From the NCBI GenBank assembly GCA_034509735.1, contig JACGWO010000005.1:36176479-36240478 (forward strand): DNA of 64,000 bases, in the 5' to 3' direction. Made by a program: the position numbers and the translations under genes. How positions within the stretch are numbered: the stretch's first letter is position 1; each line of letters starts with the position of its first letter. The notes below the pieces were generated by a model. The model was not told the origin of the DNA. It ran no database searches and saw only the letters and a program-made list of their open reading frames with translations. This DNA is from Sesamum alatum (taxonomy: Eukaryota; Streptophyta; Magnoliopsida; Lamiales; Pedaliaceae). Shown piece after piece: positions 1 through 64,000 of the stretch.

Positions 1-127
1 TTCTCATTCTTGGAAATTGTTGTCTCTTTTCTTCATAAAATTTCCTAAATGATTTGAGATTATTATATAACATCTATATAGATTAATGTAATAAAATAAG
101 ATAATAATACAAGAGGTAGAGAACTTA

Positions 128-1400
128 CAGCAGATATGGATCAATTTTATCACAATTCAATAATACATATCTATGTGCTGCTTTCATCTCATCCTCATCA
201 AGATATCTAACTACAATTCGAGAACCAAGTGGTCGCCCTGGATGTGTAGAAATGAATATATTCCCGCAAGGATCTACCATTCCTCTATCATCATTTCGTG
301 GAACCCGATTTAATTGAGTAGGTACATGTGGCTCGATATATGCTGAGCAAAATGTTGAAACTTCTTCAATCGTATATGCTTCAACAATTGAAGCCCCTAC
401 TTAAGCCTGATTTCCAATTTTTTTTTTCAAATGACGTAGAAACCAAAAATTTGTCATAATTTTTCTTAATTTAATATAAATAGTATTATAAATAAAAGAA
501 AAACAATTAACTGGTGAATACCTCTCAAGTGGATACATCTACTGATATTGCACAGGCCCACCAACCTTCGCTCCATATGCAAGATGAATTGGCAAGTGCT
601 CCATTGAGTCAAAAAACCCCGGTGGAAATATCTTTTCAAATTTGCACAATATCTCAACAATGTTCTTTTCAAGTTGTTCCATATGCTCCACACACAACAC
701 CATTGAGCAAATGTCTCGAAAAAAGATGCTAAGCTCTGTTAGTGCTTCCCAAATTGGTCTGGGAAGTACATCTCGAAATGCAATTGGAAGCAATCTTTGT
801 ATGAATATATGGCAATCATGGCTTTTCATCCCATAAAACTTGCATTCATCCTCATTCACACAACGAGCTATGTTCGAGGAATATCCATTAGGTAGTTTAA
901 TGATTTTGTCCAAGAGCACACGTCTTTCTTCTGTGTTTTACTTGAAGTGTAAGATGCTTTGGGCTTGTACACTTTTCCATTGGCACCATCAAATATATAC
1001 ATCTCATGACGACTGCAATATAACTCCAAATCCTTACGTGTTTCAATATTATCCTTTGTATTATCTTTAACATCCATAATAGTATTAAAGATATTATCAA
1101 ACACGTTTTTTTCGATGTGCATCACATCTGAATTATGTCCAATGAGATTTGTGTGCCAATATGATAACTCCCAAAATATGCATCTTTTCACCCAATTATG
1201 CGTTTTGCCAAATCCATCAATTGATTGTGTGCCACCTGGTGGTTTTCCAAAAGTTATATCAGGAAGTCCCTCCACTCTTTCACGCATGTCTTCACCACTT
1301 AAGCGAATTGGTGGTCGGTCATTTTCAATTCTTCCCCTACGGAACTTATAAGCCTGTTTTCTATAAGGATGCTAAAAGTCTGCTCTCTTGTAGTGCTTAA
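128..1400 (-). pseudogene. CACTA (En/Spm) transposase remnant
   Basis: Three stretches on the minus strand read as consecutive parts of a plant CACTA transposase. Positions 1287-868 contain FGKPPGGTQSIDGFGKTHNW and DVMHIEKNVFDNI, typical of the Tnp2 catalytic region. Positions 919-512 contain FYGMKSHDCHIFIQRLLPIA and LPIHLAYGAKVGGPVQYQ, the conserved region downstream of it. Positions 400-128 contain EPHVPTQLNRVPRNDD and GRPLGSRIVVRYLDEDE. An intron-like gap with an AG acceptor lies at about 401-510. The gene is dead: there is a frame change near 900, and a stop directly after GPVQYQ where the family normally has Trp. The N-terminal part beyond 1400 is not recognisable, and I could not place the terminal repeats. 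Confidence 0.85.
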
Positions 1401-2278
1401 CTTAAAGTTTCTTTTTTTGTACTCATTTTACAAGTTGAACTATTTTACAGACTCAAAATTAAGTAATGAATGACGACAATACTTACATGTAAAAAAGATT
1501 TTATTAATTTGGTAATAAAATTAAGTTATTAACTATTTAATTTTTTAGACAGAATGAGTAATTACATATTCATTTTTTAAATATATTTTCTTTAAAAAAT
1601 ATGATAAAATATATTTATTAATATTTTTTTCTAAAAGTGTTTAAATTTTGGTTAAACATATATATCGTCAATTTCTTTTCAAAAGTATTGATATTGATCT
1701 ATTATATATATTAACTTATTACACCTCTTTTAATTTAAATTCTTCACTTATTAAAAATTCTCAGTACGTAGTGGGAAAATAATTCAATGATTATTTCAAC
1801 GTGCAAAACGCTAAAATATATTGAGAATAAAACAATCAATCAAGTATGAGGGGTAATTTCGTCCAACCAGGGAGTAAGTGTTACATTTAATAGTTTCGGG
1901 GGTAAATGTTGCATCAAGGATAATTCAGGAGGGCAAAGAGTATTTATCCCTATCTTTTATTTTATTTAACATATACACATACTTACGTGTATTAAATTTT
2001 TCTTAAATAAATTAAATGACATCATTTCTATAACGTGACGCGTGTATATATTCATTAGAACGAAAGATACAACAAAATTTGAAATACGAAATTCAGTCCC
2101 ACCCAGCGCGTTTATATTTGGATCGTCCGCAGGATGACAATTTACATGCATGCAATAGCTCCATTTTTTTTTAATTAAAGCATGCAGTAGTTTCTTACTA
2201 TAGTTGTTGCTATATTAATATTTATGAATTTATTAATAATTTCCAGTGGTTAAGTATGTCATATATATTGATATATAT
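1401..2278. other. AT-rich intergenic DNA
   Basis: No convincing gene is present. The segment at about 1850-1955 has the look of a degenerate transposon end (phrases such as GGGGTAATTTCGTCC and AGAGTATTTATCCCT), but I could not find its partner. Confidence 0.5.
2270..2278. repeat. Left target-site duplication of the first MULE
   Basis: GATATATAT is repeated exactly at 5411-5419, directly outside the element ends. Confidence 0.85.
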
Positions 2279-2569
2279 GGGATAATTATATTTTTCATCC
2301 CCAAACTTTGCCACTTATTCGGTTTTGGTCCTCCAACATAGGTCCATTACAAAATTGGTCCTCAAACTTCCATTTTTTTCACGCTTTTCGTCCTCACCGT
2401 TAACAATCCGTCAAACTTAACGGAAGATCCGCACGTGAGGCGGATATAGGAGGGAAAATAACAGATTTTTCCCTCCAAATTGATGCTCCTCCCTATTTAT
2501 GTCCTTTCCATAGTACTATATCCACTTTAACACCACATTTTCATCTCAAAAGGTAAGAAAAGCTCCAAA

Positions 2570-3074
2570 ATGAGCACAAGCACCTCATATTCCCACGAAA
2601 ATGCAGCAACTATATTTTGCCATTGTAGTTTTAAGCTTCCATTAATGATGTCGTGGACTCCTCGAAATCCGGGTAGAAGATATCATGCTTGCCCAAATTA
2701 TGGGGTAAGGTTTATTGTTTAATTCAGTAAATAAATGTTGTTTTTTTGTAATATTAGAAGATGAGGTGATGGTTTAAATGAATTGATTTCAGAAGCCCGG
2801 ATATTGTGGATTTTTCAAATGGTGGGATGAAAAAATGTGTGAGAGATCGAAAAAGATAATTCCCCGTTTGTTGAGAAAAATCAACAATTTGGAAGATGAA
2901 GTCAAAAGGTACAAGACCAAGGAAGAAGAATTGGAAAAAGAGAAGGAATCAACAAGAAAAAAGAAGAAGAAACTGGAAAAGTTGATTGCAAATTACACTA
3001 AGAGGCTAAAAATTATATCAATTGTATTTGGTATTTTGATTTGTATTATGATATTAAGAATTATGGCTGTTTGA
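2570..3074 (+). CDS. GRF-type zinc-finger protein with coiled coil and C-terminal membrane anchor (in MULE)
   Basis: Two exons fit well: 2570-2704 and 2793-3074, with a GT/AG intron in phase 0, giving a protein of about 138 aa. Exon 1 holds FCHCSFKLP, then TPRNPGRRYHACPN. Exon 2 opens with GYCGFFKWWDE. The Cys spacing (CxC, C, C) with the G-R-R/Y-F core is the plant GRF zinc-finger signature. Residues about 57-110 are rich in Lys/Glu heptads, a predicted coiled coil, and the last 25 residues include the hydrophobic stretch ISIVFGILICIMIL, a likely membrane anchor. Small GRF/coiled-coil/TM proteins are common in plant genomes and their function is poorly known. The gene is wholly inside the MULE and convergent with the transposase remnant, so it may be cargo or a standard element gene. 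The start ATG at 2570 follows a plausible 5' leader. Confidence 0.7.
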
Positions 3075-3244
3075 TGAAGTATTGTTTAATGATGTATTGT
3101 TTAATTATGGAATTTTGTTGACATTTCAAGTGCATTTAAGTATTATACCCTGTGACAAAATAAATCTGCACCAGAATATACATAAGAACTTCAAAAATGC
3201 CCATAAGTATGCCCATAAAACTGTTCAAAAAGGGACATTAACAA

Positions 3245-4625
3245 GATTCAACAAATTATCTGCACCCGACTGCAGATAGCAATTGCCCCCATGATTTCCC
3301 TTCAATAAACGACCATCAACACCAATCACAGGCCTACAGCCATTTTTGAACCCCATTTTTCATGCATTGAAATAGACATAAAATCTGTCAAATCTTTTCT
3401 GTTCCCCCCTTCTTTATCCGACAGTTTCAGCCTTACAGTGGTACCTGGATTGCTTCTTACTACTCACAGTAATCCCAAATCTGCTTAAATTGTTCCTCCA
3501 TAGTACCTTGCAACAAATTAAGAGCCTTTATTCTTGCTCTCCATGCTTGTGACTTTGAAACATTAGCCTTCAAAGTGGTGGAGAGTTCATTCCTAAACTC
3601 TGATGTGCCAAGCTTAGGATTGTTTTTGAATTTTTTAATGAAAGTTCTCCCAATCCACCCACTCTTAAGGCTTGTGTTGTTATAATTCCAGGAGCATTTA
3701 TCATGAATTGGATTATAACATTTTACTTGCCATGCAGTGTCATCTTGCATTTTGGATACATACACATACCATGTACAATCTTCTTTTTTGCAAGCTGCTC
3801 TCAATCTTTTTTTGTCATTCTTTTGAAATCTAACCATTATACCTCTTCTCAAACAATGGCTTTCAATTGCAAACTTAGCCTCTTCCTTACAGCTGAAAAT
3901 CAAACCAAGTTTAATTTCAGGATTCTTGCCTTCATTCCTAGGATTATACAATGGATGTTTCATCTTTTCTTCCTCATCACTTGAGCCACTTGCAAATTCA
4001 TCATCAGATCCCACACAGTCTTTTTCACCCTCCCCATCTTGCAGCCTATTATACATACCCTCACTAATGTATTCATTACCCTCAATCCCAACTCAACATA
4101 TTTCTCAAATAACCTATCATCTTCAGACATATCATAATCACTATAAAAAAACACACCCTCATCCTCAGTTTTAGCCCCCTCAGCACCCTCAGCCCCCTCA
4201 TCACCCTTAGCCCCCTCATGCACCACAACCCTCTCAGTCCCCATCCCCGTATCCCAACCAGATTCATCAACAACAATAGAGTCATTACCTAAAAATCTCA
4301 CTATCAACTGCTCCAGCCATATCCAGGTGTTCTAAAAAATATATCAACTTCAAAGCTTTTAGGTATGTATTTTTTTATTCCATACACATCTGCATCTTTC
4401 TCAATTGCTTTACATTGTCTGTCAAGGTTCTTGCCATGTTTAATTCAGAACCTGATTCTGACTCTTTCTTAAAACCCCAACTCCTCAGCATACCCCCACA
4501 TATCTAGCATACCTATTTGATCTATGTCAGCAAAATCAAAGTACTCTATATCCCCTCCTATATACTCTCTGTGTGGAGTATGTTTCATCACTCCACCATA
4601 ATGTATTTTCAGTGTAAAACAACTA
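3245..4625 (-). pseudogene. mudrA-like MULE transposase, truncated and frameshifted
   Basis: Minus-strand reading order: 4625-4480 encodes IHYGGVMKHTPHREYIGG and FDFADIDQIGMLDMWGYAEE, the N-terminal domain of plant mudrA-like proteins. It is followed by an acidic linker (4307 to about 4090) and then by 4056-3460 with the MuDR DNA-binding region, including LGLIFSCKEEAKFAIESHCL, KNDKKRLRAACKKEDCTW and WIGRTFIKKF, ending QIWDYCE and a stop. Just beyond, about 3360-3250 still encodes GCRPVIGVDGRLLKG, the first catalytic-Asp block of the DDE domain. Nothing of the second or third catalytic blocks, SWIM finger or zinc knuckle remains. Breaks seen: a stop after AEELGF, a frame change near 4075-4090, and the stop at 3460. 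It cannot encode an active transposase. Confidence 0.8.
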
Positions 4626-5410
4626 GGATCCCCTATTAAACCTAATTATATTGTTTCATTTAATATTCAACAAGAAACAAAAACAAACAAAACAGAAAAT
4701 CCATCAAAATTATATCCTCAGCAACAGAAATAGAAACACAAATTCAGCAAGAATCCAATACAAAATAATCTAAAATTCTAATAAAATAAGCAGAAACAGA
4801 AAACCCAACAACAGAAACTACATAATGGATTCGACAAGAATCCAAGAATTCTCAAATTTTAGAATAAAATTTAGAAATAATATAACAAAATCAGCAAAGA
4901 CTTACCATAATCCGGAGTGAAATCCAACGCGTACTTGTAGCGCCTTGCCATCATCCACTAGCAAATTTCAGCAAATCGCAATTTGGCTCGAACAACAACC
5001 GCGTCGCAATCGAAACTTCCACAGCAATTTATGGTTCAAAATTTGTGGGTTTTGCTTAAAAGGGATAATTTAACATGGAAACTACAGAAAATGGAGATTT
5101 TAATCGAAGGAGAAAATCATTTGGGTTAGGGATTTGGGTGAGATAGATAGGGGGATTTTTTGGGGAAGTTTTCTCAAGTATCGAAGAACCCTATTGTGAA
5201 ATTAGGGCTTTTGGCTGCCTAATTTCAGCATTCTCCGCCTCACATGCCTCTCACGTGCGGCTCTTTCGTTAGGTTTGACGGATTGTTAACGGCGGGGATG
5301 AAAAGCGTGAAAAAAATGGAGATTTGAGGACCAATTTTGTAATGGACCTATGTTGGAGAACCAAAACTTAATAAGCGGCAAAGTTTGGGGACGAAATTTG
5401 TAATTATCCC

Positions 5411-5505
5411 GATATATATAATGAATAATTTAAGTATCATTCATGTTTAAAATATAATTTGAATTATTATATATGCCACAAGCATATTTCTGATACAAGA
5501 TAAAA
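5411..5505. other. Short AT-rich gap between two MULE-type insertions
   Basis: It contains only the right target duplication of the 3.1 kb MULE (5411-5419) and the left target duplication of the following MITE (5496-5505). Confidence 0.6.
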
Positions 5506-5989
5506 GGGAAAATAACATTTTTGGTCCCACAAGTTAGGCCCGTTTCACTTTTGGTACCATTCGTTACGGGATTGAATTTTTGGTCCCGTAACTTATAAAA
5601 TTTCACACTTTTGGTCCTCATCCACTTTTTCGTTCGTTTTTTAACGGTGTCGACCATATTCCCAATAGGTGGCCGTTAAGTATTTTTTGTTGGAGGGAAA
5701 ATTGATGCGTTTTTCAACTTGACAACACTTTGGCGGGGACAGGTATATAACTATTTTGAGGGAAAAAAATAAAATTTGAAGGAAATTAGGGCAAGGAAAG
5801 GGGATTTATCTTCTCTAGCAAAAATTGAATTTTCCCTAAAAAAAAAAATTCTTAAAAGATAAATGAAAAAGTGTGATGACCAAAACTACAAATTTTGATA
5901 AGTTACGGGACCAAAAGTGTCAATCCCGTAATGAATGAGACCAAAAGTGGAAAGGGCCTAACTTATGGGACCAAAAATGCTATTTTCCC
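5506..5989. mobile_element. MULE-type MITE, 484 bp
   Basis: The left end begins GGGAAAATAACATTTTTGG and the right end closes with its near-perfect inverse (ATGCTATTTTCCC). The inverted similarity extends more than 100 bp inward through the GGTCCC/GGGACC phrases. It is flanked by the exact 10-bp direct repeat CAAGATAAAA at 5496-5505 and 5990-5999. It has no coding capacity. Duplication length and long TIRs point to a Mutator-like non-autonomous element. Confidence 0.85.
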
Positions 5990-7324
5990 CAAGATAAAAT
6001 ATAGACTGAAAAAAAAAAAAAAATGAAATGGGTTGTTGGAGAGAATTTTCTTTAACTTGGAATGAGTGGTCATTTTTTGGAATAGGTTTTGTAACGATTG
6101 TCTACATGTTCGTTGTAGATGTGTTACAAAAATTTTGTAACGCCTTTAGAAAAGCCGTTCAAAATTTGGGCAGACCCTTGTAACAGTTTGCTGAAACTGT
6201 TACGATGGTTGACCGATATACGAAATTTATTGAATTAATTTCTAAATGCATTTTGTACATGCTTTTGCAATGACATTCTTTAAAGAATTTCCTCCGTATT
6301 TTGGAACAATTCTTTTTACACAATATTTGTAATTTTACAGCGCTTTTGTAATTTTACAGCGCTTTTGGGATGGGAGTTGTACCTCTTTTTGGAATGAGTT
6401 TTGTACATCTTTTTGGAACAGATTATGTACCTCGTGGGAACAGGTTTTTTTCCCTCTTGTGTGAACAATTTTTGTACCTTTTTTGGGGAATGGGCTTTGT
6501 AACGACTTTATGTTATACGTTGGTATTGGATTACAATATTCGTTACGAAAATTGGTACAAGATTAAAATATTATTTTCTTTAATAAAGTTATTTTATATT
6601 ACTTTTAAATAGTTTTTAAAATTTAAATTAATTTAATGTTTTTATTATAATAATTTATTTGAATTATAATTTATATTTTTTTAAAATTCTTAAATTTGGA
6701 ATATTTAAATAAATTGAAATGCAATTAAATATTAATAACATAATTAACAAAATAAAATCAATATTAATTTAAAAAGTATTTTAATACAACTTAGAAAAAA
6801 TAAAAGATCCCTAATCTAAATCGACCTCCCCATCAGCAACGTCCGCATCGTCCTATCATCGTTGTCGGAGGATCAGCTGGATGCTGGGACCGATCGGGCG
6901 ACCAAGGAGTGGGTAGATTCGTCATCATATGCACGATCACCTCCTTGATCCTTGTGACCCAATGATCTAGATGTAGGCGTGCCGTTGGCAGTGTCGATGT
7001 ATGTGTTCGGCTGGGGTTTGAGGGTCCAACAACTGAGGTGTGGGCATTTGAACCCAAACTGATGACACGTCCCTTGTTCAGAAACACCTTGAACATGTCC
7101 TCATTGTTGCAAATCCACCAGTAAGCAAGCTGCAAGTTTATGGGCAATTTTTTTTTTTTAATAAATAATCGATCAAATAAACATTTGAAAACGTAAATTA
7201 TTTTTTTTTGGGGAATTTTTATCTTTAGATTGTCGAACAGAACCACTGCAGCTCCTGCGGAACTTGCTGCAAACATCCTCAGGGATGGAAAAAATGGCCG
7301 CGCACCACAACATTGATGGTGCTG
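5990..7324. other. Unassigned region with short repeats and a GC-richer patch
   Basis: The 20-mer TGTAATTTTACAGCGCTTTT occurs twice in tandem at about 6328-6367. It is followed by degenerate repeats of a TTTTTGGAA...GTAC phrase to about 6510. At 6830-7130 there is a GC-richer patch with a minus-strand open frame, probably a decayed transposon fragment, but I cannot assign it. Positions 6540-6830 are featureless AT-rich DNA. Confidence 0.4.
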
Positions 7325-7600
7325 ACGAAAACTCTGAATGATGACGTTTTTATGAATTGCTTGCAAATCAGTCGGAAAAAAAAAATCGTTCAAAAAATCC
7401 ATCTCTAATTTTTTACGTCGTTATTATTCAAAAATGGAAAATCCGCAATGATATGTTTAGGCCACTGAATTGCTCATAACTGTGAAAGAAATATGTATTA
7501 CAACACAATGGAATGACACATAAAAAATAAGTATATTTTCTTATATACGTTTATAAAAAATCATCTACTGTTACACTACATCATCCAATCGAACCATCCA
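7325..7600. repeat. F segment copy 0 (left edge of the gene array)
   Basis: This segment matches 55718-55951 and about 60755-61022 at the other end of the array. Shared phrases include GACGTTTTTATGAATTG, TTTAGGCCACTGAATTG and ATGTATTACAACACAAT. Here it directly precedes the first array unit, whose homology begins at about 7608. It is non-coding and serves as a boundary marker for the array. Confidence 0.75.
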
Positions 7601-8109
7601 ATTTTAAATCCAATTGTTAGATAAGGTCACACAGACACCATATATATTACATGCCTTTAGGGTTCAAACAAATTCAGTTAACAAATGTCGAGATATCATA
7701 TTTTGAAAATTTGGATAGTTTTGCTGATAAAATTTTCAATGAGATTTTCGTCAATTTTGAAGTTATTTTGAAATTCATTGATAATACCATTGGAAAATTT
7801 ATAACTGTTTTGGAATATTCCTCCAAAATTAGGGTTTCAAACGACTTTTTTAGCTATTTTGTCGACAGATTTTTTGAATTTCGATTCGCACCATTTTTTT
7901 TTGGTTCTCATGCCGAATTCAATTTCTTATCAACAACCTTATAGACTGATTTTTCATTAATTTTTTTTAATTATTACCCTTTTGATTATTTCCAACTGAA
8001 ACACCAACATATTTTGGAACGAAAAATATACAACTTTTCGACAGTCTTCTTTCGTCGAAAAATCCATAACAAAACCTTAGAAACCAACACCTACAAATAA
8101 AATGTCGGC

Positions 8110-8134
8110 AATCAATTGAAAATTCCAATTGATT
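8110..8134. repeat. Spacer hairpin 1 (9-bp perfect inverted repeat)
   Basis: AATCAATTG and CAATTGATT pair around a 7-nt loop. The element lies about 0.79 kb before the gene start and recurs at the corresponding place in nearly every unit (for example 20963, 32261, 38737). It is decayed in the unit before copy 2. Confidence 0.65.
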
Positions 8135-8147
8135 TTACGACGAATTT

Positions 8148-8180
8148 CCGACGGTGTTACACATCAGGCCTAACCGTCGG
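8148..8180. repeat. Spacer hairpin 2 (8-bp perfect inverted repeat)
   Basis: CCGACGGT and ACCGTCGG pair around a 17-nt loop, immediately after hairpin 1. It is conserved in most units and damaged in a few, for example near 43088. It could be a cruciform or the relic of a small inverted-repeat transposon; no function is shown. Confidence 0.65.
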
Positions 8181-8714
8181 ATAAACAAATTAAGTCATCA
8201 AAAACTTCGTCTGAATTTTCCTATGGATGTTTTCCGTAGGAGAAACCGTTTTAAATATGAGTACTCAATTCCTATGAATACAATATATAACCGAATTCAT
8301 TTTCTTAAAACAAATTGGATTGTATCCTTTAATACATATTATATATATAAAATGTCACTACAAATTTTCTTTCTTGGATAAAATCGATTACACGTTCCTT
8401 ATATGCGTGGCTTATTATAGATATATATGTATGAAACTCATTAAGACTCATTTCCAATAAAAAATCAGATCCATTGTACACTTAGTGAATTGGTCGTCCT
8501 CAATGTAAATAATACATGTAATAAAATTTACAATAAAAATCCAATCTACTATACAACTCATGCATTGATTGAAAATGATGTATAGATTGAATATACAATC
8601 TATTATACAATTGATGCAATTATTAAAAACACTGCACCTTAAATGTAATAAATTTATAAATAAAAATACAATCCAATATACAACTAGGGCATTTATTGAA
8701 AATAATGTATACGA

Positions 8715-8842
8715 CACGTGTACGAAGATGTTGGAGGGCTTCATACATGCTTTTATAACTGAATGAATTTACATTCTATATACTAGTATGGTGACATTAA
8801 TTTGTTCCGAGGGAGGGGGTTCACAATATTTCACTATAAAAA
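8715..8842 (+). promoter_or_regulatory. Promoter of the array gene (G-box and TATA box), representative copy 1
   Basis: A CACGTG G-box sits at 8715-8720 (-184 from the ATG). A G-rich tract lies at about 8807-8819 and a TATA box, TATAAAAA, at 8835-8842 (-64). The TATA position predicts a start of transcription near 8866-8870 and a 5' leader of only about 30 nt. The same spacing is found before other copies. The G-box is changed to CACATG before copies 10, 13 and 14, to CACGAG before copy 19 and to CATGTG before copy 20. The TATA box becomes TTTAAAAA in copies 19 and 20. G-boxes bind bZIP and bHLH factors in plants; the actual regulator is unknown. Confidence 0.7.
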
Positions 8843-8898
8843 CAATCACCTCTCACGAAGATTTTCACCAACCCAAAATTTGACAAAGCATTGCAATC

Positions 8899-9333
8899 AT
8901 GTCGAGAGCATATTTCTTTGTTATTTTGCTGGCTGTGCTTTTCGCAATCCCTGCCTTCGCAAAAGACAAATTTGGCGTCGGGCAAGAGCTGGTCAAGCGC
9001 AAGCCACACCATCCACCTAGACATGCACCAGCACCAGCACCAACACCAAAGCTTATTTCAGCACATTCACAAGTACCGAACGATGATGCTGAATTAGACG
9101 AGGAAATTATTGAGATAGAACTCAAGGACAAGCGACGTCATCCACATAAACATGCACCAGCACCAGCACCAAAGGCCAAAGCACCACGTTCGATAGTATC
9201 GGACGATGTAGAGGAATTTAATCAAAACAAGCGCAAACACAAGCCGTCTCATCCGTCTTCAAGTGCACCAGCACCTTCACTAAAGCACAAGAAGCAACCC
9301 CCTTCAGGATCCAACTTATTTGGATTGTTTTAG
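8899..9333 (+). CDS. Secreted three-module His/Pro-rich protein, array copy 1
   Basis: 144 aa, intronless, no Cys in the mature part. Residues 1-21 form a clear signal peptide (hydrophobic core FFVILLAVLFAIP, cleavage after AFA), so the product enters the secretory pathway. In the 142-aa consensus, three modules follow: 33-73, 74-108 and 109-142. Each begins with basic His/Pro sequence (KRKPHHPPRH; KRRHPHKH; KRKHKPSHPP) and then an APAP(T/A/S)P motif of the kind hydroxylated and arabinogalactosylated in plants. Modules 1 and 2 end in acidic stretches (NDDAELDEE; SDDVEEF); module 3 ends in GSNLFGLF. KR/RR/KK pairs at module borders resemble processing sites. This copy has two extra residues (one more AP), a Lys at 22, and other changes (P50L, P53A, H75D, P118S, P126L). 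Function unknown; options are a cell-wall AGP-like protein, a metal-binding or cationic defence protein, or a peptide precursor. Confidence 0.85.
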   Translation: MSRAYFFVILLAVLFAIPAFAKDKFGVGQELVKRKPHHPPRHAPAPAPTPKLISAHSQVPNDDAELDEEIIEIELKDKRRHPHKHAPAPAPKAKAPRSIVSDDVEEFNQNKRKHKPSHPSSSAPAPSLKHKKQPPSGSNLFGLF

Positions 9334-9380
9334 ATTAATTACCAAAAAATAAAAAATATTGCTGGTGAATAAAAATGTTT
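9334..9380 (+). terminator. Polyadenylation-type 3' end of copy 1 (representative)
   Basis: Two AATAAA signals, at 9348-9353 and 9368-9373, lie 15-40 nt after the stop. The arrangement is repeated after every copy. Confidence 0.55.
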
Positions 9381-11042
9381 CAAGAATTAAGCTACTTATT
9401 TGTCATTCAACTGCAACTGCCACAAAACTTTAAAGTGTGTAAAGTATTCATATCATGAATTATCTTATAATATAGTATTGAACAAAAGTTATGTGAAGTT
9501 ATGTTCTGCTTTGCTCACATGAGAACTAATGCATTTATCCCATATGAATAGAAGAATTACTTCATAGCTACAAAATTACCTACTTTCTTCGAGTCAACGT
9601 TTTATTTTCTTTATCATTTTGTGAAAAGATTCAGGCAGTCTTTTTTAGCTTGTTCAATTAATTAAAATACAACTAAGTTTTTCAAATAATTAAAATTGCG
9701 TATTCAAGAGTATATAATTGGTATTATTTTACAATATAAGTACACGTCAAATCCAATTGTTAGATAAGGTCACACAGACACCATATATATTACATGCCTT
9801 TAGGCTTTAGACAAATCCGGTTAACAAATATCGAGATATCATATTTTGAAAATTTGAATAGTTTTGCTGATAAAATTTTCGACGAGATTTTCATCAATTT
9901 TGAAGTTATTTTGAAATCCATTGATAATACCATTGGAAAATTTGAACATTTTTGGAATATTCCTCCAAAATTAGGGTTTCAAACGGCTTTTTTTAGCTAT
10001 TTTGTCGACGGATTTTTTGAATTTCGATTCGCACAAAATTTTTTTTGGTTCTCATGCCGAATTCAATTTCTTATCAACAACCTTATCGAAATTTTTTAAA
10101 TTTTTTTTCAATCATTACCCATTTGATTATTTCCAACTGAAATACCAACAGATTTTGCAACAAAAAAATATACAACTTTTCGACAACCTTCTTTCGTCGA
10201 AAAATCCATAACAAAACATTAGAAACGAACACCCACAAATAAAATTTCGGCAATCGAGTGAAAATTCCAATTGATTTTACGACGAATTTCCGACGGTGTT
10301 ACACATCAGGCCTAACCGTCGGATAAACAAATTAAGTCATCAAAAACTTCGTCTGAATTTTACTATGGATGTTTTCCGTTGGAGAAACCGATTTAAATAT
10401 GAGTACTTAATTCCTATGAATACAATATATAACCGAATTCATTTTCTTAAAACAGATTTGATTGTATCCTTAAATACATATTATATATATAAAATGTCAC
10501 TACAAATTTTCTTTCTTGGATAAAATCGATTACACGTTCCTTATATGCGTTGCTTATTTTATATATATATATATGTATTAAACTCATTAAGACTAATTTA
10601 CAATTAAAAATTAGATCCATTGTACACTTAGTGAATTGGTCGTCCTCAATGTAAACAATACATGTAATAAAATTAACAATAAAAATCCAATCTATTATAC
10701 AACTCATGCATTGAGTGAAATGATGTATAAATTGAATATACAATCTATTATACAATTGGTGCAATTATTGAAAACACTTCACCTTAAATGTAATAAATTT
10801 ATAAATAAAAATCCAATCCAATATACAACTAGGGCATTTATTGAAAATAATGTATACGACACGTGTACGAAGATGCTGGAGGGCTTCATACATTCTTTTA
10901 TAACTGAATGAATTTACATTCTATACACTAGTATGGTGACATTAATTTGTTCCGGGGAGGGGGTTCACAATATTTCACTATAAAAACAATCACCTCAGAC
11001 CAAGATTTTTACCAACCCAAAATTTGACAAAGCATTGCAATC
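9334..11042 (+). repeat. Representative spacer of the array unit
   Basis: Order after the stop: 3' leader with AATAAA signals; AT-rich DNA; the phrase GTCACACAGACACCATATAT followed by a decayed open stretch starting MPLGF (9794); the inverted repeats at about 10250-10323; a 75-codon open stretch without ATG (10296-10523); a short TA microsatellite at about 10558-10573 whose length varies between units; a short open stretch (MMYKLN..., within 10636-10911) overlapping the G-box; then the promoter and ATG of the next copy. The other inter-gene spacers have the same plan unless listed separately. Confidence 0.8.
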
Positions 11043-11471
11043 ATGTGGAGAGCATATTTCTTTGTTATTTTGCTGGCTGTGCTTTTCGCAATCCCTGCCT
11101 TCGCAAATGACAAATTTGGCGTCGGGCAAGAGCTGGTCAAGCACAAGCCACACCATCCACCTAGACATGCACCAGCACCAACACCAAAGCCTATTTCACC
11201 ACATTCACAAGTATCGAATGATGATGCTGAATTAGACGAGGAAATTATTGAGATAGAACTCAAGCACAAGCGACGTCATCCACATAAACATGCACCAGCA
11301 CCAGCACCAAATGCCAAAGCACCACGTTCGATAGTATCGGACGATGTAGAGGAATTTAATCAAAACAAGCGCAAACACAAGCCGTCTCATCCGCCTTCAA
11401 GTGCACCAGCACCTTCACCAAAGCACAAGAAGCAACCCCCTTCAGGATCCAACTTATTTGGATTGTTTTAG
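11043..11471 (+). CDS. Secreted three-module His/Pro-rich protein, array copy 2
   Basis: 142 aa and intact. Relative to the consensus it has S2W beside the start, L9I in the signal core, R34H (which removes the KR pair at the start of module 1), P58S, T69I and K90N. The G-box and TATA box (10979-10986) are intact. The second residue change does not disturb the predicted signal peptide. Confidence 0.85.
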   Translation: MWRAYFFVILLAVLFAIPAFANDKFGVGQELVKHKPHHPPRHAPAPTPKPISPHSQVSNDDAELDEEIIEIELKHKRRHPHKHAPAPAPNAKAPRSIVSDDVEEFNQNKRKHKPSHPPSSAPAPSPKHKKQPPSGSNLFGLF

Positions 11472-13193
11472 ATTAATTACCAAAAAATAAAAAATATTGC
11501 TGCTGAATAAAAATGTTTCAAGAATTAAGCTACTTATTTGTCATTCAACTGCAACTGCCACAAAACTTTAAAGTGTGTAAAGTATTCATATCATGAATTA
11601 TCTTATAATATAGTATTGAACAAAAGTTATGTGAAGTTATGTTCTGCTTTGCTCACATGAGAACTAATGCATTTATCCCATATGAATAGAAGAATTACTT
11701 CATAGCTACAAAATTACCTACTTTCTTCTAGTCAATGTTTTATTTTCTTAATCATTTTGTGAAAAGATTCAGGTAGTCTTTTTTATCTTGTTCAATTAAT
11801 TAAAATACAACTAAGTTTTTCAAATAAATAAAATTGGCGTATTCAAGAGTATATAATTTGTATTATTTTACAATATAAGTACACGTCAAATCCAACTATT
11901 AGATAAGCTCACACAGACACCATATATATTACATGCCTTTTGGATTTAGACAAGTCCGGTTAACAAATATCGAGATATCATATTTTGAAAATTTGGATAG
12001 TTTTGCTGATAAAATTTTCGAGGAGATTTTCATCAATTTTGAAGTTATTTTGAAATCCATTGATAATACCATTGGAAAAATTGGAACATTTTTTGAATAT
12101 TCCTCCAAAATTAGGGTTTCAAAGGCTTTTTTAGCTATTTTGTCGACGGATTTTTTGAATTTCGATTCGCAATTTTTTTTTTGATTCTCATGCCGAATTC
12201 AATTTCTTATCAACAACCTTATTGATAAATTTTTTATTTTTTTATTTATTTTTTCAATCATTACCCTTTTTATTATTTCCAACTGAAATACCAACAGATT
12301 TTGCAACAAAAAAATATACAACTTTCCGATAGCCTTCTTTTGTCGAAAAAGCCATAACAAAACATTAGAAACCAATACCCGCAAATAAAATGTCTTCAAT
12401 CAATTGAAAATTTCAATTGATTTTACGACGAATTTCTGACGGTGTTACACATCAGGCCTAACCGTCGAATAAACAAATTAAGTCATCAAAAACTTCGTCT
12501 GAATTTTCCTATGGATGTTTTCCGTGGGAGAAACCATTTTAAATATGTCTACTTAATTCCTATGAATACAATATATAACCGAATTTATTTTCTTAAAACA
12601 GATTTGATTGTATCCTTTAATACATATTATATATATAAAATGTCACTAAAAATTTTCTTTCTTGGATAAAATAGATTACACGTTCCTTATATGCGTGGCT
12701 TATTATATATATATATATATATATGTATTAAACTCATTAAGACTAATTTACAATAAAAAATCAGATCCATTGTCCACTTAGTGAATTGGTCGTCCTCAAT
12801 GTAAATAATACATGTAGTAAAATTTACAATAAAAATCCAATCTACTATACAACTCATGCATTGATTGAAAATGATGTATAGATTGAATATAGAATCTATT
12901 ATACAATTGGTGCAATTATTAAAAACACTTCACCTTAAATGTAATAAATTTATAAATAAAAATCCAATCCAATATACAACTAGGGCATTTATTGAAAATA
13001 ATGTATACGACACGTGTACGAAGATGCTGGAGGGCTTCATACATGCTTTTATAATTGAATGAATTTACATTCTATATACTAGTACGGTGACATTAATTTG
13101 TTCCGGGGAGGGGGTTCACAATATTTCACTATAAAAACAATCACCTCTCACGAAGATTTTAACCAACCCAAAATTTGACAAAGCATTGCAATC

Positions 13194-13622
13194 ATGTCGA
13201 GAGCATATTTCTTTGTTATTTTGCTGGCTGTGCTTTTCGCAATCCCTGCCTTCGCAAATGACAAATTTGGCGTCGGGCAAGAGCTGGTCAAGCGAAAGCC
13301 ACACCATCCACCTAGACATGCACCAGCACCAACACCAAAGCCCATTTCACCACATTCACAAGTACCGAACGATGATGCTGAATTAGACGAGGAAATTATT
13401 GAGATAGAACTCAACCACAAGCGACGTCATCCACATAAACATGCACCAGCACCAGCACCAAAGGCCAAAGCACCACGTTCGATTGTATCGGACGATGTAG
13501 AGGAATTTAATCAAAACAAGCGCAAACACAAGCCGTCTCATCCGCCTTCAAGTGCACCAGCACCTTCACCAAAGCACAAGAAGCAACCCTCTTCAGGATC
13601 CAACTTATTTGGATTGTTTTAG
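13194..13622 (+). CDS. Secreted three-module His/Pro-rich protein, array copy 3
   Basis: 142 aa and intact, close to consensus with L9I, T69I, K74N and P133S. All dibasic pairs at the module borders are kept. G-box present; TATA box at 13130-13137. Confidence 0.85.
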   Translation: MSRAYFFVILLAVLFAIPAFANDKFGVGQELVKRKPHHPPRHAPAPTPKPISPHSQVPNDDAELDEEIIEIELNHKRRHPHKHAPAPAPKAKAPRSIVSDDVEEFNQNKRKHKPSHPPSSAPAPSPKHKKQPSSGSNLFGLF

Positions 13623-15328
13623 ATTAATTACAAAAAAATAAAAAATATTGCTGCTGAATAAAAATGTTTCAAGAATTAAGCTACTTATTTGTCATTCAAC
13701 TGCAACTGCCACAAAACTTTAAAGTGTGTAAAGTATTCATATCATGAATTATCTTATAATATAGTATTGAACAAAAGTTATGTTCTGCTTTGCTCACATG
13801 AGAACTAATGCATTTATCCCATATGAATAGAAGAATTACTTCATAGCTACAAAATTACCTACTTTCTTCTAGTCAATGTTTTATTTCCTTAATCATTTTG
13901 TGAAAAGATTCAGGTAGTCATTTTTAACTTGTTCAATTAATTAAAATACAACTAAGTTTTTCAAATAATTAAAATTGGTGTATTCAAGAGTATATAATTA
14001 GTATTATTTTACAATATAAGTACACGTCAAATCCAACTGTTAGATAAGGTCACATAGACATCATATATATTACATGCCTTTAGGGTTTAGACAAATCCGG
14101 TTAACAAATATTGAGATATCATATTTTGAAAATTTGGATAGTTTTGCTGATAAAATTTTCGACGAGATTTTCATCAATTTTGAAGTTATTTTGAAATCCA
14201 TTGATAATGCCATTGGAAAAATTTGAACATTTTTGGAATATTCCTCCAAAATTAGGGTTTCACACGGCTTTTTTAGCTATTTTGTCGACGGATTTTTTGA
14301 ATTTTGATTCGCACAATTTTTTTTTTTGGTTCTCATGCCGAATTCAATTTCTTATCAACAACTTTATCGAAATTTTTTTAATTTATTTTAAATTATTACC
14401 CATTTGATTATTTCCAACTGAAATACCAACAGATTTTGCAACAAAAAAATATACAACATTTCGACGGCCTTCTTTGGTCGAAAAATCCATAACAAAACAT
14501 TAGAAACCAACACCTGCAAATAAAATTTCGGCAATCAATTGAAAATTCCAATTGATTTTACGTCGAATTTTCGACGGTGTTACACATCAGGCCTAACCGT
14601 CGGATAAACAAATTAAGTCATCAAAAACTTCGTCTGAATTTTCCTATGGATGTTTTTCGTTGGAGAAACTGTTTTAAATATGAGTACTTAATTCCTATAA
14701 ACACAATATACAACCGAATTCATTTTCTTAAAACAGATTTGATTGTATCCTTTAATACATATTATATATATAAAATGTCACTACAAATTTTCTTTCTTGG
14801 ATAAAATAGATTACACGTTCCTTATATGTGTGGCTTATTTTATATATATATATATGTATGTATTAAACTCATTAAGACTAATTTACAATACAAAATCAGA
14901 TCCATTGTACACTTAGTGAATTGGTCGTCCTCAATGTAAATAATATATGTAATAAAATTTACAATAAAAATCCAATCTACTATACAACTCATGCATTGAG
15001 TGAAAATGATGTATAAATTGAATATACAATCTATTATACAATTGGTGCAATTATTGAAAACACTTCACCTTAAATGTAATAAATTTATAAATAAAAATCC
15101 AATTCAATATACAACAAGGGCATTTATTGAAAATAATATATACGACACGTGACGAAGATGCTGAAGGGCTTCATAAATGCTTTTATAACTGAATGAATTT
15201 ACATTCTATATACTAGTATGGTGACATTAATTTTTTCCGGGGGAGGGGGTTCACAATATTTCACTATAAAAACAATCACCTCTAACCAAGATTTTCACCA
15301 ACCCAAAATTTGACCAAGCATAGCAATC

Positions 15329-15756
15329 ATGTCGAGAGCATATTTCTTTGTCCTTTTGCTGGCTGTGCTTTCGCAATCCCTGCCTTCGCAAATGACAAAT
15401 TTGGCGTCGGGCAAGAGCTGGTGAAGCGCAAGCCACACCATCCACCTAGACATGCACCAGCACCAACACCAAAGCCTATTTCAGCACATTCACAAGTACC
15501 GAACGATGATGCTGAATTAGACGAGGAAATTACTGAGATAGAACTCAAGCACAAGCGACGTCATCCCCAAAAACAAGCACCAGCACCAGCACCAAAGGCC
15601 AAAGCACCACTTTTGATAGTATCGGACGATGAAAAGGAATTTAATCAAAACAAGCGCAAACACAAGCCGTCTCATCCGCCTTCAAGTGCACCAGCACCTT
15701 CACCATAGCACAAGAAGCAACCCCCTTCAGGATCCAACTTATTTGGATTGTTTTAG
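15329..15756 (+). pseudogene. Array copy 4, broken
   Basis: A single T is missing in the signal-peptide part (CTGTGCTTTCGC instead of CTGTGCTTTTCGC), so the ATG at 15329 is out of frame with the body. The body also has a stop at 15706-15708 (AAG to TAG in module 3), removing the conserved C-terminus; the ancestral stop would be 15754-15756. Additional changes in module 2 (HPQKQAPAP, LLIVSDDEKEF) indicate longer divergence than in central copies. The promoter G-box is intact, so a transcript could still be made. Confidence 0.85.
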
Positions 15757-17468
15757 ATTAATTACAAAAAAATAAAAAATATTGCTGTTGAATAAAAATG
15801 TTTCAAGAATTAAGCTACTTATTTGTCATTCAACTGCAACTGCCACAAAACTTTAAAGTGTGTAAAGTATTCATATCATGAATTATCTTATAATATAGTA
15901 TTGAACAAAACTTATGTTCTGCTTTGCTCACATGAGAACTAATGCATTTATCCCATATGAATAGAAGAATTACTTCATAGCTACAAAATTACCTACTTTC
16001 TTCTAGTCAATGTTTTATTTTTTTAATCATTTTGTGAAAAGATTCAGGTAGTCTTTTTTAGCTTGTTCAATTAATTAAAATACAACTAAGTTTTTCAAAT
16101 AATTAAAATTGGCGTATTCAAGAGTATATAATTGGTATTGTTATACAATATAAGTACACGTCAAATCCAACTGTTAGATAAGGTTACACAGACACCATAT
16201 ATATTACATGCCTTTAGGGTTTAGACAAATCTGGTTAACGAATATTGAGATATCGTATTTTGAAAATTTGGATAGTTTTGCTGATAAAATTTTCGAAGAG
16301 ATTTTCATCAATTTTGAAGTTATTTTGAAATCCATTAATAATACCATTGGAAAAATTTGAACATTTTTGGAATATTCCTCCAAAATTAGGGTTTCAAACG
16401 GCTTTTTTAGCTATTTTGTCGACGGATTTTTTGAATTTCGATTCGCACAAATTTTTTTTTGGTTCTCATGCCGAATTCAATTTCTTATCAACAACCTTAT
16501 TGAATTTTTTTTTAATTTTTTTAATTTATTTTCAATTATTACCCATTTGATTATTTCCAACTGAAATACCAACAGATTTAGCAACAAAAAAATATACAAC
16601 TTTTCGACAGCCTTCTTTCATCGAAAAATCCATAACAAAACATTAGAAACCAACACCTGCAAATAAAATTTCAGCAATCAATTGAAAATTCCAATTGATT
16701 TTACGACGAATTTCCGACGGTGTTACACATCAAGCCTAACCGTCGGATAAACAAATTAAGTCATCAAAAACTTCGTCTTCATTTTCCTATCGATGTTTTC
16801 CGTTGGAGAAACCGTTTTAAATATGAGTACTTAATTCCTATGAATACAATATATAACCGAATTCATTTTCTTAAAACAGATTTGATTGTATCCTTTAATA
16901 TACATTATATATATAAAATGTCACTACAAATTTTCTTTCTTGGATAAAATAGATTACACGTTCCTTATATCGTGGCTTATTTTATATATATATATATATG
17001 TATTAAACTCATTAAGACTAATATACAATAAAAAATCAGATCCATTGTACACTTAGTGAATTGGTCGTCCTCAATATAAATAATACATGTAATAAAATTT
17101 ACAATGAAAATCCAATCTATTATACAACTCATGCATTGAGTGAAAATGATGTATAAATTGAATATACAATCTATTATACAATTGGTGCAATTATTGAAAA
17201 CACTTCACCTTAAATGTAATAAATTTATAAATGAAAATCCAATTCAATATACAACAAGGGCATTTATTGAAAATAATATATACGACACGTGACGAAGATG
17301 CTGAAGGCTTCATAAATGCTTTTATAACTGAATGAATTTACATTCTATATACTAGTATGGTGACATTAATTTTTTTTTGGGGGAGGGGGTTCACAATATT
17401 TCACTATAAAAACAATCACCTCTCACCAAGATTTTCACCAACCCAAAATTTGACCAAGCATAGCAATC

Positions 17469-17895
17469 ATGTCGAGAGCATATTTCTTTGTCCTTTTGCT
17501 GGCTGTGCTTCGCAATCCCTGCCTTCGCAAATGACAAATTTGGCGTTGGGCAAGAGCTGGTGAAGCGCAAGCCACACCATCCACCTAGACATGCACCAGC
17601 ACCAACACCAAAGCCTATTTCACCACATTCACAAGTACCGAACGATGATGCTGAATTAGACGAGGAAATTACTGAGATAGAACTCAAGCACAAGCGACGT
17701 CATCCACATAAACAAGCACCAACACCAGCACCAAAGGCCAAAGCACCACGTTTGATAGTATCGGACGATGTAAAGGAATTTAATCAAAACAAGCGCAAAC
17801 ACAAGCCGTCTCATCCGCCTTCAAGTGCACCAGCACCTTCACCAAAGCACAAGAAGCAACCCCCTTCAGGATCCAACTTATTTGGATTGTTTTAG
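17469..17895 (+). pseudogene. Array copy 5, broken in the signal peptide
   Basis: Two T residues are missing at the same T-run as in copy 4 (CTGTGCTTCGC), shifting the ATG at 17469 out of frame. The rest, from the mature N-terminus to the stop at 17895, is intact, with module 2 reading HPHKQAPTPAP and SDDVKEF. No in-frame ATG remains before the body, so a normal secreted product is unlikely. Copies 4 and 5 share several variants and probably come from one duplication. Confidence 0.8.
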
Positions 17896-19607
17896 ATTAA
17901 TTACCAAAAAATAAAAAATATTGCTGCTGAATAAAAATGTTTCAAGAATTAAGCTACTTATTTGTCATTCAACTACAACTGCCACAAAACTTTAAAGTGT
18001 GTAAAGTATTCATATCATGAATTATCTTATAATATAGTATTGAACAAAAGTTATGTGAAGTTATGTTCTGCTTTGCTCACATGAGAACTAATGCATTTAT
18101 CCCATATGAATAGAAGAATTACTTCATAGCTACAAAATTACCTACTTTCTTCTGGTCAATGTTTTATTTTCTTAATCATTTTGTGAAAAGATTCAGGTAG
18201 TCTTTTTTAGCTTGTTCAATTAATTAAAATATACCACTAAGTTTTTCAAATAATTAAAATTGGCGTATTCAAGAGTATATAATTGGTATTATTTTACAAT
18301 GTAAGTACACGTCAAATCCAACAATTAGATAAGGTCACACAGACACCATATATATTACATGCCTTTAGGGTTTAGACAAATCCGGTTAACAAATATCGAG
18401 ATATCATATTTTGAAAATTTGGATAGTTTTGCTGATAAAATTTTCGACGAGATTTTCATCAATTTTGAAGTTATTTTGAAATCCATTGATAATACCATTG
18501 GAAAAATTTGAATATTTTTGGAATATTCCTCCAAAATTAGGGTTTCAAATGGCTTTTTTAGCTATTTTGTCGACGGATTTTTTGAATTTCTATTCGCACA
18601 ATTTTTTTTTGGTTCTCATGCCGAATTCAATTTCTTATCAAAAACCTTATTTTAATTTTTTTTAATTTTTTTTTCAATTATTACCCATTTGATTATTTTC
18701 AACTGAAATACCAACAGATTTTGCAACAAAAAAATATACAACTTTTCGACAGCCTTCTTTCGTCGAAAAATCCATAACAAAACATTAGAAACCAACACCC
18801 GCAAATAAAATATCGGCAATCAATTGAAAATTTCAATTGATTTTACGACGAATTTCCGACGGTGTTACACATCAGGCCTAACCGTCGGATAAAAAAATTA
18901 AGTCACCAAAACTTCGTCTGAATTTTCTTATGGATGTTTTCCGTTGGAGAAACCGTTTTAAATATGAGTACTTAATTTCTATGAATACAATATATAACCG
19001 AATCCATTTTCTTATTTGATTGTAGCCTTTAATACATATTATATATATAAAATGTCACTACAAATTTTCTCTCTTGCATAAAATAGATTACATGTTCCTT
19101 ATATGCGTGGCTTATTTTATATATATATATATATGTATTAAACTCATTAAGACTAATTTACCATAAAAAATCAGATCCATTGTACACTTAGTGAATTGGT
19201 CGTTCTCAATGTAAATAATACATGTAATAAAATTTACAATGAAAATCCAATCTACTATACAACTCACGCATTGAGTGAAAATGATGTATAAATTGAATAT
19301 ACAATCTATTATACAATTGGTGCAATTATTGAAAACACTTCACCTTAAATGTAATAAATTTATAAATAAAAATCAAATCCAATATACAACTAGGGCATTT
19401 ATTGAAAATAATGTATACGACACGTGTACGAAAATGCTGGAGGGCTTCATACATGCTTTTATAACTGAATGAATTTACATTCTATATACTAGTATGATGA
19501 CATTAATTTATTCCGGGGGAGGGGGTTCACAATATTTCACTATATAAAAACAATCACCTCTCACCAAGATTTTTCACCAACCCAAAATTTGGCCAAGCAT
19601 CGCAATC

Positions 19608-20036
19608 ATGTCGAGAGCATATTTCTTTGTCCTTTTGCTGGCTGTGCTTTTCGCAATCCCTGCCTTCGCAAATGATAAATTTGGCGTCGGGCAAGAGCTG
19701 GTCAAGCACAAGCCACACCATCCACCTAGACATGCACCAACACCAACACCAAAGCCTATTTCACCACATTCACAAGTACCGAACGATGATGCTGAATTAG
19801 ATGAGGAAATTATTGAGATAGAACTCAAGCACAAGCGACGTCATCCACATAAACATGCACCACCACCAGCACCAAAGGCCAAAGCATCACGTTCGATAGT
19901 ATCGGACGATGTAGAGGAATTTAATCAAAACAAGCGCAAACACAAGCCGTCTCATCCGCCTTCAAGTGCACCAGCACCTTCACCAAAGCACAAGAAGCAA
20001 CCCCCTTCAGGATCCAACTTATTTGGATTGTTTTAG
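19608..20036 (+). CDS. Secreted three-module His/Pro-rich protein, array copy 6
   Basis: 142 aa and intact. Differences: R34H, A45T, T69I, A86P and P94S, so the glycomodules read APTPTP and APPPAP. The TATA box is extended by a TA (CACTATATAAAAAC). G-box intact. Confidence 0.85.
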   Translation: MSRAYFFVLLLAVLFAIPAFANDKFGVGQELVKHKPHHPPRHAPTPTPKPISPHSQVPNDDAELDEEIIEIELKHKRRHPHKHAPPPAPKAKASRSIVSDDVEEFNQNKRKHKPSHPPSSAPAPSPKHKKQPPSGSNLFGLF

Positions 20037-21766
20037 ATTAATTACCAAAAACTAAAAAATATTGCTGCTGAATAAAAATGTTTCAAGAATTAAGCTACTT
20101 ATTTGTCATTCAACTGCAACTGCCACAAAACTTTAAAGTGTGTAAAGTATCCATATCATGAATTATCTTATAATATAGTATTGAACTAAAGTTATGTGAA
20201 GTTATGTTCTGCTTTGCTCACATGAGAACTAATGCATTTATCCCATATGAATAGAAGAATTACTTCATAGTTACAAAATTACCTACTTTCTTCTAGTCAA
20301 TGTGTTATTTTCTTAATCATTTTGTAAAAGATTCAGGTAGTCCTTTTTTAGCTTGTTCAATTAATTAAAATACAACTAAGTTTTTCAAATAATTAAAGTT
20401 GGCGTATTCAAGAGTATATAATTGGTATTATTTTACAATATAAGTACACGTCAAATCCAACTGTTAGCTAAGGTCACACAGACACCATATATAATACATG
20501 CCTTTAGGGTTTAGACAAATCCGGTTAACAAATATCGAGATATCATATTTTGAAAATTTGGATAGTTTTGCTGATAAAATTTTCGACGAGATTTTCATCA
20601 ATTTTGAAGTTATTTTGAAATCCATTGATAATACGATTGGAAAAATTTGAACATTTTTGGAATATTCCTCCAAAATTAGGGTTTCAAACGGCTTTTTTAG
20701 CTATTTTGTCGACGATTGAATTTCGATTCGCACAATTTTTTTTTTTTGTGGTTTTCATGCCGAATTCAATTTCTTATCAATAACCTTATCGAATAATTTT
20801 TAATTTTTTTAATTTTTTTTCAATTATTACCTATTTGATTATTTCCAACTGAAATACCAATAGATTTTGCAACAAAAAAATATACAACTTTTCGACAGCC
20901 TTTTTTCGTCGAAAAATCCATAACAAAACATTAGAAACCAACACTCGCAAATAAAATTTCGGCAATCAATTGAAAATTCCAATTGATTTTACGACGAATT
21001 TCCGACGGTGTTACAGATTTAGCCTAACCGTCGGATAAACAAATTAAGTCATCAAAAACTTCGTCTGAATTTTCCTATGGATGTTTTCCGTTGGAGAAAT
21101 CGTTTTAAATATGAGTACTTAATTCCTATGAATACAATATATAACCGAATTCATTTTCTTAAAACAGATTTGACTGTATCCTTTAATACATATTACATAT
21201 ATAAAATGTCACTACAAATTTTCTTTCTTGGATATAATAGATTACACGTTCCTTATATGCGTGGCTTATTTTTTTTTTTTTTATATATATATATATGTAT
21301 TAAACTCATTAAGACTAATTAAGAATAAAAAATCAGATCCATTGTACAATTAGTGAATTGGTCGTCCTCAATGTAAATAATACATGTCATAAAATTTACA
21401 ATAAAAATCCAATCTACTATACAACTCATGCATTGAGTGAAAATGATGTATAAATTGAATATACAATCTATTATACTATTGGTGCAATTATTGAAAACAC
21501 TTCACCTTAAATGTAATAAATTTATAAATAAAAATCCAATCCAATATACAACTAGGGCATTTATTGAAAATAATGTATACGACACGTGTACGAAGATGCT
21601 GGAGGGCTTCATACATGCTTTTATAACTGAATGAATTTACATTCTATATACTAGTATGGTGACATTAATTTGTTCCGGGGGAGGGGGTTCACAATATTTC
21701 ACTATAAAAACAATCACCTCTCACCAAGATTTTCACCAACCCAAAATTTGACAAAACATTGCAATC

Positions 21767-22195
21767 ATGTCGAGAGCATATTTCTTTGTCCTTTTGCTGG
21801 TTGTGCTTTTCGCGATCCCTGCCTTCGCAAATGACAAATTTGGCGTCGGGCAAGAGCTGGTCAAGCGCAAGCCACACCATCCACCTAGACATGCACCAGC
21901 ACCAACACCAAAGCCTATTTCACCACATTCACAAGTACCGTACGATGATGCTGAATTAGACGAGGAAATTACTGAGATAGAACTCAAGCACAAGCGACGT
22001 CATCCACATAAACATGCACCAGCACCAGCACCAAAGGCCAAAGCACCACGTTCGATAGTATCGGACGATGTAGAGGAATTTAATCAAAACAAGCGCAAAC
22101 ACAAGCCGTCTCATCCGCCTTCAAGTGCACCAGCACCTTCACCAAAGCACAAGAAGCAACCCCCTTCAGGATCCAACTTATTTGGATTGTTTTAG
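21767..22195 (+). CDS. Secreted three-module His/Pro-rich protein, array copy 7
   Basis: 142 aa, nearly the array consensus, with A12V and N59Y only. It is the last copy before the MULE insertion. G-box and TATA box intact. Confidence 0.87.
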   Translation: MSRAYFFVLLLVVLFAIPAFANDKFGVGQELVKRKPHHPPRHAPAPTPKPISPHSQVPYDDAELDEEITEIELKHKRRHPHKHAPAPAPKAKAPRSIVSDDVEEFNQNKRKHKPSHPPSSAPAPSPKHKKQPPSGSNLFGLF

Positions 22196-23988
22196 ATTAA
22201 TTACCAAAAAATAAAAAATATTGCTGCTGAATAAAAATGTTTCAAGAATTAAGCTACTTATTTGTCATTCAACTGCAACTGCCACAAAACTTTAAAGTGT
22301 GTAAAGTATTCATATCATGAATTATCTTATAATATAGTATTGAACAAAAGTTATGTGAAGTTATGTTCTGCTTTGCTCACATGAGAACTAATGCATTTGT
22401 CCCATATGAATAGAAGAATTACTTCATAGCTACAAAATTACCTACTTTCTTCTAGTCAATGTGTTATTTTCTTAATCATTTTTGTGAAAAGATTCAGGTA
22501 GTCTTTTTTTAGCTTGTTTAATTAATTAAAATACAACTAAGATTTTCAAAATAATTAAAATTGGCGTATTCAAGAGTATATAATTGGTATTATTTTACAA
22601 TATAAGTACACGTCAAATCCAACTGTTAGATAAGGTCACACAGACACCATATATAATACATGCCTTTAGGGTTTAGACAAATCCGGTTAACAAAATATCG
22701 AGATATCATATTTTGAAAATTTGGATAGTTTTTGCTGATAAAATTTTCGACGAGATTTTCATCAATTTTGAAGTTATTTTGAAATCCATTGATAATACCA
22801 TTGGAAAAATTTGAACATTTTGGGAATATTCCTCCAAAATTAGGGTTTCAAACGGTTTTTTTAGCTATTTGTTCGACGGATTTTTTGAATTTCGATGCGC
22901 ACAATTTTTTTTTTGGTTTTCATGCCGAATTCAATTTCTTATCAACAACCATATCGACAAATTTTTAATTTTTTTAATTTTTTTTCAATTATTACCCATT
23001 GATTATTTCCAACTGAAATACCAATAGATTTTGCAACAAAAAAATATACAACTTTGCGATAGCCTTCTTTCATCGAAAAATCCATAACAAAACATTAGAA
23101 ACCAACACCCGCAAATAAAATTTCGGCAATCAATTGAAAATTCCAATTGATTTTATGATGAATTTCCGACGGTGTTATACATCAGGCCTAACCGTCGGAT
23201 AAACAAATTAAGTCATCAAAAACTTCGTCTGAATTTTCCTATAGATGTTTTCCGTTGGAGAAACTGTTTTAAATATGAGTACTTAATTCCTATGAATACA
23301 ATATATAACCGAATTCATTTACTTAAAACAGATTTGACTGTATCCTTTAATACATATTACATATATAAAATGTCACTACAAATTTTCTTTCTTGGATTAA
23401 ATAGATTACACGTTCCTTATATGCGTGGCTTATTTTATATATATATATGTATTAAACTCATTAAGACTAATTTACAATAAAAAATTGGGAAAATTATTTT
23501 TTTATTCCGCTAACTATGCCTAATATTAGTTTTAGTCCTATAACTATGTCCATATTTTATTAACTCCAGTAACTTTCAAAATTGATTAATTTTAGTCCGT
23601 TTGAGGGTTTTGAACTAAATTTTCCGACCAAAATTTTAAATTCAACCGGAACTTGACGACGTGTAAAATTTCTTAGTCCATTTATCAGCCAACTAACCAC
23701 GTGTTGTGCCACGTGGATGCATATGTGGTTTAAAATGGTGACTAGGCAATTTTTTTTTTTTAATAGGATGATTGGTATTGAAGTGGGCCATAGTGGGGTT
23801 GATAAACCCACAAATTACATCAGATTCTTTTCCTTTGTTCTCTTCTCCTACAATCGACAAACCCTTTTCTTTTCGCCCAAATCAACCAGCCCTTGTCCTC
23901 TTTCCCCAAAATTGACGAGCCCTTGTTCCCCCCAAATTGACGACTCAGGCTTCTTCTTGCCGAAAGTGACCGAGAGAAGGTAGCAGCT

Positions 23989-24470
23989 ATGGTGGTTATG
24001 CGTGACCCAGCCCTGATTGACGACCCCCCCTTAATTACGGTAAGTCATTCGTGACCGCGTCTCGTTGATGGCCAAGAACTTTTTCTGTTTGTTGTTGTTA
24101 TATATACTTTGTGGTGCAGTTGTTGTTTGCTTAATTTTTTTTTATTTCGTTCTTGGGATGCAAATTTTGGTATTATATATACTTTGTGGTTGAGGTAATG
24201 GTCCCATTATGAACAAGACTATCTTTTTTAATACTGATTTGGGGTTGTGGTCCCCTTGTGTTATAACATGTCTTTGTTGGTAGTGTTTTTAATACTGATT
24301 TGTTGGTAGTGGTCCTACTTTTCCCCCTTGTCCTCTGCTCTATTTTTATTGTTGTTTTTTCAATATGTTTTTGTATTTTTGTTGTATTAATTCTTCTTCA
24401 TTTTTGTTTGTTTTGTTTTATTTTCCTTCTTTTTTTGCACCGCACAGATAAAAAAAGTGGCCTAATAACA
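23989..24470 (+). other. MULE 5' leader region
   Basis: T-rich DNA between the left terminal repeat and the transposase start. It probably holds a 5' UTR and intron; a CAG just before AAAAAAGTGGCC (about 24446) is a likely acceptor. No protein is supported here. Confidence 0.4.
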
Positions 24471-27400
24471 ATGTGTATTCACTATGGTGGTAAATTAAAT
24501 GAAAGTGAATATGTGGGGGGGTCTACATATAAGTTTGACCACGTTGACTACAAATATGTAGGACTTGGGGGCTTGGTGAATTGAGTAATAAAGTTGGCAT
24601 TAGGGGGGAAAAACAATACTTTATAAAGGAAGATAATGGATTCAAAACCATAAACTGCAATTCATTTCTTCAAGAAATGTTTGAACTGTTGGAGGACAAG
24701 AGAGAGGCACATATTTACATAAATGGGGAGGTACAAGGGAATGAAGAACAAGGGAGAGGGGAGGAGTCATCCTCCGGTGGGGAGGAGTTTGAAGACACTG
24801 ACAGTGAATATGAATACAAAATGGATGAGGATAATGATGAGGGGATTGAGGTTGGTCAAAAACAACAAAGTGAGGACACAAATGTGGAAGGGGTTATGGC
24901 TAAGGATATTGATGTTGAGTCGTCCGGGGATGAGAACATTGTGGGCAGTGAGGATGAATTGCCAAGTGATAAAGAATCCGACGGGGAAGGCAAAAAGGGA
25001 GCCACTTTTCCTGTTTTCAATCCTTCATGTTTGTTTGAACCCACTTTCGCATTGGGCATGATTTTTAGCAATAAGACTGAATTGAGACATGCTATTCAAT
25101 CACATGCCATCAAAAGCAAAAGAAACATAAAGATTTCAAAAAATGACAAGGAAAGATTGCATGCAAAATGTGCTGATAATGACTGCATGTGGAGAATTCA
25201 TGCTTGTGCTTTGAAGGCTGAATGTACATTTCAAATTAGGGATTATGTCCCTAATCACACTTGTAACATCACCTTTCATGTCAAGAATATGAAATCAACA
25301 TGGCTCTCAATGAAATACATGCATAAATTCAAAACTGATCCAAAGAGAGGGATTAAGGGTTTCAGAATAGATGCAATTGAAGAGATACGATGCAACATAA
25401 CAAGAAATCAGGCTGCACGAGCCAAGAGACTTGCATTGCTTATGCTTGAGGGTAGTGCTAGTGAGCAATATGCATTGTTGTGGGACTATGTTGATGAGAT
25501 TAAAAGAAGCAATCCTGGGTCTACTGTGATACTCAGGACTGAGCAGGAAGGGGGACAATACATGTTTGACAGGTTTTATGTTTGTCTTCAAGCATTAAAA
25601 TTAAATTTTCTGAATGGTTGTAGACCTGTCATTTGTGTCGATGGGTGTCATTTGAAGGGGGCATTTGGGGGAGTCTTGTTATCTACTGTTTCTATTGACC
25701 CAAACAACAATTTCTTTCCCATTTGTTATGCTGTGGTGATGAAAGAGAATAAGGACACATGGAATTGGTTTTTGACTTTGCTTAAAATGGATTTGCGTAT
25801 AGAAGAATGTGGTCCAATGAATTTTATGTCGGATAAACAAAAAGGATTGGTGGGTGCATTACAAGAACTTTTTCCTAATGCCGAGCATAGATTTTGTGTT
25901 AGACACTTGCATTCAAACTTCAAGAATTATGGGTTTCGGGGTTTGGCATTCAAGAATATTTTGTGGAAGGCTGCAAGAGCCACAACAGTCAATGAATTTA
26001 CACGTAGAATGCAAGAAATGAAAGAACTAGATGAAGGTGCTTTTGCATGGTTTGATGATAAGAATCCGAAAGAGTGGAGTAGATCACACTTTTCTTGTCA
26101 TCCAAGGTGTGATATTTTACTCAACAATGCTTGTGAAAGTTTTAATAGCAATATTCTTGAAGCAAGAGATAAACCTATTCTGTTAATGGTTGAGTGGATA
26201 ATGGAGTATTTGATGCAAAGGCTCCAAAAAAATAGAGACAGGGCAAAGAAGAGATGGAATAAAGTTTTATGTCCTAAGATCCAAAAATAATTGATAGAAA
26301 TAATGAAAAACTTGGAGATTGCATTCCGATCAAATCAGATGATAAGCATTATCAAATTTCATGCTTTGATGGGAATCAATATAGTGTCGATCTGGAGAAT
26401 GCAACTTGTGGGTGTAGGAAATGGGACTTGAGTGGTATTCCTTGTAAACATGCTATTAGTGCTATTTTCTGTCAAGGAGAGAACATAGAAAACTACACAC
26501 ACCAATGCTACAGGGTGGAGACATACTTGAAGGTGTATGAACATGCAATCCTTCCAATCAATGGAAGAAAAGAATGGAAGAAGTCAGATTTCGTACCACT
26601 AGTTCCACCAAATCCTGTGAAGAAAGTCGGAAGGCCTAGAAAAACAAGAAGGATGGAACCTGATGAGCCTGTCCAGAAGAAGAAAAAGAGAAGACCTCAT
26701 CCAATATTCAAAGAAGGATCCAATAAAATAAAGAGGCAACAAATCACTGTAAAATGTGGCAAGTGTGGTGCCCAGGGACATAATGCTAGGACCTGTAAAG
26801 AGCCTATCACTGATGCTGCAAGCCAGGTTGAAATCAGTTTCTTATGTTTCAGTTTTCTTAAATCTGTCAATGTTATTGTGGTTGTTAATAGTAATTGTTA
26901 TGTCAGGTTATGGGAAGAACTGAAACTGTTGCAGAAGCTCCAAATGAACCTGTTACAGATGAAGCAAGCCAAGTGAATGAAGCTGAAAATATCCCACAAA
27001 AACTTAGGGTATAATTTGTATTCTTGTTCTTCTTTGTGTTGAATGATAGTATGTTAATTGTTGGAAAACCTTCTGTCAGGTTAGAAGAAAAGGAAAAGAG
27101 CATGTGCAAGAAGGAGTTGATGTGGTTATGCATAGAAGAACAAGAAGTGTAAGCGATCTTGGTTTTTTATTTTTATATGCTTTTTGGTTCAATTGTATAT
27201 TAATTAATTTAAGCTTGTGTAGGGATATATCCCACCAACCTCTGCTTTCAAGTTACCTCCAAAAGCTACAACAACAGCCCCAACAATGTTTGAGCAATTC
27301 AAACAATGCCAAAAAGGGGTCAAGATTAGAGAGCCAGCTCCTTATGTAGACGGTGAAAGGCCACCTCAAGAACAAGCAAGTTTAGGATCAACACCATCCA

Positions 27401-27510
27401 TAGTGAAGGGAGGAAAAAGATTCATCACATTGTCCAATCTAAGTCAAGTTGTGAGTCAAGGCAAGCAGAAGAAGGATAAGAACAAGGATAAAGCGAAGAA
27501 AAAAATGTGA
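24471..27510 (+). pseudogene. mudrA-like MULE transposase, nearly complete with two frameshifts
   Basis: Four exons join in frame: 24471-26826, 26907-27008, 27080-27148 and 27223-27510, all with GT/AG introns. Domains in order: N-terminal IHYGGKLNESEYVGG; an acidic linker; the MuDR DNA-binding region (LGMIFSNKTELRHAIQSHAI); the DDE domain with Asp in CVDGCHLKG (codon 25640-25642), Asp in MSDKQKG (25832-25834) and Glu in NACESFNS (26135-26137); the SWIM finger CGCRKWDLSGIPCKH; an AT-hook-like GRPRKTRR; a CCHC knuckle CGKCGAQGHNARTC; and a basic tail. Two single-base shifts break it: one at about 24580 (VN then stop; the next frame resumes ELSNKVG), and one in an A-run at 26283-26290 (CPKIQK then stop; the next frame resumes IDRNNEKL). 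All catalytic residues are present, so loss of function is recent. Confidence 0.9.
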
Positions 27511-28190
27511 AGAGGGTGAGGGTAATTTTTTGGTGCTGTTTTGCTGAAAATACAGTGAAGGAAATTGTATTTGCTGCTGAAACAGTGTATTTTGCTGCCG
27601 AAACTATGCAATTTGGCTATATTTTGCTGAAAAAACATGTGTTTTGCTGCTGAAAATAGTGCATTTTGACTGTATTTTGGTTGGTTGGTTAATGGAGAAC
27701 ATGTATGTATTTTTTCAGCAATGGGAAAAGTGCATTTTGCCTAAAAATTATTCCTTTTTTTTATGTATTCTTGAATATTGTTTTTGGTTGAATGTATACA
27801 TTTTCTTCTTTTGTTGGCTGAAAATAAAGAGCCTCTTTTGTTGCCTTTTTCTTGTTCTTTTGTTGGCTGAAAAAAATCAGGAGTATAAAAAATACAAATC
27901 TTTTTTTTTTTTTCTGGCTGCTTGAAAGTGGTCCTTCCATGGAAGAAGACGTGTTGGAGCAGAGTTGGAAGGAGAGAAATGGTTTGTACAAGCATGAAAA
28001 GAAGAAAATATATTTTGTTGGTTAGGAAAAAGTGATTTGGAGGGAAAAAGACATTTCTTCCCTCCAAAATATGGCCAACTTGTCTTCCACCTCATGTTTT
28101 TAGCCACATAAGATTATAAATAAAAAAAAATCGCGTCCAGGTGTACTGCCATGTCATTTTTCAGGCCAAAATTATAAATTCCAGCCACCG
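27511..28190 (+). other. MULE 3' region
   Basis: Non-coding DNA after the transposase stop with repeated TTTTGCTG(C/A)(C/T)GAAA phrases (27538-27730), then T-rich sequence to the right terminal repeat. Confidence 0.5.
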
Positions 28191-28744
28191 GAGGACTAAA
28201 ATTAATCAATTTTGAAAGTTACTGGAGTTATAAAATATGGGCATAGTTATAGGACTAAAACTAATATTAGGCATAGTTAGCGGACTAAAAAAATAATTTT
28301 CCGTAAAAAATCAGATCCATTGTACAATTAGTGAATTGGTCGTCCTCAATGTAAATAATACATGTAATAAAATTTACAATAAAAATCCAATCTACTATAC
28401 AACTCATGCATTGAGTGAAAATGATGTATAAATTGAATATACAATCTATTATACAATTGGTGCAATTATTGAAAACACTTCACCTTAAATGTAATAAATT
28501 TATAAATAAAAATCCAATCCAATATACAACTAGGGCATTTATTGAAAATAATGTATACGACACGTGTACGAAGATGCTGGAGGGCTTCATACATGCTTTT
28601 ATAACTGAATGAATTTACATTCTATATACTAGTATGGTGACATTAATTTGTTCCGGGGGAGGGGGTTCACAATATTTCACTATAAAAACAATCACCTCTC
28701 ACCAAGATTTGCACCAACCCAAAATTTGACAAAGCATTGGAATC

Positions 28745-29173
28745 ATGTCGAGAGCATATTTCTTTGTCCTTTTGCTGGTTGTGCTTTTCGCGATCCCTGC
28801 CTTCGCAAATGACAAATTTGGCGTCGGGCAAGAGCTGGTCAAGCGCAAGCCACACTATCCACCTAGACATGCACCAGCACCAACACCAAAGCCTATTTCA
28901 CCACATTCACAAGTACCGAACGATGATGTTGAATTAGGCGAGGAAATTACTGAGATAGAACTCAAGCACAAGCGACGTCATCCACATAAACATGCACCAG
29001 CACCAGCACCAAAGGCCAAAGCACCACGTTCGATAGTATCGGACGATGTAGAGGAATTTAATCAAAACAAGCGCAAACACAAGCCGTCTCATCCGCCTTC
29101 AAGTGCACCAGCACCTTCACCAAAGCACAAGAAGCAACCCCCTTCAGGATCCAACTTATTTGGATTGTTTTAG
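28745..29173 (+). CDS. Secreted three-module His/Pro-rich protein, array copy 8
   Basis: 142 aa and intact, with A12V, H38Y, A62V and D65G. Its proximal promoter (G-box, G-tract, TATA) is complete, but the MULE has displaced everything more than about 440 bp upstream. H38Y and A62V are shared only with copy 10, marking the two as products of one duplication. Confidence 0.86.
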   Translation: MSRAYFFVLLLVVLFAIPAFANDKFGVGQELVKRKPHYPPRHAPAPTPKPISPHSQVPNDDVELGEEITEIELKHKRRHPHKHAPAPAPKAKAPRSIVSDDVEEFNQNKRKHKPSHPPSSAPAPSPKHKKQPPSGSNLFGLF

Positions 29174-30902
29174 ATTAATTACCAAAAAATAAAAAATATT
29201 GCTGCTGAATAAAAATGTTTCAAGAATTAAGCTACTTATTTGTCATTCAACTGCAACTGCCACAAAACTTTAAAGTGTGTAAAGTATTCATATCATGAAT
29301 TATCTTATAATATAGTATTGAACAAAAGTTATGTGAAGTTATGTTCTGCTTTGCTCACATGAGAACTAATGCATTTATCCCATATGAATAGAAGAATTAC
29401 TTCATAGCTACAAAATTACCTACTTTTCTTCTAGTCAATGTGTTATTTTCTTAATCATTTTGTGAAAAGATTCAGGTAGTCTTTTTTAGCTTGTTTAATT
29501 AATTAAAATACAACTAAGTATTTCAAATAATTAAAATTGGCGTATTCAAGAGTATATAATAGGTATTATTTTACAATATAAGTACATGTCAAATCCAACT
29601 GTTAGATAAGGTCACACAGACACCATATATAATACATGCCTTTAGGGTTTAGACAAATCCGGTTAACAAATATCGAGATATCATATTTTGAAAATTTGGA
29701 TAGTTTTGCTGATAAAATTTTCAACTAGATTTTCATCAATTTTGAAGTTATTTTGAAATCCATTGATAATACCATTGGAAAATTTTGAACATTTTGGGAA
29801 TATTCCTCCAAAATTAGGGTTTCAAAACGGTTTTTTTAGCTATTTTGTCGACGGATTTTTTGAATTTCGATTCGCACAATTTTTTTTTTTGGTTTTCATG
29901 CCGAATTCAATTTCTTATCAACAACCTTATCGACAAATTTTTAATTTTTTTAATTTTTTTTCAATTATTACCCATTTGATTATTTCCAACTGAAATACCA
30001 ATAGATTTTGCAACAGAAAAACATACAACTTTTCGATAGCCTTCTTTCGTCGAAAAATCCATAACAAAACATTAGAAACGAACACGCGCAAATAAAATTT
30101 CGGCAATCAATTGAAAATTCCAATTGATTTTACGACGAATTTCCGACGGTGTTACACATCAGGCCTAACCGTCGGATAAACAAATTAAGTCATCAAAAAC
30201 GTCGTCTAAATTTTCCTATAGATGTTTTCCGTTGGAGAAACCATTTTAAATATGAGTACTTAATTCCTATGAATAAAATATATAACCGAATTCATTTTCT
30301 TAAAACAGATTTGACTGTATCCTTTAATACATATTACATATATAAAATGTCACTACAAATTTTCTTTCTTGGACAAAAAAGATTACACGTGCCTTATATG
30401 CGTGGCTTATTTTATATATATATATATATACATGTAAAAACTCATTAAGACTAATTTACAAAAAAAAATCAGCTCCATTGTACACTTAGTGAAATGGTCG
30501 TCCTCAATGTAAATAATACATGTAATAAAATTTACAATAAAAATCCAATCTACTATACAACTCATGCACTGAGTGAAAATGATGTATAAATTGAATATAC
30601 AATCTATTATATAATTGGTGCAATTATTGAAAACACTTCACCTTAAATGTAATAAATTTATAAATAAAAATCCAATCCAATATACAACTAGGGCATTTAT
30701 TGAAAATAATGTATACGACACGTGTACGAAGATGCTGGAGGGCTGCATACATGCTTTTATAACTGAATGAATTTACATTCTATATACTAGTATGGTGACA
30801 TTAATTTGTTCCGGGGGAGGGGGTTCACAATATTTCACTATAAAAACAATCACCTCTCACCAAGATTTTCACCAACCCAAAATTTGACAAAGCATTGGAA
30901 TC

Positions 30903-31329
30903 ATGTCGAGAGCATATTTCTTTGTCCTTATGCTGGCTGTGCTTTTCGCAATCCCTGCCTTCGCAAATGACAAATTTGGCGTCGGGCAAGAGCTGGTCAA
31001 GCGCAAGCCACACCATCCACCTAGACATGCACCAGCACCAACACCAAAGCCTATTTCACCATATTCACAAGTACCGAACGATGATGCTGAAAGACGAGGA
31101 AATTACTGAGATAGAACTCAAGCACAAGCGACGTCATCCACATAAACATGCACCAGCACCAGCACCAAAGGCCAAAGCACCACGTTCGATAGTATCGGAC
31201 GATGTAGAGGAATTTAATCAAAACAAGCGCAAACACAAGCCGTCTCATCCGTCTTCAAGTGCACCAGCACCTTCACCAAAGCACAAGAAGCAACCCCCTT
31301 CAGGATCCAACTTATTTGGATTGTTTTAG
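30903..31329 (+). pseudogene. Array copy 9, frameshifted allele (68-aa product)
   Basis: A 2-nt deletion in the module 1 acidic tail (GCTGAAAGACGAG in place of GCTGAATTAGACGAG) shifts the frame, so translation stops at 31107-31109 after NDDAERRGNY. The product would be the signal peptide plus module 1 only, 68 aa. Downstream sequence through 31329 is otherwise intact. The promoter is complete, with G-box and TATA. The same deletion, L10M and H54Y (SPYSQ) recur in copies 11, 12 and 13. Confidence 0.85.
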
Positions 31330-32561
31330 ATTAATTACCAAAAAATAAAAAATATTGCTGCTGAATAAAAATGTTTCAAGAATTAAGCTACTTATTTGTC
31401 ATTCAACTGCAACTGCCACAAAACTTTAAAGTGTGTAAAGTATTCATATCATGAATTATCTTATAATATAGTATTGAACAAAAGTTATGTGAAGTTATGT
31501 TCTGCTTTGCTCACATGAGAACTGACGCATTTATCCCATATGAATAGAAGAATTACTTCATAGCTACAAAATTACCTACTTTCTTCTAGTCAATGTGTTA
31601 TTTTCTTAATCATTTTGTGAAAAGATTCAGGTAGTCTTTTTTAGCTTGTTTAATTAATTAAAATACAACTACGTTTTACGAATAATTAAAATTGGCGTAT
31701 TCAAGAGTATATAATTGGTATTATTTTACAATATAAGTACACGTCAAATCCAACTGTTAGATAAGGTCACAGATACACCATATATAATACATGCCTTTAG
31801 GGTTTAGACAAATCCGGTTAACAAATATCGAGATATCATATTTTGAAAATTTGGATAGTTTTGCTGATAAAATTTTCGACGAGATTTTCATCAATTTTGA
31901 AGTTATTTTGAAATCCATTGATAATACCATTAAAAAAATTTGAACATTCTGGGAATATTCCTCTAAAATTAGGGTTTCAAATGGTTTTTTTAGCTATTTT
32001 GTCGACGGTTTTTTTTGAATTTTGATTCCCACAATTTTTTTTTTGGTTTTCATGCCGAATTCAATTTCTTATCAACAACCTTATCGACAAATTTTTAATT
32101 TTTTTAATTTTTTTTCAATTATTACCCATTTGATTATTTCCAACTGAAATACCAATAGATTTTGCAACAAAAAGATATACAACTTTTCGACAGCCTTCTT
32201 TCGTCGAAAAATCCATAACAAAACATTAGAAACCAACACCAGCAAATAAAATTTCGGCAATCAATTGAAAATTTCAATTGATTTTACGACGAATTTCCGA
32301 CGGTGTTACACATCAGGCCTAACCGTCGGATAAACAAATTAAGTCATCAAAAACGTCGTCTGAATTTTCCTATAGATGTTTTCCGTTGGAGAAACCGTTT
32401 TAAATATGAGTACTTAATTCCTATAAATACAATATATAACCGAATTCATTTTCTTAAAACAGATTTGACTGTATCCTTTAATACATATTACATATATAAA
32501 ATGTCACTACAAATTTTCTTTCTTGGATAAAATAGATTACACGTGCCTTATATGCGTGGCT

Positions 32562-32599
<38 letters not shown>

Positions 32600-33065
32600 T
32601 AAACTCATTAAGACTAATTTACAATAAAAAATCAGATCCATTGTACACTTAGTGAATTGGTCGTCCTCAATGTAAATAATACATGTAATAAAATTTACAA
32701 TAAAAATCCAATCTACTATACAACTCATGCACTGAGTGAAAATGATGTATAAATTGAATATACAATCTATTATACAATTGGTGTAATTATTGAAAACACT
32801 TCACCTTAAATGTAATAAATTTATAAATAAAAATCCAATCCAATATACAACTACGGCATTTATTGAAAATAATGTATACGACACATGTACGAAGATGCTG
32901 GAGGGCTTCATACATGCTTTTATAACTGAATGAATTTACATTCTATATACTAGTATGGTGACATTAATTTGTTCCGGGGGAGGGGGTTCACAATATTTCA
33001 CTATAAAAACAATCACCTCTCACCAAGATTTGCACCAACCCAAAATTTGACAAAGCATTGCAATC

Positions 33066-33494
33066 ATGTCGAGAGCATATTTCTTTGTCCTTTTGCTGGT
33101 TGTGCTTTTCGCGATCCCTGCCTTCGCAAATGACAAATTTGGCGTCGGGCAAGAGCTGGTCAAGCGCAAGCCACACTATCCACCTAGACATGCACCAGCA
33201 CCAACACCAAAGCCTATTTCACCACATTCACAAGTACCGAACGATGATGTTGAATTAGACGAGGAAATTACTGAGATAGAACTCAAGCACAAGCGACGTC
33301 ATCCACATAAACATGCACCAGCACCAGCACCAAAGGCCAAAGAACCACGTTCGATAGTATCAGACGATGTAGAGGAATTTAATCAAAACAAGCGCAAACA
33401 CAAGCCGTCTCATCCGCCTTCAAGTGCACCAGCACCTTCACCAAAGCACAAGAAGCAACCCCCTTCAGGATCCAACTTATTTGGATTGTTTTAG
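33066..33494 (+). CDS. Secreted three-module His/Pro-rich protein, array copy 10
   Basis: 142 aa and intact, with A12V, H38Y, A62V and A93E. It is the partner of copy 8: spacer variants after both genes agree, including AATAGGTATT and TTTTCAACTAG. Its G-box is changed to CACATG. Confidence 0.86.
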   Translation: MSRAYFFVLLLVVLFAIPAFANDKFGVGQELVKRKPHYPPRHAPAPTPKPISPHSQVPNDDVELDEEITEIELKHKRRHPHKHAPAPAPKAKEPRSIVSDDVEEFNQNKRKHKPSHPPSSAPAPSPKHKKQPPSGSNLFGLF

Positions 33495-35222
33495 ATTAAT
33501 TACCAAAAAAATAAAAAATATTGCTGCTGAATAAAAATGTTTCAAGAATTAAGCTACTTATTTGTCATTCAACTGCAACTGCCACAAAACTTTAAAGTGT
33601 GTAAAGTATTCATATCATGAATTATCTTATAATATAGTATTGAACAAAAGTTATGTGAAGTTATGTTCTGCTTTGCTCACATGAGAACTAATGCATTTAT
33701 CCCATATGAATAGAAGAATTACTTCATAGCTACAAAATTACCTACTTTCTTCTAGTCAATGTGTTATTTTCTTAATCATTTTGTGAAAAGATTCAGGTAG
33801 TCTTTTTTAGCTTGTTTAATTAATTAAAATACAACTAAGTATTTCAAATAATTAAAATTGGCGTATTCAAGAGTATATAATAGGTATTATTTTACAATAT
33901 AAGTACATGTCAAATCCAACTGTTAGATAAGGTCACACAGACACCATATATAATACATGCCTTTAGGGTTTAGACAAATCCGGTTAACAAATATCGAGAT
34001 ATCATATTTTGAAAATTTGGATAGTTTTGCTGATAAAATTTTCAACTAGATTTTCATCAATTTTGAAGTTATTTTGAAATCCATTGATAATACCATTGGA
34101 AAATTTTGAACATTTTGGGAATATTCCTCCAAAATTAGGGTTTCAAACGGTTTTTTTAGCTATTTTGTCGACGGATTTTTTTGAATTTTCGATTCGCACA
34201 ATTTTTTTTTTGGTTTTCATGCCGAATTCAATTTCTTATAACAACCTTATCGACAAATTTTTAATTTTTTTAATTTTTTTTCAATTATTACCCATTTGAT
34301 TATTTCCAACTGAAATACCAATAGATTTTGCAACAGAAAAACATACAACTTTTCGATAGCCTTCTTTCGTCGAAAAATCCATAACAAAACATTAGAAACG
34401 AACACGCGCAAATAAAATTTCGGCAATCAATTGAAAATTCCAATTGATTTTACGACGAATTTCCGACGGTGTTACACATCAGGCCTAACCGTCGGATAAA
34501 CAAATTAAGTCATCAAAAACGTCGTCTAAATTTTCCTATAGATGTTTTCCGTTGGAGAAACCGTTTTAAATATGAGTACTTAATTCCTATAAATACAATA
34601 TATAACCGAATTCATTTTCTTAAAACAGATTTGACTGTATCCTTTAATACATATTACATATATAAAATGTCACTACAAATTTTCTTTCTTGGATAAAATA
34701 GATTACACGTGCCTTATATGCGTGGCTTATTTTATATATATATATATATACATGTAAAAACTCATTAAGACTAATTTACAAAAAAAAATCAGCTCCATTG
34801 TACACTTAGTGAAATGGTCGTCCTCAATGTAAATAATACATGTAATAAAATTTACAATAAAAATCCAATCTACTATACAACTCATGCACTGAGTGAAAAT
34901 GATGTATAAATTGAATATACAATCTATTATATAATTGGTGCAATTATTGAAAACACTTCACCTTAAATGTAATAAATTTATAAATAAAAATCCAATCCAA
35001 TATACAACTAGGGCATTTATTGAAAATAATGTATACGACACGTGTACGAAGATGCTGGAGGGCTGCATACATGCTTTTATAACTGAATGAATTTACATTC
35101 TATATACTAGTATGGTGACATTAATTTGTTCCGGGGGAGGGGGTTCACAATATTTCACTATAAAAACAATCACCTCTCACCAAGATTTTCACCAACCCAA
35201 AATTTGACAAAGCATTGGAATC

Positions 35223-35649
35223 ATGTCGAGAGCATATTTCTTTGTCCTTATGCTGGCTGTGCTTTTCGCGATCCCTGCCTTCGCAAATGACAAATTTGGC
35301 GTCGGGCAAGAGCTGGTCAAGCGCAAGCCACACCATCCACCTAGACATGCACCAGCACCAACACCAAAGCCTATTTCACCATATTCACAAGTACCGAACG
35401 ATGATGCTGAAAGACGAGGAAATTACTGAGATAGAACTCAAGCACAAGCGACGTCATCCACATAAACATGCACCAGCACCAGCACCAAAGGCCAAAGCAC
35501 CACGTTCGATAGTATCGGACGATGTAGAGGAATTTAATCAAAACAAGCGCAAACACAAGCCGTCTCATCCGTCTTCAAGTGCACCAGCACCTTCACCAAA
35601 GCACAAGAAGCAACCCCCTTCAGGATCCAACTTATTTGGATTGTTTTAG
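35223..35649 (+). pseudogene. Array copy 11, frameshifted allele
   Basis: Carries the 2-nt deletion of copy 9; the 68-aa frame ends at 35429. It lies exactly 4320 bp after copy 9, as copy 10 lies 4321 bp after copy 8, so copies 10-11 are a duplicate of the 8-9 block. Promoter intact. Confidence 0.85.
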
Positions 35650-37383
35650 ATTAATTACCAAAAAATAAAAAATATTGCTGCTGAATAAAAATGTTTCAAG
35701 AATTAAGCTACTTATTTGTCATTCAACTGCAACTGCCACAAAATTTTAAAGTGTGTAAAGTATTCATATCATGAATTATCTTTATAATATAGTATTGAAC
35801 AAAAGTTATGTGAAGTTATGTTCTGCTTTGCTCACATGAGAACTGACGCATTTATCCCATATGAATAGAAGAATTACTTCATAGCTACAAAATTACCTAC
35901 TTTCTTCTAGTCAATGTGTTATTTTCTTAATCATTTTGTGAAAAGATTCAGGTAGTCTTTTTTAGCTTGTTTAATTAATTAAAATACAACTACGTTTTAC
36001 GAATAATTAAAATTGGCGTATTCAAGAGTATATAATTGGTATTATTTTACAATATAAGTACACGTCAAATCCAACTGTTAGATAAGGTCACAGATACACC
36101 ATATATAATACATGCCTTTAGGGTTTAGACAAATCCGGTTAACAAATATCGAGATATCATATTTTGAAAATTTGGATAGTTTTGCTGATAAAATTTTCGA
36201 CGAGATTTTCATCAATTTTGAAGTTATTTTGAAATCCATTGATAATACCATTAAAAAAATTTGAACATTCTGGGAATATTCCTCTAAAATTAGGGTTTCA
36301 AACGGTTTTTTTAGCTATTTTGTCGACGGTTTTTTTGAATTTTGATTCCCACAATTTTTTTTTTTGGTTTTCATGCCGAATTCAATTTCTTATCAACAAC
36401 CTTATCGACAAATTTTTAATTTTTTTAATTTTTTTTCAATTATTACCCATTTGATTATTTCCAACTGAAATACCAATAGATTTTGCAACAAAAAGATATA
36501 CAACTTTTCGACAGCCTTCTTTCGTCGAAAAATCCATAACAAAACATTAGAAACCAACACCCGCAAATAAAATTTCGGCAATCAATTGAAAATTTCAATT
36601 GATTTTACGACGAATTTCCGACGGTGTTACACATCAGGCCTAACCGTCGGATAAACAAATTAAGTCATCAAAAACGTCGTCTGAATTTTCCTATAGATGT
36701 TTTCCGTTGGAGAAACCGTTTTAAATATGAGTACTTAATTCCTATAAATACAATATATAACCGAATTCATTTTCTTAAAACAGATTTGACTGTATCCTTT
36801 AATACATATTACATATATAAAATGTCACTACAAATTTTCTTTCTTGGATAAAATAGATTACACGTGCCTTATATGCGTGGCTTATTTTATATATATATAT
36901 ATATATATATACATGTAAAAACTCATTAAGACTAATTTACAAAAAAAAATCAGCTCCATTGTACACTTAGTGAAATGGTCGTCCTCAATGTAAATAATAC
37001 ATGTAATAAAATTTACAATAAAAATCCAATCTACTATACAACTCATGCACTGAGTGAAAATGATGTATAAATTGAATATACAATCTATTATATAATTGGT
37101 GCAATTATTGAAAACACTTCACCTTAAATGTAATAAATTTATAAATAAAAATCCAATCCAATATACAACTAGGGCATTTATTGAAAATAATGTATACGAC
37201 ACGTGTACGAAGATGCTGGAGGGCTGCATACATGCTTTTATAACTGAATGAATTTACATTCTATATACTAGTATGGTGACATTAATTTGTTCCGGGGGAG
37301 GGGGTTCACAATATTTCACTATAAAAACAATCACCTCTCACCAAGATTTTCACCAACCCAAAATTTGACAAAGCATTGGAATC

Positions 37384-37810
37384 ATGTCGAGAGCATATTT
37401 CTTTGTCCTTATGCTGGCTGTGCTTTTCGCGATCCCTGCCTTCGCAAATGACAAATTTGGCGTCGGGCAAGAGCTGGTCAAGCGCAAGCCACACCATCCA
37501 CCTAGACATGCACCAGCACCAACACCAAAGCCTATTTCACCATATTCACAAGTACCGAACGATGATGCTGAAAGACGAGGAAATTACTGAGATAGAACTC
37601 AAGCACAAGCGACGTCATCCACATAAACATGCACCAGCACCAGCACCAAAGGCCAAAGCACCACGTTCGATAGTATCGGACGATGTAGAGGAATTTAATC
37701 AAAACAAGCGCAAACACAAGCCGTCTCATCCGTCTTCAAGTGCACCAGCACCTTCACCAAAGCACAAGAAGCAACCCCCTTCAGGATCCAACTTATTTGG
37801 ATTGTTTTAG
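37384..37810 (+). pseudogene. Array copy 12, frameshifted allele
   Basis: Same 2-nt deletion; the 68-aa frame ends at 37590. The gene is almost identical to copy 11, and the flanking spacers match too, so this is a very recent monomer duplication. Promoter intact. Confidence 0.85.
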
Positions 37811-39536
37811 ATTAATTACCAAAAAATAAAAATATTGCTGCTGAATAAAAATGTTTCAAGAATTAAGCTACTTATTTGTCATTCAACTGCAACTGCCACA
37901 AAACTTTAAAGTGTGTAAAGTATTCATATCATGAATTATCTTATAATATAGTATTGAACAAAAGTTATGTGAAGTTATGTTCTGCTTTGCTCACATGAGA
38001 ACTGACGCATTTATCCCATATGAATAGAAGAATTACTTCATAGCTACAAAATTACCTACTTTCTTCTAGTCAATGTGTTATTTTCTTAATCATTTTGTGA
38101 AAAGATTCAGGTAGTCTTTTTTAGCTTGTTTAATTAATTAAAATACAACTACGTTTTACGAATAATTAAAATTGGCGTATTCAAGAGTATATAATTGGTA
38201 TTATTTTACAATATAAGTACACGTCAAATCCAACTGTTAGATAAGGTCACAGATACACCATATATAATACATGCCTTTAGGGTTTAGACAAATCCGGTTA
38301 ACAAATATCGAGATATCATATTTTGAAAATTTGGATAGTTTTGCTGATAAAATTTTCGACGAGATTTTCATCAATTTTGAAGTTATTTTGAAATCCATTG
38401 ATAATACCATTAAAAAAATTTGAACATTCTGGGAATATTCCTCTAAAATTAGGGTTTCAAATGGTTTTTTTAGCTATTTTGTCGACGGTTTTTTGAATTT
38501 TGATTCCCACAATTTTTTTTTTGGTTTTCATGCCGAATTCAATTTCTTATCAACAACCTTATCGACAAATTTTTAATTTTTTTAATTTTTTTTCAATTAT
38601 TACCCATTTGATTATTTCCAACTGAAATACCAATAGATTTTGCAACAAAAAGATATACAACTTTTCGACAGCCTTCTTTCGTCGAAAAATCCATAACAAA
38701 ACATTAGAAACCAACACCCGCAAATAAAATTTCGGCAATCAATTGAAAATTTCAATTGATTTTACGACGAATTTCCGACGGTGTTACACATCAGGCCTAA
38801 CCGTCGGATAAACAAATTAAGTCATCAAAAACGTCGTCTGAATTTTCCTATAGATGTTTTCCGTTGGAGAAACCGTTTTAAATATGAGTACTTAATTCCT
38901 ATAAATACAATATATAACCGAATTCATTTTCTTAAAACAGATTTGACTGTATCCTTTAATACATATTACATATATAAAATGTCACTACAAATTTTCTTTC
39001 TTGGATAAAATAGATTACACGTGCCTTATATGCGTGGCTTATTTTATATATATATATATATATACATGTAAAAACTCATTAAGACTAATTTACAAAAAAA
39101 AATCAGCTCCATTGTACACTTAGTGAAATGGTCGTCCTCAATGTAAATAATACATGTAATAAAATTTACAATAAAAATCCAATCTACTATACAACTCATG
39201 CACTGAGTGAAAATGATGTATAAATTGAATATACAATCTATTATACAATTGGTGTAATTATTGAAAACACTTCACCTTAAATGTAATAAATTTATAAATA
39301 AAAATCCAATCCAATATACAACTACGGCATTTATTGAAAATAATGTATACGACACATGTACGAAGATGCTGGAGGGCTTCATACATGCTTTTATAACTGA
39401 ATGAATTTACATTCTATATACTAGTATGGTGACATTAATTTGTTCCGGGGGAGGGGGTTCACAATATTTCACTATAAAAACAATCACCTCTCACCAAGAT
39501 TTTCACCAACCCAAAATTTGACAAAGCATTGGAATC

Positions 39537-39963
39537 ATGTCGAGAGCATATTTCTTTGTCCTTATGCTGGCTGTGCTTTTCGCGATCCCTGCCTTCGCAA
39601 ATGACAAATTTGGCGTCGGGCAAGAGCTGGTCAAGCGCAAGCCACACCATCCACCTAGACATGCACCAGCACCAACACCAAAGCCTATTTCACCATATTC
39701 ACAAGTACCGAACGATGATGCTGAAAGACGAGGAAATTACTGAGATAGAACTCAAGCACAAGCGACGTCATCCACATAAACATGCACCAGCACCAGCACC
39801 AAAGGCCAAAGCACCACGTTCGATAGTATCGGACGATGTAGAGGAATTTAATCAAAACAAGCGCAAACACAAGCCGTCTCATCCGTCTTCAAGTGCACCA
39901 GCACCTTCACCAAAGCACAAGAAGCAACCCCCTTCAGGATCCAACTTATTTGGATTGTTTTAG
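39537..39963 (+). pseudogene. Array copy 13, frameshifted allele
   Basis: Same 2-nt deletion; the 68-aa frame ends at 39743. Unlike copies 9, 11 and 12, its upstream region has the copy-10-type variants (GTGTAATTATTG, ACTACGGCATT and CACATG instead of the G-box). The unit is therefore a recombinant between the two types. Confidence 0.85.
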
Positions 39964-41692
39964 ATTAATTACCAAAAAATAAAAAATATTGCTGCTGAAT
40001 AAAAATGTTTCAAGAATTAAGCTACTTATTTGTCATTCAACTGCAACTGCCACAAAACTTTAAAGTGTGTAAAGTATTCATATCATGAATTATCTTATAA
40101 TATAGTATTGAACAAAAGTGATGTGAAGTTATGTTCTGCTTTGCTCACATGAGAACTGACGCATTTATCCCATATGAATAGAAGAATTACTTCATAGCTA
40201 CAAAATTACCTACTTTCTTCTAGTCAATGTGTTATTTTCTTAATCATTTTGTGAAAAGATTCAGGTAGTCTTTTTTAGCTTGTTTAATTAATTAAAATAC
40301 AACTAAGTTTTACAAATAATTAAAATTGGCGTATTCAAGAGTATATAATTGGTATTATTTTACAATATAAGTACACGTCAAATCCAACTGTTAGATAAGG
40401 TCACAGATACACCATATATAATACATGCCTTTAGGGTTTAGACAAATCCGGTTAACAAATATCGAGATATCATATTTTGAAAATTTGGATAGTTTTGCTG
40501 ATAAAATTTTCGACGAGATTTTCATCAATTTTGAAGTTATTTTGAAATCCATTGATAATACCATTGAAAAAAATTTGAACATTCTGGGAATATTCCTCTA
40601 AAATTAGGGTTTCAAACGGTTTTTTTAGCTATTTTGTCGACGGATTTTTTTGAATTTTGATTCGCACAATTTTTTTTTTGGTTTTCATGCCGAATTCAAT
40701 TTCTTATCAACAACCTTATCGACAAATTTTTAATTTTTTTAATTTTTTTTCAATTATTACCCATTTGATTATTTCCAACTGAAATACCAATAGATTTTGC
40801 AACAAAAAAATATACAACTTTTCGACAGCCTTCTTTCGTCGAAAAATCCATAACAAAACATTAGAAACCAACACCCGCAAATAAAATTTCGGCAATCAAT
40901 TGAAAATTTCAATTGATTTTACGACGAATTTCCGACGGTGTTACACATCAGGCCTAACCGTCGGATAAACAAATTAAGTCATCAAAAACTTCGTCTGAAT
41001 TTTCCTACAGATGTTTTCCGTTGGAGAAACCGTTTTAAATATGAGTACTTAATTCCTATGAATACAATATATAACCGAATTCATTTTCTTAAAACAGATT
41101 TGACTGTATCCTTTAATACATATTACATATATAAAATGTCACTACAAATTTTCTTTCTTGGATAAAATAGATTACACGTGCCTTATATGCGTGGCTTATT
41201 TTATATATATATATATATACATGTATTAAACTCATTAAGACTAATTTACAATAAAAAATCAGATCCATTGTACACTTAGTGAATTGGTCGTCCTCAATGT
41301 AAGTAATACATGTAATAAAATTTACAATAAAAATCCAATCTACTATACAACTCATGCACTGAGTGAAAATGATGTATAAATTGAATATACAATCTATTAT
41401 ACAATTGGTGCAATTATTGAAAACACTTCACCTTAAATGTAATAAATTTATAAATAAAAATCCAATCCAATATACAACTAGGGCATTTATTGAAAATAAT
41501 GTATACGACACATGTACGAAGATGCTGGAGGGCTTCATACATGCTTTTATAACTGAATGAATTTACATTCTATATACAAGTATGGTGACATTAATTTGTT
41601 CCGGGGGAGGGGGTTCACAATATTTCACTATAAAAACAATCACCTCTCACCAAGATTTTCACCAACCCAAAATTTGACAAAGCATTGGAATC

Positions 41693-42121
41693 ATGTCGAG
41701 AGCATATTTCTTTGTCCTTTTGCTGGCTGTGCTTTTCGCGATCCCTGCCTTCGCAAATGACAAATATGGCGTCGGGCAAGAGCTGGTCAAGCGCAAGCCA
41801 CACCATCCACCTAGACATGCACCAGCACCTACACCAAAGCCTATTTCACCACATTCACAAGTACCGAACGATGATGCTGAATTAGACGAGGAAATTACTG
41901 AGATAGAAATCAAGCACAAGCGACGTCATCCACATAAACATGCACCAGCACCAGCACCAAAGGCCAAAGCACCACATTCGATAGTATCGGACGATGTAGA
42001 GGAATTTAATCAAAACAAGCGCAAACACAAGCCGTCTCATCCGCCTTCAAGTGCACCAGCACTTTCACCAAAGCACAAGAAGCAACCCCCTTCAGGATCC
42101 AACTTATTTGGATTGTTTTAG
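41693..42121 (+). CDS. Secreted three-module His/Pro-rich protein, array copy 14
   Basis: 142 aa and intact: F25Y, L73I, R95H and P124L, the last altering the third glycomodule to APALSP. The G-box is CACATG; the TATA box is intact. Confidence 0.86.
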   Translation: MSRAYFFVLLLAVLFAIPAFANDKYGVGQELVKRKPHHPPRHAPAPTPKPISPHSQVPNDDAELDEEITEIEIKHKRRHPHKHAPAPAPKAKAPHSIVSDDVEEFNQNKRKHKPSHPPSSAPALSPKHKKQPPSGSNLFGLF

Positions 42122-43844
42122 ATTAATTACCAAAAAATAAAAAATATTGCTGCTGAATAAAAATGTTTCAAGAATTAAGCTACTTATTTTTCATTCAACT
42201 GCAACTACCACAAAACTTTAAAGTGTGGAAAGTATTCATATCATGAATTATCTTATAATATAGAATTGAACAAAAGTTATGTGAAGTTATGTTCTGCTTT
42301 GCTCACATGAGAACTAATGCATTTATCCCATATGAATAGAAGAATTACTTCATAGCTACAAAATTACCTACTTTCTTCTAGTCAATGTGTTATTTTCTTA
42401 ATCATTTTGTGAAAAGATTCAGGTAGTCTTTTTTAGCTTGTTTAATTAATTAAAATACAACTAAGTTTTTCAAATAATTAAAATTGGCGTATTCAAGAGT
42501 ATATAATTGGTATTATTTTACAATATAAGTACACGTCAAATCCAACTGTTAGATAAGGTCACACATACACCATATATAATAGATGCCTTTAGGGTTTAGA
42601 CAAATCCAGTTAACAAATATCGAGATATCATATTTTGAAAATTTGGATAGTTTTGCTGATAAAATTTTCGACGAGATTTTCATCAATTTTGAAGTTATTT
42701 TGAAATCCATTGATAATACCATTGGAAAAATTCGAACATTTTGGGAATATTCCTCCAAAATTAGGGTTTGAAACGGTTTTTTTAGCTATTTTGTCGACGG
42801 ATTTTTTGAATTTCGATTCGCACAATTTTTTTTTGGTTTTCATGCCGAATTCAATTTCTTATCAACAACCTTATCGACAAATTTTTAATTTTTTTAATTT
42901 TTTTTCAATTATTACCCATTTGATTATTTCCAACTGAAATACCAATAGATTTTGCAACAAAAAAATATACAACTTTTCGACAGCTTTCTTTCGTCGAAAA
43001 ATCCATAACAAAACATTAGAAACCAACACCCGCAAATAAAATTTTGGCAATCAATTGAAAATTTCAATTGATTTTACGATGAATTTCTAACGGTGTTACA
43101 CATCAGGCCTAACCGTCGGATAAACAAATTAAGTCATCAAAAACTTCGTCTGAATTTTCCTATGGCTGTTTTCCGTTGGAGAAACCGTTTTAAATATGTG
43201 TAATTAATTCCTATGAATACAATATATAAACCGAATTCATTTTCTTAAAACAGATTTGACTGTATCCTTTAATACATATAACATATATAAAATGTCACTA
43301 CAAATTTTCTTTCTTGGATAAAATAGATTACACGTTCCTTATATGCGTGGCTTATTTTATATATATATATATATGTATTAAACTCATTAAGACTAATTTA
43401 CAATAAAAAATCAGATCCATTGTACACTTAGTGAATTGGTCGTCCTCAATGTAAATAATACATGTAATAAAATTTACAATAAAAATCCAATCTACTATAC
43501 AACTCATGCATTGAGTGAAAATGATGTATAAATTGAATATACAATCTATTATACAATTGGTGCAATTATTGAAAACACTTCACCTTAAATGTAATAAATT
43601 TATAAATAAAAATCCAATCCAATATACAACTAGGGCATTTATTGAAAATAATGTATACGACACGTGTATGAAAATGCTGGAGGGCTTCATACATGCTTTT
43701 ATAACTGAATGAATTTACATTCTATATACTAGTATGGTGACATTAATTTGTTCCGGGGGAGGGGGTTCACAATATTTCACTATAAAAACAATAACCTCTC
43801 ACAAAGATTTTCACCAACCCAAAATTTGACAAAGCATTGCAATC

Positions 43845-44273
43845 ATGTCGAGAGCATATTTCTTTGTCCTTTTCCTGGTTGTGATTTTCGCAATCCCTGC
43901 CTTCGCAAATGACAAATTTGGCGTCGGGCAAGAGCTGGTCAAGCGCAAGCCACACCATCCACCTAGACATGCACCAACACCAACACCAAAGCCTATTTCA
44001 CCACATTCACAAGTACCGAACAATGATGCTGAATTAGCCGAGGAAATTACTAAGATAGAACTCAAGCACAAGCGTCGTCATCCACATAAACATGCACCAG
44101 CACCAGCACCAAAGGTCAAAGCACCACGTTCGATAGTATCGGACGATGTAGAGGAATTTAATCAAAACAAGCACAAACACAAGCAGTCTCATCCGCCTTC
44201 AAGTGCACCAGCACCTTCACCAAAGCACAAGAAGCAACCCCCTTCAGGATCCAACTTATTTGGATTGTTTTAG
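43845..44273 (+). CDS. Secreted three-module His/Pro-rich protein, array copy 15
   Basis: 142 aa and intact but more diverged: L10F, A12V and L14I in the signal core, A45T, D60N, D65A, E70K, A91V, R110H and P114Q. Three of these changes reduce the acidic tail of module 1, and R110H removes the KR pair before module 3. G-box present. Confidence 0.85.
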   Translation: MSRAYFFVLFLVVIFAIPAFANDKFGVGQELVKRKPHHPPRHAPTPTPKPISPHSQVPNNDAELAEEITKIELKHKRRHPHKHAPAPAPKVKAPRSIVSDDVEEFNQNKHKHKQSHPPSSAPAPSPKHKKQPPSGSNLFGLF

Positions 44274-46016
44274 ATTAATTACCAAAAAGTAAAAAATATT
44301 ACTGCTGAATAAAAAAGTTTCAAGAATTAAGCTACTTATTTGTCATTCAACTGCAACTGCCACAAAACTTTAAAGTGTGTAAAGTATTCATATCATGAAT
44401 TATCTTATAATATAGTATTGAACAAAAGTTATGTGAAGTTATGTTCTGCTTTGCTCACATGAGAACTAATGCATTTATCGCATATGAATAGAAAAATTAC
44501 TTCATAGCTACAAAATTACCTACTTTCTTCTAGTCAATGTTTTATTTTCTTAATCATTTTGTGAAAAGATATAGGTAATCTTTTTTTTCTTGTTCAATTA
44601 ATTAAAATAGAACTAAGTTTTTCAAATAATTAAAATTGGCGTATTCAAGAGTATATAATTGGTATTATTTTACAATATAAGTACACGTCAAATCCAACTG
44701 TTAGATAAGGTCACACAGACACCATATATATTACATGCCTTTAGGGTTTAAACAAATCCGGTTAACAAATATCGAGATATCATATTATGAAAATTTGGAT
44801 AGTTTTGCTGATAAAATTTTCGAAGAGATTTTCATCAATTTTGAAGTTATTTTGAAATCCATTGATAATACCATTGGAAAATTTTGAACATTTTTGGAAT
44901 ATTCCTCCAAAATTAGGATTTCAAACGGCTTTTTCAATTCTTACCCAAACGGTTTTTTTAGCTATTTTGTCGACGGATTTTTTGAATTTTGATTCGCACA
45001 ATTTTTCTTTTGTTTTTCATGCCGAATTCAATTTCTTATCAACAACCTTATCGACAAATTTTTAATTTTTTTAATTTTTTTTCAATTATTACCCATTTGA
45101 TTATTTCCAACTGAAATACCAATAGATTTGGCAACAAAAAAGTATACAACTTTTCGACAGCCTTCTTTCGTCGAAAAATCCATAACAAAACATTAGAAAC
45201 CAACACCCGCAAATAAAATTTCGGCAATCAATTGAAAATTCCAATTGATTTTACGACGAATTTCCGACGGTGTTACACATCAGTCCTAACCGTCGGATAA
45301 ACAAATTAAGTCATCAAAAACTTCGTCTGAATTTTCCTATAGATGTTTTCCGTTGGAGAAACCGTTTTAAATATGAGTACTTAATTCCTATGAATACAAT
45401 ATATAACCGAATTCATTTTCTTAAAACAGATTTGACTGTATCCTTTAATACATATTACATATATAAAATGTCACTACAAATTTTCTTTCTTGGATAAAAT
45501 AGATTACACGTGCCTTATATGCGTGGCTTATTTTATATATATATATACATGTAAAAACTCATTAAGATTAATTTACAATAAAAAATCAGATCCATTGTAC
45601 ACTTCGTGAATTGGTCGTCCTCAATGTAAATAATACATGTAATAAAATTTACAATAAAAATCCAATCTACTATACAACTCATGCATTGATTGAAAATGAT
45701 GTATAGATTGAATATACAATCTATTATACAATTGGTGCAATTATTAAAAATATTTCACCTTAAATGTAATAAATTTATAAATAAAAATCCAATCCAATAT
45801 ACAACTAGGCATTTATTGAAAATAATGTATACAACACGTGTACGAAGATGCTGGAGGGCTTCATACATGCTTTATAACTGAATGAATTTACATTCTACAT
45901 ACTAGTATGGTGACATTAATGTGTTCCGGGGGAGGGGGCTCACAATATTTCACTATAAAAACAATCAGCTCTCACCAAGATTTTCACCACCCAAAATTTG
46001 ACTAAGCATCGCAATC

Positions 46017-46445
46017 ATGTCGAGAGCATATTTCTTTGTCCTTTTGCTGGCTGTGCTTTTCGCAATCCCTGCCTTCGCAAATGACAAATTTGGCGTCGGG
46101 CAAGAGCTGGTCAAGCGCAAGCCACACCATCCACCTAGACATGCACCAGCACCAACACCAAAGCCTATTTCACCACATTCACAAGTACTGAACGATGATG
46201 CTGAATTAGACGAGGAAATTACTGAGATAGAACTCAAGCACAAGCGACGTCATCCACATAAACATGGACCAGCACCAGCACCAAAGGCCAAAGCACCACG
46301 TTCGATAGTATCGGACGATATAGAGGAATTTAATCAAATTAAGCGCAAACACAAGCCGTCTTATCCGCCTTCAAGTGCACCAACACCTTCACCAAAGCAC
46401 AAGAAGCAACCCCCTTATGGATCCAACTTATTTGGATTGTTTTAG
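46017..46445 (+). CDS. Secreted three-module His/Pro-rich protein, array copy 16
   Basis: 142 aa and intact with P58L, A84G, V102I, N108I, H116Y, A123T and S134Y. The G-box is intact. Confidence 0.85.
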   Translation: MSRAYFFVLLLAVLFAIPAFANDKFGVGQELVKRKPHHPPRHAPAPTPKPISPHSQVLNDDAELDEEITEIELKHKRRHPHKHGPAPAPKAKAPRSIVSDDIEEFNQIKRKHKPSYPPSSAPTPSPKHKKQPPYGSNLFGLF

Positions 46446-47346
46446 ATTAATTACCAAAAAATAGAAAATATTGCTGCTGAATAAAAATGTTTCAAGAATT
46501 AAGCTACTTATTTGTCATTCAACTGCAACTGCCACAAAACTTTAAATTGTGTAAAGTATTCATATCATGAATTATATAATAATATAGTATTGAACAAAAG
46601 TTATGTGAAGTTATGATCTGCTTTGCTCACATGAGAACTAATGCATTTATCGCATATGAATAGGAAAATTACTTCATAGCTACAAAATTACATACTTTCT
46701 TCTGGTCAATGTTTTATTTTCTTAATCATTTTGTGAAAAGATTCAGGTAGTCTTTTTTAGCTTGTTCAATTAATTAAAATATACAACGAAGTTTTTCAAA
46801 TAATTAAAATTGGCGTATTCAAGAGTATATAATTGGTATTATTTTAAAATATAAGTACACGTCAAATCCAACTGTTAGATAAGGTCACATAGACACCATA
46901 TATATTACATGCCTTTAGGGTTTAGACAAATACGGTTAACAAAAATCGAGATATCATATTTTGAAAATTTGGATAGTTTTGCTTATAAAATTTTCGACGA
47001 GATTTTCATCAATTTTGAAGTTATTTTGAAATCCATTGATAATACCATTGGAAAATTTTGAACATTTTTGGAATATTCCTCCAAAATTAGGGTTTCAAAC
47101 GGCTTTTTTTAGCTATTTTGTCGACGAATTTTTTGAATTTCGATTCGCACAATTTTTTTTGGTTCTCGTGCCGAATTCAATTTCTTATCAACAACCTTCT
47201 CGATAAATTTTTAATTTTTTTAATTTTTTTTTCAATCATTACCCTTTTCATTATTTCCAACTGAAATACCAACAAATTTTGCAACAAAAAAATATACAAC
47301 ATTTCGACAGCCTTCTTTCATTGAAAAATCCATTGATAATACCATT
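46446..47346 (+). repeat. Truncated spacer fused to a gene fragment
   Basis: A normal unit spacer runs to the phrase TTGAAAAATCC at about 47331. It is followed by ATTGATAATACCATTG, a copy of sequence found about 300 bp earlier (about 47035), and then directly by the middle of the gene. Some 0.85 kb of distal spacer and promoter plus the first 62 codons of the next copy are missing. Confidence 0.75.
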
Positions 47347-47589
47347 GAATTAGACGAGGAAATTACTGAGATAGAACTCAAGCACAAGCGACGTCATCCA
47401 CATAAACATGGACCAGCACCAGCACCAAAGGCCAAAGCACCACGTTCGATAGTATCGGACGATGTAGAGGAATTTAATCAAAACAAGCACAAACACAAGC
47501 AGTCTCATCCGCCTTCAAGTGCACCAGCACCTTCACCAAAGCACAAGAAGCAACCCCCTTCAGGATCCAACTTATTTGGATTGTTTTAG
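47347..47589 (+). pseudogene. Array copy 17, 3' fragment
   Basis: It begins at codon 63 (GAA of AELDEE) and runs in frame to the normal stop, 80 codons matching modules 2 and 3. It has no promoter, start codon or signal peptide. The module 3 sequence (NKHKHKQSHPP) is shared with copy 15, and HGPAP in module 2 is shared with copy 16, so the fragment is mosaic. Confidence 0.85.
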
Positions 47590-49313
47590 ATTAATTACCA
47601 AAAACTAAAAAATATTGCTGCTGAATAAAAATGTTTCAAGAATTAAGCTACTTATTTGTCATTCAACTGCAACTGCCACAAAACTTTAAAGTGTGTAAAG
47701 TATTCATATCATGAATTATCTTATAATATAGTATTGAACAAAAGTTATGTGAAGTTATGTTCTGCTTTGCTCACATGAGAACTAATGCATTTATCGCATA
47801 TGAATAGAAAAATTACTTCATAGCTACAAAATTACCTACTTTCTTCTAGTCAATGTTTTATTTTCTTAATCATTTTGTGAAAAGATATAGGTAATCTTTT
47901 TTTTTCTTGTTCAATTAATTAAAATAGAACTAAGTTTTTCAAATAATTCAAATTGGCGTATTCAAGAGTATATAATTGGTATTATTTTACAATATAAGTA
48001 CACGTCAAATCCAAGTGTTAGATAAGGTCACACAGACACCATATATATTACATGCCTTTAGGGTTTAGACCAATCCGGTTAACAAATATCGAGATACCGT
48101 ATTTTGAAAATTTGGATAGTTTTGCTGATAAAATTTTCGACGAGATTTTCATCAATTTTGAAGTTATTTTGAAATCCATTGATAATACCCTTGGAAAAAT
48201 TTGAACATTTTTGGAATATTCCTCCAAAATTAGGGTTTCAAACGGCTTTTTTTCAGCTATTTTGTCGACGGATTTTTTGAATTTTGATTCGCACGTTTTT
48301 TTTTTTTGGTTCTCATGCCGAATTCAATTTCTTATCAACAACCTTATCGACCAATTTTTAATTTTTTTTTCAATTATTACCCTTTTGATTATTTCCAACT
48401 GAAATACCAACAGATTTTGCAATTAAAAAATATACAACTTTTCGAAAGCCTTCTTTCGTCGAAAAATCCATAATAAATCCCTAAAAACCAACACCCGCAA
48501 ATAAAATGTCTGCAATCAATTGAAAATTCCAATTGATTTTACGATGAATTTTCGACGGTGTTACCCATCAGGCCTAACCGTCGGATAAACAGATTAAGTC
48601 ACAAAAATCTCGTCTGAATTTTCCTATGCATGTTTTCCGTTGGAGAAACCGATTTAAATATGAGTACTCAATTCCTATGAATACAATAAATAACCGAATT
48701 CATTTTCTTAAAACAGATTTGATTGTATCCTTTAATACATATCATATATATAAAATGTCACTACAAATTTTCTTTCTTGGATAAAATAGATTACACGTTC
48801 CTTATATGCGTGGCTTATTTTATATATATATATATATATATATGTATTAAACTCATTAAGACTAATTTACAATAAAAAATCAGATCCATTGTACACTTAG
48901 TGAATTGGTCATCCTCAATGTAAATAATACATGTAATAAAATTTACAACAAAAATCCAATCTACTATAAAACTCATGCATTGATTGAAAATGATGTATAG
49001 ATTGAATATACAATCTATTATACAATTGATGCAATTATTAAAAACACTTCACCATAAATGTAATAAATTTATAAATAAAAATCCAATCCAATATACAAAT
49101 AGGGCATTTATTGAAAATAATGTATACGACACGTGTACGAAGATGCTGGAGGGCTTCATACATGCTTTTATAACTGAATGAATTTATATTCTATATACTA
49201 GTATGGTGACATTAATTTGTTCCGGGAGAGGGGGTTCACAATATTTCACTATAAAAACAATCACCTCTCACCAAGATTTTCACCAACCCAAAATTTGACC
49301 AAGCATCGCAATC

Positions 49314-49742
49314 ATGTCGAGAACATATTTTTTAGTCCTTTTGCCGGTTGTGCTTTTTGCAATCCCTGCCTTCGCAATTGACAAATCTGGCGTCGGGCAA
49401 GAGCTGGTCAAGCACAAGCCACACCATCCACCTAGACATGCACCAGCACCAACACCAAACACTATTTCACCACATTCACAAGTACCGAACGATGATGCTG
49501 AATTAGACGAGGAAATTACTGAGATAGAACTCAAGCACAAGCGACATCATCCACATAAACATGCACCAGCACCAGCACCAAAGGCCAAAGCACCACGTTC
49601 GATAGTATCGGACGATGTAGAGGAATTTAATCAAAACAAGCGCAAACACAAGCCGTCTCATCCGCCTTCAAGTGCACCAGCACCTTCACCAAAGCACAAG
49701 AAGCAACCCCCTTCAGGATCCAACTTATTTGGATTGTTTTAG
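49314..49742 (+). CDS. Secreted three-module His/Pro-rich protein, array copy 18
   Basis: 142 aa and open, with A4T, F7L, L11P and A12V in the signal region, N22I and F25S just after cleavage, R34H, K49N, P50T and R78H. A proline inside the hydrophobic core (LLPVVLF) may weaken the signal peptide. G-box and TATA intact. Confidence 0.82.
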   Translation: MSRTYFLVLLPVVLFAIPAFAIDKSGVGQELVKHKPHHPPRHAPAPTPNTISPHSQVPNDDAELDEEITEIELKHKRHHPHKHAPAPAPKAKAPRSIVSDDVEEFNQNKRKHKPSHPPSSAPAPSPKHKKQPPSGSNLFGLF

Positions 49743-51352
49743 ATTAATTACCAAAACATAGAAAATATTGCTGCTGAATAAAAATGTTTCAAGAATTAAG
49801 CTACTTATTTGTCATTCAACTGCAACTGCCACAAAATTTTAAAGTGTGTAAAGTATTCATATCATGAATTATCTTATAATATAGTATTGAACAAAAGTTA
49901 TGTGAAGTTATGTTCTGCTTTGCTCACATAAGAAATAATGCATTTGTCGCATATGAATAGAAGAATTACTTCATAGCTACAAAATTACATACTTTCTTCT
50001 AGTCAATGTTTTATTTTCTTAATCATTTTGTGAAAAGATTCAGGTAGTCTTTCTTAGCTTAATTAAAATAGAATTAAGTTTTTCAAATAATTAAAATTGG
50101 TGTATTCAAGAGTATATAATTGGTATTATCTTACAATATAAGTACACGTCAAATCCAACTGTTAGATAAGGTCACACAGACACCATCTATTATACAAGCT
50201 TTTAGGGTTTAGACAAATCCGGTTAACAAATATCGAGATATCATGTTTTGGAAACTTGGATACTTTTGCTGATAAAATTTTCAACGAGATTTACATGAAA
50301 TATATGAACTTTTATGGAATATTCCTCCAAAATTAGGGTTTCAAATGTCTTTTATAACTAATTTGTTGACGGATTTTTTGAATTTTATATCACACCATTT
50401 TTTTTTTTGTTCTCATGCCAAATTCAATTTCTTATCAACAACTGTATCGACAGATTTTTAAATTTTTTAATTTTGTTTTCAATTATTACCCTTTTGATTA
50501 TTTCCAACTGAAATACCAACAGATTTTGGAACGAAAAATATACAACTTTTTGATAGCCTTCTTTCATCGTAAAATCCATTCCAAAACCTTAGAAACCAAC
50601 ACCCGCAAATGAAATGTCGCCAATCAATTGGAAATTTCAATTAATGTTATGATGAATTTCCGACGGTGTTACACATCAGGCCTAACCATCGGATAAACAA
50701 ATTAAGTCATCAAAAACTTCGTCTGAATTTTCCTATGGATGTTTTCCGTTGGAGAAACCTTTTTAAATATGCGTACTCAATTCCTATGAATACAATATAA
50801 AATCGAATTCATTTTCTTAAAACAGATTCGATTGTATCCTTTAATACATATTATATATATAAAATGTCACTACAAATTTTATTTCTTAGATAAAATAGAT
50901 TACACGTTCCTTATATGCGTAGCTTATTTTATATATATATATATATCTATATATGTATGTATTAAACTCATTAAGACTAATTTATAATAAAAATCCAATC
51001 TACTATACAACTCATGCAATGATTTAAAATGATGTATAGATTGAATATACAATCTATTATACTATTGGTGCAATTATTAAAAACACTGCACCTTAAATGT
51101 AATAAATTTATAAATAAAAATCCAATCCAATATACAACTTGGGCATTGATTGAAAATAATGTATACGACACGAGTACGAAGACGCTAGAGGGCTTCATAC
51201 ATGCTTTTATAACTGAATGAATTTACATTCTATATACTAGTATGGTGACATTAATTTGTTCCGGGGGAGGGGGTTCACAATATTTCACTTTAAAAACAAA
51301 CACCTCTCTCCAAGATTTTCACCAACCCAAAATTTAACCAAACATCGCGATC
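49743..51352 (+). repeat. Shortened spacer before copy 19
   Basis: Two deletions relative to the standard spacer: about 70 bp near 50294 and about 100 bp near 50985. The second removes the CAGATCCATTGTACACTTAG phrase seen in most other units. The downstream G-box is CACGAG and the TATA box is TTTAAAAA (51289-51296). Confidence 0.6.
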
Positions 51353-51780
51353 ATGTCGAGAGAATATTTCTTAGTCTTTTTGCTGGTTGTGATTTCCCAA
51401 TCCCTGCCTTTGCAAATGACAAATTTGGCGACGGGCAAGAGCTGGTCAAGCGCAAGCCACACCATCCACCTAGACATGCACCAGCAACAACACCAAAGCC
51501 TATTTCACCACATTCACAAGTCTCGGACGATGATGCTGAATTAGACGAGGAAATTACTGAGATAGAACTCAAGCACAAGCGACGTCATCCACATAAACAT
51601 GCACCAGCACCAGCACCAAAGGCCAAAGCACCATGTTCGATTGTATGGGACGATGTAGAGGAATTTAATCAAATCAAGCGCAAACACAAGCCGTCTCATC
51701 CGCCTTCAAGTGCACCAGCACCTTCACCAAAGCACAAGAAGCAACCCCCTTCACGATCCAACTTATTTGGATTATTTTAG
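51353..51780 (+). pseudogene. Array copy 19, broken in the signal peptide
   Basis: One T is missing in the signal-peptide T-run (GTGATTTCCCAATCC), so the ATG at 51353 is out of frame with an otherwise complete body ending at 51780. Other changes: S99W, P94 region reading APCSIV, G135R and N108I. Together with the altered G-box and TATA box, this copy is probably inactive. Confidence 0.82.
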
Positions 51781-53309
51781 ATTAATTATCAAAAAATAAA
51801 AAAATATTGCTGCCGAATAAAAATGTTTCAAGAATTAAGCTACTTATTTGTAATTCAACTGCAACTGCCACAAAACTTTAATGTGTGTAAAGTATATTCA
51901 TATCCTGGATTATCGTATAATATAGTATTGAACAAAAGTTATGTGAAATTATGTTCTGCCTTGCTCACATGAGAACTAATGCATTTATCCGAGATGAATA
52001 GAAGAATTACTTCACAGCTACACAATTACCTACTTTGTTCTAGTCGATGTTTTATTTTCCTAATCATTTTGTGAAAAGATTCAATTAATCAAAATACTAC
52101 TAAGTTTTCCAAATAATTTAAATTGACGCATTCAAGAGTATATAATTGGTATTATTTTACAATATAAGTACACATCAAATCCAACTGTTGGATAAGGTCA
52201 CCCCGAGACCATATATATTACATGCATTTAGGGTTTAGACAAATCCGATTAATAAATATCGAAATATCATATTTTTAAAATTTGGATAGTTTTACTGATA
52301 AAATTTTCGACGAGATTTTCATCAATTTTGAAGTTATTTTGAAATCCATTGACAATATCATTGGAAAAATTTAAACTTTTTTGGAATATTCCTCCAAAAT
52401 TAGGGTTTCAAATGGCTTTTTTAGTTATTTTGTCGACGGATATTTTGAATTTTGGGTCACACCAATTTTTTTTTTTTTTTTTTTTTTTGGTTCTCATGTT
52501 GAATTCAATTTCTTATCAACAACCTTATCGATAGATTTTTAAATTTTTTAAATTTTTTTTAATTATTACCCTTTTGATTATTTCCAATTGAAATACCAAC
52601 AGATTTTGGAATGAAAAAATTTACAACTTTTCGATAGCGTTCTTTCGTCGAAAAATTCATTCTGAAACCTTAGAAACCAACACCCGCAAATAAAATATCG
52701 GCAATCAATTGGAAATTCTAATTAATTTTACGATGAATTTCCGACGGTGTTACACATAAGGCGTAACCCTCGTATAAACAAATTAAGTCTTCGTCTGAAT
52801 TTTCCTATGGATGTTTTCCGTTGGAGAAACCATTTTAAATATGCGTACTCAATTCCTTGAATAAAATATATAACCGAATTCATTTTCTTATATATATATA
52901 TATGTATTAAACTCATTAAGACTAATTTACATTATAAAATCAGAGCCACTGTACACTTAGTGAATTGGTCGTCCTCAATGTAAACAATACATGCAGTAAA
53001 ATTTACAATAAAAATTCAATCTACTATACAACTCATGCATTGATTGAAAATGATGCATAGATTGAATATACAATCTATTATACAATTGGTGCAATTATTA
53101 AAATCACTGCACCTTAAATGTAATAAATTTATAAATAAAAATCCAATCCAATATACAACTAGGGCATTGATTGAAAATAATGGATACGACATGTGTATGA
53201 AGATGCAGGAGGGCTTCTTACATGCTTTTATAACTAAATGAATTTACATTCTATATACTATTATGGTGATATTAATTTGTTCCTGGGGAAGGGGTTCACA
53301 ATATTTCAC

Positions 53310-53317
53310 TTTAAAAA
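53310..53317 (+). promoter_or_regulatory. Altered TATA element of copy 20
   Basis: TTTAAAAA replaces TATAAAAA at -64, as in copy 19. The G-box upstream is also changed (CATGTG). Confidence 0.5.
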
Positions 53318-53373
53318 CAAACACCTCTCTCCAAGATTTTCACCAACCCAAAATTTGACCAAACATCGCAATC

Positions 53374-53802
53374 ATGTCAAGAGCATATTTCTTAGTCCTT
53401 TACTGGTTGTGCTTTTCGCAATCCCTGCCTTCGCAAATGACAAAATTTGGCGACAGGCAAGAGCTTCTCAAGCGCAAGCCACACCATCCACCTAGACATG
53501 CACCAGCACCAACACCAAAGCCTATTTCACCACATTCACGAGTATCGGACGATGATGCTGAATTAGACGAGGAAATTACTGAGATAGAACTCAAGCACAA
53601 GCGACGTCATCCACATAAACATGCACCAACACCAGCACCAAAGCCCAAAATACAACGTTTGATAGTATCGGACGATGTAGAGGAATTTAATCAAACCAAG
53701 CGCAAACACAAGCCGTCTCATCCGCCTTCAAGTGCACCAACACCTTCACCAAAGCACAAGAGGCAACCCATTTCAGGATCCAACTTATTTGGATTGTTTT
53801 AG
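53374..53802 (+). CDS. Secreted three-module His/Pro-rich protein, array copy 20, with rewritten N-terminus
   Basis: 142 codons and open from ATG to the normal stop, but a 1-nt loss in the signal core (CTTTACTGG for CTTTTGCTGG) is compensated by one extra A about 45 nt later (ACAAAATTTGG). Residues 10-23 are therefore read in a different frame: MSRAYFLVLYWLCFSQSLPS replaces the normal signal peptide. A hydrophobic stretch remains (AYFLVLYWLCF), so export is possible but not certain. The mature part also differs most among open copies: V27D, G28R, V32L, P58S, N59D, A91P, A93I, P94Q, S96L, N108T, K130R and P133I. The promoter elements are altered too. Confidence 0.65.
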   Translation: MSRAYFLVLYWLCFSQSLPSQMTKFGDRQELLKRKPHHPPRHAPAPTPKPISPHSRVSDDDAELDEEITEIELKHKRRHPHKHAPTPAPKPKIQRLIVSDDVEEFNQTKRKHKPSHPPSSAPTPSPKHKRQPISGSNLFGLF

Positions 53803-55466
53803 ATTAATTACCAATAAATAAAAAAATGTTGCCGCTGAATAAAAATATTTCAAGAATTCAACTACTTATTTGTCACTAAACTGCAATTGCCACAAAACTT
53901 TAAAGTATGTAAAGTATTCATATCATGAATTATCTTATAATATAGTATTGAACAAAAGTTATGTGAAGTTATGTTCTGTCTTGCTCACATGGGAACTAAT
54001 GCATTTATCCCTTATGAACAGAAGAATTACTTCATAGCTACAAAATTACCTACTTTCTTTTAGTCGATGTTTTATTTTCTTAATCATTTTGTGAAAAGAT
54101 TCAGGTAGTCCTTTTTAGCTTGTTCAATTCATTAAAATACTACTACGTTTTTCAAAAAATTAAAATTGACGTATTCAAGAGTATATAATTGGTATTATTC
54201 TACAATATAAGTACATGTCAAATCCAACTGTTAGATAAAGTCACACAAACACCATATATATTACATGCCTTTAGGGTTTAGACAAATTCGGTTAACAAAT
54301 GTCGAGATATCATATTTTGAAAATTTGGATAGTTTTGCTGATAAGATTTTTAACGAGATTTTCATCAATTTTGAAGTTATTTTGAAAACCATTCATAATA
54401 CCATTGGAAAATTTTAACTTTTTTGGAATATTCAGCAAAAATTAGGGTTTCGAACGACTTTTTTAGCTATTTTGTCGGCAGATCTTTTGAATTTCGATTT
54501 GCACCAGTTTTTTTGTTTCTCATTCCGAATTCAATTTCTTATCAACAACCTTATCGATAGATTTTTAAATTTTTTATCAATTTTTTCAATTATTACCCAT
54601 TTGCTTATTTCCAACCGAAATACCAACAGATTTTGAAACGAAAAATTATACAACTTTTCGACAGCCTTCTTTCGTTGAAAAATCCATCCCCAAACCTTAG
54701 AAATCAACACCCGCAAATAAAATGTTGGCAATAAATTCAAAATTCCAATAGATTTTACGACGACTTTCTGACGGTGTTACACATCAGGCCTAACGGTCGG
54801 ATAAACAAATTAAGTCGTGAAAACTTCGTTTGAATTTTCCTAAGGATGTTTTCCATTGGAGAAACCATTTTAAATATGAGTACTCAATTCCTATGAATAC
54901 AATATATAACCGAATTCATTTTCTTAAAACAGATTCGATTGTATCCTTTAATACATATTATATATATAAAAATGTCACTACAAATTTTCTTTCTTGGATA
55001 AAATAGATTACACGTTCCTTATATGCGTGGCTTATTTCTTTTATATATATATATGTGTGTGTATGTATTAAATTCATTAAGATTAATTTACAATAAAAAA
55101 TCAAATTCATTGTACACTTAGTTAATTGGTCGTCCTCAATGTAAATAATACATGTAATAAAATTTCCCATAAAAATCCAATCTACTATACAACTTTGATC
55201 GAAAATGATGTATAGATTGAATATACAATCTATTATACAATTGGTGCAATTATTAAAAACACTGCACCTTAAATGTAATAAATTTATAAATAAAAATCCA
55301 ATCCAATATACAACTAGGGCATTGATTGAAAATAATGTATACGACACGTGTACGAAGATGCTCGAGGGCTTCATACATGCTTTTATAACTAAATGAATTT
55401 ACATTCTATATACTAGTATGGTGACATTAATTTGTTCCGGGGGAGGGGTTTCACAATATTTCACTC
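53803..55466 (+). repeat. Orphan spacer and promoter without a gene
   Basis: A complete unit spacer follows copy 20, including the G-box at 55345-55350 and the G-rich tract, but it breaks off at TTTCACT (55460-55466), just where the TATA box should follow. It is joined there to F segment sequence (CTATGTGGAAAA). CACT is shared by both parents of the junction. Confidence 0.8.
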
Positions 55467-55951
55467 TATGTGGAAAAAAAAACACTTAACAATGACGACT
55501 TTGAGGATGCAAAGGGGATTTTCAGGGGGGAATCGCGGGGGATGAGGAAGAAGACCAAAGTGAAAAAAATCTATTTAGTCTTGCTTTCATTTATTTATTT
55601 ATTTGTGGAGCAAAAAAATATGTCGAAAAGATTGACAAAAACTTATTAACAGAAAGGGTTTTGTTTGTTTGCTTTTACAACTCTATCGTTAATTAATATT
55701 ACAATTCATCGATGAATTTGTACGAAAAGTCTGAATGACGACGTTTTTATGAATTGTTTGTAAATCAGTCAAAAAAAAAAAAAAACAAATTTCGTTCAAA
55801 AAATCCATCCCTAATTTTTTACTTGATTATTTTCAAAAATGGAAAAGCCCCAATGATATCTTTAGGCCACTGAATTGCTCATAATTGTGAAATAAATATG
55901 TATTACAACACAATTGAATAACACATAAAAAATAAGTATATTTTCTTATAT
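55463..55951. repeat. F segment copy 1
   Basis: It matches about 60232-61000 (with that copy's MITE left out) and, in its second half, 7325-7560. It has no coding potential. It contains the empty site CGTTAATTAATATTAC for the MITE present in copy 2, and is cut at its right end by the LINE region. Confidence 0.75.
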
Positions 55952-58706
55952 GACAGTCAAATTTCAAAGCAACCTCCATCGCTGATGTTCCCTGTATATC
56001 TTGGTATGTTATGTCGCTAATTTCACGCCTGACCCCTGTAGCATGTGAAACAACAACACCACATCCACATTATTATATTATAAGTTCATTAATTTCTACA
56101 AATAGCAAGTTTCAGCAAGGGTAACATATGAGAGCTCCAGTCTCCAACATGCACACGACTCTCTCCCGCGACCAAAACCCTAACCCGAATCCTAATTTGT
56201 GGCTGCCGGATCCGCCTAACCGGCGGTCCTTCCCTGGAGCACTGACGAACGATGGCGAGGGGGCTCCCCTATCCCCTCATGCGGCGAAGAAAATTTTTGC
56301 TGAAGAGACGGAGTACTACGGGAAGTTGTGTCTCCACCGGGGCGGCCGAGCCATTAATCTCTCCTCGGCAGAGACTGAAAAACTGGCGGCACATCTTAAG
56401 TTTGCCATGGTGGGTAAGTTCTCCCACGGATACCCGAACATGCAGGCCATACGGGCATATTTTTGCAGGCTTGCCTCAGGGGGGGCGTACTCCATCAGGG
56501 TAATCAACATGAAACATATTTTGATCAAATTGAACAATGAAGAGGATCTTTCCAGGCTCTAGTTGAAACAGATTATGTTCATCAACGGCTTTCCGATGAG
56601 AATGTTTAAATGGCCACCGAATTTTGACCCAAAAGTGGAATCGTCTATTGCTTGTTTAGATTCGGTTGTCGGAACTGCCGGTTCACCTGTTCCATAAGAA
56701 AGCACTGTATGATATTGCGAGTCGTGTCCGGATGCTGCTCTAGTTGGATGCAGCGACCGCAGAAGGGCACTGGCTGAGAGTGGCTAGGGTGTGTGTGGAG
56801 CTTGACCTAACGAAACCACGACCCCGTCTATCTGGATCGACTGTGATGGTAGATTTCTCCTACAATTGGTGGTCTATGAACATTGCCCATAATACTGCTC
56901 CAAATGCCGACACCTTGGCCACGGGGTGGATGTCTGTAGGGAAGGCCGTGAGAAAGATATTGAACAGTCCTTGGGAGAGGCCCCTAATGAGGATCTGCGA
57001 CTCATCATTAACAGGAGGCGCGGCCAAGAAATCAATCAAGAGAAACAGCCTTTGGAACAGGTGGCGGAAAACGTGAATGACCATGCGCCGCCGACAAGAG
57101 CGATCCCGTTGGGCCCGAGGGCGCAGGAGGATGGTCAGAATTCGGAGGCGGCCCGGGGTCTGGGTCGGGTACATAGGGATTGTTAGAGGACCCATTCGCC
57201 GAAGACGGGGGATGGGAATCGGGGGACTAAATGTCATGGACCAAGAGGATGCCAATGGGAATGCACAAGATGGGGATGTGGAGAATATCAGTAGCATGCC
57301 TAGCCTTGAAACAGTACCTGAAGTTGATGACGTGGTGGAGGGGGCAGTCAGGCCGCTCTCGGATACTCGGGGGCTCACAGTGGGGGCCGTCGGCCGATGA
57401 TAATCCAATACGCGCCATCTGTGTCTTTGCTCCCCGGGGGTCAAGTTTGGATAGTCAAAACTATGTGGCGGCGCAGGACGATGAACAAGAACATGAGGAA
57501 TCGTCTGACAACCATGATACATCACAGTTGCTGTCTACGAAGGATGACAAGTTTGTTGAAATACAGGCCAAGGGCTGTCATCACCGTGGGATGTCGCTCT
57601 CTCGGCCAGACAGGGTCATGACTCGAAGTCTCTCACGAGTACAGTCTGTCTCCCCCCCCCCCCACGTCTTAAATGAATATTGTGATCTGGAATGCCCGCA
57701 GAATAGGAAATAAACTAAGGATTCTGAGGAAAATGTGCAAGGATCATCAAGTAGATGTTTGTGGTGTTATTGACCCTTGCATCCGCTGGGGCGATGTGGA
57801 TATCCGGCATCGCCTCAGATTCACGGAAGTGGTTCGGAATTGTAACAATAAAATCTAGTGCTTGGTTCGTGATATAATTGATTATCAGGTAGTGGTGGAT
57901 GATGAACAACTGTTGCACCTTCTTACGTTGTCGGTTGTTCAGGACCCCATCTTTTGCACCAGTGTTTACGGTAAATGTGATAAGGCAACGCGATGGTATA
58001 TTTGGACTTTGATGCGCAGTTTGGTGGAGCAAGGGGTACCATGGTGTATTGTGGGTGACTTCAACTCCTTAGTTTCTGTCTCGGAGCGTACCAGTGGGGC
58101 GTACCCAGCCCACCACTCCATTGAGGAGTTCTTGGAAGTAATATTTGATGATGGCCTTATGGATGTAGGTTTGCAAGGGGGCCCGTAAACATGGACAGAC
58201 CACCAGCTATGGCAGCGGTTGGATCGTATTTTATTCTCTAGTGAGTGGCTGGGGGTTCTCCCTAGGACGTCTGTTCAACACCTCTCCCGGTTTGGCTCAG
58301 ACCATTGCCCTCTCTTAGCTCTGGCCTTGCTAGCCACCGTAGCGAGCCCGGCCTCTTTCCGCTTTCAAAACATGTGGTGTGGGCATCCCCAATTTATGGC
58401 TTTGATGGAGGAGGTTTGGGGTCTCCCCGTCCATCACACAAGCATGGCAAGACTCAAGGAGAAGTTGTTGAGACTCAAGGACAAGTTGTTGAGACTCAAG
58501 CAGCACCTTCGCCACTGGAATAAGGCTGTCTTTGGAGATATATTCCGAAACTTAGACCAGGTAGAAATGCATGCTCGGATGGTTGAGCGTCAGTATGATC
58601 TTGCCCCTACTGAGACCAATCTGGTTGAGATGAACAAGGCCACCGCCTTGCTACAACGCGCGTTGTTAGTAGAGGAGGATTTTTTGAGACAAAAATCGGC
58701 ATGCAA
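55952..58706 (+). mobile_element. LINE A (non-LTR retrotransposon), cut off in ORF2
   Basis: Two consecutive LINE reading regions on the plus strand: ORF1 (nucleic-acid-binding) and the endonuclease start of ORF2. No reverse transcriptase or poly-A tail is present. The element stops after EEDFLRQKSA and is joined at about 58707-58723 to array-unit sequence. The intact 5' side and missing 3' side is the reverse of normal LINE 5' truncation, so a later deletion or recombination removed the rest. Confidence 0.85.
56128..57670 (+). pseudogene. LINE A ORF1 (DUF4283-type, degenerate CCHC)
   Basis: The first part encodes the DUF4283-like region (KKIFAEETEYYGKLCLHRGG, LKFAMVGKFSHGYPNMQAIR, VINMKHILIKLNNEEDLSRL). 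It meets a stop at 56560-56562 where the sister element has Trp (RLWLKQ). The zinc knuckle near 56880-56945 is decayed, with CRHLGH still readable. The C-terminal part is spread over several frames. ORF1 proteins of this class bind the element RNA. Confidence 0.8.
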
Positions 58707-58718
58707 GAGAAATACCAA
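57673..58718 (+). pseudogene. LINE A ORF2, endonuclease domain only
   Basis: It starts MNIVIWNARRIGNKLRILRK. Endonuclease/exonuclease/phosphatase motifs are visible: WNAR near the start, GDFNSLVSVSE (about residue 129), and GSDHCPLLAL. Two in-frame stops, at 57856-57858 (after VRNCNNKI) and 58186-58188 (before TWTD), interrupt an otherwise continuous frame. The position usually held by the catalytic Glu reads GVIDPCIR. The frame runs on into unit sequence after about 58706, so the reverse transcriptase is absent. Confidence 0.82.
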
Positions 58719-58719
58719 C

Positions 58720-59356
58720 AGAAATACAATATATAACCAAATTCATTTTCTTAAAACAAATTCGATTGTATCCTTTAATAATTATTATATATATAAAAAA
58801 TGTCACTACAAATTTTCTTTCTTAGATAAAATAGATTACACGTTCCTTATATGCGTGGTTTATTTCTTTATATATATATATATGTATTAAACTCATTAAG
58901 ATTAATTTACAATAAAAAAATCAAATCCACTTAACCCTTTGTTAATTTGTCGTTCTCAATGTAAATAATACATGTAATAAAAATTTACAATAAAATCCCA
59001 ATCTACAATACAACTCATGCATTGATTGAAAATGATGTATAGATTGAATATACAATCTATTATACAATTGGTGCAATTATTAAAAACACTGCACCTTAAA
59101 TGTAATAAATCTATAAATAAAAATCCAATCGAATATACAACTAGGGCATTGATTAAGAATAATGTATACGACACGTGTACGAAGATGTAGGAGGGCTTCA
59201 TAAATGATTTTATAATTGAATGAATTTACATTCTATATACTAGTATATTGACATTAAATTGTTCCGGGGAGAGGGGGGTCACAAAATTTGACTATAAAAA
59301 CAAACACCTCTCTCCAAGATTTTCACCAACCCAAAATTTGACCAAACATCGCAATC
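58720..59356 (+). repeat. Partial unit spacer and promoter of copy 21
   Basis: Starts abruptly at the AATACAATATATAACC phrase in mid-spacer and continues normally through the TA run, G-box and TATA box (CTATAAAAAC) to the gene. Confidence 0.8.
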
Positions 59357-59785
59357 ATGTTGAGAGCATATTTCTTAATCCTTTTGCTGGTTGTGTTTTT
59401 CGCAATCCCTGCCTTCGCAAATGACAAATTTGGCGACGGGCAAGAGCTGCTCAAGCGCAAGCCACACCATCCACCTAGACATGCACCGGCACCAACACCA
59501 TAGCCTATTTCACCACATTCACAAGTATCGGACGATTATGTGGAATTAGACGAGAAAATTAGTGAGATAGAACTCAAGCACAAGTGACGTCATCCACATA
59601 AACATGCCCCAGCACAAGCACTAAAGGCCAAAGCACCACGTTTGATAATATCGGACGATGTAGAGGAATTTAATCAAATCAAGCGCAAACACAAGCCGTC
59701 TCATCTGCCTTCAAGTGCACCAGCACCTTCACCAAAGCACAAGAAGCAACCACCTTCAGGATCCAACTTATTTGGATTGTTTTAG
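59357..59785 (+). pseudogene. Array copy 21, with premature stops
   Basis: Full length at 143 codons without indels, but codon 49 (AAG to TAG in module 1) and a second stop in module 2 (AAGTGACG) truncate it. The predicted product would be a signal peptide (MLRAYFLILLLVVFFAIPAFA) plus 27 residues. The promoter G-box and TATA box are intact. Confidence 0.85.
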
Positions 59786-60175
59786 ATTAATTACAAAAAA
59801 ATAAAAAATATTGCTGCTAAATAAAAATGTTTCAAGAATTCAGCTACTTATTTGTCATTTAATTGCAACTGCCACAAAACTTTAATGTGTGTAAAGTATT
59901 CATATCATGAATTGTCTTATAATATAGTATTGAACAAAAGTTATGTGAATTTATGTTCTGCTTTGCTCACATGAGAACTAATCCATATATCCCATATGAA
60001 TAGAACAATTACTTCATAGCTACAAAATTACCTACTTTCTTCTAGTCGATGTTTTATTTTCTTATTTATTTTGTGAAAAGATTGAGGTAATCCTTTTTAA
60101 GTTGTTCAATTAATTACAATACTACTAAAATTTTCAAATGATTAAAATTATTTTACAAAATAAGTGGACGTCAAA

Positions 60176-61022
60176 GTTTTTGTTCTTTGTGCACAAGCCT
60201 TTAAAATAATTAAGAGAATATACATATATATCACTCTATGTGGGAAAAAGCACTTAAGAATGACGGACTTTGAGGGTGCGAAGGGGATTTGCATAGGGTA
60301 ATTGGGGGGATGAGGAAGAAGACCAAAGTGAGAAAAATCTATTTGGTCCCGCTTTTATTTATTAATTTATTTGTGGAGCAAAAAAATCCATGGGAGAGAT
60401 TGAGAAAAACTAATTAATAGAAAGGGTTTCTTTTGTTCGCCTTACAACTCTGTCGTTAAGCCCTACAAGAAAAACATTCAATAGCAACGAAAAAAATCAG
60501 CGTCGAGCTAATTAGCAAGTAAAATTTCGTTGCTAATGCATTACATAATATAAGAAATTTAATTGCTAATGAATTTAGCAATGAAAATTTACTTGCTAAC
60601 TAGTTTAGCAACAAGTTATTTAAAATATATATTAAGTAGTGTAGATTAGCAACGAAAATTTTACTTGCTAATTATCTCAACGCTGATTTCAGCAATAATT
60701 TTTTTCATTGCTATTAAACTATTTTCTTGTAGTGAAGTATTACAATTCGTCGAAGAATTTGTAGGAAACGTCTAAATGGCAACGTTTTTATGAATTATTT
60801 GTAAATCAGTCGAAAAAAAATTCATCGAAAAAACCATATCTAATTATTTACTCCATTATTTTTAAAAAATAGAAAAGCCCCAATTATATGTTTAGGCCAC
60901 TGAATTGTTCATAACTGTGAAAGAAATGTGTATTACAACACAATTGAATGACACATAAAAAATAAGTTTAGTTTCTTACATGCGTTTACAAAAAATCATC
61001 TACCGTTATACTGCATCATCCA
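60176..61022. repeat. F segment copy 2
   Basis: It follows the 3' region of copy 21 after GTCAAA at about 60175 and matches F copy 1 from the phrase CACTCTATGTGG onward. It contains a 274-bp MITE and ends in ATCATCC, directly followed by a unit fragment. Confidence 0.75.
60461..60734. mobile_element. CACTA-type MITE, 274 bp
   Basis: The right end reads inward as CACTACAAGAAAA and the left end is CCCTACAAGAAAA, the usual CACTA-type terminus. The 3-bp duplication AAG lies on both sides (60458-60460 and 60735-60737). Inside are repeated AGCAA(C/T)GAAAAT phrases in both orientations. F copy 1 shows the empty site at the same place (about 55688-55703). Confidence 0.85.
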
Positions 61023-61132
61023 AATACAATGTATAACTGAAATCATTTTTTTAAAACATATTCTATTGTATTCTTTAATACATATTATATATACAAATGT
61101 CAGTACAAATTTTCTTTCTTCGATAAAATAGA
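61023..61132 (+). repeat. Fragment of an array unit (spacer part)
   Basis: AAATACAATGTATAACTG through TTCGATAAAATAGAT matches the mid-spacer part of the array unit. Its continuation is cut by the following MULE end. It begins at the same point where the partial unit of copy 21 begins. Confidence 0.75.
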
Positions 61133-62010
61133 TGGCTTAAATGATTTTTTGGTCCTATAAGTATTGTCATTTAGAATTTTTGTCCTTTATGTTTTTAGGG
61201 TTGAAAATTGATCCTGTAATTTTTTCTCACTTCACGATTTTAGTCCTTCCAATGTCGGAAATTTAAAAACTTTTCGGAATTGCTCACGTGCCACTCACGT
61301 GTGTGTTCTAAATTGGGGCTTTGTATTGGCCAATTTTTCCAACATGGACCCAAAAAAATTATAAAAAAAATGACGTGGCTTACCCAACCATGTCATGTGC
61401 TAACTCAAAAAAAAAGGAGGGGAAGTGTTTAGCCTTCTCATAATCTCTCTTTCTCCTCAAACGGCACTTTCTCCCCCAAAAACCTTTTTAATCCCCTCCC
61501 CTAAAAAACCCTAATCTGCTAAAATTCAAATCGACATTAATCTCCATAGATTTGCTTGATGAAAGGGAAATCATGTGTTTGTCGAAGTGGTAGGATGGTG
61601 ATGAAACGGCCTGAGAGGCATATGGGTTTGTCCCCACCTCTTTACCATCAGTGGCTTTGTTTGTTTGTTTATACTCATTTCTTTCAGTGTATTTATGTGC
61701 TTTGGTGGTTGTAAAAAATATGTTTCTTACTCTATTTATGGGTATCAGAATTGTTTATGATATGTTAGGCCCTTGTTGGTCCACCCCTCCCCCGTTTATT
61801 ATATATATGTAGTGGTCTCTTTCTTCAATTTTTCTCTTTTAATAATGTGAGTATTCTGTTTTTGTGTGTATTGTTAGTGACTTTCCTGTTTTGTTTTTAT
61901 TTTTATTTTTTTTCTCATTAAACAGACCTAGACAATGATTCTGTTACCATGAGTATTTGTTATGGGGGTATGCCTGTGCATATTCCTAAAGCCAAATAGG
62001 TTGGTGGTAA
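61133..62010 (+). mobile_element. 5' end of a further MULE, interrupted by LINE B
   Basis: A terminal-repeat-like start (GGTCCTATAAGTA..., with several GGTCC/GTCCT phrases to about 61260) lies in the array unit. A leader with T-rich intron-like DNA follows. At about 61949-62010 the N-terminal domain of a mudrA-like protein is readable (MSICYGGMPVHIPKAK, a stop, then VGGKTYK), parallel to the start of the 4.8 kb MULE. The rest is replaced by LINE B and the right end lies outside the window. Confidence 0.6.
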
Positions 62011-62039
62011 GACCTACAAACACTGGAAAAAAAGATTCC

Positions 62040-63527
62040 ATGCACTCCCAAACTCTCTCTAACCCCAACCCAAACCCTAACGATGGCTCACGGCCGCCTC
62101 AGCCCCCCGATCAGCGCCTATCTTTCTCGGTTGCCCTTACCTGTGACGCACCGGCCGGTGGGATGGAGCCCCTCTCTCCCCCCGCGGCCAAAAAATTCTT
62201 TTCTGAAACGGAGGAGTATTTTGGAAAACCTGGCACATATAGAGGAGGAAGAGCCATTAACTTCTCCATGGCAGAGATAGAACATTTATCAGCGCATCTC
62301 CGTTTCACTCTTATTGGCAAGTTTCGCATGGGTATCCCAGCATGCAAGTAATCCGCTTGTACTTTTCCAAACTCGATCTGTGAGGGGCATACACCATAGG
62401 GGTTATCAACATGAAACACATTCTTTTCAATCTCCATAATGAGGAAGATCTGTCCCGTCTATGGCTTAAGCAAATCCTCTTCATTAACGACTTCCCAATG
62501 CGGATGTTTAAGTGGTCACATCAATCCCAAGATCGAATCCTCCATTGCCCCGGTATGGGCTCGTTTTCTAGAATTGCCCGTACATCTCTTCTGCAAACGG
62601 GCCTTGTTTGGTATCGCTAGCCTCATCGGCGCCCCTCTTAAGTTGGATTAAGCCACAGCGGACGGACTCCGATCGAGTGTTGCCCGTGTGTGCATGGAAA
62701 TAGATTTGTTGAAACAATGCTAGAAATCGGTGTCGATTGGAATGGAGGGTCAGTATTTCCTTCAACCTGTGCTCTACGAGAGATGCCCGAAATATTGCGG
62801 GATTTGCAGACACCTTGGTCATAGTGTGGAGGAATGCCATGAGGGAAAGGAGCTAAAATCCCTTGTGGACCAGGTTCCAGGTGATCTGCGCACTATTATT
62901 AATAAAAGAAAGGAAAAGAAAGCCTCGGCCGTGGGCGAGGACGAGGGCACCGCAGCAGACCCCTTTCCCCCCCCCCCCCCTCCGAATAGGTTCCCCACTA
63001 GCCCGCAAGCACAAGTATACAGGCCGAGGAGGACCTTGGGCAGCTTGTTAATGCCCCACGGGTTGTTGCCCTTTATACTACAGACCCCGAGCACGCTAAC
63101 AACGCTTCGGGGGCAGATGACTCGGGTAGCGATTCAGAGAGAATGCCTAGTTTGTAAATGATTGAAGAGTCGGGCGAGAAGTCTGTGGGGCAGAATAATG
63201 ATGGGGTAGAGAATAAAGTAACGGGCAGTGTCTATAGTTCTGAAGCGGCTGACAAAATCCAATAAAGACCATTTGTGTGCTCGAGCCAGTGGGGGGGTCA
63301 GCTAATGCTCTGGAATCGGCCTTCTTGCGCGACGATGAACATAAAAATGAGGGATCGTCGTGGACTTAACCAGCCCCAGAGGCTCTGATGGACCTAGCGG
63401 CGGATGATGATGATTTTGTCTAAGCAAAGGCTCGCGGTAGACACCACAGAGGAAGGTCGGTAAGTCGAACGCATCGGATCCTGACAAGAAGTCATGCGAG
63501 AGCCCATTCATCCACCTCCAACCTCTA
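62040..63527 (+). pseudogene. LINE B ORF1 (DUF4283-type with CCHC knuckle)
   Basis: The DUF4283-like region includes AAKKFFSETEEYFGKPGTYR and INMKHILFNLHNEEDLSRLW. A well-preserved zinc knuckle follows (CPKYCGICRHLGHSVEECHE, about 62783-62842). Frame changes near 62340-62350 and 62520-62650 and a stop in the C-terminal region show that the ORF is dead. A C-run at 62969-62981 encodes a poly-Pro stretch. Confidence 0.8.
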
Positions 63528-64000
63528 ATGATGAATGCCCTCATATGGAATGTTTGCGGTTTCGGAAATAAGATGAGACTTGTACGCAGATTGTGTCAGA
63601 TGCATAAGTTACAGATTGTTGGAATAATTGATCCCAGGGTTCAGTGGGACGCCATGCGCATCTCGCATTGTCTTGGGTCTGGCTCAATTATTAAGAATTG
63701 CAATAATAAGATTTGGTGCATGTTGGATGAACTGATTGAGTATGAGATTTTACACGACGAAGAGCAGTTTCTTGCACATCCAAATTCAGCTACCGACCCT
63801 CTGGAACCCAGTTTTGTGTATTTTTATGTATGGTAAATGTGAACGGGTGACCCATGAAGCTATTGGGGATTTCATGCGTACAATGGGGGACCACACCTCA
63901 CCTTGGTTGATAGCGGCGATTTCAACTCGATGGTCTCAGTCTCGGAGCGATCGAATGGTACATAGCCCACACATCACTCGATAGAGGAGTTTAGTGAGGC
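63528..64000 (+). pseudogene. LINE B ORF2 endonuclease start, partial
   Basis: Starts MMNALIWNVCGFGNKMRLVR, with GIIDPRVQWDAM at the place of the usual Glu block. A frame change near 63833 follows, after which VYGKCERVTHE-like sequence is read in another frame; the GDFNS motif near 63920 is again shifted. It is cut by the window end. Confidence 0.78.

Follow-up and report, generated by a model that had tools for sequence, protein, structure and literature searches.

Hydroxyproline-rich systemin (HypSys) precursors are induced by wounding, and their peptides alkalinise the medium or switch on defence genes. Known as preproHypSys, these precursors are small, secreted proteins, each with two or three peptides that are rich in Pro and 15-20 residues long (PMC11371470, PMC4621407). 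The tomato precursor has 146 aa, its three peptides being given as 18, 15 and 15 aa (PMC11371470) or as 20, 18 and 15 aa (PMC4621407), and that of tobacco has 165 aa (PMC11371470, PMC4621407). HypSys precursors are described from Solanaceae and Convolvulaceae (PMC11371470), and a 30-bp stretch around the cleavage site is presented as conserved in the known ones (PMC4621407). Among arabinogalactan proteins (AGPs), group 3 of the non-classical candidates is delimited by composition, with a glycomodule index of at least 0.20, five or more glycomodules, a partial PAST no lower than 60% and a total PAST below 42% (PMC5266747).

The window, i.e. the whole 64,000-nucleotide stretch of Sesamum alatum DNA analysed here, harbors a tandemly repeated gene whose product, like preproHypSys, is a small predicted precursor (142 aa) with three modules (18, 19 and 25 residues as drawn by us); its modules differ from the HypSys peptides in being His/Lys-rich with APAP cores. 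Similarity to tomato preproHypSys, the one precursor compared, was not significant (local score 46, reached by 239 of 1000 shuffles), and preproHypSys is taken here as the nearest working model for the array product, with no claim of membership.

With the 429-bp coding sequence (CDS) as query, blastn against the window gave 20 full-length copies plus a 3' remnant of 244 bp, each of them on the plus strand (Table 1). The array reported by the first-pass annotation is thus real, its count of 21 copies including the remnant. Unit similarity, traced with a 2152-bp unit (blastn), runs head-to-tail from about 7606 to 60149 and confirmed the annotated unit size of about 2.15 kb: 17 of the 21 listed units measured 2134-2174 bp (U08 without its inserted MULE transposon), the off-size ones being U17 (1143 bp), U19 (2027 bp), U20 (2042 bp) and U21, a decayed composite. 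Eleven of the 20 full-length copies were intact, as annotated, with no Cys in any of their products, and eight were broken, either frameshifted (c04, c05, c09, c11, c12, c13, c19) or carrying two in-frame stops (c21); one 2-bp deletion was common to c09, c11, c12 and c13. The twelfth copy that had been called open is c20, open only because a 1-bp deletion is offset by a 1-bp insertion, which rewrites the signal region and adds one Cys. The gene is small and open without introns, also as annotated. A TATAAAA motif was located 64 bp upstream of the ATG in 18 full-length copies (TTTAAAA in the other two) and an AATAAA downstream of the stop in 21 of 21 units, in agreement with the promoter attributed to each unit. 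No Rfam family reached its gathering score in the window.

Two further features were observed upstream of c14. A 72-bp direct repeat with 127-bp spacing and about 80% identity (41307-41378 and 41434-41505, i.e. -386 to -315 and -259 to -188), for which most other units gave corresponding blastn matches, is a possible regulatory duplication. The distal upstream part of the unit (40393-41192, -1300 to -501) is CpG-rich for its GC content (observed/expected 1.5-1.9), varies on average more than the gene, and may derive from a transposon.

Table 1. Coordinates of the array, its gene copies, the parts of the reference copy and the inserted transposon (positions in the window)
Feature	Position	Strand	Description	Basis
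Tandem array, U01-U21	7606..60149	+	units of about 2.15 kb	blastn of one unit against the window
c01	8899..9333	+	intact, 144 codons, 6-bp insertion (two extra codons)	
c02	11043..11471	+	intact	
c03	13194..13622	+	intact	
c04	15329..15756	+	broken: 1-bp deletion in signal region and stop in reference frame	
c05	17469..17895	+	broken: 2-bp deletion in signal region	
c06	19608..20036	+	intact	
c07	21767..22195	+	intact	
MULE	23488..28302	+	in upstream part of U08	111-bp terminal inverted repeats (97% identity)
c08	28745..29173	+	intact, downstream of MULE	
c09	30903..31329	+	broken: shared 2-bp deletion	
c10	33066..33494	+	intact	
c11	35223..35649	+	broken: shared 2-bp deletion	
c12	37384..37810	+	broken: shared 2-bp deletion	
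c13	39537..39963	+	broken: shared 2-bp deletion	
TATA box of c14	41629..41635	+		
c14	41693..42121	+	intact, reference copy	
c14 module 1	41789..41842	+	codons 33-50, basic, His/Pro, APAPTP	author-drawn boundaries
c14 module 2	41912..41968	+	codons 74-92, basic, His/Pro, APAPAP	author-drawn boundaries
c14 module 3	42017..42091	+	codons 109-133, basic, His/Pro; APALSP in c14, APAPSP in array consensus	author-drawn boundaries
AATAAA past c14 stop codon	42156..42161	+		
c15	43845..44273	+	intact	
c16	46017..46445	+	intact	
c17	47346..47589	+	remnant: 3' 244 bp left; promoter and initial 185 bp of CDS deleted	
c18	49314..49742	+	intact	
c19	51353..51780	+	broken: 1-bp deletion in signal region	
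c20	53374..53802	+	open: compensating deletion and insertion, signal region rewritten	
c21	59357..59785	+	broken: two in-frame stops, decayed right edge	

The array consensus product (142 residues, no Cys) comprised, in order, a hydrophobic N-terminus ending in AFA-ND, a basic module 1, an acidic spacer, module 2, a second acidic spacer and module 3, in line with the signal-like N-terminus and the His/Lys/Pro-rich body with APAP-type cores described from the first reading. Residues 3-16 of this N-terminus were modelled as a helix (low-confidence model), and the product is predicted to be secreted. As we drew them, the modules span residues 33-50, 74-92 and 109-133, with net charges of +5, +7 and +7 and 3-4 His each, and the spacers carry -8 and -3; this charge blockiness was matched by none of 2000 shuffles of the consensus. 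Every module began with, or had close to its start, paired basic residues; the array consensus also had an APAP(T/A/S)P core in each, with exceptions in c14 (APALSP in module 3) and in module 2 of the Sesamum indicum relative introduced below (APAPAQ). Parts of modules 1 and 2 were 79% alike at the DNA level over 87 bp, so internal duplication is the likely way in which the gene grew.

Three relatives (P0001, P0002 and P0003) came out of a word-based search of about 5.8 billion proteins with an E limit of 1. A profile search, in which the 7991 candidates sharing most words were scored, recovered these three and no others with the limit raised to 10. P0001, the S. indicum hypothetical protein Sindi_2284400, has 142 aa and is 75% identical to the consensus with no indels; P0002 is a Logan protein of 139 aa, the two lying at 75-78% identity. 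Both are unnamed and uncharacterised, and share with the array product the three modules and two acidic spacers, the net charges in P0001 being +5, +5 and +6 for the modules and -8 and -3 for the spacers (blockiness matched by 3 of 2000 shuffles). P0003 (S. indicum Sindi_2269100), from a contig equal in length to that of P0001, looks like a copy of this gene that has been rearranged or frameshifted, and it suggests that copy decay occurs in S. indicum too. No family reached the cut-off in a Pfam scan of the product; its sub-threshold match, a malarial membrane family at E = 0.072, and the single match of a PDB sequence search (E = 0.86) were taken as chance. The view of the product as an unrecognised family therefore stands as far as named Pfam families go and is qualified by the existence of relatives, including an unnamed S. 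indicum protein 75% identical to it, and by the composition criteria of PMC5266747, which make the product a non-classical AGP candidate. No publication on this gene was seen among the papers listed, as judged by titles and the starts of abstracts and partly from the top of longer lists. From these matches and those of the MULE given below, the window is likely from Sesamum (Pedaliaceae, Lamiales) or a close relative, and the array gene likely of that lineage; the lack of matches from other Sesamum proteomes may reflect a small gene left unannotated there.

The differences between the array consensus and P0001 were concentrated outside the modules (5 of 62 residues within the modules, 29 of 80 elsewhere). 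In this comparison of amino acids with one S. indicum protein, for which the boundaries were drawn after the P0001 alignment had been seen, the modules took 5 of 34 differences against a neutral module share of nonsynonymous changes of 0.476, derived from the mutation spectrum of the unit flanks (p = 9e-5). The contrast was smaller but held when set against the within-array changes (Fisher p = 0.027 for all 20 copies, 0.008 for the 11 intact ones), and past constraint on the gene is likely.

The predicted secretion, the conserved basic modules with glycomodule cores, the paired basic residues and the acidic spacers are best fitted by a precursor of three glycopeptides. We therefore tentatively read the locus, with a confidence that approaches an even chance without attaining it, as an array whose gene encodes a predicted secreted protein that would give rise to three basic Pro/His-rich peptides, with no detectable selection on the protein among the intact copies. 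The product would enter the secretory pathway, where the prolines of its Ala/Ser/Thr-Pro motifs would be hydroxylated and given arabinogalactan-type glycosylation; a protease would cleave near the paired basic residues, the acidic spacers neutralising the basic peptides until their release, and, once free, the peptides would function in the wall space, most probably as signals or pectin-binding factors. Against this reading, the conservation of the modules is also expected if the uncut protein is a wall component.

Within the array, no protein-level selection was detectable among the intact copies (55 pairs; dS = 0.0343, dN = 0.0334, ratio 0.97), so that the dN/dS check proposed earlier across the open copies returned a value near 1, and the other nine full-length copies (eight broken and c20, 36 pairs) had a ratio of 1.15. 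Counting distinct changes against the majority sequence, one base at a time, the intact copies held 49 nonsynonymous and 15 synonymous changes and 1 stop (nonsynonymous share 0.766 compared to 0.754 expected; p = 1.0), and all 20 copies held 88 nonsynonymous and 28 synonymous changes and 4 stops. The 120 distinct changes of the CDS were about a quarter fewer than the 161 predicted from the flank rate, and as this shortfall was alike for both kinds (nonsynonymous 88 vs 116.5, synonymous 28 vs 38.0), protein-level selection is not its explanation. The modules held slightly fewer nonsynonymous changes than expected across all 20 copies (32 of 88; p = 0.042) but not across the intact copies alone (21 of 49; p = 0.57), and indels per substitution in 17 core units were lower in the CDS (4:78) than in the flanks (68:400; p = 0.013), a contrast that the AT-rich flanks may inflate. 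The module and indel deficits lean against pure neutrality within the array, and some copies may be under weak constraint. Methylation-type decay of a silenced array was considered and set aside, context C-to-T changes being partly higher upstream than in the CDS with no clean separation.

Units other than U17 and U19-U21 were 94.5-99.6% alike, while U19-U21 (U21 being composite) were 90.5-92.8% like the remaining units, a pattern that would be expected from exchange among the inner units. Both U12 and U13 were mosaics. The informative sites of U12 agreed with U10 in 20 of 22 cases between -1287 and -696, but with U09/U11 in all 27 cases from -466 on; U13 contained an additional U10-like stretch (-291 to -158). 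The closest pairs, and so likely the youngest, were U09/U11 and U12/U13 (99.58% each). As all of these carry the shared 2-bp deletion, the latest growth of the array likely multiplied broken genes and would not have been favoured by dosage selection; unequal exchange and conversion-like events between units would have multiplied intact and broken copies alike. A sequence just left of the array (7325-7588) recurred at its right end (55722-55951 and 60765-61023; 85-88% identical), in one instance immediately ahead of a unit fragment, and the present unit may thus go back to a repeat that was older and longer.

The MULE in U08 contained two transposase ORFs (24581-26290 and 26428-26976), and TAAAAAAT, present near both of its ends, may be part of a target duplication. 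Among the best 120 of 498 matches listed, its top match was in Sesamum angolense (92% over 53% of the query), others being in S. indicum (78% over 65%), S. radiatum (91% over 50%) and S. angustifolium (92% over 46%), and the best outside Sesamum in Buddleja (60% over 82%). LINE-like sequence was observed between pieces of the decayed right-edge units (55952-58722) and again beyond the array (61962-63161), the two places showing 68% DNA similarity over 271 bp; these regions had zinc-knuckle and DUF4283 matches below cut-off, and an ORF at 58219 was endonuclease-like as judged by eye. A long imperfect inverted repeat (60463-60732; 70% identity) is possibly a small hairpin transposon, and minus-strand transposon remains were present left of the array (539-919 and 3460-4056; a DUF4218 fragment and a MuDR DNA-binding domain).

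It is quite possible, if on balance not what we would expect, that the array is a gene-derived satellite without present function, any needed copy working elsewhere in the genome. The dN/dS near 1 in intact and broken copies, the eight broken and one rewritten copy among 20, the broken copies in the closest unit pairs and the transposons within and beside the array are all consistent with such a satellite, whereas the 11 copies that are still intact and the CDS indel deficit argue against it, as does the retention of TATA box and poly(A) signal, although this is expected anyway at such low divergence. This explanation concerns the array only; it is compatible with a three-peptide precursor as the product, and the probabilities given to the two overlap.

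The main rival to the precursor reading itself is a small, basic, hydroxyproline-rich wall protein of the non-classical AGP type that stays uncut and whose charged blocks would cross-link pectin and other wall polymers, since the product qualifies as a non-classical AGP candidate; we consider this doubtful but well conceivable. With the criteria re-implemented up to the later domain-based removal of extensins and PRPs, the array consensus has values within the group 3 limits of PMC5266747 (index 0.326, partial PAST 76.7%, 14 glycomodules, total PAST 35.9%), and P0001 is similar (0.317, 75.6%, 13 and 35.2%). The mature protein is moreover basic (pI about 9.8) and rich in His and Lys, and the predicted structure, of low confidence (mean pLDDT 62.2, pTM 0.15; 8 aligned sequences), shows little secondary structure apart from helices suggested for residues 3-16, 62-77 and 100-110. 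The product shares with non-classical and Lys-rich AGPs clustered AP/SP/TP glycomodules, basic stretches and a signal-like N-terminus, but differs from them in its total PAST well below 50%, in glycomodules confined to three islands, in its acidic spacers, and in having no GPI-type tail by eye and no recognised domain. A classical AGP (total PAST > 50%) was rejected, the mature protein reaching 36.4%. AGP31 has a Cys-containing C-terminal domain; the array product resembles AGP31-type His-rich chimeric AGPs in being His-rich, Pro-rich and basic, but it has no Cys and no domain. Extensins are built of Ser-Pro(3-5) repeats and were rejected as well, the consensus being devoid of SPP or SPPP. Against an uncut wall polymer, neither blocks alternating with acidic spacers nor paired basic residues would be needed, and Pfam revealed no wall-protein domain.

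In some plant and insect multi-peptide precursors, acidic spacers keep the peptides inert. The modules could likewise be cationic antimicrobial or metal-binding peptides held inert by the spacers, in keeping with their net charge of +5 to +7, their 3-4 His and the acidic spacers between them; this is rather improbable, as no Pfam family, antimicrobial or other, reached the cut-off and the APAPxP-type cores point rather to glycosylation. Finally, the proposal of the first-pass annotation that copy number could set dosage, i.e. that the array is kept since many copies raise the dose of product, agrees with the promoter-like region of nearly every unit and with the high similarity of the units other than U17 and U19-U21, but it is very improbable and was rejected as the main reading, purifying selection being undetectable among intact copies (dN/dS near 1) and the closest, multiplied units being broken ones, so that copy number is likely not kept for dosage.

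Returning to the three-glycopeptide precursor, a bolder form of it is unlikely but worth stating: the gene could be an independently arisen Lamiales counterpart of HypSys, a sesame-lineage prohormone for three basic His-rich glycopeptides, encoded in an array of about 20 units in which unequal exchange reshuffles peptide variants. If the precursor reading is true, the locus would add to an oil-crop lineage a peptide family that has a narrow distribution and no named relatives, and the three conserved modules offer exact peptides for synthesis and testing. The array is also a clear case of a gene that was apparently constrained between species, yet has been multiplied and is drifting, with broken units beside intact ones, and it warns against equating copy number with dosage.
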